Of a DNA stretch of 64,000 nucleotides, positions 1-64,000 are shown in pieces. The notes under the pieces are model-generated. The model saw nothing but the letters and a program-made list of their open reading frames with translations. It did not search any database and had not been told where the DNA came from. Location: assembly GCA_026075535.2 (NCBI GenBank), contig AP026544.2:2790001-2854000 (forward strand), given 5' to 3'. The DNA is from Tricholoma matsutake. Taxonomy: Eukaryota; Basidiomycota; Agaricomycetes; Agaricales; Tricholomataceae. Position numbers and translations under genes: made by a program. Numbering within the stretch: position 1 is the stretch's first letter; each line of letters opens with the position of its first letter.

Positions 1-760
1 GGTAGTGATGGCAGTCAGTGGTGGTTTGTTGTCATTGTCCCTAGCCTCCCCATCATCATCATCAGGTCCTCTCATCTTCTGGTCCTCATTGTTGTCTGTC
101 CCTTGTCCTCTTCATTGTCATTGTCAGTAGTACCTAAAAAGTTTGTTAGTTAACAAAAAATGAAATGAGAACAAAAAAGATTACCTATGGCACCAAGAGA
201 CATTGTTGACATCTCTTGGGCCTTTTTCCCCAGGTTTTGCTCATCATTCCCACTGTCCCATCTCACCCGCTCCCCATTTCTACCCCATGAGCAGTGCTGG
301 GGTGCTGGGCTCCCAGGTTCTCCTTCATTGTTGTTATCCCCCTTCCTGGCATGGTGGTGATTCCCTCCTCTCCCTGCCTCCTCCCTGCCTCCCATTGTTG
401 TTGTTGTCTCATCCTCATCCTCATCCCTGTTGTCTTGTTGTCATCTGGTTTGTTGTCCTTTCATTGGCTCTCATCTCCCATTGGCCCCATTGTTCCCATT
501 GTTCCTCACCCCCATTGTCTCGTTGTCGTCTGGTTCATTGTTGTCCTTTCATTGTTGTTTGTTCCCTCTTGTCTCCCATTGGCCCCATTGTTCCCATCCT
601 GTTGCTCCTGTTTCCACCCCATGAGCAGTTGCTTGCAGCAGTGAAATGGGGTGCTGCTGTGGTGGTGGTGATGGCGGTCTGTCATTGTCGTCTGGTCCTT
701 GTCCTGGACCTGGTTGACCTGATGGTCTCTCTCCATGTGGTGCTAGGTTCATAGTTTATC
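1..760. repeat. Hairpin-rich non-coding repeat, interior of a TIR-type element
   Basis: The region is rich in tgg/ccc/ttg words and has no credible gene; long open frames here are compositional. It holds one hairpin-intron cassette (134-222, minus) and two copies of the 'CCCCATGAGCAGT' motif (near 285-297 and 618-640) that also mark elements A1, B and C. By comparison with 16600-17625 it looks like the interior of another such element whose left end lies outside the window. No terminal repeat could be placed. Confidence 0.55.
134..222 (-). other. Hairpin-intron cassette 1
   Basis: On the minus strand a stem CCAAGAGA/TCTCTTGG (189-222, extended by GGC/GCC with one bulged A) is followed by an intron-like segment 184-134. 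Its donor reads GTAATC, a TTAACTAAC branch-like site lies near 144-153, and the acceptor is TTTTTAG before GTAC. The same architecture recurs 14 more times in this window. Confidence 0.6.
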
Positions 761-2040
761 TGGGTGTGGGTAGAGTTAGTGTTGATGGAGATGGGTGTAG
801 GGGATGCACCTGGTGGGTATCCCACTCCTCAGGTCTCCCGATGCCTCTCTGCAGCCTCCTAAGTGCAAATGAAAGTGGTGTTGTTGAGGTGTAATTGGGG
901 TCATAGTTTTCATTATCTGAGAATGTTAGCAGGTTAAAAAGAGAAGAAAAATACTTAGTTGCATTGTTTTGAAAGGCCCCTTGGTCAGTTGGCAGTTGTT
1001 GACATGAGATTTCATGTGTGATGTGGTGCTCTGGTGTTGCCATTCAGGCATGGAGTCATCCCAAGTATCAGTTTCCTAAGAAAAGGAGAAAGAAATTATG
1101 TACCTACTAGGGCATTATTGAGTGGTGATAACTTGAACAACATCGATTGAGTATGATCACAGTTGTTAGTTGTGTTCCCAGTCTCAACAGTTCACTTCAT
1201 GACTGTTGTACAATTAATGAAAGGTTGATATATATAAATTAAGTAAAACTATGATATGTTACTGGCTAGCTGGGCCCTTTGGCAATACCCATGAAAACCT
1301 GTGACACCATGTGCATGGGTGCAGTATAACACAGGTTCAATATTTCAGGCACTGTACCTGCACCTGTATAACCTGTGACCTCAACACCGCAGGTTTACCC
1401 ACACTCATGCTATACCCTAGGATTCCCATGGCCTCAGCATCATCTTTGTTGTCCCTTTATCATTGTGAGTAGTTATCAGTAGTTGTAAACAGGGATAGAT
1501 CATTCATACCTGATAGGTATCCCAATAAATGGGCCCAAACACCCTGCTGAGATATTTATCACATGAAATCCCCTTGGATAACTTTGTTCATGTTGTTTTG
1601 ACCTTCTACTTATTGGTTGTGACTGTAATGAGTGATTTCCATGCAAGGAGTTCTCCATAGATGCCCTCAAGCCTCCCCCAACCTGCATGTCAAACATTTT
1701 TTAAGGGCCTCAAGCTGACCCCCCTCCCACATGATGTCATGGATTTGTGTTCTGCCACCCCCTTGGTTCCTGAGATATTCACCAGTAGCCAACAGTGTCT
1801 TGCAAAACAACCATCTACTAGAACCAAGACTGTATGCAAACTGTGGTCTGGGTTAGAAGACCATTTTGCAAATATTGTTCTTATTAGATGTACTGTTTGC
1901 AAATTATCATTCTTACTAGAGACCCTGCTTTGCAAACTACCTTGCTGTCATAAACCTGACAGTTTACAATGTCTAAATATAGGTTCTATACCATCCACCA
2001 TGACACTCAACAGCCAAGTGTTTCCCCCTTGGAATCAATT
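761..2040. other. Unassigned repeat-derived DNA
   Basis: No gene is supported. Around 1291-1345 a stem AACCTGTG/CACAGGTT is visible, and a related AACCTG/CAGGTT pair at 1367-1392; these resemble the AAACCC hairpins of element E. The open frame at 1661-2281 plus has no recognisable domain and overlaps the next palindrome. Confidence 0.4.
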
Positions 2041-2436
2041 TACTATCATTGACCCAGTAGTGCAAGAAGACCCAGTGCAAGATTTGACATTTAAGCAGCT
2101 CAGCTTCAACTTCTCCCTTCATGAAAATTTCTACATATGGGTGTTATATCTAATATACATATTCCAAACCCAGGGGTCTGTATGTCAAGTGTGTGTAGAA
2201 AGAACAAAGAAAAACCTCATTTTTGCAAGTTTGCAAACACTGCCAAATTGTAACCCATTTTTGCATCTCATTACAACTTAGCTTAGCTTCCCTCAAAAAA
2301 TCAGAAAAAATCACTAATGGAATCTTGAGATGGTATAGTATATATGACAGACTTGAAGTGGGAAAAGATTTGAGCATGTTGAAAAGTTAGACCACAAGTG
2401 CAAGATTCTTGCACTACTGGGTCAATGATAGTCTTG
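2041..2436. repeat. Imperfect foldback palindrome
   Basis: The left arm from 2043 contains ATCATTGACCCAGTAGTGCA; its reverse complement lies near 2410-2436. The arms diverge towards a centre near 2240. The shape suggests a MITE or foldback element. No target duplication was found. Confidence 0.6.
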
Positions 2437-2570
2437 TCCCCATCTGTTGTGGTGTCAAAATACAGTGCAGAGATTGCACCACAACTTCTGTGTCTTGTAT
2501 TTTGAACCTCCGCTGATCCATCTGGACCACAGGTCCACTCGCAACCTGGACCATTGAGTTCTCCTGAGCC

Positions 2571-3190
2571 TGTTAAGGGCAAAGCCTCAACCACTCGATC
2601 TAGTCAATGTTGTTTGACGAGGTGCTTCCTCAACAAGTCATTCGGCACTAGTCTTACTTGGAGCATCCGATGTAAGAGAGATAGTGCACTCTAGCAGGCC
2701 TTCTGCACAGAGTTGTTCAGGTTCACGCACTAAGGGGCTTCCTTAGTGGTTTCGAGTAAGTTCGCAAGTTCACAAGTTAAGGCTGTTAATTGCCTAGATC
2801 TAAACTAAGGACATCCCTACTACAAGTTGCAGTACTTATACTAGAAGGGAGGTCCTTATCATCCAATTGGAAAGGTAGATGCATATCAAGTAATAATAGA
2901 AACAATAGGCCTCATGCCTTGCATGAGGTGTCTGATGTCACGGACCTCATGTCAAGAAGCTGTCATATCACAGCATGTGTGGGAGTGGGTTTGGGTGCAT
3001 GGAGTCACCATGCATCAAGGGTGCCTTCCACAGGAAGGGGATCGAATGCATGCAGTCGGCATGCGTTGTGCGTGTGTCTGGTGTCAAGGACATGCCCTAG
3101 GCATGAATCATGGAGTGCCTCCTGTCTGGAGGGGATCGTCGGGTTGGTCGGGTTGGTCGGGTTCCATGAGTTACAAGGAAAATTGTAACA
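2571..3190 (-). repeat. 3' LTR of element 1
   Basis: 620 bp, TG...CA ends. It matches 9869-10629 except that the latter has about 140 bp more inside. It contains the CATGCCTTGCATGAGG type palindrome and a TATA-like site matching the other LTR. Confidence 0.92.
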
Positions 3191-3207
3191 TTACCCCCCC
3201 GCTATGG
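3191..3207 (-). other. Polypurine tract of element 1
   Basis: The minus strand reads ATAGCGGGGGGGTAA immediately before the 3' LTR. The same tract precedes the LTR at 28570, which ties the two elements to one lineage. This is the usual site for plus-strand DNA priming. Confidence 0.8.
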
Positions 3208-3479
3208 TCGAAAGTTCCACACTTCGACCTAAATCTTTGTCTCTCCTTTGTGGTCTGATCGGGCGTGGTCTGGTTATGTGGGTAGGTTGGGGTCAAGGGG
3301 TATGATGGAGGAATCGTTCATGTCCAAGCTTGGACCATGATCGGGTTCTTTTCGTTTTATACTGCCTTTAGCAGTGGTGTCAAAGACTCAGTGGTGTCAT
3401 CGGAAGGGGGAGGGGTGTGTAGGGTTTGCGCAGTATCAAGGGTAATCACTGTAGTTTTATATCTTTGCAGATGATCGCT

Positions 3480-3641
3480 AGTTTAACGTCTTTGTGGACG
3501 GTCAGTAGTTTAACGTCTTTGCGGACGGTCGGTAGTTTAACGTCTTTGCAGATGGTTGGTAGTTTAACGTCTTTGCAGACGATCGCTAGTTTAACGTCTT
3601 TGTGGACGATCAGTAGTTTAACGTCTTTGTGGATGATCAGT
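3480..3641. repeat. 27-bp tandem repeat, six copies, in the 3' untranslated part of element 1
   Basis: Six units begin AGTTTAACGTCTTTG. Each can form a small hairpin CGTC(T)TTG..GACG; changes fall mainly in the loop and the spacer. It lies between the extra ORF and the 3' LTR. It is not a CRISPR array because there are no unique spacers. Confidence 0.85.
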
Positions 3642-3647
3642 TCGCAC

Positions 3648-4127
3648 CTAGTTGTGCTCAGTGGTCTGGGGTGTCAGTGTATGGGGGTGTTGGCTGGAAT
3701 GCAGCAACATCCCCAGTTCTCCATGTCGTCCAAATAAGAGCTGCCTTGCCAGCTCGAATCCACTTTCTTTGTCGTAGTGGGTGTTCCACTGAAGGTCATT
3801 CCACAGTAGTGGGCCAATCCCCGCTAGTGGTCTCCTGCCTGGGGTCAGACCATCGCAGTCGACAACAAATTGTTTGGGGAGATAGTCTCTGCCGTCTAAC
3901 TCTTCTTCAAAGCACCACTCCTCAAATTGTGCTTTTACCCAGGTCAAATCCATTTTTGTGCTCCTTCACGCATAGAGGCAGCATGTTGGGCAAGTCGAGG
4001 ATATTCTCTTTATCCAGTCGTCTCTGTTTATCCAGAATGTGATTCCGTGTGGGCATTCCCAAGAGGGTTGCCCCAGCAGTCTGTTCGTTCTTGGTGACTG
4101 GTCAATGACTCGTCGTCCAGTTGCCAT
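3648..4127 (-). pseudogene. Extra ORF downstream of pol in element 1, function unknown
   Basis: An ATG at 4127 opens a frame of about 159 residues to the stop at 3648, broken once by TGA in GCG-TGA-AGG, a position where a CGA arginine codon is the simplest source. The predicted protein starts MATGRRVIDQSP, has several cysteines in its first half (CPHG, CPTCC) and an acidic, Trp-rich middle (EEWCFEEELDGRDY). I do not recognise a family. It follows the chromodomain by about 145 bases on the same strand and lies outside the gag-pol frame. One stop in 160 codons is similar to or fewer than the density in pol, so it may once have been coding. It could be an accessory ORF or a captured host sequence. 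Confidence 0.5.
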
Positions 4128-4272
4128 GTTCTTCTTGTATTCGTTCTTTATTGAAAGGGGGTGGGGGTGGGAGTGAACGTGAAGGGTGTCAACGTTCAGT
4201 GGGTCAATCGTTGTTTAGGGGGGTATCATGGGTGTCGTTTGGTTCAGATAGTGGGGGTTTCTTGGGTTCTTG

Positions 4273-7200
4273 TCAGAGATGGTACCTCTTCTTATATGCT
4301 GTCAGGATCTCGGGGGCATTCTTCAGGTTCAATTTGGGTTCCCATGTGTTTTCGGATGTCGGGTAGTCAACCCATTTCACGAGGTAATGGCGTGTCTTGC
4401 CGTGCTTCTTGTGTGCGATGATTGCTTCCACTTCGTATTCGTTTTCTCCTTCCACGAGGTTGGGTGGTGGAGTCAGGAAGTTCCATCCATGAGTGTCATT
4501 CTTGTGGTATCACGTGAGTAAGGCCGCATGGAATACTGGGTGGATCTTCCATCTTGGCGGCAGTTTCAGTCAATATGTCGTTCTCGACAGGGCGTCTTCA
4601 ATCAAGACGGGCCCTTCTCGTTTTGGCACCAATTTTCTCATTGGGTAGCCAATCTTCAGGTTCTTGGAGTCAAGCCATACTTGTTCTCCAACCTTAAATG
4701 GTTCGTATCGCCCTTTCATTTGGGCAGCCATAGCCTGTCTGGCTAGTTCGTGTGTGGCAAGAGCTTCCCTTCTCGCAGTGAGAAGTTCCTGGATTCTCTG
4801 TTTGGTGGCCGGCATGTTCGTCTTTTCATAAGGGGTGGGGATAGCGCGTGGTTGATATCCCATCATCAAGTAAAATGGCGAATGTTTTACTGCGGAGTGC
4901 GTCTTCTGGTTGTGCGCGAATTCTGCCATTGGGAGGTAACGTTCCAAATCTTTGGGTTTGTTTGAACAGAACATGCAGAGGTAAACTTCTAGTTCTTGGT
5001 TTACTCGCTCTGTTTCTCTGTCGGTCTGGGGGTGATAGGCGGTGCTCATGGATAGCTTGATTCCGAGCAGTCATCCGAGTTCTCAGAAGAGTTTGGACAA
5101 TTGAGGGTCTCTGTCTGAGATGATTCTTCCAGGGAGTCCAAATCTGGTGTACACATGGCGCAGGTAAAGGTCTGCGGTGCCAAGTGCATCGATCATCTTT
5201 GCGCAAGGGATAAAAATTACCCCCTTCGTAAGACCATGGTCTACCATGACCATGATTGAGTCAAATCCATTTATCACAGGCAAGTCCGTGATAAAATCTG
5301 TCGTTACCAGCTCGAATGGTCTGCTGGCATTGGATGATATCGGTGTCGGCGGTGGGGTTGTCGGGTGTGTATTCACTTTCATTTGCTGGCACTTTGTGCA
5401 GCCTTCGACGTACTTTTTGATGAAGTTGGCCATTCCTGGCCACCAGTAGTCTCGTTGGATCAGTTCGATCGTCTGCCATTGTCCAGGGTGTCCTGTTGTG
5501 ATGCTATCATGGTATTTTCATATGATCGCTTGGCAGAGGGTTTCATCCTGTGGCACATAGCATCTGTCTTTGAAAAAGAGCAGGCCGTCTTCGAATTTCC
5601 AGTCCTCCAATGCAGACTTGATTGGGGGAGTTCTGTTGTTTTTCAGGGCTCATAAAGCGTCATTTATGAGGTCGTCCTTCATTATTGCTGAGACCAGGGC
5701 TCCCTGGAGCTCAGTGTCGATCGTTTTGACGAACAGTTCATCAGCGAGGATGGTCTTGTCCTCGTTATCAGTGTCTTCTTCGGCTATGTGATCTGCTCTC
5801 CTTGATAGGGCGTCAGATTGTACCATCTGTGATCCCGGTACATGTTGTAGCTTCAGGTCGAATTGTGACAGGTAGATGGCCCATCTAGCCTGTTGTCGGT
5901 TTAGTTTCTGTGGCTGACGGAAGTACATCAGGTTCTTGTGATCAGATAATACCGTCACAGGGAACGGCATCCCCTGTAGGTAGTGTCTCCATGTTTCTAG
6001 CGCTCGGATCACTCCCAATAGTTCTCAGTCGTATATCTCGTAATTTCTTTCCGCTTTGTTGAAAGAATGCAAGATGTATCTGCATGGGTGCCAGTCTCCG
6101 TTGGCATCCTGTTGTCTGAGTACTGCGCCTGTTGTGAATTTTGAGGCATCAGATTCTACCACAAATGGTTTCGTTGCGTCTGGCATCAGCAGTACTGGGG
6201 TTTGGTTGAGTTTCCTTTTTAGCACATCGAATGACTGCTGGCAGTCGTTCATCCATTCAAATTTCTGGTTCTTCTTTGTCAAGTCGTTCAGCAGTCTGGC
6301 CAGATCCACGAAGTGTCTGATGAATCATTGATAGAAGTTTCCGAATCCTAGGAAGGATCTTACATCCTTCACTGTCCTTGGCATGGGCCAGTCCTTGATC
6401 CCAGCCAGTTTCGTGTTGTCCATTGCAAGTTCATTGGGTCTGACAATCATGCCCAAGAACTCGACTTCCTGTACATTGAATTTGCACTTCTCTATTTTCA
6501 GGTAGAGATCGCATTGTCGTAGTCGTTCGAGGACCCTTTCGGTCCTTATCCAGTGTTCCTCTTCCATCTTCGAGAAGATCAGGATGTCGTCCATATAGAT
6601 GATGAGCCATCCTTCATCTAGCATATCTTGGAAGAGATCGTTCATCATGGCCTGGAATGTTGCTGGTGAGTTGCACAGCCCAAAGAACATCACCATTGGC
6701 TCGAATAGCCCTCAGTTAGTCTTGAATGCTGCCTTCCACTCGTCTCCTTTCTTTATCCATATGTTATGATATCCCCATCGAATATCAAGTTTCGTGAAAA
6801 ATCTTGCTCCCTTCAGCTTGTCCAAGAGGTCTCCAATCAGTGGCAGGGGGTAGTTGTTCTGGATCGTTCCTTCATTCAGATAGCGATAGTCTTGGCAAGG
6901 TCGTAGAGCGTCGGAGTCCTTCTTCGACACGAAGAAGAATGGGGATGCCATGGGTGATTTTGACGGTCGGATGTATCCTTTCTCCAGGTTTTCATCTAGA
7001 AACTTGTTGAGTTTCTCTTGTTCTTTTGGTGTCAATGGGTAGACTTTGCAATCCTTTGGTACAAAGCCTTCCTTCAGGTCAATCATGTGATCCCACAGTC
7101 TTGATTCCGGGAATCGTTCTGATGTGGCTTTCTCGAATACCTGTCTGTACTTCTGGTATTCAGGTGGCAGTAAATCGTCCAGGGTCCGTTGGCTAGTCTC

Positions 7201-8640
7201 CTTTCCCTCCTCTTGCTTGTGCGCTAGTTGTTGGGATATGGATGTCTTTGCTCTGATCCATATATCCGAGTTGAGTAGGTACCGTGGGGAGCCCTTGCCT
7301 TTCGTGAGCCTGCTGATCGTGTTCATTTTTTGGATGTATCTGTGTGTCGGCTCTTGATGTTCCTCTGTCAGGGGCAGTTCTATGTCTGGTCCGAATAGGC
7401 CAATGACCAGTTTGCCTCGCACGTATGCGATCAACACTGAGTCATCCTCGATTGTGTCTCGTTTGGGGGTCTGGTTCATCATCCATATGTCCATGCCTGC
7501 GTCTGCCAGTAGTTCTTCATCGGGTACCTCTTCGACCTTTACCTGAGGGGGGGTCTCCCTGGGCATAGGTATTTCAGCATTGATGGTACCATGATCTGGA
7601 GTCCTATGATCATGGGTCGGGGTAGTCTGTTGTCGAGGGTAGTTTATCCTGTTTTGTAGTGTCATTTTCACATTCCTTTTGCCGGTGCTTCCCTCCCCTG
7701 TGGAGGTTAGCAATTCCTTCATCCTTTGCACAATTCATTGTGCCCTGTCGCATTCTTTGTTTTTGCCCTTTTCCAGTTGTTTCTTCTTCTGGTTTTCTCG
7801 GGTCTTGGCGACAGCACGTCATGCTGCTTCAAGGCCTCTGGCTTGTTTAGGGGTGTTGCTGCTCCTGGTCTTTGTGACAGCTATCTGGACAGAATTTAGT
7901 TCTTTTGCTTTCCTCTCTGAAAGCCTTTCTCTTGTTTTTGCCATGGCCAATCGGGCTCGGGCAAGGCTCCTCTCTTTTTCTTCAGCGAGCCTTTCTCTTG
8001 TCTTTGCCACAGCTAGTTGTGCTCGGGCAAGGTTTCTCTCCTTCTCTTTGGAGAGTCTTTTTCTTGTTTTGGCCACAATGTGTTGAATTCGTGCCATTCT
8101 GTCATTTGGCGCCTCCCCTTTGGCGTCTACCCTAGGAAGGTTTAGGGTGTTTGGGAGGGCCCATTCGGCTCTTCTTGTCTTTTCCAGGATCTGCTGGAGT
8201 TGAGCCTGTCATTCTTCATCTCGGAACTCAAAGGTTCCCTTCTTCCAATCGATGATCGGGTTTATCTCTCACAGCCATGGCAGGCCCAGGATTACTGATT
8301 CTTTGCCTAGTCTGGCGACTAGGTATTCTATCGGGTAGCTCCTTCTGTTGATGTGGAGTCTTCCTTTCATGCATCTGGTGATCATTCCCTGCTTGTTCAG
8401 GGTCCCATCTACGTTCATGGCCCGGATGGTGTGGCCTAAGGGATATGTTCTGATCCCTTCTTGTTTGATGAAGTTTGAGTCGATAAAGACTCCTCCTGCT
8501 CCAGAGTCGAGGAGCATGTTCGTTGCGACGTCTTTCCTGTTGTCTGACTCAGCTACCCGAATAGACAGGCGCATAGATTGTCTATTCATGGTAGCTAAGA
8601 GTACAGACCCTAGGGAGACTACAGCGGTGACTGGCATCAT
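4273..8640 (-). pseudogene. pol: pol of element 1: protease, RT, RNase H, integrase, chromodomain
   Basis: One reading frame runs the whole length, interrupted only by about 13 TGA codons and no frameshift. In order: aspartic protease with LLDSGAGG (near 8500-8508); a lysine/arginine-rich stretch of five 22-residue repeats (7730-8097); RT with YMDDILIFS (near 6590); RNase H with ESDAS and DALSRR; integrase with an HHCC-type zinc site ending CTKC, then D, D (SDRDP) and E (TERVNQELE); and a chromodomain near 4290-4455 (EYEVEAIIAHKKHGKTRHYL). Arginine fits the family pattern at most TGA sites. Pol lies in the -1 frame relative to gag. Each chromodomain element in this window may use such a domain for targeting to methylated chromatin, as known for chromoviruses. 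No start codon is needed if the protein is made by frameshifting. Confidence 0.9.
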
Positions 8641-8654
8641 ATCAGGCTGCTGTT

Positions 8655-9845
8655 CTAAAAACCCGATTCCTCCATGAGGTTGAGGGTTCGTTCCTTTTCT
8701 TCTTCGTCTAGTTCATCCAGCATTGTGCGGATCTTCTGGTAGGTGTCCACCCCAGTCTTCTTCTGGGTGAAGCGGTTTCAGTAGGGAGGAGGCGCTGACC
8801 CTGTCTGAGTGGGGTTCTTTCCATCCCTGTGGTTGGATGATCTGTGTCCTGGTTGGTGGCAGATGAAACACAATCCCTTTCGGAGGTGTTCCATGTGTTC
8901 TTGGTTTGTCAGTCGGTTGATATCGAGAGAGGGCTGTCCTTTCTTCATCATTTCTTTTGTCATCTGGTTTTGCCTGGTCTTCCCCAGGATTGCCATGGCC
9001 CGTTTCCATTGGCCTTCGTATTTCAAAGCTGCCTTTATCCAGCCTTTGAGCGTGTTGGGCACTGTCTCCATTGTGTGTACCCTCTTCAGTAATTCGGGAT
9101 GCAGTCCATCCATGAAGTACTCGATCATGGCTGCATCTTCTGTGATTCCCGTCCTGTCTTTCAGGATGTGGAAGTTCGCCACATATTCTTTGAGGTTCTC
9201 TGAACCTTGTTTGAGATTCTTAATCTCTGTCTTTGCCATTCCGGCATCGTCGATCGGTGAGAAGGCCTCTAGGACCTTCTGTCAGAAGTCTGCATATTCA
9301 CCGAGTCCCTCAGACTGGTGTTGGTTGACGAATGCCTGCACCCAGGCAGCTGCTGTCCCTCCATTCATGAAGGACAGCGTGAAGATGATCTTCTTGTCGT
9401 TTGTGTCATAGACCTGATCATTGATTTGCAAGTACAGGTCTATCTCCTGCAGGAAATTGGCGGTCTTGGTCTGCTCTCCTGAGAAGTCTGTGGGTGATCG
9501 GATTCGAATGTCTTTCACGGACATCGTTGGTGCGGTTGCGGGTTTGGACATCTTGTTATAGAGGTCATTGGTTTCGTCTGTTAAGAAGTGGGTGGATGTT
9601 TTGGATGGGGGTGCGTGTGGTTGTTCAAAGTCTTCGTCGATGAGGAAATCTCCTCGTTGTCTGTCAGTTGATCCATAGAACCAACGCTGTGCTGGGGTCA
9701 AGTAACGGACTAGTCTTCCATTGTATCGGTACCAAGATGAACCTGGCTGTGGTTCTGCTTCTCTTGGTGGTTGGTCTGGGGTTTGTCTAGACCCGGGTCG
9801 CTGTGGTGTGTATTGAGACGTATTGCCTACACCTAGGTAGGTGGG
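8655..9845 (-). pseudogene. gag: gag of element 1
   Basis: The frame is open from 9845 down to the TAG at 8655, apart from TGA codons near 9281 and 8777. It encodes a capsid-like region (LQINDQVYDTNDKKIIF, then LKDRTGITEDAAMIEYFM) and a zinc-knuckle-like motif CFICHQPGHRSSNH in which the final cysteine is replaced by histidine. The true start is unclear; the first in-frame ATG that looks usable is near 9549, but similar-looking coding extends upstream. Structural protein of the retrotransposon particle. Confidence 0.8.
8658..8664 (-). other. Slippery heptamer for -1 gag-pol frameshift
   Basis: The end of gag reads TCG GGT TTT TAG. G-GGT-TTT fits the X-XXY-YYZ rule, sits right against the gag stop, and a -1 slip gives GGG TTT TTA GAA, exactly the frame in which pol is open. 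The frame relation is seen in the sequence; use as a frameshift site is inference from known retroelement biology. Confidence 0.65.
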
Positions 9846-9853
9846 CTAGCAGA

Positions 9854-9865
9854 TAGTTTAGATCT
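9854..9865 (-). promoter_or_regulatory. Self-complementary primer binding site of element 1
   Basis: Three bases downstream of the 5' LTR the minus strand reads AGATCTAAACTA. There is no TGG start that would fit a tRNA 3' end. Its 12-nt perfect complement TAGTTTAGATCT lies in the LTR at 10092-10103, about 30 bases after a TATA-like box, where transcription should start. This matches the self-priming scheme known for Tf1/sushi elements. Confidence 0.7.
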
Positions 9866-9868
9866 TAT

Positions 9869-10629
9869 GTTAAGGGTGAAGCCTCAACCACTCGATCTAG
9901 TCAATGTAATTTGACGAGGTGCTTCCTCGACAAGTCATTCGGCACTAGTCTTACTCGGAGCGTCTGATGTAAGAGAGATAATGCACTCTAGCAGGCCTTC
10001 TGCATAGAGTTGTTCAGGTTCACACACTAAGGGGCTTCCTTAGTGGTTTTGAGTAAGTTCGCGAGTTCACAAGTTAAGGCTGTTAATTGCCTAGATCTAA
10101 ACTAAGGACATCCCTACTACAAGTTGCAGTACTTATACTAGAAGGGAGGTCCTTATCATCCAATTGGAAAGGTAGATGCATATCAAGTAATAATAGAAAC
10201 AATAGGCCTCATGCAAGGCATGAGGCATCCGATGTCGCGGAGTGCCGCGGTGCAGCATATTATATAAGCCTCATGCCTAGCATGAGGTGTCCGATGTCAC
10301 GGATCCGATGTCAAGGATCTGATGTCAAGGACATGCTGTGGCGCAGCATATCGATCATGAGAGTCCGACATCACGGACCTCATGTCAAGAAGCTGTCGTA
10401 TCACAGCATGTGTGGGAGTGGGTTCGGGTGCATGGAGTCACCATGCATCAAGGGTGCCTTCCACAGGAAGGGGATCGAATGCATGCAGTCGGCATGCGTT
10501 GTGCGTGTGTCTGTGTCTGGTGTCAAGGACATGCCCTAGGCATGAATCATGGAGTGCCTCCTGTCTGGAGGGGATCGTCGGGTCGGTCAGGTCAGTCGGG
10601 TTCCATGAGTTACAAGGAAAATTGTAACA
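9869..10629 (-). repeat. 5' LTR of element 1
   Basis: 761 bp with TG...CA ends. It carries about 140 bp more than the other LTR, made of extra copies of CATGAGG/GATGTC(A/G)CGGA words, including GGCATGAGGC palindromes. The length difference implies slippage or recombination after insertion, or between reverse-transcription cycles. Confidence 0.92.
10092..10140 (-). promoter_or_regulatory. LTR promoter and predicted RNA 5' end of element 1
   Basis: The minus strand has TAGTATAAGT (10131-10140) about 30 bases before TAGTTTAGATCT (10092-10103). The spacing fits a TATA box and start site. The predicted first bases are those complementary to the PBS. Confidence 0.55.
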
Positions 10630-10957
10630 GAGCCTGCAAAGTGAACTCAACAACTGCTGATTCAGCCAGTGGTCTGTGCACTATCATTATGTATCAGTCT
10701 CTTGTTCATATACTCCCACTCACTAGTCCATTGTTCAGAGTTTTCTTCATGAGGAATTTCCTGTGAGTGAGATCTGGGGGATTTGACTCCACCACTAGAT
10801 CAAAACTCAAGGGCAGGAAGGGTTGGGTAGTTGCAGAAAACAGACTAGTGAGTGGGGTATATGAACAAGAGACTGAGACATAATGATAGCACAGACTGAC
10901 ACTACACCCACTCACTGAGTCAGCAGTTGTTGAGTTCACTTTACAGGCTCAGGAGAA
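10630..10957. repeat. Foldback element split by element 1
   Basis: The right arm (10843-10957) is the inverted copy of 10635-10735 joined to 2552-2570: both read GAGTTCTCCTGAGCCTG then (C/T)AAAGTGAACTCAACAACTG. The 5-bp GAGCC here is the duplication made by element 1. The loop (10736-10842) carries a 45-bp segment, GAGGAATTTCCTGTGAGTGA onward, that is almost identical to part of the terminal repeat of the DIRS-like remnant next door. Confidence 0.75.
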
Positions 10958-11184
10958 CTCAACATTCCAGCTGACTGAGCTTGTTAGCATGTAAATTAAA
11001 CAACTCAACCAAAATACACTACATTGAACAGAATTGATTGGGGGGAAGAAAACTCCTTTGTGAGGAATTTCCTGTGAGTGAGATCCAGGGGATCTGACTC
11101 CACCACCACAAGTGAGCTATGTGAACCAGTCAGAATCCACTGGATACTGACTTACCCCCCAATAGAGTAAATGTGATAGTAAGG

Positions 11185-12390
11185 CTACATGGAAGCTATT
11201 TTATGAATAGCATCTTTGATGGGACACAATTTGTCAAGAGAATCACTATTAAAAGTAGATAAGATAGATTCAACTTTGCACCAGTATAGAAGAAAAGCCA
11301 TTGAAGACCAATGTCCCTGCTTCATGACAATACAAGGGTCTATACCACAGATTAGGTGGGTAGTGCCCCTGATGCAAAATCCATGTCTGAAAATAGATGC
11401 AAGTTCACATAAAGACCAGATGTGGTTACATTGGTCCATGAAAGTTGAATGTATGAGAGGTGTCCAACCAGATGTGGTGTCATAGGCAAAGAGAGGGGCA
11501 GAATTGGGGCATTTTGAGTTAATGACAAGGTGATGTTCTAATACAGCAATGGGGTCAATGAAATCAGAAGTCTGTGTGGGATTAATCCATTCTGTGAGAG
11601 ATAGTTGTGCTTTCACCAAGGGATTTTGAACCATATGAAGTTGTGGTGGTCAGTAGTAGTGCCCTAAGAGATAGGAAGAGACATGGGGAGTGGGATTGAA
11701 AGAGTTAGAAGACTTGATTAGGATCTTGCCCAGTCTTATTAATATGATATGTGCAAAGGTTATGGTACATACTGGGTAATACCCCACCATGCAGTGCATG
11801 CAGCTGCCCAGATAGGGCAATCCTGTGTATTAGAAAGATTGAGGTGCTGGTGAAGTGCAACCATATGTTGCAAGAAAACAGGATCACATGGAGGTTTATG
11901 AGAAGATGGTGGAGTTAATTTTGTGACACCATGTTTAGTGCATTTGAGGATATGTCCACCATGCCAAGGTGCACCATTGATGGAATGTCACATTTCTAAT
12001 CCAGACAGCCAGGAAGTGACAGTTCCCTTGGAGACAATACCAGCACCTTGGTTGGTGACAAAAAAACATAGTAATGCTTTGCTTGCAGGCATGCATAAGT
12101 TTTTGTGGATGTGATGTTTATCACAGAACTGAGTGAATCTGAGTAACCAGCACCATAGTTCTGATGTGATAGTCCATCAACAGATGATGAAAGAACATCT
12201 CTCCAACATTGGATAGCATCAAGAGGGAAAGAGAGTGAGTAGATGAGGTAGAAAAAGGAGCTTTCCAGCTAGTGATGTGGTCTCTGGCAAGGACATGAGG
12301 TAGGTAGGAGGATGGAGAAGTGATGTTGTTGTGAAAGATGGATGTACATGGTCATTTATTACTGCAACCATGATGTGGTGGAGAGGGATT
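11185..12390 (-). pseudogene. Tyrosine recombinase (DIRS type), decayed
   Basis: The N-terminal part has CWRDVLSSSVDGL and NYGAGY (near 12170-12220), as in the core-binding domain of recombinases I associate with basidiomycetes. The C-terminal part (11185-11634) has TSGWTPLIHSTF, then RHGFCIRGTTHLI and MKQGHWSSMAFLLYW. The usual catalytic H-x-x-R is here H-G-F-C: arginine replaced by cysteine, as CGT to TGT decay would give. The nucleophile-region Tyr in LLYW is kept. Several frameshifts and stops separate the pieces. Such an enzyme would integrate circular cDNA; this copy cannot. Confidence 0.75.
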
Positions 12391-12454
12391 GACCAGAGCT
12401 CTCTTTCTTGGAGGCAGTTCATCAGCACTCACCAATGTGTGTGGTAGAGATAAC

Positions 12455-12814
12455 CTATACACTGAGGAGAAATGGTTGCAGCTCCTGTGGGAGCTGGAAT
12501 TGGTATGCAAGCTGAAACTGAGGAGGTCCCAAAATGCCACAAGAAATGGGATCAGCTAAGTTGGATTCAGATGGTACATAAATTGGGGAGATGACAAGGT
12601 TTGAAGGGATGAGTGAGGAGGTGATTTGAATATTAGAGGAATTCTGTGGAATGTTGTGAGAATGCCCCTTTTTGTATTCATCAATAACACTGGTGTTATC
12701 TCCATGGATAATTTCTTTATCAGTGATGTGTTGATTTGTGAGCCATAAAACTACTAGCTCGACTGGGATGGATTCAGCCCAGCCGATATCATGTCCATGA
12801 GAGTCCCAACACAC
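12455..12814 (-). pseudogene. RNase H fragment of the DIRS-like element
   Basis: The open frame contains WAESIPVELVVLW, IHGDNTSVIDEYKKG and IYVPSESNLADPIS. The GDN and YVPSE.N.ADP patterns are those of RNase H domains of DIRS and related Pol proteins. RT motifs expected upstream are missing because the inverted end follows at once. The tyrosine recombinase follows on the same strand. Confidence 0.65.
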
Positions 12815-12963
12815 AGCTCACATGTGGTGGTGGAGTCAAATCCCATGGATCTCACTCACAGGAAATTCCTCACAAAGGAGTTTTCTCCCCCCCAGTCAAT
12901 CTGTTCAACATAGTTTATTTTGGTTGAGTAATTGAATTTACATGCAAACAAGTTCAGTCAGCA

Positions 12964-13128
12964 CAATGGATAGGTATGAGACTAGAATCAATTATGTATA
13001 GATAATCATGTAAGCAATAGATAATGTACTGATAAGAGTGATAAGAGATCAAATCAGACATTGGCTTGGCATATGATGGCCTGCATCATTGTGATAGGCA
13101 ATCCAGATGTTGCCATCAATGGTGCTGT
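12964..13128. other. Short unassigned spacer
   Basis: AT-rich sequence between the DIRS-like remnant and a solo LTR. I see no gene, tandem repeat or terminal repeat in it. Confidence 0.4.
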
Positions 13129-14425
13129 TGATAGGTCCACCTTGTTGTTCAAGCTTGGAAAACACATCCACAATCATTGTTGAAGCTCTATGAACCCATA
13201 CAAACCCCTCCGAAGCTCTACAAAGCTCTACCAAGTCATGAGAATGCTTCAAAATTCTTTGCAATGCTTCGAAATTCTTCATATGCCTTTGGCTGCCATA
13301 ATACAATTCCCCCGACCTTCGTACAGCTCAGGATATACAGTTGGAAAATCATCGATGGGTTCAGAACCAGTTTCAAGCAATATTGCAGTGATATTGGGCT
13401 TCAAACAAGTCCGATATTTCCTTGACTGACTTTGAAAATCATCAAACATCAAAAATTGACATCCACTATATCGCTATCTGAATGGTCATTGCACACATGC
13501 CAGACATATCCCCTACCATTGTCGAACAATATTGCACTGATTTCGGGCCACGAATGAAGTCCGAAGAATCTTCAAAAATCTTCAAAAAACATTGAACCTT
13601 GAAAAACATCTTTGGACACAGTATTTCCTATTCAAACAATCTTCGGATGCATGCTGGACACATGGGACACTATCTCAAGTATACTGAACACATTTCGACT
13701 GCATGTGCACGCATACAATCTGCTCAAAGCAGTTTCCGATGTTTTATTCAATTTATAACAAGGACAGTCCGCTTTTAGCTATTCTTTCTTATTATTTCTT
13801 TATCATGTGTTATATTCACCCTTTCTAGTCTCACTTTATTGTTCTGATATACTTCTATTGTCTTTTGCCTCAAGTTTTCCACATGTTTGCCTCATGTTCT
13901 CTAGCCTTTTTAGGTACTTTCTTTATTTTATATAAAAAGATGTACTAGATACAAAGGAAAACAAGAAAGTCGTTGTCTTCATCCCAGATCACAGTGATTT
14001 GAGAGTTCAGTTTAGTCTTATTCAGTCCAAAGTTTGGTGTTTTATGCTAAACATCCTTGAAATTCCTTGAAATTCCTTGCATTATGCTATTTTCACTCTT
14101 GTTTCCCTCAATTTGCCTTTGCTTTGCTTCTACTACTCGTCTAGTCCCCCGATCTTGCATCTGAACATATTTGCGCACTCGAAATTCCTTGAGACTTCTT
14201 CGAAAAAACCTCAAAAAATATCACAACACCTCAAAAATCATCGCAACTCCTTGAAACACATTCTTTTAGCTTTGAACTGCTTTGACAAGCAGTTGTTTTA
14301 TGACTATTTGACAGTCGGTCTGACAGGTGACATCTAGAGGGCCTCGCATCCTTCCTCTGACTTGTGTTATACCATCCAAAGCCTTTTTGTGGGTTTTGTT
14401 TGGGTTTCCAGGTTGAGCATCATCA
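13129..14425 (+). repeat. Solo LTR, family X
   Basis: It begins TGATAGGTCCAC and ends GAGCATCATCA. Internal landmarks shared with the LTRs at 25.1 kb, 51.6 kb and 63.8 kb are GTTTGCCTCATGTT, TTTATATAAAAAG (TATA, near 13929), TTGAGAGTTCAG and CAGGTTGAGCATCATCA. Flanking five-base words (GCTGT/CCGTG) do not match, so no duplication is visible. No coding sequence. Confidence 0.75.
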
Positions 14426-14566
14426 CCGTGCCACATCACACTCATCATCGACAATGAGCACCCTATTCTACTCATTCTTCACATTGTCCCTTCACTTTTG
14501 TTCAGGATATCACTGGATGCACAGCTGGATATTTCTGCTCAAAGTATCCTAAAGATATATGAAAAG
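14426..14566. other. Spacer
   Basis: About 140 bases of ordinary-looking sequence between the solo LTR and the AT-rich palindrome; nothing recognised. Confidence 0.4.
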
Positions 14567-15110
14567 TATTCCAATCAAAATCAAAATATTTTATAAATAT
14601 TACTAAGTCTATGTCCAAAAGATATCAAAGTACTTTTATACAGTATTTTACTGTGAACTTATAGATATAAAGTATCATGATATTTTCAAAGTATATCTTT
14701 TATTTTGTTTTCAATGTTTTGCCAATAGTTGCAGCAGTAATATTAGAAACATATCTTGATATTCAAATTGAGAATTGATGGCTGAAAAAATATTAAAAGA
14801 TGGAAGACAAGAAAAGCCATACTTTCTACAAAGCTGTAAGTCAAAGAATGCCAAAGATATCAAAAAGTCGTACAACATAAATTTGATTCTTTTAAAATAT
14901 TTTAAAGTGTCTTCAATGTTCTAATATTACTGCTGCAACTATTGGCAAAACATTGAAAACAAAATAAAAGATATACTTTGAAAATATCATGATACTTTAT
15001 ATCTATAAGTTCACAGTAATATAGCATCAAATACTGTATAAAAGTACTTTGATATCTTTTGGACATTAGGCTTAGTAATATTTATAAAATACTTTGAATT
15101 TGATTGGAAC
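14567..15110. repeat. AT-rich long palindrome (foldback/MITE)
   Basis: Arms of about 190 bp: the left begins TTCCAATCAAAATCAAA and the right ends TTTGAATTTGATTGGAA. Between the arms (about 14755-14915) is a short spacer. Arms share GCAGCAGTAATATTAGAA and CAAAGTATATCTTTTATTTT in inverted orientation. No protein coding. The class is unknown. Confidence 0.8.
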
Positions 15111-15175
15111 AAGCTTTTTGAATGTGCCTTTGGCACATGGGTGATATTTATATTTATATCTACACATCTTTATAT

Positions 15176-15285
15176 ATGTACTATGATACATTATATCATA
15201 TACTATGATACATTATATCATATACTATGATACATTATATCACATACTATGATACATTATATCACATACTATGATACATCATTGT
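15176..15285. repeat. AT-rich 25-bp tandem repeat, about four to five copies
   Basis: The unit is ATACTATGATACATTATATC plus a few bases. The copies differ mainly by TCATAT/TCACAT. Confidence 0.85.
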
Positions 15286-15427
15286 ACCCATTTCTATGTA
15301 TGCTCTATCTACACATTATCTAGTAGTACTTCATTATTTTTTGTTATTGCCTCTTTCCCAGTGTCAAGACCAATTCTCTCAATTGGATTTCTGATCGTTT
15401 TCCGCCCCCCTTCCTGGCTGCCTTGCA

Positions 15428-16071
15428 TCACAGCCCATTGTCTGTGTGCATTCCATGACCAACCTCCAGCTGCCACCTTGCAAAGTTGTGCTCCTCTGGA
15501 ACATCTCCACTCAAATGCATGTTCTGCTTGAGATGGAGGACCTGGATATTCCCCCAAAGAGGAGAGCACAGCATGGAGGCACTGACAGTCTGAGGGTGTG
15601 ATCCTCTGATGATAACAGGCAGAATCTGCTGAAAGTCCCCTCCAAAGATGATGCTAAGGCCACCAAATGGCTTGTCTGATCCATGGACATCACAGAAGGT
15701 GTGATCAATAGCATCATGGATGTGATGATGCTGCATGGGGGCCTCATCCCAAATGACCAAGTCTGCTGCACATATGAGCTCTGCATGCTTAGAAGTCTTT
15801 GAGAGGCCACAGGTGGAGGACTCATGAATGGGAATGGGAATCTTGAATGTAGAGTGTGCAGTGTGGCCACCTATGAGAAGAAGGGCAGCAATGCCTGAGG
15901 ATGCAACACAGAGAACAATCTTAGCCTGGGAGCAAAGCCTGTAACACAGAGTATTGTAGACATATGTCTTTCCAGTGCCTCCAGGGCCAGGGAGGAAACA
16001 GGTCTGGCCAGACTGAGCATTGACTGCAGCAAGGATTTCATCAAATGCCACCCTCTGATCCTTGCCTCATG
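15428..16071 (-). pseudogene. Helitron helicase domain (PIF1/RecD-like), truncated
   Basis: The frame contains Walker A in PGPGGTGKTYVYNTL, a DEAP-type Walker B (LVIWDEAPM), and FGGDFQQILPV. It breaks off after about 208 residues, so the C-terminal helicase motifs are missing. A one-base deletion just after element B (GCAAGG for expected GCAAAGG) shifts AEHEA out of the frame used by DQRVAFDEIL. It is the direct continuation of the Rep region at 18329-22504 once element B is removed. Confidence 0.88.
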
Positions 16072-16310
16072 CTCAGCTGCCAGTACTTTACACTCCCCCC
16101 CCCCAATCCGAGCAGACTCTGCTCGGACACACTCGGACACTCAGACTGTCCTCAGACTTCACTTGGACTCTGCTTGGACACTCAGACTGTCCTAGGACTT
16201 TGCTTGGACTTTGCTTGGACAACATCAATTGTGCATTTATTTACACCTTTAAAGTACTGTTTGAGTAAAGTCCAAGTTCCAGACTTAGAGAAATTCTTAT
16301 AAGTCTCACA

Positions 16311-16410
16311 AAATGATGTGTGCACAGCAAGAATTGAACCAACAGACTTCTGGACTAGCAATCACATGATGACCAAACATGCACACTCTACCACTTAAGC
16401 CAAGTAGTCA
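16311..16410 (-). other. tRNA-like Pol III unit, outward, left side of B
   Basis: On the minus strand TGGCTTAAGTGG (16391-16402) fits an A box, GGTTCAATTC (16331-16340) a B box, and TTTT (16311-16314) ends it. It does not close a canonical acceptor stem. It points to the left end of B. Confidence 0.6.
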
Positions 16411-16483
16411 TTTAAAGCTACATTCATTATATCTATTTATTACTGAAATCTAATTTTTTATATATCATGAATAGATTATTAAA

Positions 16484-16570
16484 TTGACCCCCTCGCATCT
16501 GTGTGAGGGGTAATTAATAAGTATAATACTAGGCCCTCCCCTTGCAAGCTCGAGGGGAGGGGGCCATAAC
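16484..16570. repeat. CCCTC/GAGGG hairpins in element B
   Basis: Two hairpins: CCCCTCGCA...TGTGAGGGG and CCCTCCCCTTGCA..TCGAGGGGAGGG, separated by A/T-rich bases. The same style occurs at 31395-31665, 34065-34290 and 60590-60680. Confidence 0.65.
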
Positions 16571-16875
16571 TATCAATTATAAAAATAAATTAAAAACACC
16601 CACCATGAGCAGTTGCTTGTGGCGGTGTTCATCTCTCCCCAGGTCATCCCCTGGCTGTCTCGCTCTCTAGTCCCCATTCTTCTCCCCCCCAAACCACCCC
16701 ACAAGCAGATGCTCATAGGCATGGGGCAGGTGTCATCATGGGTGTCCCCACTCTCGTTGTCATCTCCATTCCCCCTCATCTCTTCCCCCTGAACTTCCAC
16801 CCTGCAAGCAGGGGCTCACAGCAGTGGTGGTGGTGGTGTCCCCCCATCATCATTGTCGCCAGTAGTAGTTTGTAC

Positions 16876-16966
16876 CTAAAAAAAGTTAGTTAGCATCGAA
16901 AAATGAAATGAGAAAAGAAAAGAAAAACTTACCTAGGACCCAAGAGATGTTGACCTCTCTTGGGCC
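16876..16966 (-). other. Hairpin-intron cassette 2
   Basis: Stem CCCAAGAGA/TCTCTTGGG (16936-16966, plus outer GG/CC), then a 57-base intron-like segment 16932-16876 with donor GTAAGT, branch-like GCTAACTAAC and acceptor TTTTTTTAG. Confidence 0.65.
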
Positions 16967-17346
16967 TTTTTGTCTCCCTTTTGGTACCTGCACTCTCACA
17001 CCCTCCATCCACCCCATGAGCAGTTGCCTGCGGCGGTTATGGGGCATGCTGGCTGTCGTTGGCATCTCCCCTAATTGTTGTTGTTCCACCCATTGTTGTT
17101 CCCTGCCATTGTGGTCATTCCACCCACCATCCACTCCAGGAGCAGTTGCTCATGAGGCTGGAGGTGGGTGGTGCATCCTGTATGGTGGGTGTGAGGGCTG
17201 GGGGTGGGGGCTGTGTCTCATTGTCTTGTTGTTCTATCAGGGTTGCCGTTCTTGTTGTTTCAAAGTTGCACCCATTCCCACCCCATGAGCAGCTGCTTGC
17301 AGCAGTGGTTCTGAGTGCTCGTCATCATCAGCAGTACTAGATAATA

Positions 17347-17439
17347 CTTAAAAAAGTTCATGAGTAACAAAATAAGGAAAGGACAAGAAAAAAAAACTTA
17401 CCAATGGCCCAAGAGACATTGTTTGACGTCTCTTGGGCC
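17347..17439 (-). other. Hairpin-intron cassette 3
   Basis: A perfect 12-bp stem GGCCCAAGAGAC/GTCTCTTGGGCC (17406-17439), followed on the minus strand by donor GTAAGT and a T-rich segment to an AAG near 17347. Confidence 0.65.
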
Positions 17440-17704
17440 TTTTCTTCATTTGCTTTGCCTTCCTTTTATTGTTTCCTGCTCATCCCCTCGTCATTCCATC
17501 TCCCAGTCATCTCCAGTCACCTTGTTGCATTGTCATTCCATTTGGCCAAGTCGGTGTTGCCATTGTCCTGCCATTTTGCAGTTGTACCTGTTCCCACCCT
17601 GTGAGCAGTTGCTTGCGGTGGTGGTTCTGGGTCCTATGGTGGTGGCTGTGTCAGCCATTGTTGTGGTTTTGAGGCTGCAGCATTGTTATAACATAGATAA
17701 AACC

Positions 17705-17807
17705 TATCATTAAGGAAAATTCAGTTAGTTAAACAAAACAACAAAAAACATGTAAAAAAACACTTACAAGTGAGCCCAAACAACAATACCATCCATTTGG
17801 GCTTGTT
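17705..17807 (-). other. Hairpin-intron cassette 4, degenerate
   Basis: Stem AGCCCAAA/TTTGGGCT (17772-17807) with a long loop. On the minus strand it is followed by GTAAGTGTTTTTTT and a GTTTAACTAAC branch-like site. Confidence 0.5.
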
Positions 17808-17964
17808 CCCATTGTTGGTTATTGGGGTAGGAGGTAAGGAGGAGGCAGTGCCATTGACTGTGGTGGTGGTAGAGGTGATGTGCCAGCGTTGTTGATGATG
17901 CAGCTGTGTTGATTTGTCATCACAGCCAGGGTGGTACATAGAGAGATAAAACTACTTACCTGTA

Positions 17965-18057
17965 ATGATGCTTTAGTCTAATGGTTATATTGCTGCCTTA
18001 ATTGTACTTTATCATGTGACTATGAGAGTTCAATCCCTGCGGTAGCCACTGATTTTT
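17965..18057 (+). other. tRNA-like Pol III unit, outward, right side of B
   Basis: A-box-like TAGTCTAATGG (17974-17984), B-box-like GAGTTCAATCCC (18026-18037) and TTTTT (18053-18057). It faces the right end of element B, mirroring the unit at 16311-16410. Confidence 0.6.
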
Positions 18058-18328
18058 CAGTCAATTATATAAGCAACTCAGACAGTCCTAGGACTGTACA
18101 AGTGCTGGTCCACTCAGATGCTCGGACAGTTCTAGGACAGTCTGAGGACTCAGCTCGGACTGGACATCTAGTTTGGCAAGACTTTCAGCCAAAAAAGTCC
18201 AAGCAAAGTCCAAGCAAAGTCCAAGAAAAGTCCGAGCAAAGTCCTTGGACAGTCCTAGGACTGTCCGAGTGTTTGAGCAGAGTCTGCTCAGATTGAGGGG
18301 GGGGGAGTGTAAAGACCTCCTCAGCTGC

Positions 18329-21300
18329 CAACACTGCTTGCTCCTCAGCATCATACAACCTCTGCTCATTGATGAGGTGGTTGCCAACCATGGCTTGCCA
18401 GTCCTGGGTATACTGAGGCATAGTGGGCCAATCAGCAAGGGACTTGTTGGTGTGAGAGAGAAGCTGGTCAATGAGGAAGTGGCTATAGCTCTGGACATCA
18501 TCATCAGTGGGGTTGAGGCAGTTGTAGTCATGCTGAAGGCAGTAGTGCAGGTCATCACAGATGGGAATCCAAAAGGTGTTCCAGAGTGCAGCAGGGTCAG
18601 AGGGCAGACAGTTGTGAAGGATGGTCACAAACAAATGGTGAAGCTGCTGACCTGTCTGCATGGACCTGGCCTCCTCTAGACACTGATGCCACTCTTGATC
18701 ATCTTCCAACAGTCCATGGGTGAGGCAGGCCTCTCTAAAAGATGGTGCCTGCACATCTTGGAAGGTGAGGAGGTTCTCAAATGATGTTGGGCCCCTGACA
18801 GAGGTGAGGAGAAGGCAGAGATAAAAGTGCTCACCGGCAGTGGGGTGGACATAATACAGCCTGCCAACTGCAAAGCCACATTGCCTGGGGTTCCACTTGC
18901 CAGTACTCTTGTGATGCACAAATTTGGAGGGATAGTCCTAGTACAGAAGGTCACCTCCAACCTCTGGATATTCCAGGTTGGCCTTGAAGAATGCAGTGAG
19001 AGTGGTGTCCTTTGTGGCTGCTTTCTCAACAACCTGCTGAACAGTCTCCACTCTATCCTCACTCCATGTGACATTTTGCTCATTTGGAAGGTGGACATGG
19101 AGGTGAACAACATTGGGAGAGGCACCATACATGACAAATTGGAAGAGACACCAGAAGGACTTGCAGGCAGAAACATAGCAGGCATCCAAGTTCTGCCTAA
19201 CCTCATTATTGCAGGTGCCAAACTGCATAGTGACACAATTATGGCCCTTGTAAATGTACTTGTAGATGTACTTCAAGGCCTTGATGGAGGAAATGACCTC
19301 AACATTGATGTGGCAGTGATACTTCTATATGAGATAGGCACAGTAAGTGATGACCCAGCAATTGTTGACCTGCTTCCCCAAACCTCAAAGGTCTGGCCAG
19401 TGTAGTGGTGTCTTGAAGAGGCATAAGAATCATCAGAGATGGTAGTGTGCTCTCTGAAGGGCTTGGGAAAGTTCTTGGAGCACTTGCCATTGACCAAGCA
19501 TGGGGCATCAGCATTGTCATTTTCAGCACCACAGGGCTTGTGGACCATGAATTGCTTGACCAACTTGAGAAGCTCAGGATCATCAGCAGGGAGCTTGCAG
19601 GAGAGAAGACTGTCCATGTCCTCTGGGGTGTGGAGCTTGGAAGCCTCATCAAGGAAGATGATGCAGTGCATGTGGAGAAGGCCATGCTTCTGGAACTTGA
19701 TTACAAAGACATGACCAACAGCTTTGCCAAAGATGCCATGCTCAATGTCCTTGATCACCTCCTTGTGCTTTGCCTCAAAAGCCCAAACTGCCAAGTCAGG
19801 ATGGTCTGCTGGATCCTGACCTGGCAACAGGGCATTCTGGATCTCTGGCCAGTTGGCAGTCATAGTGAGAAAGAGGTTGCCACCTTTGAAGTACCAATTG
19901 ATGGCCAATGAATTCTGGAGGAGCTGCTGCATGTGGCAGGTGCTTCCAGCAAAGGAAGATAGTCCTCTGACTGAGAGCCCTGGGGTCTGCATCAATGTTG
20001 GCTGCAACAGCATCTGTGAGCCCAGAATACACCTCACTGCAAAGCTTGCCCTAGCTGTACATGATATACATCAGATCCTGCTCATGGGTGGCCCAATGGT
20101 CACACACATACTGCTGAAAGAGCTTTCCTGCCTGGAAGATATGCTGGGGCTCAATGTTGGGAGGGCATGGATGAGGGCAATAGTATAGAACTCTGACTTG
20201 GTGACATGCTTGCACTTTCAAGGCTGGCCCTCAGCAGGAGCCTCTGCAGCACCATCCTGATCATTGACCTCCTCACAACCTCTGTACTCAAGCTGGGGAT
20301 GCCATGAGAGCTGGCCAATGGGATGCAGCAGCACATAGTGGAGGGCAGGATAGAAAGGATGGCACTCAGAGATGAACTAGAGGTCATTCCTATGCTTGTG
20401 GTAGAGGACAATGTTACAATAGCCGCCTGGCTGGTCTCCATCTCCTGGAAGAATAACAGCAATCTCATTTCAGCTGGCATCAGGAAGGTTGTACTGACAA
20501 TGATTACAGCCCTCATTAAAGTGAAGAGTGCACTGCTGCTCAGGTGGCAAGGCTCAGGTGAGCTCAAAGGCCTGTCTGTAGAGTGCAACTCCTGGATGGT
20601 GGTTGTGAAGCATGTCCTGAAGATTGCTCAAGATGTCTGGTTGCAGATGGGTGTTCTCTCTGTGGTTGCGATGACGGTCAAGTGCCTGAGCAGGATCATA
20701 GATGTAAAGCTGAGAGTACACAGAATTCTTGCCTGTGAGGGGGAGAAGGGAACCTGCTTTGTGGGACAGCTCACTATGGAGCCTGAATATCCAGGGCCCA
20801 TTGCCATTGTTCATGGAGTTGTCCAGCTTTTGGCCAATGGAGGTCATGGCAAGTGCATTGTTGTAGTTGCATATGTGCTTATGGAACTCTTTGCTGAGAT
20901 GATCCTGGCCATTGAAGAGTTGGGACAGCTCATGGGGGAGGTCATGGAGATGGGGGAGATCGACTTTTCCACTGAAGCAGCACATGCCAAACTTGGGATT
21001 TATCAGAGAAGACTTGGCAGTTTTCTCTGCCATCCAATGAAGTGCATGGCATGAAGGACATTGGATATCCATACTCCCAAGACTGTGGACAGGCCAGTTG
21101 AGATTGAATAGTGAATAGCAGGGGTTACCCATGGGTAAGTGATGGGTATGGGGTAATCAGCATGTAGCCTTTGTTTTTGTGATTCTAACGCACTAATTTT
21201 TATACCAAATGGTCAAGAATTGGCCTAGATATGCTCATTCTAAATTTTAGCACCATAGCACAATATCTGATCTCACCCTGCCCAATCTTTCCAAAATATT

Positions 21301-22504
21301 ATCCAAAATCCAAGGTTCTGGAGTTTTGGGGTGACTTTTTTGGAAAGATTGGAGCAGGGTGAGATCAGATATTGTGCTATGGTGCTAAAATTTAGAATGA
21401 GCATATCTAGGCCAATTCTTGACCATTTGGTATAAAAATTAGTGCGTTAGAATCACAAAAACAAAGGCTACATGCTGATTACCCACATACCCATCACTTA
21501 CCTGCGGGTAACCCCTGCTATTCACTAAGATTGAATGGCCAGCAGGCAACAGAAAGGGCTGAACAGGTGCAGGAGCAGGAGGCTGAGCAGGAGCAGGAGC
21601 AGGTGGCTGAGCAGGAGCAGGAGCAGGGACAGGAGCAGGTGGCTGGAGGGGATTCAAAGGAGGCATGGCAGGGAAGGGCTGGTTGTTCAAGCATCAGCCA
21701 TGAAATGTACATACAAAATGGTGGAAGGAGAATACCTACCACAGGAACATCCTCTACCTCTACATTTACCCCTACTTCTACCTTGACATCCATGCACAGG
21801 AGCAACTGGCAAGGGTGGAAGAGCTGCATGCTGGGCCATGAGATCAGCCATAGGCAGTGGAGCAGGAGCAGCCCTACAACCTTGAGCCCCATGACCACAA
21901 CCTTGTTCTGCATTGACAGGAAGAGGTGGAAGAGCAGCATACTGGGCCATGAGATCTGCAAATGTGAGGGGAGCAGGAGCAGGAGCCTGGAGTGGGTGAA
22001 CACCAAAAGGGTCAGAGTTATTAGCAGTTGGACCAACCATGAACAGGGGAGGAGGAGGGAGTGGGAGGCCAATTGGAAGTGCAGGAGGTGAGCATGATGA
22101 GGGGTGCGGTGATGCTCAGGGCTATTCAGGACACGCCAGTCTTGTTCACCTTGCTGGGCAGCAATACACATCTGCTGAGGGGTGTTGGGAGGGGTTTGAT
22201 CCCTGCTGAGGCAAGGATGAGAATAGAACAAAAGAAGGAAAGAAATCAGGATGTACTCACATGGTTAAGAAGCCCAGGTGAATGAAGATGGAGCACTCTC
22301 TTGCTGCAACTGTGCACTCAGATTCTTGAAGGAAGCAGTGAAATTGGTGCAAACAATGGTAGTTGACAGTGGAATGACTTCCAGTGATGGAAGGGGAGGC
22401 AACTGCATACCCGCCAGTGCAATCTCCCTACACACTGTGCCCAGAGAGAGGTCCAGGCCCAAAATCAACTGGCAGACACTTCTTTGTTGAAAAGGAGAAG
22501 CCAT
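18329..22504 (-). pseudogene. Helitron Rep region (HUH nuclease), interrupted
   Basis: ATG at 22504 begins MASPFQQRSV. Downstream come a Pro/Ala-rich repeat region (21550-21690), WPFNLNWPVHSLGSMDIQCP (after removing the MITE), then Rep. The HUH motif is HMH in GLLHMHCIIFLDE (near 19666-19674). The catalytic tyrosines lie in KYIYKYIYKGHN (19243-19270). Several frameshifts and stops break the frame (for instance near 19280-19300 and 20150-20560). Introns near the 5' end are likely (a GTGAGT donor near 22260). Rep nicks DNA and starts rolling-circle transposition in Helitrons; the helicase part follows at 15428-16071. Confidence 0.87.
21109..21527. mobile_element. Palindromic hAT-type MITE, 419 bp
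   Basis: Near-perfect inverted arms of about 175 bp around a 60-bp centre. Ends are TAGTGAATAGCAGGGGTTAC and its inverse; the 8-bp duplication AGATTGAA (21101-21108, 21528-21535) is perfect. TAGTG start plus an 8-bp duplication fits hAT elements. Removing it with one duplication joins CWPF to NLNWPVHSLG in frame in the Helitron Rep gene. Confidence 0.92.
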
Positions 22505-23160
22505 GGTGGCAGGACTTCACTGGGCTTCACCTTGGTCTACTGATTCCTCAAGAACCCAATTGCAAAGGCAACTGGAGGAGAGAAAACACCAAACCCCACT
22601 CACCTCACTCAAAAGGCAGGTCCAGGCCCAGGCCCAGGCCAAAAGCTGGGAAGAGAAGGCCATCAGCAAAAAAGAGAGGATGGCAAGGAACACCCAACGA
22701 AAATTCAGGTGCAAACAGGCCTAGAGGGACAGATACTATGAGAAACCAAGAGGTAAAGCAGCTGAGCCACAAAAAGAAGGATAGCCAAAAACTGTAAAGA
22801 TGGGAAAAACCCTCTAAATGGCAGAAGCGAGGGGCTGCAGAACCCCAAAAACAGTGTCAGATGGTCAGCAGGACCCAATGACACCTAAACCTACCTTTGT
22901 GGAAGGCAGAACACAGGGAGAAAGGCAAGGAAGAAGAGAGGTCGTGCACAACAAATATTTTGATGCATGATGCACTGGCATGGGTTTTGCTGGTCTAAAA
23001 CAGCATGGTCTACTTAGTCAAATTTTACATAACATTAAATTTTTCCTGGGGTCAGCTGACTGACATGACTTTATTATATTACAAGGTTAGGAATGGCCTC
23101 CAGCACACATTAAGTTGTTATATACATTTTCTATATACATTAATCTAATAGTACTTTATT
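22505..23160. other. Upstream flank of the Helitron gene; no gene seen
   Basis: Presumed 5' region of the Helitron and beyond. The word CAGGCCCAGGCCCAGGCC occurs near 22620. I could not identify the Helitron 5' end or any coding sequence. Confidence 0.35.
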
Positions 23161-23870
23161 CAGGCTGACTCTGGCATGGGCCAGCTTGCTTGTACATGAC
23201 TCAATGCTTAATCCTACTACAGGTACACAATTCTTATGTTGACTTTGGATCAAAGTGAAGTCCTGCATACATTACACAATGTTTAATCCAATATGGGTTC
23301 ACAATTCTTCAGTTGACTTGGGACCTTCAGCCCCAAGTCAATGTGGGGGGTTGTTGCTCTCTCACTACTCTGCATAATGTTTAATTCTACTACAGTCACA
23401 CAGTTCTTCAGTTGACTTGGGCTCCCCATCCCCATGTGTCCCCATCCCCCCCATCCCATCACTCCATCTCCATCACCCCATCACCTCATCACCATCACCC
23501 CATCACCCCATCACCCCATCACCCCATCCCTATCTCCTCATCCCCCCCTCCTCTTCACCCCCACCCCCCCTCTCCCCATCACCCCATCACCATCAGCTCC
23601 CCCCTCCACCTCCACATCTGTGTCATGGCATTCACTCATGTTGCTCGCTCAGCCTGACTCTGGATGGGCCAGCTCATGTTCTTGCATGCATTACACAATT
23701 TTTAATCCAATATGGGTTCACAATTCTTCAGTTGACTTGGGACCTGGGGGGGTTGTTGCTCTTTCACTGCTCTGCATAGTTTTTAATCTACTACAGTCAC
23801 ACACTTCTTCAGACTTGAGTTGACTTGGGCCCAAGTCAATGTAGGGGGGCTGTTGCTCTCTTACTAATCA
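23160..23870. repeat. Diverged direct repeats of about 130 bp
   Basis: The phrase TGGGTTCACAATTCTTCAGT followed by TGACTTGGG, and CACTACTCTGCATA..TTTAAT, recur near 23280-23410 and 23690-23840, with a weaker copy from 23160. Pyrimidine-rich stretches separate them. No gene. Confidence 0.6.
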
Positions 23871-25115
23871 CCCCATCCCCATGTCCCCATTCCCATCACA
23901 CCATCCCATTCCCCTTCTCCCCATCATGCCATCCCCATCAACTCCCCCCTCCCCCTCCTCATCCCCCAGACCCATTCTCCTCCCTCCCCCCCACTGTTCC
24001 CCTCACTCTCCCCCCTCATCCTCATCCCTGACCCTGACCCCCTCCCCTCACTTATCCTACTCACTCTCCCCCCTCACCCACTCTCCCCTCCCCCTCCCTC
24101 TCCATTCTCCCCTCCCCCTCCCTCTCCATTCTCCCCTCCCCCTCCCTCTCCATTCTCCCCTCCCCCTCCCTCTCCATTCTCCCCTCCCCCTCCCCCTCCA
24201 TTCTCCCCTCCCCCTCCCCCTCCATTCTCCCCTCCCCCTCCCCCTCCATTCTCCCCTCCCCCTCCCCCTCCATTCTCCCCTCCCCCTCCCCCTCCATTCT
24301 CCCCTCCCCCTCCCCCTCCATTCTCCCCTCCCCCTCCCCCTCCATTCTCCCCTCCCCCTCCCCCTCCATTCTCCCCTCCCCCTCCCCCTCCATTCTCCCC
24401 TCCCCCTCCCCCTCCATTCTCCCCTCCCCCTCCCCCTCCATTCTCCCCTCCCCCTCCCCCTCCATTCTCCCCTCCCCCTCCCCCTCCATTCTCCCCTCCC
24501 CCTCCCTCTCCATTCTCCTCTCCCCCTCCTCCTCACCCTCACCTGACTCACCCTCCCCCCACTCACCCTCCCCCCACTCACCCTCCCCCCACTCATGCCC
24601 TCCCCTCACTCTCATCCTCACCTCCCCTCCACTCCTGACTCTTCCCTTCCCCCTCACCCACTCTTCCTCCACCTCCCCTCTCCTCACCTCCTACTCACCC
24701 TACTCACTCTCCCCCCTCCCCACTCACCCCACTCACTCTCCCTGCTTCCACCACTCACCCTCCCCTCACCCTCTCCCCTCATCCACTCACCCTCTGCTGC
24801 TCTCCTACTCACCTCCCCCCTCACTGTTCCCCTCACTCTCCCCTCCCCCTCTCACTCTACTCATCACCCTCACCTCCCCCCTCACTGTTCCCCTCACTGT
24901 TCCCCCTCCCCCCTCACTGTTCCCCTCACTGTTCCCCCTCCCCCCTCACCCACATTCACACCCATATCCTCCCCCTCCCCCTCACCCACTCTCTCCTCTC
25001 CCCCTCCCCCTCTCTCCTCTCCCCCTCCCCCTCACTCTCACTCTCACTCTTCCCCTCCCCCCCTCACTCTTCCCCCCCTCACTCTTCCCCTCTCCCCTCT
25101 CCCCATCCCCTCTCC
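23400..25115. repeat. C/T-rich low-complexity block
   Basis: Almost pure pyrimidine on the plus strand, with CATCACCCCATCACC and CTCACCCTCCCCCCA runs. Long open frames on both strands (for example 23881-24546 plus and 24057-24687 minus) come from the missing A/G bases and are not genes. Confidence 0.9.
24076..24530. repeat. 24-bp minisatellite, about 18 units
   Basis: The unit is CCATTCTCCCCTCCCCCTCC plus CYCT. The central copies are identical; the outer ones have CTCCCTCTC. The minus strand carries dense runs of four to five G in each unit, so G-quadruplexes are possible. Identity of the central units suggests recent expansion. Confidence 0.95.
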
Positions 25116-25120
25116 AAAAT

Positions 25121-25995
25121 GCTCCACGACACTCCAAAATTCTTCAAACTACTTTGCAGCACTTATAGTGCCTCCAGCCACTGTACCCCTGTTGCACAGA
25201 CCTTCAGACACATGTTACACTTGCTACACGTTGCCACATTGCATAATGAGCACAGCAGACATGAGGAGACAAGACATTTCACTTTTTAGGACACATTGCA
25301 ATGTTTTCTGACATTTCTTTGATTTATTGGAACAATAGGACAAGTACCTTTGATATATTATGACTTTGCATGTTTTCTTCTTTATCATTTCTTATTTACT
25401 TTGTGATTTGGACACCTTTTTCCTTGCCTTATGTCTTCCTCATGTTTGCCTCATAGCCTTTTTCCTTTTCTAGTACTATCTCTTCAAAACATATATAACC
25501 TTGTACTATCTACTCCTTTCAAAAAGAACTTGTCTTCCCCCATCATATATCATCAGATTTAAGAGTTCAGCTCTTGAGTCTTAGCTCAGTCTTAGTCTGA
25601 AGCTCTGTGGTCTTCTGTGAACTTTTTCGTTCCACTACTTCACATCTCAAAACTATCATCAATTGTCTATCGTATTCATTGCACATCATCATTGTCTATC
25701 ATCATCATCATTCAACATTGTCTATTGTCTTGCAAACCTCTCAAAACTACTTTGAATTTCTTCAAATTCTTTTGCACTGCCTCTAATTCTTTTGTATTGC
25801 TTTGAAACACTTTGTAGTGCTTTGTACTACTTCATAGGGCTTCACAGGACTTTGCATCACTTTGCACTACATCTACCAACTTTTGGTTAGCACAGTGATG
25901 TTTGGTACCACCTCACACCCTTTCTCTGACTCGTGTTATATCTCCTAAGACCAGTTTGGTTGGTTTGGGTTGAGTTTCCAGGTTGAGCATCATCA
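25121..25995 (+). repeat. LTR of family X, left end unclear
   Basis: Shares CATGTTTGCCTCAT, a TATATAACC TATA region (near 25492), TTTAAGAGTTCAG and the end CAGGTTGAGCATCATCA with the solo LTR at 13129-14425. The expected TGATAGGTCC start is absent; the block runs into the C/T-rich repeat. Its right edge cuts into a spliced gene fragment at 25996. Confidence 0.65.
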
Positions 25996-26735
25996 ATGTG
26001 ATCTACCACATGCATACCAACCTTTTGGTGGTCTTGTAGTGATTACAATGCCAATAAGCTTATCAGTGTTAGTATGATGATCCTGCTCGTTGTCTGTCAC
26101 TTCTTCCAATGCACTGTCCAAATCCATGTCCAGCTCAACTTCACTTTCATCATCAGATTCTACATCAGAAAAGGTCCTCTTCTTTCCCTTCATCTTCTTG
26201 CATTTAACCTTCCTTTTCCCTGAATATAATTGGTATCAACCTTTGTATAGTCATCATACTTGAAACATACAAATTTGTGATCCAGTTCTAGACCCTCCAT
26301 CACCGCTGTGTTTTGTTAGAATAACCAAAGGGTCTATATCTTTAAGAAATGCTGCCATCTCCTTGTCATCCTCAATGTCAGATCCTTTATCAGAGCCACT
26401 GTTAATCACGTCTTCCTCTTCCAAATCATTGCTGGCATGCCACTTTGTCTTCTTGTCCTTTTGCTGTTCCTTGCCCATCTTCCTTTTCTTGGCTGGACAC
26501 TTTAAGTTTTACATTGAATAGAAGGTGATCCATCTTACCGGTGGGCCTGACTTTGCATTTGCACTTCTTCTGTTTTGACTTAACACAAACAAGATCTCTC
26601 ACATATGTCTCTTTCTTGGTACTGTTAAGAACTGATCCTGGAGTGCATGTTGGAATCCAGTCAGATCCTGCAGGTGTTGATAGCGGGAGGTTGTCAGGTT
26701 GTAGCAGATCCAGTGGAAGGGGAACAGAAAGGACT
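25996..26735 (-). pseudogene. Spliced gene fragment of unknown function, cut by an LTR
   Basis: Three exons with canonical introns: exon 26735(?)-26539, intron 26538-26493 (GTAAGA...CAG), exon 26492-26271, intron 26270-26220 (GTATGT...CAG), exon 26219-25996. Splicing joins KVRPT to AKKRKMGKEQ and SQI to WKRKVKC without any stop codon. The protein is Lys-rich with acidic patches (SDKGSDIEDDKEM, DVESDDESEVELDMD) and CKCK/CKK motifs, i.e. a nuclear-type low-complexity protein. I do not recognise a family. Clean splice sites and lack of stops contrast with its decayed neighbours; it may be a host gene piece or sequence captured by a transposon. Confidence 0.55.
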
Positions 26736-27986
26736 TGGCTTCAACTTGTAAGAAGTTGCACCCTTCACCTCATCTGGTGTCCTAATTTCAAGACAAAGGT
26801 TTTGGAGGTAGGAGTGGGTAAGTGCAGGAGGTGCAGGAGGATGAGTGTGGAGGGACTTCAGTTAGGTTCAGGTGAGACCAGAACATCAGAGGGAGGACTA
26901 GAGGTCGAGTTGAATGAAGTTCAGACTCTTAGAGGACAGAGGTAGGAGTAGAACAAGATTGGATTGGCAGGTTTATGTCAAGTCTATGTTGAGTCTTTAT
27001 CAATGTACGAACTGCTGAATACAAGTCAAAACTAACTAGGCTTAAATACTAAAGTATGGAATAAGAGCAGAACATTTTGGAAACTGCGGCAGTGTCTCAA
27101 CTGCATAGATAAATTACTTAGCGGGGGCTGCACAGGAATCCATAGTTGAATTTGAAAAAGAGACAGCTCCTTTGAGAAGGCAGTTGTTGGTGCTGTACAA
27201 GGCAGCCTGGTGCACAGCAGTGTGGGCAGTGCAAGGTGGCCAGGAACAAAGGCAGGAGCAAAGGTGGGAAAGAGTCAGTGAATGTCAGGTTTCCTGGTGA
27301 GGGAGGAACATGGTGCAGAAAAGGGTCAGAAGAGTGCGGGTTCTGATCAGGCAGGGAGTGGTTCTTGACAGGTACTGCACATCCATTCCACTATACCTGT
27401 AGTAGTGAGCTGTCATTAATGCGATATCTGAAGCAGAATGCAATACAAACCTTTTCTGGCACTATGTTGTCCCCCAATGACATTCCATGGGGACACTGCT
27501 TCAGTGACAGCACAAATCAGAATGGACATCAGCATTTCACATAGCTGCTCCTCCCACTGCACTTTTGCAGAAAGTAGAACATCATTTGCATATGATGCTC
27601 AGGTGGTCAAATCAGAATTGTGCAACATCCTCAATGCCTCTTCCAAAAGATCATTCAACTTTTCTTTATGCACAGTACCAATCTCTGTGTCATGCCCACT
27701 CCATCCAGGACAATAAGGAGAGGTTTTCAGACCAACATGTACCCCTTTGTCATTTACATAGGAACCACTAGAAAAGAATCAATCCTGATTGAATCTAAGA
27801 AGAGCCTTTGGATCAGTTTAGCTGATATAATAAGTCATTTGCTGTGTGAATGAGTGGATCATAAAGTTGATATAGTCTTCCACCCATCCCTAGTGAATGT
27901 TGCCTGGGTGCAGGAATGATGTTGAGGTTGTCCCATGATCCTGTAGTTATCATTTAGATTAATGACAACAATGTGATAGTTTGTAC
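26736..27986. other. Decayed, possibly coding sequence; unassigned
   Basis: No long open frame with a known domain. On the minus strand the sequence may continue the genes on either side with many stops. No terminal or tandem repeats were noticed. Confidence 0.3.
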
Positions 27987-28385
27987 TTATGCAGGTAACC
28001 ACATCTCTCGATAACTTTTGAGCAATTCTCCATCTGGTAAGGCTGCAAACACCATGGAACTGGTGCCATTGAAGAATTTGTTTGGGGGATACCCTATCAA
28101 TGTTAAGCAGTTGTAGCCCATGTTGTAGTCAATGCATGGAGTGTGGTAGAAGGGCTGGCTGCCCCTATGGAAGTGGAGACCAGAGAAATACAGCATAGAA
28201 AACTCTTCCATTACCCAAGATATACCCCAATCAAGGATACTGAACAGCTCTTTGTCTATGTCTGACCTAGAGACTGCCTGAACACATTGACTGTATAGAC
28301 TACTCAAAGTCTGAATGAAAATAAAGAATACCTGATTTTGGGCACTCAGAAACTGCAGCAGCAATGTTGGAATGCAGGGTAACAA
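27987..28385 (-). pseudogene. Unknown protein-like fragment
   Basis: An open frame of 132 codons with protein-like composition: SILDWGISWVMEEFSMLYF, then FHRGSQPFYHTPCIDYNMGY and LTLIGYPPNKFFNGTSS. I do not recognise a family. It has no clear ATG context and both edges look truncated. It lies just upstream of a Ty3 LTR on the opposite strand. Confidence 0.35.
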
Positions 28386-28514
28386 ATGTTGTCTGTCACA
28401 CCAATTAGAGGCATGTTTGCAACTGCAGCTTGTGTATGCATTCTATTGACTAACCCTTCTGGCCCCTGCTCCAGGCCTTTCATTGCAGAGAATGCACTGA
28501 GCTAGAGACATTAC

Positions 28515-29150
28515 ATGTCAACTTATCTCAATAAAAGTGTGGAACTTTTGACCATAGCGGGGGGGTAATGTTACGATCTCTTGGATCTGCCAGCATTGCC
28601 AAAGGACTGAATGCGGTGGCTTGTTCATTTTCCCTTGACATTGGACCCTTGACATTGGGTCCTTGATATTGGACACCTCATGCCAGGCATGAGGCCTATC
28701 TTCTATTGTTCTTTGACATGCTGCACTGCAGCACTCCATGACATCAGATGCCTCATGCTAGGCATGAGGCTTACCTTTCTATTGTTCATGCCATTCTTAC
28801 CTGATAAGCATCTCACATTCTGATTGGATGATAAGTAGTTCAGAACTGTATGTAAGCTGTAGTTTCACTCTGTGTATTCCTCAGCTTGACCTAATTCAAC
28901 CAACAGTCTTAAACTCAACCAGAACACTTGACAACTTAGAAAGCCTCTAAGTTGTGATAACTCAAACTCTACAGTTGGAAAGCTTCCAACTGCAATACAC
29001 AACAGATGGTCTACTTAGAAAGCCTCTAAGTATGGATAGCCATATTGACTAGGGAAGCACCCAAGTCCATAACAGAACCCAATACAGTTGGAAAGCCTCC
29101 AACTGCAATACTCAAAGCCAAGGCTGAGTAGAAGACCTATAGTCTTAACA
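28515..29150 (+). mobile_element. 3' end and LTR of a Ty3-type element related to element 1
   Basis: Internal sequence GTGGAACTTTTGACC and tract ATAGCGGGGGGGTAA match element 1 on the opposite strand; the LTR runs 28570-29150, TGTTACGATC...GTCTTAACA. It carries the palindromes CCTCATGCC/GGCATGAGG (28677-28695) and GCCTCATGC/GCATGAGGC (28750-28770). The body of the element is missing. Directly after the LTR the PIF1 gene begins in frame. Confidence 0.85.
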
Positions 29151-30259
29151 ATAGGGATTATTATTGTTCTACTATGCTTACTCTTTTCAAGCCTTGGTGA
29201 ACTGGAAAAGAACTGAAATATAGTATTGAAAACTGGAATGATGCCTTTAGTAAACACTTATTTACTGCAAGACAATAGGAACTTATGAAGAATTTCAATA
29301 TTCAATTTGAATGCTTAGATGCAAGAGATGATCACTGGGCTCAATGAAAGAAAAATGCAAGTGTTTTGTCTACATGGGAGAAAGCTGATTTTACTTTCTT
29401 GGAGGACTGTACATCTGATAATCTTTATGCATACCATTCTGAAAATGATCAAGATGATATTCCTCTTCATTTGCTCCAGCTGGGAAAATGAGAGATAAAA
29501 CAGCAATGGGAAGCTATGACCATGTGAAATATTCTGACCAACCTTGGTTGGACTTCTTAAAACCAGGTCAATACTCACACTAATATTGAGCTGAACCCTC
29601 CACCAATCCAGTGCATCTTATCAGGATTAGAATGGAAAAATGAAGTGGCCAAAAAAAGGCAAGAAGTTCTGGAGCAGCAAAAGCAAAGAATACCTGCAAA
29701 TCATAAACTTGAACCTGAACAATCTTTTGAACAGTTGTCTTCAAATATTGTTAAAGTTGTTGATAAATCTTATCTAACAAAAAAAATCCATGAGTCTGAC
29801 ACACAACTGGCTCTTGATACTATAGTTGAGAAATATAGTCTTAATACCAAGCAAGAAAAAGCATTTCTCATTGTAGCTAGTGATCCTTATTCAGAACCTT
29901 TACAAATGTGCATTGGTGGAATGGTTGGAACTGGAAGTCTCAAGTTTTAAAAGCCCTAAAAACCTTTTTCAAAGAAAAAGAGGTCTTTACACTGCCCCAT
30001 ATGTTCCATGCGGATCCATGCGGAATTGCATGGACTCTGCACAGATCCACACAGACTCCATGCAGATTTGCAATCCATACAATAAACCATTTTAGCTGTG
30101 CAACAGGGTGTGACAGTCTGCATGGATCCATGCAGACTAACATGGATTCCACGTATTTTACTCGGAGTCTGCAGATTTTGTCCGTCTGCATCCATGATCA
30201 ACCAGGTCGGACGAGCAAGGACAGTCCACATGCATCCAAACAGACCATTTGAGCTTAGC

Positions 30260-30350
30260 AAAATAATGTCACAAATGGTATTTGAACCTGTAGCCTCATG
30301 ACTAAGTAAGAGAGTACAGATGCACATTACCATTACACTACACAGCCATT
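30260..30350 (-). other. tRNA-like Pol III unit, outward, A1
   Basis: Minus strand: TAGTGTAATGG (30330-30340) as A box, GGTTCAAATACC (30277-30288) as B box, TTTT (30260-30263). It faces the left end of A1. About 90 bp of almost the same sequence occurs in A2. Confidence 0.6.
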
Positions 30351-30586
30351 ATTGTTTGTGGCCATTGATGCAACTACATACCACTGTTTGGCTTTGTATG
30401 ACAAAGCACACAGTTGCATCATCAAGGTTGCCAGCTCATCACTCACCACCACCATCGATGCCACCACCTCCCTCCCTCCCCTCCACTCTACCACCACCAC
30501 CACTGTGTGCATGCATGCCACCACCATTCCCATGCCCACTCCCACCATCACTACCACCTTCAAATGAGCCAACAGGATGGAACACA

Positions 30587-30685
30587 GGCCCAAATGATGG
30601 CAACTGTCGTTTGGGCCACAGATAAGTTTTTTTCTTTTTTCTTTTTGTTTTTATCAATGAACTAATTGTATTTTATGCTTTTTAG
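30587..30685 (+). other. Hairpin-intron cassette 5
   Basis: Stem GGCCCAAATGATG with a GTCGTTTGGGCC partner (30587-30617; several G-T pairs), then GATAAGTTTT (donor decayed from GGTAAG), an ACTAAT branch-like site and acceptor CTTTTTAG at 30685. Confidence 0.55.
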
Positions 30686-30939
30686 GCTGTTTACTACTGG
30701 GGATGACCTGCCATGATGAAAAATGCATAATGCATGCCCACAGCCACCCAATCCCCTCCTCCCCATTCAAATGGGATGTGAGGCTGTCGACATGGGCTAG
30801 GAGGGTGTAGAGGGATGCTGGGAGACCCAAGAAGGGGGATACCCATGCGGTAAGCACCCAGCAACCCCGTACGCGTGCCACATCACACTGATGTGCTCAA
30901 CCCCCCCAAATAAAATCCCATGACAATGCTGACACACTA

Positions 30940-30985
30940 CCCACCTCCAGCCTCACGAGCAACTGCTTGTGGGGTGGATGGTGGG
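30940..30985. repeat. GAGCA palindrome copy used as target by element C
   Basis: CACGAGCA-AC-TGCTTGTG flanked by CCTC/GGGGTGG. Element C inserted right after it, duplicating ATGGTGGG; the motif resumes at 33119. Confidence 0.6.
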
Positions 30986-31213
30986 CTGTAATTTACCCTC
31001 CCCCACCTATTCTGGTCAGAGTCCAGTTATTCCAGTTGGAGTCCAGTTATTCTGGTCAGAGTCCAGTTATTCCAATTGGAGTCCAGTTATTCCAGTCAGA
31101 GTCCAGTTATTCCAGTTATTCTGACCAGATTTGGGTTACTCCAGATGCTCAACTTAGAGTATATACCCTAATGGATAGTCAAATTTCAAGTCTTAAGTTG
31201 TCAAAGTGCCTAC

Positions 31214-31315
31214 AAAATATATCTGTGCAGAGTAAGGATTGAACTCAAGACATCTTGATTAGAGTGATCACATGACAAACCAAACATGTGTGCTTAACCA
31301 GTTGAGCCACAGGAG
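31214..31315 (-). other. tRNA-like Pol III unit, outward, left side of C
   Basis: Minus strand TGGCTCAACTGG (31298-31309), GAGTTCAATCC (31236-31246) and TTTT (31214-31217). Good matches to A and B boxes; the spacing of about 50 bases is tRNA-like. Confidence 0.65.
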
Positions 31316-31394
31316 AATTATTAGATAGTAATATAATGTTTATTCATGACACTCTAATTTTTTTTGGAGTAGTGAAAGATCAAATTTTTTTAAT

Positions 31395-31665
31395 TAACCA
31401 CATCCCTCACATTGAATGCGAGGGAGTGGGGATGATTGTGATTACATAGATAAACAAAAAATCCTCCCTCTCACAAGATGCAAGAGGGAGTTTTATTTAT
31501 ATACATAAAAAGCTAACCCTTGCACTGAACATGAGGGGGGAGGTAAAAACATGAAGAAAAAGATCCCTCCCCCATGCAAAATGGGGGCACAATACTAATA
31601 AATAATTAAAAGTACAAAAAAAGTCCCTCCCCACACAAAGTGTGGGGGAGGGAGAGGGGATGTGA
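31395..31665. repeat. Five CCCTC/GAGGG hairpins in element C
   Basis: Successive hairpins: CCCTCACATTG/GCGAGGGAG, CTCCCTCTCACA/GCAAGAGGGAG, CCCTTGCA/CATGAGGGG, CCCTCCCCCATG/AAATGGGGGCA, CCCTCCCCACAC/GTGTGGGGGAGGG, each separated by 30-45 A/T-rich bases. Arms differ between hairpins but remain paired. Confidence 0.75.
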
Positions 31666-31679
31666 CCCCGCTGTTGTCT

Positions 31680-32060
31680 GTCCTTCCACCCATGATCCAC
31701 CCCATGAGCAGTTGCTTGTGACGCTGGGGGTAGGTGGCTTGTCATCGTTGTCGTTCCACCCATGATCCACCCCATGAGCAGTTGCTCATGAGGCTGGGGG
31801 CAGGTGGTGTGTTGTTGTCGTCTCCTGTCCCTGCGCCTGGGCATCATTCCACCCATGATCCACCCCATGAGCAGTGGCTCATGGGGCTGGAGGCAGGTGG
31901 TGTGTCGTTGGCCCTGTTGTCATTGTCCGTCATTGTTGGCAGCCATGCTTTGCATTCTGGGGGGTTCTGGTGCTGGTAGACAGCGGCGTCATGGTTGTTG
32001 TTGCCTGCACACACTCATGATCCACCCTACGAGCAGGGGCTCGCAGGCATGGGGTGGGTG
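31680..32060. repeat. GAGCA/TGCTC palindrome array in element C
   Basis: Four copies: GATCCACCCCATGAGCAGTT near 31695, 31757 and 31858 (AGTG), and GAGCAGGGGCTC near 32029. The copy at 31769-31786 is a perfect CATGAGCA-GT-TGCTCATG palindrome inside CCACCC...GGTGG. Confidence 0.75.
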
Positions 32061-32107
32061 TGTTGGCTCGTTTTCAGGTGGTGGCGTCGTTACTAGTAGA
32101 TTATAAC

Positions 32108-32208
32108 CTAGAAAACTAAAAAAATGAGTTAGTTAGTTTATTAAAACAAAAACCGAACGAAAAAACTTACATAGGGCCCAAACGATGCGATCTGCGTCGT
32201 TTGGGCCC
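32108..32208 (-). other. Hairpin-intron cassette 6
   Basis: 15-bp stem GGGCCCAAACGATGC/GCGTCGTTTGGGCCC with one T-G pair (32174-32208), donor TAT-GTAAGTTTTTTC at 32170, AAACTAACTAAC branch-like site, T-rich acceptor near 32108. Confidence 0.7.
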
Positions 32209-32256
32209 GCGTTGGCTCGTTTGCAAGTGGTGGCATCGTTGCCAGTAGATTATAAC

Positions 32257-32357
32257 CTAGAAAGCTAAAAAAAAGGTTAGTTAGTTTATAAAAACAAAAA
32301 GCAAACAAAAAAAACCTTACTTAGGGCCCAAACAACGCAATCTGCATCATTTGGGCC
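32257..32357 (-). other. Hairpin-intron cassette 7
   Basis: Stem GGCCCAAA/TTTGGGCC plus a decayed inner part ACAACGC/GCATCAT (32324-32357); donor GTAAGGTTTTTTT at 32320; TAACTAACC branch; acceptor near 32257. The mismatches look like C-to-T changes at CG. Confidence 0.6.
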
Positions 32358-32415
32358 TGTGTTCTGTCCAATCACGTCGTTTGGGCCCATGTTATGTCTG
32401 GCAGTCGAGTAGAAC

Positions 32416-32519
32416 CTATAAAACAAACGAAACAAGTTAGTTAGTATGAAAAAACAAGAAGCAAACAAAAAAAAAACATACTTAGGCCCCAAATGATGTG
32501 ATCTGCATCGTTTAGGCCC
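32416..32519 (-). other. Hairpin-intron cassette 8
   Basis: Stem (minus) around CATCGTTT/AAATGATG with GGCC ends (32485-32519), donor GTATGTTTTTTTTT, CTAACTAAC branch, acceptor near 32416. Confidence 0.6.
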
Positions 32520-32788
32520 GTGTTCTGTCCAGTTGGCTTGTTTGAAGGTGGTGGTGATGGTGGCATTGGGTGTGGGAACAGTGGTGGTGGGTGTGCATGC
32601 AGTGGTGGTGGTAGAGTGGAGAGGAGGAGGAGGCGGCATTGGCAACAGTGGTGGTGGTGGTTGTGAGCTGGCAGTCACCTGTCATGTGTCATGCATATGC
32701 ATACTTATTAATTATTCCATTAATGGCTGTGATTAACTACATACCTTGGTTGGGTAATAAAAGTATTAAATGTATGCCCAAGAATAAT

Positions 32789-32873
32789 TGCTTGGTAGCT
32801 CAGTGGTTAAGTGTGCTGTTATGTGTGCAGACCCAAGGTTGAGTGTTCAATTCTTGATGTGTGTCGAACTTTT
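32789..32873 (+). other. tRNA-like Pol III unit, outward, right side of C
   Basis: TAGCTCAGTGG (32796-32806) is a near-perfect A box, GTGTTCAATTC (32843-32853) a B box, then TTTT at 32870-32873. It faces the right end of C and lies just before its subterminal repeats. Confidence 0.68.
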
Positions 32874-33264
32874 ATTTGGGAAAGCACATGCATTCCAGTT
32901 ATTCCAGTTAGTCCTGTTATTCCTGTTATTCTGGTTGTGATGAGTCCGGTCAGATTCCGGGGATTCCGGCTGTAAATTGGATCCTTATTCTGACCACAAT
33001 TGTGCTGCATAGGGAAAACTACATACAAAAAAAATTCCACCGGATTCCAGAAATTCCAGAAATTCTGGCCAGACGAACTGGAATCCAACCAGAATAGGTG
33101 GGGGAGTGTAAAGTACTCATGGTGGGTGGAATGACAATGACAAGACCGCCAACCACAAAAAACACATAACACATGCCCACAGCCTACCCAACAGGTAAGC
33201 ACCCACCTACCCCCCCCCCTAACCCCTTGGCAATGACACCACCACTCGCAAACAAGCCAATGCA

Positions 33265-33359
33265 GGCCCAAATGACACAGATCACGTCGTTTGGGCCCTA
33301 CATAAGGTTTTTTTTGTTTGCTTTTTGTTTTTATAAACTAACTAACCTGTTTTTTTTAG
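33265..33359 (+). other. Hairpin-intron cassette 9
   Basis: Stem GGCCCAAATGAC/GTCGTTTGGGCC with one T-G pair (33265-33298), CATAAG-GTTTTTTTT, AAACTAACTAACC branch-like site and TTTTTTTTAG acceptor at 33359. Confidence 0.65.
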
Positions 33360-33416
33360 CTTTCTAGGTTATAATCTACTGGCAATGATGCCACCACTTG
33401 CAAACAAGCCAACATA

Positions 33417-33493
33417 GGTCCAAACGATGCAGATTGCGTCGTTTGGGCCCTATGTGAGTTTTTTTCATTTGCTTTTTGTCTCGTTTTTTTTAG
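33417..33493 (+). other. Hairpin-intron cassette 10
   Basis: Stem CCAAACGATGC/GCGTCGTTTGG with GG..CC ends (33417-33450), donor GTGAGTTTTTTTC at 33454, acceptor TTTTTTTTAG at 33493. The branch-like CTAAC region of the sister copies is deleted. Confidence 0.6.
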
Positions 33494-33539
33494 TTTTCTA
33501 GGTTATAATCTACTAGTAATGACACCACCACCTGCAAAC

Positions 33540-33780
33540 AAGCCAACACACCCACCCCACGCCTGTGAGCCCCTGCTTGTAGGGTGGATCATGAGTGTGT
33601 GCAGGCAACAACAACCATGATGCCACCGTCTACCAGCACCAGAACCCCCCAGAATGCAAAGCATGGCCGCCAACCATGACGGACAATGATGACAGGGCCA
33701 ACGACACACCACCCGCCTCCAGCCCCATGAGCCACTGCTCGGGGGGTAGATTGCAGGTGGAATGGCAATGATGACGAGGG
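33540..33780. repeat. GAGCA palindrome copies in A1, inverted relative to those in C
   Basis: TGTGAGCCCCTGCTTGTAGGG near 33563 and CATGAGCCACTGCTCGGGGG near 33726, each before a GGTGGATC or GGTAGATTG tail. Confidence 0.6.
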
Positions 33781-33970
33781 GAACAACAATGGGAACACAC
33801 AGCAGGGAGCATGACGAGGAGCACCACGGGACACAGGACAACGGGAATGACACAACAACAGCAACCACATGGGACAATGATGGCAACAGCAGCAACAGAT
33901 GAAAGCCGCCCAGGACAACCCCCACCAGGACGATGCAACCAGGAAGACGCACCCACCACGATGCAGGAGG

Positions 33971-34018
33971 GCCCAAGGGACATCGACATCCCTTGGGCTG
34001 TAGGTTTTTTTTTTCTTG
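33971..34018 (+). other. Hairpin-intron cassette 11 (variant stem)
   Basis: Perfect 10-bp stem GCCCAAGGGA/TCCCTTGGGC (33971-33998) followed by TGTAGGTTTTTTTTTTC. The inner stem bases differ on both arms from the AAACGA/TCGTTT type. Confidence 0.6.
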
Positions 34019-34064
34019 TCTTATTTCTTTACCATGGAGATGCATGCAGGATGGGGGGCACCAT

Positions 34065-34290
34065 GATGAGACACCGCCCCCTCCCCCGCATTTTGCCCCA
34101 GGAGGGGTTTTTTTTAAATTCATATCAATGCCTTCCCCCTCCCCCACGTAAAATGTGGGGGAGGGGATTTTCTTTTTATTTATAATTGTTGCCCTCCCCT
34201 CGCGTCTGACGCAGGTGAGTCTTGTATGTAAATAAATATTTGTAGGACTCCCCCTCACACAAGGTGCGAGGGAGGGTGTTTTTTATGTAG
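34065..34290. repeat. CCCTC hairpin group in A1
   Basis: Hairpins CCCCCGCATTTTGCCCCAGG, CCCTCCCCCACG/TGTGGGGGAGGGG, CCCTCCCCTCGCG/CGCAGGTGAG and CCCCCTCACAC/GTGCGAGGGAGG, separated by A/T-rich spacers. Confidence 0.65.
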
Positions 34291-35013
34291 TTAATTGTAT
34301 TGTTGTGAGGGATGTAGGTAATAAATTTTATTTGATCTTAAGTGTGTACTGCTACCAATGACACAATGACTCCTGCTGGCTGTAAGCATGCCATCTCAAC
34401 AGTTGACAATGAGGCTACAAAAGCCAAGAAGAAGAAAACTGAGCTGAAAACAACTGAAAAGAAGAATGAGAAAGGGAAGCAAGGGGAAGGAACCTAAGCC
34501 CAAGAAGGGCAAAAAAGTGTGTGTATCATATGACACTGATGATGATAGTGACATGTAGTTGATCCTTGTATCTGTAAGCTAGTCAGTAGTGTTTATGCAA
34601 TGACCCTTACAAGTGCAGACTCAGCACAGACTTATGCGGACTTTGGGCGGACTAATGCGGACTCTGCATGGACTTATGTGGACTCCACATGGACTCATGC
34701 AGACTCCGTGTGGACTGGGGTGGAGTCCACAGCAAAAGGGGTGTAATTTTTTATTTTGGTCACAAGATGGTTGGACTCCGCACAGCGTCCACACAGTCCA
34801 CATGGATCTGTGCAGAACATATGGGGCAGTGTAAATTACTGAAGAAAAAGATGAATCATATCAATTTATAGTAGTAGCACCAACAGGAAGTGCAGCTGCT
34901 TTGCTTGGAGAATCAACTTATCACTCACTATTTGATATTAGTGACTATAATGAGAAAGGACTTACAAATTTAGCTCAGGTGAGATCTAGACTTATTGGAG
35001 TAGACTGGAAGAG

Positions 35014-35181
35014 TGTCTCCTACATCCGCAAACCTTATCTACATCCACACTCATTATCACATCTTATTCCAGTAGTATATAGTCTATACCTTGAGTACTT
35101 GTACTGTATCTTAGTTTCCTCCCCCAAAATATACTAAGTTCCTTACATGTTCCTGTTCCCTTGAGTCTCGAGTGTTGGAAG
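35014..35181. other. 168-bp insertion inside the PIF1 pseudogene
   Basis: It interrupts GVDWKS and GFYIFLDE; removing it keeps the frame. It starts TGTCTCCTACATCC and ends TGTTGGAAG; GGAAG occurs at both borders (35007-35011, 35177-35181). It contains two stop codons in the helicase frame. Perhaps a small solo LTR or TRIM; the class is unknown. Confidence 0.45.
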
Positions 35182-36598
35182 CTCTGGCTTCTACATTTTC
35201 TTGGATGAGGTCTCTATGTTATTTTGCCATGATATGTATTGCATCTCATGTCAGCTTGCTATTGCATTGAATATACCAGGGCAGCCTTTTGGAGGTTTAA
35301 GTATGCTGTTTGCAGGTGATTTTGCACAGCTACCACCAGTTGTAGGTGGTGAAGGGTCATCTTTATATAGTCATAATATCGGAGCTATTGCATCAACTCA
35401 GAGATCTCAGGAAGAAGCAATAGGTAAATCTTTGTGGCATCAAGTAACTACAGTAGTTATACTTTGGGAAAACATGAGACAAAAAAACCAGACTCCAGAA
35501 GATGCTAAATTTTGTACTGCATTGGAAAATATGAGGTATAAGGCCTGTACACCTACAGACATTGCATTTTTACAAACACTTACATCATCTCCCATATCTG
35601 GGCAACCATCTGTATGTGATGATAATTTCCATGATATATCTATTATTACTGCACTAAATGTCCATAAGGATGGGATTAACAAACTTGGCTCAGAATGTTT
35701 TGCTGCTGAAACTGGACAAGTGTTGACATACTTTTACTCTGAAGATTCACAAAAAGTCCATTCCGAAAAATCCAAATTTAGAGGTTCAGTAGTTAAGCTT
35801 AACAAGATATCTAATGAGTTGCAGCAGATTCTTTGGGAACAGCCATATAGTACAGATGACAGACATATAGCTGGAAAGTCATCCTTATGTAAAGGCTTAC
35901 CTGTAACAATAAGATATAATGGTGCAACAGAACTTTGTATTACAAAAGGTCAAGAAGCTACAGTATATAACTGGCTGGTGAACATGGTCAACCAACCTTG
36001 GAAACACTTTTTCTCAAATTGACCAATCCTCCTTCTAATGTTAAATTTGATGGACTTCCTGAAAATGTTGTACCATTATACAAAACTACAAATCCAATTT
36101 ACTGTTCTTTGCCTGATGATTCAAAGGTACATGTGTCAAGAACCTGAATAGAGGTTCTTCCCAACTTTTCTATGACAGATTATGCTTCTCAAGGTAAAAC
36201 AAGGCCTTATAACATTAATGACAATCATTCTCATCTGTCTTATTATACAACGTTGTCACGTAGTGCAACTGCAGCTGGTACATTAATAACACAGACATTT
36301 CATCCTCAGAAAATTACAGGTGGTGCTTCTGGTGCCCTAAGACAAGAATTCAGAGAGCTAGAGTTGCTTGATGAAATTACTGACTTGAGGTATAATGGAA
36401 AATTGCACAGAAGTGTGGTTGGTGAACAGCTGATCATGGCTTTTAGGTAATGGAAGAGAATGCATCATGTACCATCAGCTGTACAAAAAGCAATTAGATG
36501 GAATTCCAGAGATCCTTTATTAGAACCTGAAATAGAAGATGAAAGATGGAAGATTGTAGAAAAACAGAAGAAGCACACTGCAGCTGCTCCTGCCAAAG

Positions 36599-39500
36599 CT
36601 AAGTCCACTTCTGTTTCATCATGTCATCACGTGCTTTCTTCAATGCCACCTCTGCTTCCTCTTGTACGTTTTGCATCTTAGATACAAAGTCTTCTACTGA
36701 CTGTACTTTGACTTCCCTTCTGGGTTCTACTCCCATGTGAGGATGATATCCATAATTTGCAAAAAAGGGTGACATATGAGTAGCTGAATGGAATTTGTTA
36801 TTGTGGGAAAACTCGGCAATTGCCAGCCATTTGGGCCAGTTGGTTTGTTGGTAGTTGACAAACATATGTAGGTACTGCTCCAACTCCTGGTTCATTCTCT
36901 CTGTCTGCCCATCAGTCTGTGGGTGATATGCCATAGATAGTTTAGTTTGAATTCCCAATATGTTGTTCAGTTCTCACATAAATGCAGAAGCAAATTGTGG
37001 TCCACAATTGGAGATAATGGTATCGGGTAACCCATGTAACTGCCATACCTGATTTAGATGGAGGCGTGCCAAGCCCAATGATGAGGTTTCTGTAGTAGTA
37101 GGAATAATATGGACCTCCTTTGTGAAGCAGTCACATACTACAAATATTGCATTGTACCCTTGAGCTTCAGGTAATCCAATAATAAAATCCACAGATATAT
37201 CTCACCACGGTGCTTTAGGTATAGGGTTCAGTATTAATTTTCCTGCAGGTTTCTCTGGACATTTCTTCCCCCTCATGCACATATCACATCCATCCACATA
37301 CCCCAACACATACTTTGAAATTCTGGGCCACCAATAATTTCTCATTACTAATTCCAACGTCTTCCATCTTCCTGGGTGTCTGGCAGTCAGTGGATTATGA
37401 TGTAACCAGATGATCACCCTTCACAAATCCTGATCCTTTGGTACATACACTTTTCCTTGAAACAACACCAACCCTTGTTCCTCAGCCCATTCATCTCCTT
37501 TAATATTACCTTTCTTCTCTCCCTTCAAAGCTTTCATGGCTTCCACTACTTCATCATCCATTTCTGAACATTGTCTAATTTTAGACAACATTTCCATTTC
37601 TGAGCTATCTATTAATAGATGCCCTTGATGCATAGTGCAAATGTGAAAGTATTTGGGTTTGAGTAAGGTAACATTCTTATTGTCCTCCTCCACCCCCCTT
37701 TTATGATCAATACGTCTGGATAATGCATCTGCTTTCCTCATTAAGCTTCCCACTTTGTGGACCAAGTGAAAATTGAAACATGATAGGAATAGTGCCCAAT
37801 GCGCTTGCCAGTGATTAAGCTTTTTAGTGGACATGAAGTATTGCAGATTTTGATGATCCGTCCAGATCTCAATTTGATGCATACATCCCTCCAAATAATG
37901 CCTCCACACCTCCAATGCTTGTATTATCCCCAACATCTCTTTGTCATGCACATCATAATTCCTCTCCACATCATTCAACCCTTGGGACAAATATGCACAA
38001 GGATGCCATTTGTCATCTTCACGCAGCATTGATAATACCACTCCAGTAGCAAAATCAGATGCATCTGATTCCACTCATAAAGGGCATGTGAAATCCACCA
38101 GGGCTAATATTGGTCCCTCCACAAACTTCCTCTTCAACTCCTCAAACACTGTCTGCTGCTGCTCTCCCCACCTCCATACTACTCCCTTTCGCATAAGGTT
38201 ATGTAAGGGTGCAGCAATTTTAGAAAAATTGTGCACAAAGCGACGATAATAATTTGCGAGTCCCAAGAAGGCTTGAACCTCCTTGACACAGGTGGGCACA
38301 GGCCAATCTGTGATTGCCTGTACCTTGATCGGATCCATTTTGATCCCATCAGGGCTGATCAATAATCCTAGGAACTCAATCTCGCTTGCCCCAAACACAC
38401 ATTTCTCTGGTTTCAAAAATAGATCATTCTCCACTAACCTCCATAGCACCTCCTGCACTATCACCTCATGATTTCCTTCATCCTCCGTGAATATCAGAAT
38501 GTCGTCAATAAATATTATTACCACGCCTTTGTCTATTATGTCCTTGAAAATGTTGTTCATCATATTTTGGAAAGTTGGGGGACTATTAGTCATCCCAAAA
38601 AACATGACAAGTGGCTTGAAAGATCCTCAATGCATGGCAAATGCGGCCTTCCACTCATCTCCTTTCTTTATTTGTACATTATTGTATCCCCATCGTAAAT
38701 CCAATTTTGTAAAGACCTTGGCTTTTCCCACCTTGTCAATTATTTCTGAGATCAACGGCAGGGGGTATGCATTCTTCACTGTCCACTCATTCAGATACCT
38801 ATAATCTGTACACATCCTCTTCCTTTGGTCTTTCTTTGGCATGAAGAATATTGGTGATGTCTGCAGTGATTTCAAAGGTCGTATCTATCCTTTGTGCAAT
38901 TGCTCCTTCAGGAATGCATCCACTTCTTTTTGTTCCATCAGAGATAACAGATATACCTTTGACTTCCTCGGCACAAACCCTGGCTTCATCTCAATCACAT
39001 GATCCCATGGCTTCCACACCGGCATTCGCTCATACTCCTTCTTCTGGAACACTGACAGATATTCATGATACACTTTTGGCACCCACTCCACTGGCTTCTC
39101 CACCTTCACGATATTCTTGTCCCATGACTGTCCTCCACAAATTGCTCTAAAGGTTTGCTTCTGCTCTTCTTTCTCGATCATGACCGGAACTTCCTCATTT
39201 GGCATTTCCTCATCCTCCACTTCCTCCATTGTAACAGAATACTTCCTCGGACGTTCTTTCTCTTTCTTTTTCCTTTTCTCCTTCTTCATCTTCCTCCCAT
39301 ACACATTACATTCCTTAGGACAACGAGTCATTTGTACTTTCCCAGTTTTCCAATCAATTTCAGGATTATGCTTCCATAACTATGGACATCCTATTATTAG
39401 ATTGGTTTTCCCAAGATTGCACACTTCAAATACGGCTCGCTCCTGATGCTCCTGATACTTTAGTACCATAGTCACCTCCTCCTTGATAGTTCCTCCATGA

Positions 39501-39870
39501 TTGACTGTTCCGTCAATATTGTACACCATTATAGGTTGCGCCAGCTTGTGTGTGCTAATACCATTTCCAGTAATTAAGGACCAATTAATAAATAATCCTG
39601 TAGCACCACTATCAAGCAACACTTCCACATCAATTACTGTATGTGTATCGACTGTCTTTAATCCCACAGTCAAGGTGATTTCGGGTTCTATTTGTGCAGA
39701 GCAAATAAAGAATTTAGGGGTTTTCGGAAATAGTGCATGACAATTTTCTTCATCACATGATTCACAACGGTTGTACTCCTCCTCAATTTCCTTTTCTGAT
39801 TTACTCTGGGTTTCCTTGGATACTAATACATTGTAATGATTCTGGGTCACCAATGGGGAAACCTTCACTG
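36599..39870 (-). pseudogene. pol: pol of element 2: protease to integrase core
   Basis: A single frame with few stops. Protease LLDSGATGLFI (near 39615); a Lys/Glu-rich linker (39240-39310); RT with IFIDDILIF (near 38520); RNase H VESDASDFATG and KADALSRRIDH; integrase zinc site H..H..CDMC, first Asp in VVCDCFTK, second site ISNCGPQFAS (expected D-R-G is here N-C-G, so the catalytic Asp and the Arg are both lost), Glu in TERMNQELEQ. Stops: TGA near 38632, 38072, 37420, 37200 and 36975, each where arginine fits; TAG near 39379 where tryptophan fits (GCP-TAG-LWKHNP). Not functional. Confidence 0.88.
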
Positions 39871-40962
39871 GGACTCTTCCACAAAATTCTTCTGCTTGCC
39901 TTCCTCCAGCTTCACTTCCTCGATTGTAGCTTCCCTAATCTTTCTTTTCTGCCTACAATTCCTAGAAATGTGTCCTAACTGCCCACAGTTAAAACATTTA
40001 AGTGGGGCTCATCTCCCTGCTTGATCAACCTCCATTGCCTCTGCTGGTGCTGCTGACTCCATAACTATAGGTGTCACTGCCATGGCCAGTGGTGGTGCCC
40101 TAGGAGCTTGTGCCTGAGGTGCCTTTCCTTTCTCGGACTTTCTTCCTGATGACTTTCCAAATTTACTACTTCTGTACATCAACTTTGACTCCGCCTGTTC
40201 CTGCCAATATTGCCAGTCAAGGCACATTGCCCAATTATACCACTCGTCAAACTTCTCTGGCATAGAAGGTAGTTGGTAGATAGACTTGAATAAAGAGGGA
40301 TTTAATCCTGCTTTCAAAAACTCTACCAACGTGGCTTCTCCCATGTCTGTTTGCAAAGCTTCTGCTTTGAACTGCAAAATAAATTCATCCGCTGTTAGGG
40401 AACCTTGGTGCATGGTCTTTAATTTAGCATTGGCTGTTGCCTTTGGATTAGGGTCTCCAAACTGTGCCTCCAATCTCTCCAGAACTTCCTTGAAGGTTGC
40501 AAATGGTTTATTTCCTGCAGCAATTTGATTAATAGCCTTGTTTCTCCAGAACTGTGCTTCCCCCCCCTGGATGTATGAGAGAGCAAACATAATCCTAGAC
40601 TTGGCTGTACAAAACTCTGGCTTCCTCCCATGGATGTACAATACTATAGAGTTGATGAAGGATTTTGTATTCTCCATGGTACCGTCAAAGATTTGTGGGG
40701 GCACGTACTTAGGTAAGCATGCTTTTCCATTTCCGGATTTCTCCACCGTCTCATCCTCCTGTGATATCCACTCCACCATCTCCTCCATCTCATCATCTCT
40801 TTCTCCTGTCATCTCTGGCTGTACTTCCGCTTGTCTGGGCTGTGATGCTGCCAACACTGACACTAATTGGGACATTTGCACTGTAAGTGCATCAATTTTC
40901 GCCTCTAGTGCTGGTGTGGGAACAGGATTAGGGCCGAGATTAGAAGTTGAAGGTTTGGACAT
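39864..40962 (-). pseudogene. gag: gag of element 2, nearly intact
   Basis: ATG at 40962 (MSKPSTSNLGPNPVP). 317 codons are open before one TGA at 40009, after which the frame continues into a perfect zinc knuckle CFNCGQLGHISRNC and a Lys/Glu-rich tail ending at TGA near 39864. Capsid-like core: FDGTMENTKSFINSI, FWRNKAINQI, LEAQFGDPNPKATA, FLKAGLNPSLF. Arginine is the likely original at the internal TGA. Gag proteins of this size and order are usual for chromoviruses. Confidence 0.85.
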
Positions 40963-41140
40963 AATTGTAGAATCTGTGATGAATCACTTCTTCGACAAAT
41001 TCAAGATTTTTTCTTTGAGACCTCTCCAAACGTTTATGGGTCACATGATGGTTCATCAATTGTTTGTCAATTGTTTGTCAATCATTTGTTGATTGTTCAT
41101 TGTTTGTCAGGCACCTAATTTGACACTTCGGATCAATAAC

Positions 41141-41873
41141 CCTTCCAACAGTGCCTGATCTCGGAGATAACACTGAATTCAGCTTGTAACTAAAATAGTC
41201 ATCTGAATAGAGTGATGTAAATCATAACTAAACCAGATCCAATCAATTGTCTGGTTGCAGCTGTCCTAATGATGAGCACTACCTCTTGATCACTGGCAGT
41301 CGCAATGTAAGGCGAGGCCTGGCATTGGCTTATGAAAGAAAAGGTAGATTACGTATGTACAAGTACTTCCGGCTTGTGCCAAAAGGATGAGTAATCAGAT
41401 GTGGCGCAGTAAAACAATGACGTATGCGCAAGTAAGAGAAGGTGCACTGATATGGGAAGTTGTGTTCTTCTGTTAGGGCGACACCCACTATCTGCTAGCT
41501 AAGACCATGCGGGTTCTCTCTACAAGAAGGGGGCAGGATCCACGCTTGTGATGGGGGAACTGATGGTTTTGATGTGAGGGGTTATTTATAGGTGAGTTTG
41601 TTGACAAAGGCCTTTCACACCAAAAGCATAGGTGGAATACCTAAGAGAACACAACTGGGGTCCCCTAGGCATATATTTAGGGTTTATATACTATGTTACA
41701 TATATTGTACATTGTTGTTACTGATGCACTCATACATGCACATACATTTTGATGCGTGCAAAATAAAATTCTCATGCTATCAAAGTGTAGCATCATTTGG
41801 CGTCATGTAGCGTAATTTGACATAATAAAATAAAAATGAAATTTTATTAGGTAATGGGGTGGTTTCCTAACAG
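41141..41873 (-). repeat. 5' LTR of element 2
   Basis: Minus strand starts TGTTAGGAAACCACCCC at 41873. A TATA box CTATAAATAACC lies near 41580-41595. The inner edge is uncertain: the sequence TGGAAGGGTTATTGATCC just inside could be the primer site, which would put the LTR end near 41141. No second LTR is present to confirm this. Confidence 0.55.
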
Positions 41874-41988
41874 TCAGAATAGCTGCGACCCTTTGCAACC
41901 ATATATTGAGCAATATAAGTATGATGCAGCAATCAGTGGTGCTCAGAAAAAAGTAGGGAGAATGTAAAATTGAATATTTGTGTACATA

Positions 41989-42083
41989 TTCTCAATGCCT
42001 CATCCTTTGAAACATTGGAAAGATCCTGCTGTATGAGCACATAGTGGAAAGTCCAAGCGTGTGGATGAAGATACTGACAGTGA
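41989..42083 (+). pseudogene. Coding fragment interrupted by element 3
   Basis: Reads MPHPLKHWKDPAV, TGA, AHSGKSKRVDEDTD. After removing element 3 and one copy of its AGTGA duplication the frame continues at 50309 as DSDESSSG before the end of an E-type element at 50332. A short acidic C-terminal-like tail; family unknown. 41874-41988 is unassigned. Confidence 0.5.
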
Positions 42084-42314
42084 TGTAAGAGATCCATTCT
42101 CTTACCATACGACTACATTACTACCAGCAACACACATCCACCAGTGACACCACAATTGAGAGCTTACCTAACAAACATGGTCACATGATTAATCATGCAT
42201 AGATAGTTCCTATTTGTAACAAGGAGACTGTACTTTACTTTACCTTTCTAACCATACTATTTTCCAGTTTACTTTGTTTGAACCATCTAAGTGTTTGAAG
42301 GACACTTTATTCCA
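42084..42314 (+). repeat. 5' LTR of element 3
   Basis: 231 bp; nearly identical to 50073-50303. No TGG-type primer site follows directly, and I did not find a self-complementary one. Confidence 0.88.
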
Positions 42315-42737
42315 CTTTGTTTTAAACTCAAGACTAGAAACCTATGAGCTAGACCTACACAACCACCACGAGCAAAGGAAACCCCAAAATCATTTTCATT
42401 TTTATGCATACAACGACCTTATATCAGGATTACGATGAACCCTGTGACAAGCTACACACATCAGACTGGAGATCAGATAGCAGGGACAATGTAACCTCTA
42501 TGTGATTTGAACATATAAAGAAGCACATCTAAGAAGAGGCAATCACCCCACCATTTAACTGGAATAGGCACCACGATACCAAACAGAGACATTCCCCCAA
42601 GATAAGAGAGGCCCCCCAGTGAGAAAACGAGCCGGGTGAGCTGACTCATTCTATGAAACATTGAAAATTGCCCCACGGTTCATCATTATCTTGCCTGCCA
42701 CTTTACTCACACACATGGTGATTCACGAGCCTTTGAG

Positions 42738-44267
42738 ATGCCCTCAACCATGAAACCCTTCAACAAACTGTCTCGACTGCCTTCTCGTGCAATGGCATTG
42801 ACCACACAAAGCCATTCACACCAATTATTGCAACAACGAACATTGAACACCATTCCCCCAACACTCTCCAATGTCTCTACCCTGACCCCATCCCCCATTC
42901 CATCACAGAAACCCACACTGACCACAAACATACCTCGTAACATGCATACAGTGACTGTTTCCAAAGACTCAGATGAAGATACATACATAGTGCCACTAAA
43001 GATGGTTCCCCTCATCAAACCTCTATATGTGCCTGCCAAAGTCAGGCAGGGCTGCTCCATTGTTAACTGCAGGTTCGCTGAGTATCCAAGTACTTCGCAG
43101 ATTCAAAACTGCCTGTTGACAATTCTTTGCAAATAAGAACATTGAAGGTGGAGACCAGGTCGGCAAGGTCATGTACAACTTTGAGGCTGTGTCCATACAG
43201 TCCTGGGTGTCAGCAAATGAAGATAGGCTGTTGGCCTTGACGTTCAAGGAATTCATGGCTGAATTCAAAGGGAAGTTTCTGGTGCATTCATGGGAGGATG
43301 AATTGATACAGGATCAGATTGCAATACAGGGGAACAGCACATTCCTCACCTGTATTAACATGGTACACAATGCCAACAACAAACTTGCGGCTCAAGGATC
43401 AGTTTACTACATCATACCTGCTAATTTCTGCTGCCACATTGTCCCTCGTCTGAACCCAGGTTTGAAGAGATTGTACAATGGAAACAATGGGAAATCATCG
43501 ACCTTGAAGAGTGGATGGAACGAGTTTGCCATCTAGAGGAGGACTTGAACTTACAATGCAGCCAATGGGTTGCCAAGACAGCAAAGAAGGCTAGGACCAG
43601 CACCATCACATTGGCAGCCATCAACACCACCGCACCGGCTACCGCAAATGCCTTGTCCTCCACAGCTAACATAGTGCCTCTCCTGTGGCTCACTGACAAA
43701 GAGAAGAACTTGCTGACAATTCATAGAGGTCGCTACAAATGCAGGGTGTTCTACACAGGTCATATGTCATGAGACTGCCCAGTTTTCAGAGCGTCTTTAG
43801 AAGCTTGCAAAGGAGTCACAAGTGTGAACGTGGCGAGGGCAAAGGCAACCTTTGAGTGCAACATGACTACCACCAACATGAATGCTCAGACTGCCACGCA
43901 TGTTGGAGCAGTGTTCAGAGACAGTGACAAAGAAGACTACTTCCAGGACATGTTGTCTGATAATGAAGGAAATGAGTGCATATCATCCATCTTGCATCTT
44001 CCTAGCCATCTCAAGTGGACCTGCTGCATTGATGTGCTGCTCACCTGTGTGCCAACCCCCATTAATGCTCTTATTGACCATGTTTGCTCCCCAGTGCTGA
44101 TTTCAACTGAACTGGTAGAGATTCTGGGATTGAAGCTGAAGAAACTGTTCAAAGCCATGAGGGTATTGGGCGTGTTTACAAAAGAACAGAGAAAACTGGA
44201 CTCTATGTTATTATTATCGCATTACTGTAAATTACATGTCCAGTCGCCAGATGCCATAGCATCGTGA
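42738..44267 (+). pseudogene. gag: gag and protease region of element 3
   Basis: Several frames: 42738-43136 (N-terminal Pro/Thr-rich part), 43171-43536 (capsid-like: ALTFKEFMAEFKGKF, WEDELIQDQI), 43515-44267. The zinc knuckle reads KCRVFYTGHMS-TGA-DCP: the second cysteine is replaced by Phe and the TGA sits where arginine fits. Protease-like NALIDHVCSPVLIS follows near 44063. At least two frameshifts. Structural protein and protease of the particle. Confidence 0.75.
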
Positions 44268-46833
44268 ACACAATTATTTGTCCCCCACTCCACACCGATC
44301 TCATTCTAGGATTGGATTTCCTAGTGAGGAACCATATCATGGTCGACGCCAAGGAACGGACAGCTGTAGCAAAGGACAGTGGCTATGACCTACTAAATCC
44401 CCCAGAGCCACTCACATGGAGAGTACCGATACATAAATTGCCATGGATTAGACAGAAAGAACTAGCAGCAAATATCAGGGTGGGTTGACGATGGGCACAA
44501 GAGAGCCATTGAGCGGTACACTCTGAGCTTCAAGTGCTATTTGACGAGAACCCTGGAAAGTTTGATTTCTCGAAGGAGACGTCATGTGGACCAAATGTCA
44601 TGGGCTTAATTTGCACACGAATTGAAGAACTGGTGACACTGGAAGAACTACAACACCTAGATGCAAAGTTTAAACTGAAATATAAAGACCTATTCCTGAC
44701 TGACACACCTCACATAAAAGACCTTCCACAGGAAGTTTACCATAACATTGAACTGCTGCCTGGGTCACCAGTCTCGGTGGCGTGAGCCTATGGTTGCCCA
44801 CACAAATACTGACCAGGGTGGAAAACCTTGATAGACCAACACTTGGCAGCAGGAAGGATTCGATTGTCTGCATCACCTTACACCTCGCCGTCCTTCATTA
44901 TCCCAAAAGCAGATCCCACCATCCTGCCAAGATGGGTCAATGACTATCAACATCTGAACCAATTGACTGTACCTGACAATTACCCACTACCATGAATCAA
45001 CGACATCTTGGCAGATTGTGCAAAAGGAAAAATCTGGGAAAAGATTGATATGACAAATTCATTTCTCCAAACGCTGGTGAACCCTGACCATGTGAAGTAC
45101 ACCACGACACTGACTCCATTTGGCTTGTGGGAGTGGGTAGTCATGCTGATGGGATTGAGGAACTCACCAGCTACACATCAGCACTGGGTGACACTGGCCT
45201 TGAGGGAATTGATAGGCAAGATCTGCCACATATACCTTGATGATATTATCATCTGGTCGTCCTCCCTCACGGAACACAAAAGAAACATAGAAAAAGTTCT
45301 GAATGCACTGGGAGCAGCTCACCTCTACTGCTCAATGAAAAAGTCCATGCTATTCATGTCAGAGATCGATTTCCTTGGCCATCACATTTTGACGAAAGGA
45401 TTTGAGGCAGACTCAGCTAAAGTTACATGTATCCTGAATTGGCCAGCACCTACATCTGCCAAGTATGTATGACAATTCTTAGGCCTTGTGTGGTACATAG
45501 CACAATTCCTGCCATCACTAGCAGAACATACAGCTGTGTTAACACCATTGACAAAGAAAGAATGCAACAAATTCTTCCCACTGTGGATGACAGCACATCA
45601 ATACATGTTCAAAGCAATAAAATGGCTGGTGGTGGGGAGGGATTGCCTTACCATGATTGATCATGTAGAACCAGGGATGAACAAGATATTCATAATGTGC
45701 GATGCAAGCAAGTGATGGACTGGAGCATTTGGACCTACATGGGAAACATCGAGGCCTGTAGCCTTCGAGAGCCAACAACTGAACAGCACTGAAAGGAATT
45801 ACCCAGTACATGAACAGGAAATGCTGTCAATTCTGAGAGCAATGAGAAAATGGAGGATAGACTTACTGGGGTCACATGTAAACATTTTTATGGACCACAA
45901 GACCTTGCAGAACTTCAATTTCCAGAGTGACTTGTCACAGCATCAGGCATGTTGGATGGAGTACCTCTCACTACAAATACACTATTAATTACATCCAGGG
46001 AGACCACAATACAGTCACAGATGTGCTATCCAGACTTCCAGATACCATGGACAAGAGATCGGTGGAGGTGAATGTGGCAGCAATTTTTGCGGTCGAGAGT
46101 GACCCAAAGTTGTTAAGGAGAATAAAAAGAGGATACCGAGTGGACAGCTGGTGCAAGGGAATTGTTGCAGACTGGGAGAAGGGGATGCTGGACAAGAAGT
46201 TGGACATCACAATGCAAGACGGACTCCTCTTCACAGGCACTAGATTGATAATTCCACAATACAAGCACCTGCAAGAGAAGTTTTTTCAGTTAGTGCATGA
46301 CAACCTGGGTCATTTCAGAGCAAGCAAATCATATGCTAGCTTGCAGGATGAATCCTACTGGCCAAATATGAGAAAGAACCTGATGGAGGGATACGTACCA
46401 TCATGCCCTGACTGCCAACAAAACAAATCACAAACATCGTGCCCAGTGGGACCATTGCACCCTTTGGCAGTGCCAGTTCCAATCAGTGGGGATTGATTTT
46501 GTGGGACCACTGCCAGCGGAAGATGGTTATGACATGATTGTCACCATGATGGATAGCTCAGGTGTAGTGTTTGAAGGTTCAGTCCATAGGACCAAAGACC
46601 GAACTGGACTGACCCGCAGTCCACAGTTTGGTTAACAGTTCACTTGTTTTGGAAACATACAAAAACCATTGTAAAACCAGTTTGAACCAGTTACAACCAG
46701 TCTTTTTGCATTACATATGAACTAATGTACATATTATATACAAGAGACTAACTATGTCATGAGAATTGGTGGGGTTTATATATGTTACAGTAATTGTACA
46801 TGGTTCAATGTCCACACCTCATCACAGGAGGTA

Positions 46834-46872
46834 AACCCGTGAGTCATGTCACCATGAGGCATGGGTTTTCCC
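46834..46872. repeat. AAACCC hairpin copies in element E
   Basis: TAAACCCGTGAGTCATGTCACCA... here pairs with GCATGGGTTT. Two further copies are at 48625-48666 (13-base arms AAACCCGCCAGTC/GACTTGCGGGTTT, one mismatch) and 48767-48806. Each is followed by GTACNCCTGCATTTTTACTG or lies just after it. Confidence 0.6.
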
Positions 46873-46969
46873 CGATTAAAAAGTACCCCTGCATTTTTAC
46901 TGTTATTTTTTATGATATTTGAGAGGAAATTACTGAAAAAGATGTTCGCATCTCATCACATTTGATGCA

Positions 46970-48037
46970 GTGATGTGCACAGTTGATTCCGCAGGGAAAC
47001 ATGCTCACTTCATTCCCACTCACACCACTGTCAGTGCCCTGGGTGCTGCCCACCTCTATCTTCACCATGTCTGGAAATTACATGGACTCCCTGGCACCTT
47101 CCTTTCCGACCGTGGCCCTCAGTTCATAGCAGAGTTCACTCATGAGCTGTACCGACTTCTGGGTATCAAACTCCTCGCTTCGACCGCTTATCACCCACAA
47201 ACTGATGGCCAGACTGAACGAGTCAACCAGGAGTTGGAGCAGTACATCCGTGTCTTTGTCAATGAACACCAGGACGATTGGGACGATCTCCTTCCCCTGG
47301 CCAAGTTCGGATACAACAATCATGTCCATGCTTCCACTCAACAAACCCCCTTCTTCTTGGACACTGGACAGCATCCACGCATGGGATTCGAACCTCACCA
47401 AGCCCCCTCACATATTGAGACAGTGAATGAGTTCATGGAATGCATGAGGGACAGTTTGGAGGAAGCAAAGGCAGCCTTGGTGAAGGCAAAGGACGACATG
47501 GCATGTTTCTACAATCAACGCCACTCTCCAATGCCGCAGTACAAGGTTGGTGATCGAGTTTACCTTGACTCCAGTGACATCTTCACTACCCGTCCATCCA
47601 AAAAACTCTCCCATTGCTTCCTGGGACCTTTCCCCATTGTCAAGTGCATTGGAACGCATGCCTATCGTCTACACCTCCCAGCCTCCATGTATAGACTTCA
47701 CCCAGTCTTCCACATCGTGAAACTCCTTCCAGCTCCCTCAGATCCTTTTCCAGGACGCCGTTCACGACCACCACCGCCACCTACAGTCATGGAGGGAGAA
47801 CCCCAGTATGAAGTTGAGTCAATCTTGGACAGCTGGTTATGTCGAGGGAAGCTCCAGTATTTGGTACACTGGAAGGGTTATGGGTATGAGGAGAACTCAT
47901 GGGTCGAGGAGTCCGATGTGAATGCCCCTTGGTTGGTCAATGAGTTCCACCAATGGCACACTGCTGCACCATGTCGCATTCAAGTCAGTGACTTTGGTCA
48001 TATGCAATTTCGAATGCATCAGGGCGATGCATCTTAG
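46970..48037 (+). CDS. Integrase C-terminal half with chromodomain, uninterrupted
   Basis: An open frame of 355 codons with no stop; the first codon used here is GTG, followed by ATG, so the protein is a fragment rather than a complete gene. Catalytic residues: Asp in CTVDSAGKHAHFIP, Asp in LSDRGPQFIAEF, Glu in TERVNQELEQYI. Then a GKGF/SH3-like part (YKVGDRVYLDSSDI) and a chromodomain (YEVESILDSWLCRGKLQYLV...WKGYGYEENSWVEESDV). It ends at TAG 48035-48037, twelve bases before the LTR. Its freedom from stops contrasts with all other Ty3 genes here, so it is younger or was under selection. Confidence 0.85.
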   Translation: MMCTVDSAGKHAHFIPTHTTVSALGAAHLYLHHVWKLHGLPGTFLSDRGPQFIAEFTHELYRLLGIKLLASTAYHPQTDGQTERVNQELEQYIRVFVNEHQDDWDDLLPLAKFGYNNHVHASTQQTPFFLDTGQHPRMGFEPHQAPSHIETVNEFMECMRDSLEEAKAALVKAKDDMACFYNQRHSPMPQYKVGDRVYLDSSDIFTTRPSKKLSHCFLGPFPIVKCIGTHAYRLHLPASMYRLHPVFHIVKLLPAPSDPFPGRRSRPPPPPTVMEGEPQYEVESILDSWLCRGKLQYLVHWKGYGYEENSWVEESDVNAPWLVNEFHQWHTAAPCRIQVSDFGHMQFRMHQGDAS

Positions 48038-48048
48038 AGGGGGGGTGA

Positions 48049-48538
48049 TGTAAGGGGACTAGAGGGTGTCCCACATGTTTCTCCTATTTTTTATGTTCGT
48101 CCTATATTTTTTCTCACCTCGTTCCTTCTATTCTTCATTTTCTATGATTTTTCCCTTATTTTATTACTAATTTCCCTTTCTATCACATTTGTGCATGTTG
48201 ACAGTTTTATATTTAGAGACAGAGTACCCTTCTGACATCTACCCCTTGGTATTATGTCATGCGGCAGCCTTGATCAGCCTATCTCTGCCTTTCCTATTTT
48301 TAGTTATTATTTGATTTTTGCAGTTTTCAGATATACTGGGCACTGGCAAAGGGATCTTTAGTCGCCATGCATCAAGGGTGCCTTCCACGGAAAGGGGATC
48401 GAATGCATGTTGTCAGTATCCATTGTGGGTGCGTCTGGGGTCAAGGGCATGCCTCAGGCATGAGTTAAGCAGTGCCTCCTGTCTGGAGGGGATCATTGGG
48501 TGTGTTGGGTTCCATGAGTTACAAGGAAGATTGTAACA
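48049..48538 (+). repeat. LTR of the Ty3 fragment in E
   Basis: 490 bp, TGTAAGGGGACT...GATTGTAACA, preceded by the tract AGAGGGGGGGTGA. Its last 190 bp (GTGCCTTCCAC...TTACAAGGAAGATTGTAACA) resemble the LTR of element 1, so the two families share an LTR part. Confidence 0.85.
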
Positions 48539-50072
48539 AGAGCCCTTCAATCAGAGAAGATACCCCTCCTCCTCCTCTTATCAAGGGTGCAAGCTTATTA
48601 CAGGCTGAATATAGGCATAAAAGGGGTAAACCCGCCAGTCGTGTCACCAAGACTTGCGGGTTTTTCCCATGATGTCATCAAAAAGTACACCTGCATTTTT
48701 ACTGTTATTTTTCATGATATTTGATAGAAATTTTCTGAAAAAGATGTCCATGCCTCATCGCAGGGGGTAAACCTGTGAGTCATGTCACCATGACTTGTGG
48801 GTTTCAATGGCACAGGACAATGACCCCCCACCCTTGCTATAAAAGCAAGATCATGGGACTATTTTTATTATCTCATTCTTTTTCTTTTATTCTTTTATAT
48901 ACTACAATTTATTTAGAGTCAAAAACCAGTTACAGTCCAACTGACTTGGGGTACTGGTCTAGACCGGTTACGGTCCCAGTTAACCCTCTTAGAGGTCGAA
49001 AAACTGGACTAAACCAAACCTTAAAACGACTTAGGTGCACAAGTACTCTTACCGCTGAGGAGTTCGCTGTGATATTTTTCAACAAGTGGTTTTGTGAGAA
49101 TGGATGCCCAGAAGAAATCATCACCGACTGTGACAAGTTATTTGTTTTGAAATTCTGGCAAGTGCTAATGAAAATTATGGGCATAAGACACAAGATGTTG
49201 ACATTGTACCATCCGCAAAGTGATGGTGCCTCAGAACGTACAAACAAAACAATGGTACAGGCACTTCATTTCCACATGGAGAGAAACCAGACAGGTTGGG
49301 CAAAGGCATTGCTGAAAGTTAGGTTTGATATCATGAACACGCTGAACATGTCAATGGGTTTCTCACCATTCATCCTAAAAACAGGAAGGGCACCATGATT
49401 AATCCCACCAATTATTGCCAGACAGGAGATGACAGGGGGAGAGGAGGGAGAGATGGGAGCAGCACAGGCATTGGTGGAGAGACTAAAACTAATGACAGAT
49501 CAGGCGAAGGATACACTACTGGCAGCCAAGATATTGCAAGCACATCACACAAATGCAGAGAGGGGACCAGAGCCAAAGTATGACATGGGGGATAAGGTGA
49601 TGTTGGCAACAGGACACTGGAGGAGAGAATACATGCAAACCAAGAGTGGATGGGTTGCTAAGTTCATGCCAAGGTTCAACAGACCGTATGAGGTTGTCAA
49701 AGCTCATCCAAAGGCATTGGACTACACCCTGGTGATGCTGGGTGCTCCAAACATATTCCCAACCTTTCACGCATCCCACCTATGACCATTCATTGTGAAT
49801 GATGATGACAAATATCCGAGCAGAAGACTAGCAAAACCAGGACCTATTGTGATGAAAGACGGAAGCACAGAATATTTCATTGAGCAGATCATCGATTGCC
49901 ATCCATGAGGACATGGAAAACAATACCTTGTACGATGGCTCGGATATGGACATGAACACAACCTTTGGTTACCACAAAGTGAACACTAACTAGAGATGGA
50001 GGCCTTAGTACATTATGAGGAGGAGAATTGAGGAAAAATGGAGTATATATTTTTATTTGGAGGTATGGCGAG

Positions 50073-50303
50073 TGTAAGAGATCCATTCTCTTACCATATG
50101 ACTACATTACTACCAGCGACACACATCCACCAGTGACACCACAATTGAGAGCTTACCTAACAAACATGGTCACATGATTAATCATGCATAGATAGTTCCT
50201 ATTTGTAACAAGGAGACTGTACTTTACTTGACCTTTCTAACCATACTATTTTCCAGTTTACTTTATTCAAACCATCTAAGTGTTTGAAGGACACTTCATT
50301 CCA
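50073..50303 (+). repeat. 3' LTR of element 3
   Basis: Same length as the left LTR. It follows the integrase end by about 80 bases; ATTTGGAGGTATGGCGAG precedes it as a weak purine-rich tract. Confidence 0.88.
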
Positions 50304-50331
50304 AGTGATGAGAGTTCTTCTGGGGTGCTGT

Positions 50332-50470
50332 TAGCATTTCAAAGTTCGGTCCGGTCTAGTTTTTCGACCTCTAAGAGGGTTAACTGGTCTAGACCAGTAC
50401 CCCAAGTCAATTGGACCATAACTGAACCGGTTTCAACCAGTTTTTGACTCTAAATAAATTGTAGTATATA
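50332..50470. repeat. Single end of an E-type element
   Basis: TAGCATTTCAAAGTTCGGTC then 120 bp that is the inverse of E's right subterminal region (48900-49020), including CGACCTCTAAGAGGGTTAAC. No matching right end was found, so it is truncated. Confidence 0.65.
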
Positions 50471-50999
50471 TAGTGTTTAAGGGTCTGGCACTATGGCACT
50501 ATGTAGTGCTCCATAGTGCTACTGAGCTGGCCCAGAGTTTGCTGATGTGCCATCTAGTGCCACTGAGTGGTAGCACACCAAAAATTTGATTCACATTACT
50601 GTGTAGTACTATTATGCTCCTGTTGATTGTTGCCAGCCATATTTTATGTATTCCTATCACTCCCCTGGTCCATAAGAGTTTCGCTGTGCTCCGACATCAA
50701 ACCCTTTTTATTTTATTTTATTTTATTTTATTTATTATTTATTTTTATTTATTTATTTTTTTGGTGGAGCATTTCCCATGAAGGGAGACATTGGGACTCT
50801 AACAATGTTATGACACACTCCTTGATCCAGTACCACCACCTCATTCAAAAATTCAAAGTGGGCAGAGTGAAGGGAAACTACACTTCTGGGCCATAGAATA
50901 GTGTAAATACACAACTGAAGCAAAGGAAGAGCGAACAACTCCCCAGCGCCTGGCAACTGAAATGCTGGACAATCAGACACTGGCAGTTACACTAGGATT
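50471..50999. other. Unassigned; contains a TTTTA run
   Basis: TAGTGTTTAAGGGTCTGGCA at 50475 looks like another hAT-type end. A (TTTTA) run spans about 50707-50760. No gene supported. Confidence 0.4.
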
Positions 51000-51433
51000 A
51001 TGGCAGACAACACTATCAGAGAATGCCAATTAATTCAAAAAAGGGTGAACCTCGTGGCGATGACACCGGAACTATCCGCCAAGGAGAAGCACCCAGCCCC
51101 ACTACAGGCGGAGAAAGGTAGGAGCACCAGATGAATGGGAGCAATACCGCAAAGTGGAGCCAACCTGGGAGACATAACAGATGCCGAAGCAGGGCTCTCC
51201 TGGCTAGCTGCAAAAGGTCTACTGGCCCTGTCAGGCTCAACCCCATCAATGACATCACTGGCCGAGATGCTGTCACAAGTTGGAGCCCTACCGAATACCC
51301 CACTACAAACTCTAAACATAATATGGGCAGTGGCCTTTCTACTGCAAGAACTAGAATTGACGAAAACAACAAGGGAAGTTACTACTACAGTGTCAAAAGA
51401 ACTAACCCCTGTCGACATGCTACAGAACACGTT
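51000..51433 (+). pseudogene. Unknown ORF fragment, perhaps gag-like
   Basis: ATG at 51135 opens MGAIPQSGANLGDITDAEAG, then a helix-rich stretch LAEMLSQVGALPNTPLQTL and AVAFLLQELELTKTTREVTT, running into LTR sequence. The composition is protein-like and could be an ORF1/gag of a retroelement. No zinc knuckle. Family not recognised. Confidence 0.35.
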
Positions 51434-51632
51434 GATGATGCTCAACCCAGAAACCCAAACAAAACCCACCAAAAGGCTTTGGATGGTATAACACAAGTCA
51501 GAGGAAGGATGTGAGGCCCTCTAGATGTCACCTGTCAGACTGACAGTCAAATAGTCATAAAACAACTGCTTGTCGAAGCAGTTCAAAGCTAAAAGAATGT
51601 GTTTCAAGGACTTGCAATGATTTTCGAGACAT
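51434..51632 (-). repeat. Truncated LTR of family X, target of element 4
   Basis: TGATGATGCTCAACC...GTTTCAAGG matches the end of the solo LTR at 14425 in inverse. It is cut at 51632, where element 4 begins, so element 4 inserted into an older LTR of the same family. Confidence 0.75.
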
Positions 51633-52731
51633 TGATGATACTCGACCAGGAAACCCAAACAAAACCCAAAATAAGGGCTTAAATGGTATAACACTAGTTA
51701 GAGGAAGGTTGCAAGGTGGTACTAAATATCACCGCTGTAAACCAAGGGTATGAAAACAACTCTAGAGGGTGTGCAATGAAGTCCAATGAGGTTCAAAAGT
51801 ATTCGAAGCATTGCGATGACGTTTGAGAGAAATTCAATAACAATCAAGAGTGTACAAAGCGCTCGAGGGAATTTTAGTGAAGTTCGGGAGTGTGCGAAGA
51901 GGTGCAATGATGTCCGAAGAGTGTGCAAAGAGGTGCAACAATGTTTGAAGAAGTTCGAAGGCCTTTAGAGAAGACAAAGGCACTTTCGACAGTGGCTGAG
52001 GATAGACTATAAAGATGTAGAAAGGTGTCGAGAGAGGATAGACGATATGTGATGGTTTCGAGAAGCTAGTACGAGGAGTTTGAGGAAATTTGGTGTAAAA
52101 CACTGAACTTTGAGACTAAGTCAAGATGCTTGAACTCAAGAGAATGGCTCTTAAATCAGATGATTGGTGTGAGAGGATGATATATTCTGTTCTTCTAAGT
52201 TAGTGCATTGAGGTCCAGTCCATAGGACCAGGGACCAGACCAAACTGGACTGCACTTTTGAACTGGTCTTATAGGACCATTGGTCCCAGTTCAACCAGGT
52301 CTTCAAGCAGTCCAGTTCTCGGTTCTCATTTTCCTCAACACTTACTAGAACCATCAAAAACCAGTCTAGACCAGTTCTAGACCAAACTTACAGTCCCTTG
52401 CTAATGGATAACAAATATATATATGTCTGTACAATAAATTATAATACACTACAATTTACATATCTTGTAGTTAAAAAATGGGGCATACCCAAGTGAAAAG
52501 AATGAAAAGTGAGCTGTTTAAATACTGCAATGCAAGCATGGACCATTTGTACCTGTTTGCATGGTCATGTGCTTCTTGTTACACATTCGTTTACATCTTT
52601 TGTTTACATGTTTACATTTATTTGTACTGCAGTGCAACACGTTTCAACTTTGCTACTCGCTTTCTCTCCCACATCCACCATGACTGCAACCTATCAAAGG
52701 TCAGAATAGGGTATGAACAATGCACAAAACA

Positions 52732-52833
52732 GGGCCCAAACGACAGCTAAATGTCATCTGGGCCCAGGTAAAGAACTTTCTTTCTATTTCATAAGAATTA
52801 TAACTAGCTAATAACTTTTTGGTTGTATTTTAG
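52732..52833 (+). other. Hairpin-intron cassette 12
   Basis: Stem GGGCCC/GGGCCC plus GACA/TGTC with two mismatches between (52732-52765), donor CAG-GTAAAG at 52768, AGCTAATAAC branch-like site, acceptor GTATTTTAG at 52833. Confidence 0.62.
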
Positions 52834-52859
52834 GTTCTGACTTTCTAGACTAATGATGA

Positions 52860-53475
52860 GCCACCCCCCACTGCCGCCACGAGCCCTCTCTGCTTGTGGG
52901 GTGGATAGAGGGTGGATAGGAGACCAGCAACAACAGGAGACAACAAGTAACAAGCACCCACCCCCAGCCTTGCGAGCAACTGCTCACAGGGTGGATTGTG
53001 GGTGCTGTGAATGACCAAACAAACACAAGGGATGGCGGGATGGGGACGACTAGGAGAACATGGCACCCACTCAGGTAAGTACCCCCTGCCACATTGCAAT
53101 CTCCCCCAGCTAACAAAAGACATGAAACGGCACCCTCTATGCCCAAAACAAGGCCAACACCAACAACGATAATGCCAACGATGATGACAGGGCCAACACC
53201 AATGCCAATGATGGGGCCAATGCCAACAATGAGGCCAATGCCAACAATGACGACAACATGACAAACCCACACAACGACAGGGAATGACGAGCCCATGCAA
53301 TGACAGGGGAATGACAAATGACAAACATGAGCAACGATGTAGGGGGTGGGGAACAACAAACATGGGGCTGGGGGAACAACAAACACAAGTAACAAGGGGG
53401 GGGGCAGATGATGATGAAGATGACTCTGTACCTGCCTCCAGCCTTGCAAGCCACTGCTCATGAGGTGGACTGCAG
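52860..53475. repeat. GAGCA palindrome copies in element D
   Basis: CCACGAGC..GCTTGTGG (52876-52899), GCGAGCA-AC-TGCTCAC (52974-52990) and GCAAGCC..GCTCATGAGG (53444-53465), each followed by GGTGGAT or GGTGGAC. Between them is a GCCAACA(A/C)T(G/C)A-type tandem stretch (53150-53260). Confidence 0.65.
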
Positions 53476-54292
53476 GTGCTTTTGTTTTTGTTTTTGTTTT
53501 ACTTTCTTGTTTTACTTTCTCATTATATATAATTGTAATTATCAGTAAGTAGTTAGTCCTGACCAGTTGTTGACTGGTCAGGACCTGGTCTGGTCAAAAC
53601 CAGTTTATGAACTGCTATGTAACTGTAGTAGACCAGTCCTATAGGGTCTGGTCTGGTTTTTTTTCATACTTCAAAAATGTAATGACCAGTCCGGTCCTCA
53701 GTCCACCCTCAAGGAGGGCAAAAAAACGGACCAGACCAGACCTCAAAGCACTATTCTAAGTAGCTAGTATAAGTCTATATATGTTTGGGAGAAGTGATAC
53801 TAAAAAGGAAATAAAACATGAGGAATACATGAGGCAAGATATAAAACAATAGAGAATCTTTGCAAATCATAGAATAAATGAAAGAATATAAGAAGGGAAA
53901 CGTCTAGAGGCATGATTTATAACTGGTACCTGTCCCCATTGATCCAATATATCATCAAGATGTCAAAGCACCACAATCGCATCCTAAAATCCCATCATTG
54001 TGTCTCCTCATGTCCAGTGGTGCTCGATATGTGATGCACTAACTCTTACAAGGTGTGCTGCATGTATCTGAAGGGCAGTGCGATAGGTGTACAGCAGCCA
54101 AAGGCATTCGAAGTGCTGAGATATCATTTGAAGTTGTTTGAAGTTGTTTGAAGTTGTTTGAGATCGTTCGAAGTTGATCAAAGTAGTTTCGGAGTGGTGT
54201 CACGGGGTTTGTAGGGGTTGGGAGCATGCATTTTGATGTGTCAATGCCTCTGGAGATGTTCCCAGAGCTTAGAGTGCACAGTGGACCTATCA

Positions 54293-54306
54293 TCCTCCCC
54301 CTTACT
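54293..54306 (-). other. Polypurine tract of element 4
   Basis: Minus strand AGTAAGGGGGAGGA directly before the 3' LTR start TGATAGG. Confidence 0.7.
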
Positions 54307-54438
54307 GAAGGCCTGACTGTCCCAGTCAGCTGATCAGAGTCACATGAGAACTGTGTGATCATGTTGAAATTGTAAACAAAACTTGGAAAACTTCTCATTC
54401 TTCTTCGTCACCTCTTTAAACCTTTGACACTATATTTC

Positions 54439-55721
54439 ATGATGTCTCTTCTCACCAAACTCAACACCGAAATCCTCAAATATGCCAAATCTATGCCCGA
54501 TCGCAGTGTCGCAGAAGACCTCAACTTTGAAGTGTGGGGGAAAGGTTTTTGTGAGAAGATGGTAAGTTTCCGATTCCCATTCGATATTCAGATTCTAATG
54601 CAATATGTTCAGGTGGAATACAACGAATTGGCGGACGAATTGGGTGAAGAATGTGACTCAACCATGCAACAGGTCGTCAACAAGGTTTTCAAGCTTTTCA
54701 AACTGATGGCTCGATGCGAATGGGGGGGAGACTTTTTGTTTGCAGATCTGAGTGAGCAGGTGGAGCGAGAGTGAAGGGAAGACAAAGCAAGATGAGTTCG
54801 GGAGGAGGAGGAGGAGGCTCGCAGGGCAGAGGAAGATGCAAAGAAAGTGAAGATTGAGGCTTGGAGGGGGGCATTAGGAGATGCTTGAAATGCAGTTCTT
54901 CCTGTGTTTTGTGCTAAAACTTTGTCAAAGGAGGAGCTGCAGCAACGAAATGGGGAGCTCACAGTGGAAGCATGAGCAATTGAGAGGCTAGAGGCTGGAG
55001 AGGAGGACAAGGAAGAAGATTTGGGAGGGTTGCCAGTAATCAGGATTGGGAAGCATAAGGTAGTGGAGATCGAGGGAGGTGAGGATGATGAGGACAAGAT
55101 CATTGAGGATGAAGTAGAGAGCAAGCAGAGGAGGTTCGCTGAGGGCGGACTTCTTGACTTCAAAGGCCCAGTGAGTTTTCGCTTTGTTTTTGAAGGGTTT
55201 TTGGAGTGCTAATCAATGTTGTAGTGTGATCAATGTGCTAGGATGATATCCCAGCTGTCATGCATTGTCAAGGAGGGAGCCCCAAAGTGCACAAAGTGCA
55301 CTCAGGCAGTGCAGGGTTGCTACTGGGAAGGGGTCTCGAGGCGGGGACTTCACAAAGGCAAACCGAGATGATTCAGGGTTGCAAAACTGGATTTGTGCCC
55401 AAAACCAGGTATGAAATTCATTCAATATAATCTTGTAGTGTATGCTAACCTATTTTTGGATTGAAATTACCTTGAATTTGCATCGTGAGTCCCGTCGCCA
55501 ACATCGAACCAGTCGCAGGCCCTTCGAAACCATCAAAGGAGAAAAAGAGGTCATCGAAGGGAAAGGCAAAGGCAAAAGCAAAAAAATCGCATAGTTTCAA
55601 AGAGGGTGAGGATGTCGATGAGGAGGTCATGACTCATCATGGAGGTTTTGTGCAGGCAAATAGAAGTGGTGGAAGAGATGTTGGAAGAGTAGTAGATTGT
55701 GTTGTTCTTTCTGTTTTATAA
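54439..55721 (+). pseudogene. Spliced antisense gene carried by element 4
   Basis: Opposite in strand to gag-pol, between pol and the 3' LTR. Exon 54439-54561 (MMSLLTKLNTEIL..., ending GFCEKM), intron 54562-54612 (GTAAGT...CAG), exon 54613-55170, intron 55171-55254 (GTGAGT...CAG), exon 55255-55408, a further intron (GTATGA donor at 55409), last exon about 55500-55721. The product has an N-terminal helical part (VEYNELADELGEE), a Glu/Arg-rich coiled coil, acidic runs (EGGEDDEDKIIEDEVE), a cysteine cluster SCIVKEGAPKCTKCTQAVQGCYWEG, and a Lys/Ala-rich tail. Four TGA codons interrupt it, each with an arginine-like context. Cys spacing recalls zinc-binding C-x2-C-x6-C clusters. I infer an accessory or regulatory protein; function unknown. 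Confidence 0.62.
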
Positions 55722-58700
55722 TTTAGATTTTTTGTGAGTCTCGAAAGTAGCGATAAGAAAAGTAAGAAGGAAAAGAAAGAAGAAAAAAAAAAAAAGGAAT
55801 AAGGGAAAGGCTCAGTAGATCATCACGGCCGAAAAACCCTCCTGGAGTTTGCGCGACCATGCTATAATGCGATATCGCAACTTGTATTGTACACTAAAAG
55901 AAATCAAGGTCATAGGAAAGCGATTGCAAACAAAGAAAGGGGATAATTATTTGTCTTCAAAGTCCAGAAGATCTTTGGGAATATCTTCGTTGATGTTCGA
56001 AGTGTTTCAAAGTTTTTCAAGTCTTTTGGAGTCGATATCAAGGAAGTTCGGCAGTAGGGGAATTGATTTTCGTGCAAAATAGGGAAGGAGTCGGAAGGCT
56101 GTGACAGGTCGATGAAATACTGATCCATCAAGTTCGCAGATGATGTAGGCTCCTCCATAGTTTTGATTGATGACAATGAGCAGGCCTAAATATCAAGGTC
56201 GCATCTTGCGATTGAGGGATTTCTCAATTTGCGTGTTGCGAAGTAGGACCAGGTCGCCTTTTTTGAAGTTGTAGTCATGCATTGTTTGTTTGTGAAGGAC
56301 TTTGAAACATTTTGTGGCTTTGAGTCAAGCAGTATAGACTTTTGAATAGAGAATTTCGAGGTCGGATGATCACTTCTGCAGTGCTATCGCTCTTCGAGCG
56401 ATGAGATCGGTTGTCAATAAGATAGAATCAGGAGGGGGTTGCAAGTATGTTGCTTCAGAGATGTTGAGCGGGATTAGGGGATGTGATCCTGTAATTGTGA
56501 AGTAAGGAGAACAACCCATGCATCTACAAACCATAACTCGTTCTGCCCAAAATACCAAGTGTGCTCCAGCTGACCATTTGCTCTGATCTCCATTGACTGC
56601 TTTGAATAACGATTGTCGAATATTGAAATGGGCTTGTTCGATGATTCCGTTTGCATGAGAGTTGTAGCCACTAATTTGAATGTGGTTAATATGATATCAT
56701 TTTGAAAGGTACTCCAACGCTGAGATGAATGCTGATCCGTTGTCACTCACAATTTCGTATAGCGAACCCCATCTACAAATGATATCTTCAAAGATCCAGT
56801 CCCCGAGGGTCATGGCATTTTCTCGTCAAAGGTTTCGCCACTTGGGATAAGTCATTAGTGAACATCAACCTTGTACGATATACTTGAATCCACTTGAGGG
56901 AGGCATTTGCATGGTATCGATATAGACTTTGCCGAATAAAGGTGTGGGTGTGGTGACGGTAGGTGGGATAAAGAGATTTCGAGTTTGTTGTACCTGGCAC
57001 AGGTGGCAAGTGTGAATATACCATGCAATGTCTGCTTTCATGTTAGGCCACCAAAATCATAGGGAAATAACAGCTTTCGTCATGAAGACCATTTTGTGTC
57101 TGATACCATTGTGAGCTGCACGAATGACTTCGAGATGATGTTTGGGAATTGCAACGATTTTGTGAGCTCCATGCAAGTCTTTCCTCCAAAGTTTGCCACA
57201 ATCTAAGAAGAATTCAGTGCAATATCAAATGAAGGTAGCGTATTTGGAATCTGATAATTCTGAAGGTCATACCAAATCCTCTAACCATTTTCGAACGTGA
57301 ATTAATCTTTTGTCTTCCTTTTTTGCATTCTTCGTTTGTGGGACATCATTGTAGGTCAGATCCTCCCAATCTGAAGAGAGGGAGAGTGTCAAAACTTGAT
57401 AGGAAGTGAAGGGTTGAGTCATAACAGGATTGATTTGGTGTATGAAACTGTGAAGACGGTCAATCCAGTCTCTGAAATTGTTTTCATTATCGAACTGATC
57501 ATCATCATCTTGTGGAGGATGTCTCAAAAGTCCATCTGGACCATGATGTGTACCTGCGACATGAACTAACATGAAGTGAAAAGTAAGGATCAAGATGATC
57601 CATTGATTTATGCTAGCACTAGGTGCAATATCAGGGTTCGAGAGCATGCCTTTGATATACCTTGCATTGACTTCGACAATGAGGTTTCGGACCCCTATTA
57701 GGTACAATTGAAGTGCTCCGAGAGTGCAATATAGACCATAGAGTTTGAGTTTTGCTCGCAAAAACCAGGATTTGTGGTCGTTAAGTGTGATCAAGCCGAA
57801 TTGACTGTAATATTGTTTTTGAAAGTTGTTGGGATCGCATTGCATGAGAAAGAAGCCAATAGCGATGTACAAAGTATCGACTGATAGGATAACTGGGGCA
57901 TTGGATGAGTAGTCGATAGTGCAAATTGCCAGGGAATTGATCAATGCTTGCTTCAGGTCTTCCTGTGCTGCAATTTGTTTCAGTCCGAAATCAAAAGGGA
58001 CATCTTTTCATGTAAGGTGTATTAGAGCTGTAGCACGTTGAGCAAAGTTTCAAATAAAGATACGACAAACTCCAATAGTTCCTAGAAATGCCTTGACTTT
58101 AGTAAGGCTTCAACAAGGCCCCCATTTGCTAACCACTGCGATGTGAGTGGGATCAGCCATACGACCTTCAATATTGCATTGATGACCTAGAACAATTATT
58201 TTGGAGATGCAAAGGTAAAGTTTTGGACCAGAAAACGTTCCTCTGCAATACTTCATGTGTTGGGCTATACAATTTAGATTCTCGAAATGCTCCCAAACAA
58301 AGCATCAAATGCCTGGATTATTGGCGATCATTTTGTAAGATCCTCCAATAGTTCAATATTCTGATTTTGGACCCTTAACTGGTGTGTCGTCGATGTAAGG
58401 GATGGTGATATGAGGGATTTTGGGTTGTAGGATAAACATTACATCATTGTGTAAGATTGGGACTGAGTTAGTCCAACCCATCAGTAGGGTGACGATTCGA
58501 AGCACTCCAAAAGGTGTCTGAAACATTGTTAGATCTCAAGACAATTCTGTGACTTTCCTTTTGTCAAATGTAACATATAAGTCCAACATTCCACAGCAAG
58601 TGTGTCCACCAAATTGTTCAGCTAGATGCTTGGAGATTGGGACAATGCCAGAGTGCTGTATTGTTACTTGATTAAGAGGCTCAAGACTGTGAACAATTCG

Positions 58701-59280
58701 AAGTGATTTTGCATCTTTCTTCACAATGAAAAACCATCATGACCAATACGACAAGTTCAATGACTCATATACTCCTGCTTCTATCTTCTTTTTCTGCATC
58801 TCACAGATCTGTTCATACAGACCAGGAGGTATAGGGATATTATGTTCGACCCATGGAGGGTGAGGAATAACAGGGAATTTGATAGGAGGAAAGAAGTCAG
58901 GGCAAAAGCTTCCTCGTTCTTGTTCAGTCCATGCAAAACCCATTTCGTGATTTCGAATAAAATCATGCATAAGCTTTTGTTCTTCTGGCTGAGGTCTTTA
59001 CACTGCCCCATATGTTCCATGTGGATCCATGTGGAATTGCATGGACTCCGCATGGATCTGCATGGACTCTGTATAGATTTACATCCCATCTAATGAACAG
59101 TTTTAGTTATGCAACAGGGGCAGACAGTCTGCACGGATCCACATGGACTAGCTCGGATTCCACACTTTTTACTTGGATTCCATGGATTTTGGCCGTCTGC
59201 ATCCAAGATCAGACAGCAAGTACGAGCAAGGACCAGCAAGGACAGTCTGCATGCATCTGAGCAGACCATTTGAGCTTAGC

Positions 59281-59370
59281 AAAATAATGTCATGAATGGT
59301 GTTTGAACTCGGAGCCTCATGGTTAACCAATAAAGTACAGACACACATTACCATTACACTATGCAGCCAT
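59281..59370 (-). other. tRNA-like Pol III unit, outward, A2
   Basis: Minus strand TAGTGTAATGG (59351-59361), GAGTTCAAACACC (59298-59310), TTTT (59281-59284). The region between the boxes differs from the A1 copy while the boxes are kept. Confidence 0.6.
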
Positions 59371-59625
59371 TATTGTTTGTAGCCATTGATGCAACTACAT
59401 ATGACTGTTTGGCTTTGTATGACAAAGCACACAGCTGTGTCATCAACATTGCCAGCTCATCACTCACCACCACCACCATCGACAACAACCACACCGCCAC
59501 CTCACTCCCTCCCTCCTTCCCTCTCTACCACCACCATCTCCACTCTACCCACATCACCTCCACCCACTCCCAGCCCCATTCCACGGCCATGAAGAGCTGC
59601 CAACAAGCTGACCAGAAGCAATGTG

Positions 59626-59737
59626 GGCCCAAACAATGCAATTGCGTCGTTTGGGCCATAGGTAATTTTTTTAATTTGTTTCTTCTTTTTATCAACTAAC
59701 TAATTGTTGTCTTTGTTTTTTGGGTTCTAATCTACAG
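59626..59737 (+). other. Hairpin-intron cassette 13
   Basis: Stem over GGCCCAAACAATGCAA and TTGCGTCGTTTGGGCC (59626-59657), donor TAG-GTAATTTTT at 59662, AACTAACTAAT branch-like site, acceptor CTACAG at 59737, followed again by GTAAC. Confidence 0.65.
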
Positions 59738-59758
59738 GTAACAATGGACAACAATGCA

Positions 59759-59871
59759 GGCCCAAATGACACAATTGCATTGTTTGGGCTGTAGGTAATT
59801 TTTATTTATTCGTTTCTTCTTTTTATCAATTAACTAATTGTTTTCTTTGTCTTTTAGGTTCTAATCTACAG
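59759..59871 (+). other. Hairpin-intron cassette 14
   Basis: Tandem neighbour of cassette 13: hairpin 59759-59790, donor GTAATTTTTATT at 59795, TTAACTAATT, acceptor TTTTAG (59857) or CTACAG (59871). Confidence 0.62.
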
Positions 59872-59925
59872 GTAACAACTCCACGGCCACAAAGAGCTGC
59901 AAACAAGCCAACCAGAAGCAATGCA

Positions 59926-60038
59926 GGCCCAAACGACGCAATTGCATCATTTGGGCTGTAGGTAATCTTTATTTATTCATTTCTTCTTTTTCTCAACTAA
60001 CTAATTGTTTTCTTTGTTTTTTAGGTTCTAATCTACAG
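59926..60038 (+). other. Hairpin-intron cassette 15
   Basis: Hairpin GGCCCAAACGACGCAA/TTGCATCATTTGGGCT (59926-59957), donor GTAATCTTTATT at 59962, AACTAACTAAT, acceptor TTTTTTAG (60024) or CTACAG (60038). Confidence 0.65.
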
Positions 60039-60214
60039 GTAACGACAGACGACAATGCAGGACGATGCAAACCCCCCCAAAACAGACAAAAACGAGCACC
60101 AGGGCCCCACCACGACCACCCACAGTGACAGATGACACACCACCCACCCCCAGCCCCACGACACCGATGAAACCGACACCAACCACAGAATGACACACCA
60201 CGCACCACCCACCC

Positions 60215-60430
60215 CACAAGGACACACCACTCACCTCCAGCCTCGCGAGCCACTGCTTGTGGGGTGGATGGTGGGTGGAATGATGACGAGGGGGATGGGA
60301 GATGAGAGGAAAGGGAGACAAAGGGGGAGGGGGAGGGAGACGATGAGGGACATGGGACAGGAGATGACAGCACACCACCCACCCCCAGCCTCACACGCAA
60401 CTGCTCGTGGGGTGGATCGCGGGTGGAACA
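60215..60430. repeat. GAGCA palindrome copies in A2
   Basis: CTCGCGAGCCACTGCTTGTG then GGGTGGATGGTGGGTGG (60241-60278), and CACACGCAACTGCTCGTGGG with GGTGGATCGCGGGTGG (60391-60426). Both are bounded by CACC(C/T)CC on the left. Confidence 0.65.
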
Positions 60431-60589
60431 ATGATGAGGAAGGTGGGTCCGTACAGACCAACAGGGAATGGTGAGGGGGGACAAGAGGGGGCCACAAGGG
60501 AGGGCCGACGATGAACACACCTGCCCCTGCTGTCTCGCATGCTAGCAAGATGGTGGGTTATTTATTTTATTCTATAGTCTACTGCCCCC

Positions 60590-60680
60590 CTCTTCGGCAG
60601 GGGGGCAACTTTTTTTGTATTTAATACTACCAATAAAATGTCCCCCATCGTGGGGCATCCTTGTTTTTTTTTTGCCATCA
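60590..60680. repeat. CCCC hairpins in A2
   Basis: TGCCCCCCTC-TTCGGC-AGGGGGGCA (with a UUCG-like loop) and TGTCCCCCATCGTGGGGCA, separated by A/T-rich bases. Confidence 0.6.
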
Positions 60681-61533
60681 ACCCATGCCTCAATTCTTCA
60701 TTTGGGTCACCACATGGTTGGAATCTGTGTGGACTTATGTGGACTTATGTGGACTTATGTGGACTTATGTGGACTTATGTGGACTTATGTGGACTTATGT
60801 GGACTTATGCAGACTCCGCGTGGACTGGGGTGGAGTCCGCGGTGAAAGGGGTGTAATTTTTCATTTTGGTCACCAGATGGTTGGACTCCACACGGAGTCC
60901 ACACAGTCTGCACAGATCTGCGTGGAACATATGGGGCAGTGTAAATTACTGTTCTGGCCATAGAAAATTGCCAGGATGGTTTTTGTCAATAATCGCTTTG
61001 CGTTCAAGTGTATATTGGGGAGAAGGGATGAACAATGTGGGGTGAGGATTGAGTTTTAACTTTTGGCATTTGCTCAAGGGGGTCGCCAGTGATTGTTTGA
61101 ATGATGTGAAATCGATCAGGTAGTTCAGTAATAACTGGTCGAACTTTCTGTGTGACTGGTTTGTATTTCTTCTTTGAGGCTGCAAAGGTTGGGTATATAG
61201 GGTTGGTTGACGAGATGTGGGGAGGGGAAATAATAGCGGAGTTGTGCATAGAGGTGGCCATCAAGGCCGATAAAGACATTGCATACTGGCAACTAGCCAT
61301 TAAATATAAGTTTGCAAGGATCGAAGAAAAGGAAAAGGTGTTCAAAGAGTTTGAGGAGTCAATATCGGGAATAATCGCAGTGTACTCAATAGTTATAGAG
61401 GAATTAGAATGGTCGAAAGAAATAATGAGGGTGCACTGGTTATTCTCCGAGATTTTATCCTCTAGTTGCGAAAATCCTCGCGAACTACTCTTCTATGTTG
61501 ATTAGATTGGGGAATAGTCGGAATAGCACAGGA

Positions 61534-62607
61534 TCATGTTGAGTTCAGATTGAATATAGTTATTGTCTGCACTTCATTTCGATAATTCTTGACTGTACTC
61601 TCTGTGAGAACATCAAATGGCCATCCGAGCAGAATGTCGTATGCTGGATTGCAGATGATGTGTATTTGCATATAGAGAGTGATGCTACCAACTTTGCAAG
61701 GTACATTCCATGCCAAACCTAGACTCTGGTCAATACCACCATTAGCCGATTGCAGAGGGATGTGTATCGAAGGATCGTATGCGAGACCGAGTTCGTGACA
61801 GACTTCTTCTGACATTGCGATGATCGATGAACCCAGATTGACTATGCTTTCGACTGGATTCCTGCCGTTGACATTCATGATAACTGATCTAATAGAATGT
61901 GATTCCTTCACTGCGATAAAAGGTTCAGGTATTTCTCCAGGGTGAAGACTGCTAATATAGGTTTTGTAAGGGTCGTCAATTACAAATATGTCATCATGAA
62001 GGAGATTCATAGTGTTATTTCCTTCGGGTTGTTGGGTATGATGCACAGTGACCTGTTCTTTCCATTTCATATGAACTTCAGGTGATAGCGAAAGTAATTC
62101 TTTGGGGGTTAGAGTGATAATGGGTGTTTTCATCGATTGAGTGAAGACATCTTTGGTGATTTTGTCCTTTTGAATGGGAGCTTGGGTATGGTATGATGGG
62201 CTGTCTTTTGCTTTGCCTGTCAATGTGAAGTTGCATTCATAAGGAGGTAGGTATGAGTTTTCTTTAGTGCCATTGTAGGGATGTATTACCAGTTGCAATG
62301 TTTTCTTGGAAGTCAAACATGGTGCCATATTTGAAGTAGGTGGGTTGGTCACTGTGGATGATATCAATGGTGCCAGTAGTTGTGGGATGAATCGTTTGAC
62401 CATTGCAGGGATCAAGGGCCATGAGGTAGGAGCTGTTGGCACATTCAGATCAGTTCGCGTAAAAGGTCTACCACTTCGCAAAGCATATATCTCTTGTTCA
62501 AGTTGTGCGATACGATCTTCGGCTGTTGTGGATAAGTCAGTAATTTGGTAGACACCCCTGGATGGTGTCAAAGAAACTGTCAAAGGTGCAATATTATACA
62601 TTAGCAA
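61534..62607 (-). pseudogene. Protease-linker region of element 4
   Basis: An open frame of 357 codons. The C-terminal half has IVNLGSSIIAMSEEVCHELG, where the usual catalytic Asp of D-x-G-S-S is Asn, then LGLAWNVPCKVGSITLY and NPAYDILLGWPFDVLTES, typical of retroviral-type proteases in fungal Ty3 elements. The N-terminal half has a short coiled-coil start and a low-complexity linker. Whether the start codon is genuine is uncertain; the frame simply begins after a stop. Confidence 0.7.
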
Positions 62608-62647
62608 GGGGGTAACATTAGATGGAGGGTTTCATTGAGTCCATTTA

Positions 62648-63640
62648 TCAATCCTGTCTTTGATAAAATGGACCAGGGATGCTTCGAGGAGTGAATTGAC
62701 TGTTTGGGAGAACAATTTTGCCTTCTGTGTTCTTCTTACACTTTCCTTTATTGATATAAGACTGGCAAACCAAACAGTTGCTAATAAAATGTCCTGTAAG
62801 CCCACAAAAGATGCAAACTAATGTTTCGAGCTGGTCCGAATGAAATCGGCTGTTAGGTTGAGTAGTGTTCGTGGTCTTTGAACCTGCTAAAGCTGTTACA
62901 ATAGTGGCTGCGAATTTCTCAAGGATTGCCATAAGGTCTTCCGATTTAATTTGGGGCAAAGATGTTGATGTTGTTGGGATTGCCAAAGGTGCTGAAGAAT
63001 GCAAACTAAGTAGCGATGTCAAATCTGAGCTGATAGATCCTGTTAAAATGAATTTTGCTGCTGCATGAATATTGTCAAGTGGGTAGGGGTCATCGGGGTA
63101 GTGATCGGGGAATTTTAGTTCAAGTTGTTGAGTGATTCTAGCCCATAAGCCTGGTTGGAAACCCTGGACAAAGGCTCTGCTTTGTTCCACATCAGAAATC
63201 CTGCCTTTAGTAGATAGAAACTTTGTAATGTTATAGAATGACCAATAGTATAATCCTAAATTGCTCACATTGTAAATACCTATGCAAAGTTGTTCACCGA
63301 CGAGTTTGTCCATGTCCGAAATTGACCATTTCCAATCGTCTTCAGAACCAGGATACAGTTGGTGAATAGTGATGTGAAAGTTCTGGAATGAAATGCCAGC
63401 ATCATAATTTGAGCTCATTAAAGTATCTGCAAAGTTCTTGCAGCTGGGTAGGGTCAAATTTTGGAGCCGTGGAATGACCACAAGCTGGCATCATTGCTTG
63501 TGGAGTCATGAATGCGATGTTTCTAGGAGTAGGGGTTAAAACTTGTGTGAATGATGGTAGAGGAGTCAAAGTTGTTGGAAGGACAAATGAAGATATAGAT
63601 GATGAAGACAAAGAAGTAGAAGATGATGTTGAGGGCAATG
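62648..63640 (-). pseudogene. gag: gag of element 4
   Basis: Ser/Thr-rich N-terminus, APKFDPTQLQELCRYFNELK, then a frame change near 63405 into a capsid-like part (FKV-type: SDMDKLVGEQ, YYWSFYNITKFL, QSRAFVQGFQPGLWARI) and a zinc knuckle CIFCGLTGHFISNC near 62810. It ends at 62648. One frameshift separates it into two frames; otherwise it is largely open. Confidence 0.75.
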
Positions 63641-63821
63641 AGATTGGTGAAGGGAATAGTCAACGATGAGTTGATTTTGCTTTGGAAACAGGTATAAGAA
63701 TATCTCCCAATTGTTCGAGAGATTCAAAGGCATGGCAAGTGTTGATTTGTAGGTTTCTAGCTTGTGTTGGCCTAAGCTGGGAGATTTGAGATGGATTAGG
63801 CAATGAAATGATTTAGAAACC

Positions 63822-63838
63822 CCTTGCTGTGGGCTCCA
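63822..63838 (-). promoter_or_regulatory. Primer binding site of element 4
   Basis: Minus strand TGGAGCCCACAGCAAGG, starting three to four bases after the LTR end. The TGG start fits pairing with a tRNA CCA end; the tRNA was not identified. Confidence 0.65.
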
Positions 63839-63841
63839 AAA

Positions 63842-64000
63842 TGATGATACTCAACCAGGAAACCCAAACAAAACCCACAATAAGGGCTCGAATGGTATAA
63901 CACTAGTTAGAGGAAGGTTGCAAGGTGGTACTAAATATCACTGCTGTAAACCAAGGGTATGAAAATGACTCTAGAGGGTGTGTGATGAAGTCAAATTAGG
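63842..64000 (-). repeat. 5' LTR of element 4, partial
   Basis: 159 bases matching 51633-51790 with few differences. The LTR continues beyond the window. Confidence 0.85.

Follow-up and report, generated by a model that had tools for sequence, protein, structure and literature searches.

Short inverted ends together with short subterminal repeats are features of hAT transposons; Helitrons make no target duplication and have no inverted ends, and they carry a 3' hairpin with CTRR at the end. Target duplications of 8 bp are given as usual for hAT elements and are also given for Zisupton/KDZ elements (PMC12730594, in the available portion of that article), and Zisupton/KDZ genes are described as multi-exonic in the available part of PMC9297572. 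In Amoebophrya, introners consist of a repeated intron with an inverted repeat able to fold as a hairpin, one repeat lying at the 5' end of an intron and its partner at the 3' end of that intron, in the part of the report that describes them (PMC7789003). In the stretch of Tricholoma matsutake DNA analysed here (64 kb, hereafter the window), a hairpin followed by an intron-like segment recurs as what we call the A cassette, and the sequence makes it highly probable that this cassette is one of the internal modules of a family of small non-autonomous cut-and-paste DNA transposons in a matsutake-like agaric. The four elements that we could delimit are 2.0-2.7 kb long (nested insert excluded); their inverted ends are related, and their target duplications measure 8-9 bp. 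An 8-bp duplication fits hAT as well as Zisupton, one of the four being 9 bp, and the elements resemble hAT in their short inverted ends, three of eight starting CAG, and in their short subterminal repeats. To our knowledge, hAT elements do not usually contain hairpin modules with introns or tRNA-like boxes facing outward, and an interior of palindromic modules, one of them intron-bearing, enclosed by outward tRNA-like boxes is unusual for a non-autonomous transposon. No KDZ transposase was matched in the open reading frames scanned within the window, and a partner may lie elsewhere. Unlike in the introners of Amoebophrya, the entire A hairpin precedes the donor, and the mobile unit is much larger; unlike the basidiomycete Helitrons, which occur in the same window, the elements have inverted ends, target duplications and internal hairpins.

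The original prediction had proposed fifteen copies of a discrete hairpin-intron cassette, and this was borne out: the hairpin GGCCCAA..TTGGGCC is present in all fifteen of its intervals, and neither of two hairpin patterns appeared in randomized sequence. The strict pattern GCCCAAA-N8..28-TTTGGGC has eight sites in the window (0 in 100 shuffles), and GGCCCAA-N10..26-TTGGGCC has six, or 12 counted over both strands (0 in 100 simulations). An initial hairpin scan placed 10 of the 15 A hairpins above its threshold. A profile search of the 64-kb window found the intron-like segment adjoining the hairpin in 14 of the 15 copies; the profile, made from 14 A units, recovered those 14 plus the hairpin-only copy, and intron-only and hairpin-only profiles recovered the same places as the whole unit. 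The single plan claimed for all fifteen therefore holds from hairpin to intron in fourteen and fails in copy 33971, where branch and acceptor are absent. A half hairpin without intron, missing from the earlier list, lies at 32369-32396. Copies are cited here by their original starts; the minus strand carries seven of the fifteen (134, 16876, 17347, 17705, 32108, 32257 and 32416). With the letters used for alignment rows, the cassettes on the minus strand are a (132-223, hairpin and intron-like segment near the window edge, in a block, E1, where no inverted ends were seen), b (16864-16967), c (17337-17440) and d (17697-17803) inside element E2, and f (32093-32208), g (32242-32358) and h (32402-32519) inside E4. 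Those on the plus strand are e (30586-30700), i (33264-33382), j (33416-33516) and k (33969-34024, hairpin and T-run only) inside E35, l (52732-52847) in a block, E6, with no recognised inverted ends, and m (59625-59738), n (59758-59872) and o (59925-60039) inside E7. By eye, conservation continues about 15 bases beyond the acceptor, as GGTTCTAATCTACTGG.

The donor had been placed within about 5 bases of the hairpin, and all 12 donor-bearing copies agree, with a spacing of 4 bases in 11 and 3 bases in the remaining one. The claim that donor, CTAAC and acceptor run throughout stands in part, since the three signals are complete in 10 of 14 copies by script and in 9 of 14 on strict reading; copy 59626 (m) has GG in the aligned AG column and passes the script only via a downstream CTACAG. 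Elsewhere the donor GT is lost (30587 and 33265, rows e and i) or the branch site is lost (17347 and 33417, rows c and j, the branch region of j being missing). Nor does the proposed TTTTAG/CAG acceptor apply to every copy: in 32108, 32257, 33265 and 33417 the aligned acceptor is TTTCTAG|GTTATAATC, 8 bases past the first TTTTAG. Across the alignment, the 17 signal columns are 0.82 identical, compared with 0.62 in the 64 other columns (0 of 5000 permutations). Measured to the aligned acceptor, whose column is off by one in row b, the introns are 48-66 nt long, somewhat shorter than the T. matsutake mean of 77 nt stated in the available part of PMC6980582. It is plausible from these signals that the GT..AG segment of A is a spliceosomal intron, with the predicted exon-exon junction GGGCCCTAG|GTTCTAATCTACT. 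A coding reading of the cassettes was left as unproven: by eye, frames cross the hairpin but shift among copies with loop length. A protein search with an A-bearing open reading frame gave no match at E 0.001.

The original prediction knew of no named element with this layout, and it missed the transposon ends that bound thirteen of the fifteen cassettes. These cassettes lie inside four elements, E2, E35, E4 and E7, whose eight ends share TTTACACTSCCCC, seven exactly and one with one change. At no more than one substitution, the motif has eight matches in the window, which are exactly the eight ends; the other three matches carry 2 substitutions, and simulations gave a mean of 0.01 matches. 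E2 (16081-18319, minus strand, 2239 bp) ends in GAGGTCTTTACACTCCCCC on the right and CAGTACTTTACACTCCCCC on the left and is flanked by the 9-bp target duplication CTCAGCTGC; because this duplication is 9 bp, the exact ends of E2 are ambiguous. E35 (29980-34841, plus strand) measures 2721 bp when the nested E4 and one duplication are discounted, with ends GAGGTCTTTACACTGCCCC and CAGTAATTTACACTGCCCC and target duplication AAGAAAAA. E4 (30986-33118, minus strand, 2133 bp) has ends GAGTACTTTACACTCCCCC and CTGTAATTTACCCTCCCCC, lies within a B module of E35 and is flanked by ATGGTGGG at 30978-30985 and 33119-33126. E7 (58991-60951, plus strand, 1961 bp) has the duplication TTCTGGCT/TTCTGGCC (7 of 8). 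The two copies of the duplication match at 8/8, 8/8, 9/9 and 7/8 positions. All four elements carry the inverted terminal repeats and near-constant target duplication of TIR cut-and-paste transposons, the outermost end bases varying among CAGT, GAGG, GAGT and CTGT. Furthermore, E35 with E4 removed is co-terminal with E7, the two aligning from base 1 to the last base. When flanks are joined across the empty site, a reading frame remains open. E2 sits between Helitron_like_N and PIF1 segments, both on one strand, and its joined flanks are open, but the frame they run into differs from that of the PIF1 open reading frame. E7 has an RNase H-like stretch (below cut-off) on one side and an aspartyl-protease open reading frame on the other, both on one strand. 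No TTTACACTSCCCC-type ends were found in the blocks of cassettes 134 and 52732, the former running off the window. None of the 14 open reading frames of at least 110 aa wholly inside the elements reached the cut-off of any Pfam family, a transposase included, and the elements are therefore called non-autonomous; no autonomous partner was seen in the window.

The interiors of the elements are mosaics of hairpin modules. In addition to A, B hairpin modules occur in E2 (16597-17632, minus strand, starting at 16597, 16687, 16795, 16999, 17120, 17269 and 17592), in E4 (31686-32060, minus strand, starting at 31686, 31756, 31849 and 32012), in E35 (30938-30985, plus strand, the module split by E4, with more copies at 33549 and 33709) and in E7 (60227-60426, plus strand, starting at 60227 and 60375). 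Arrays of C, G/C-rich hairpins with T-rich spacers recognised by eye and folding with no profile, lie at 31385-31662 (minus) in E4 and elsewhere at 16440-16600 (minus), 34076-34350 (plus) and 60560-60690 (plus). Outward-facing tRNA-like A and B boxes stand 250-310 bp from six of the eight element ends: in E2 at 17974-18036 (plus, 283 bp from the right end) and 16331-16402 (minus, 250 bp from the left end), in E35 at 30280-30340 (minus, 300 bp from the left end), in E4 at 31236-31309 (minus, 250 bp from the left end) and 32796-32853 (plus, 265 bp from the right end), and in E7 at 59301-59361 (minus, 310 bp from the left end). The box pattern has seven matches, one of them away from element ends. 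A linked end-plus-box pattern, badly chosen in that it required GGTTCRA at a narrow distance, had none in the window. The common plan, read partly by eye, runs from the 5' inverted end through short subterminal repeats, outward tRNA-like boxes and a leader to a variable run of A and B modules, C hairpins and the 3' inverted end, which is preceded by outward boxes in E2 and E4 only. Separately, in the T. matsutake protein P0121, the order B-B-B-C is repeated in translation (by eye).

What the palindromes themselves record is best judged from their stems. The classes AAACGA, AAGAGA and AAGGGA do differ as pairs, as had been observed, and this was taken to argue for selection on a DNA or RNA stem, which as an RNA hairpin at the exon end could hide or regulate the adjacent 5' splice site. 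We consider that RNA reading quite improbable. In the intron tree (14 rows, with k excluded as having no intron), the AAGAGA copies form one clade with one change (support 87/94, fork drawn open), and the AAGGGA class is a single copy, so the paired differences reduce to roughly two events. In the main class (10 of 15 rows, with a, b, c, d and k excluded as other stem classes, and with ancestral CpG inferred), 24 of 40 inferred CpG sites have changed, every one to TG or CA, with 20 one-sided changes and 2 double changes against 4 expected by chance. An overall strand bias is likewise absent (24 G-T and 22 A-C mismatches in A stems; 38 and 29 in B stems, p 0.33, counted on 16 of the 21 B loci after five that were short or partial had been set aside), and the donor itself lies outside the stem. 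Speaking for a hairpin at the splice site are its near-constant distance from the donor and the 6 G-T mismatches against 1 A-C in the outer eight A pairs; the latter count slightly suggests constraint at the RNA level. Identity is 0.90 in the 5' outer arm, compared with 0.66 in the intron part; double-changed cells number 16 against 9.2 in shuffles (3 of 500 reach it). The covariation score is also raised, at 0.290 against 0.201 in shuffles (0 of 500), a score that related copies can raise without structure. Pairs with a double change show no excess (5 against 4.9), in a count where row d was trimmed of its outermost A-T pair and has one further possible double change. Compensation can be mimicked when a subfamily difference is counted repeatedly and a palindrome decays at its CpG sites; CpG observed/expected in the window is 0.31. 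For the most part, the A stems resemble ancient palindromes that are being eroded at CpG sites, and not an RNA switch maintained by selection, while the conserved 5' outer arm and the covariation and double-changed cells above shuffles make some constraint on the A palindrome possible. Such constraint might act on DNA: as a tentative possibility, the palindromes could serve a transposase or a host protein as sites of binding or pairing and be maintained irrespective of strand. The symmetric mismatches, the conserved outer arms, which contain no CpG, and the further palindromic modules in the same elements fit this idea, but the palindromes are internal rather than at element ends, their inner arms decay freely, and their number and order differ among elements.

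Other known kinds of mobile DNA fit less well. If the cassette itself were mobile and created introns, as introners do, its intron signals would be expected to travel as a unit with the hairpin, as they do here, and many introner families show the target duplications or inverted repeats of DNA elements in the portion of PMC9860276 that covers them. However, it is the entire element of 2-3 kb that lies between inverted ends and target duplications, and its ends are hundreds of bases away from any A intron. By eye, no duplication was noticed at cassette edges, and the cassettes are surrounded by the element's own interior. We consider this origin very improbable. Extremely improbable is that the hairpins are 3' ends of Helitrons, with a hairpin near a CTRR end. 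The window does hold two Helitron or PIF1 helicase regions, and the hairpins have palindromic G/C-rich ends, but the A hairpins are internal to elements with inverted ends and 8-9 bp duplications, a constant CTRR after the hairpin is absent, and conserved intron sequence continues beyond it.

No Rfam family matched at its gathering score. A permissive scan yielded 17 matches, all below cut-off, which we attribute to chance resemblance to inverted repeats; miRNA families give the strongest, at the long inverted repeat 21239-21396, and another match, 59627-59789, covers two A hairpins. In a viral collection, neither the A hairpin pattern nor the B pattern was found and no gypsy integrase was confirmed; the end pattern hit 27 stretches, none with the A hairpin pattern, and these were taken as chance. 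In literature text, the sole match to six end and hairpin strings concerns human microRNAs, and a query on hAT elements in Tricholoma gave none.

Returning to the transposon family, we propose that a transposase encoded elsewhere would cut and paste the elements. Within the elements, unequal exchange or slippage would have increased the number of A and B modules, which would also have been exchanged between subfamilies, and so the cassette would have spread with its carriers rather than alone. The GT..AG segment would be a true spliceosomal intron, handed down from an internal transcription unit that underwent splicing; in roughly a third of the copies it now appears broken. The palindromes would formerly have stayed palindromic, two stem classes having changed on both sides, and the inner stems of present copies would be decaying by CpG transition without compensation. 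An unlikely elaboration is a composite transposon whose ends would be tRNA-like (SINE-like) modules facing outward to a DNA-transposon inverted end. Its interior would be a spliced non-coding RNA of A, B and C hairpin exons, each A hairpin with its own intron, and this RNA could be of use to the element, for example as a decoy for RNA silencing.

Unclassified repeats are put at 25% of the T. matsutake genome in the available part of PMC10211490. Here, what had appeared to be an RNA switch becomes a defined family of mobile elements, whose ends, target duplications and empty sites are open to testing in assembled Tricholoma genomes.

The cassette, a hairpin followed by an intron-like GT..AG segment, had been predicted in 15 copies with the hairpin GGGCCCAA..TTGGGCCC, and we find this hairpin in all 15 intervals. 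A strict hairpin pattern has 8 sites in the window against 0 in 100 shuffles, a profile built from 14 units recovers 14/14 of them in the window plus the hairpin-only copy 33971, and profiles of the hairpin alone and of the intron alone give the same places. By strand, the copies divide into seven minus and eight plus, and there is a half hairpin, without intron, at 32369-32396. In the alignment the unit extends from the hairpin to roughly GGTTCTAATCTACTGG beyond the acceptor, with hairpin and donor 4 bases apart in 11 of the 12 donor-bearing copies. As for the proposed GTAAG donor, CTAAC and AG acceptor after the hairpin, 10 of 14 copies keep donor, branch and acceptor by script; one of these (59626) is without the aligned AG.

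The aligned cassette introns are 48-66 nt long; the mean intron length published for T. matsutake is 77 nt (PMC6980582). Identity is 0.82 in the 17 splice-signal columns versus 0.62 in the other 64, a difference reached in 0 of 5000 permutations. The cassette intron was probably once real and is now eroding, and we infer that it has been spliced.

The original prediction also held that the stems carry compensating changes. Pairs with a double change number 5, against 4.9 in shuffles. Across all 15 stems, paired cells make up 87.5% (81.8% in shuffles), 16 cells are double-changed (9.2 in shuffles; 3 of 500 shuffles reach 16), the covariation score is 0.290 (0.201 in shuffles; reached by 0 of 500), and mismatches comprise 24 G-T and 22 A-C. 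In the main stem class (ACGACGC, 10 copies), the 40 inferred CpG sites are now 16 intact, 13 TG and 11 CA, and the four pairs at these sites hold 20 one-sided and 2 two-sided cells, where independence of the arms predicts 4.0 two-sided. When a tree is built only from the intron part, the three AAGAGA copies group as one clade, with modest support (87/94, drawn open). Adding the single AAGGGA copy gives about two lineages with a true double change. Pointing the other way, the outer arms are better conserved (0.90 and 0.79 identical) than the intron part (0.66), and the outer eight pairs have 6 G-T mismatches to 1 A-C. In the B hairpins, a second module, the covariation score is 0.196 versus 0.180 (50 of 500 shuffles reach it), with 38 G-T and 29 A-C mismatches (p 0.33). 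We read the cassette palindromes as mostly decaying via CpG transition.

Comparison of the window with itself places the cassettes within larger repeats, whose paired ends were obtained from an inverted-repeat search. Allowing up to one substitution, TTTACACTSCCCC has 8 occurrences in the window, which correspond to the 8 ends of four elements with shared inverted ends: E2 (16081-18319), E35 (29980-34841), E4 (30986-33118) and E7 (58991-60951). E4 lies within one of the B modules of E35. Each of the four is bordered by a direct duplication (CTCAGCTGC, AAGAAAAA, ATGGTGGG and TTCTGGCT/TTCTGGCC). With the element removed, the joined flanks of E35 and of E7 stay open in one frame; those of E35 resemble what we take to be a PIF1-type helicase, and further downstream that strand carries a PIF1 match. 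E7 has as neighbours, on one strand, an RNase H-like stretch (below cut-off) and an aspartyl-protease ORF in a gypsy-like arrangement. E2 is flanked by two Helitron gene segments on one strand, and its joined flanks are open, but lead into a frame other than the PIF1 frame. E7 aligns with E35, less E4, from first base to last, and 13 of the 15 cassettes (all but 134 and 52732) lie within the four elements. We read E2, E35, E4 and E7 as non-autonomous cut-and-paste transposons. The Helitron/PIF1 helicase regions at 15431-20070 and 29561-36019 are each broken by one of them.

Inside the elements, a leader is followed by a variable number of cassettes and B modules (~52 nt; 21 loci in the window by profile, 16 inside the four elements) and then, on the 3' side, by C, arrays in which T-rich spacers separate G/C-rich hairpins; these arrays were read and folded. 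By eye, some copies also share a short recurring stretch with a GTAAGCACCC-like donor at its end. The window contains 7 tRNA-like two-box matches, against a mean of 1.0 and a maximum of 4 in 100 simulations. Six lie inside elements (16331-16402, 17974-18036, 30280-30340, 31236-31309, 32796-32853 and 59301-59361), each directed at the nearer end, 250-310 bp away, at 6 of the 8 ends; such outward boxes amount to SINE-like ends on a DNA transposon. Short tandem repeats (e.g. TGTGGACTTA x8), which are not alike from one element to another, lie directly inside the inverted ends at 60728-60809, 59038-59071, 34614-34731, 31008-31118, 16135-16221 and 18194-18244. Fourteen ORFs of 110 aa or longer lie wholly within the elements; a Pfam scan of the complete set gave two weak matches and none at cut-off. 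The longest open stretches are 132-259 aa. In E35 (259 vs 202 aa) and E7 (182 vs 136 aa) they are longer than the maximum from 50 shuffles and run antisense to the cassettes; in E2 and E4 they stay within that maximum.

Helitron and gypsy pieces are present in the window, and at least 120 matches are listed for a gypsy integrase ORF; among those listed, just two carry an organism name, in both cases Lyophyllum shimeji. One T. matsutake protein aligns with an ORF across three B hairpins at 83% identity, covering 46% of the query; 11 other proteins, of jgi or ena origin, also match, and several of these, by eye, contain B-type repeats more than once. These matches place the window in an agaric near Tricholoma. 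Across the window CpG is depleted to 0.31 of expectation; observed/expected is 0.06-0.16 within 16000-32000 versus 0.65 at 4000-8000, which suggests that these sequences differ strongly in age or methylation. A 420-bp inverted repeat at 21109-21527, with 93% identity between the sequence and its reverse complement, attracts sub-threshold miRNA-family matches and is probably a foldback element or MITE. There is also a minisatellite at 24078-24534 (24-bp unit, 19 copies, 98% matches). Upstream of cassette 134, several short GT..AG intron-like stretches between short open exons can be seen by eye on the minus strand (700-1300), maybe the remnant of a protein gene.

To which known system do these transposons belong? 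Their 8-bp duplications fit both hAT and Zisupton (PMC12730594), and no transposase that would decide between the two was seen. Introners differ from the cassette because intron ends and element ends do not coincide here; those of Amoebophrya have inverted repeats at both intron ends (PMC7789003). A term search of the accessible text of Tricholoma genome papers gave no mention of hairpins or palindromes, and the literature searched held no description of these ends or hairpins. The cassette is internal cargo that the elements carry and that probably multiplied within them by module amplification; the elements themselves would move in trans.
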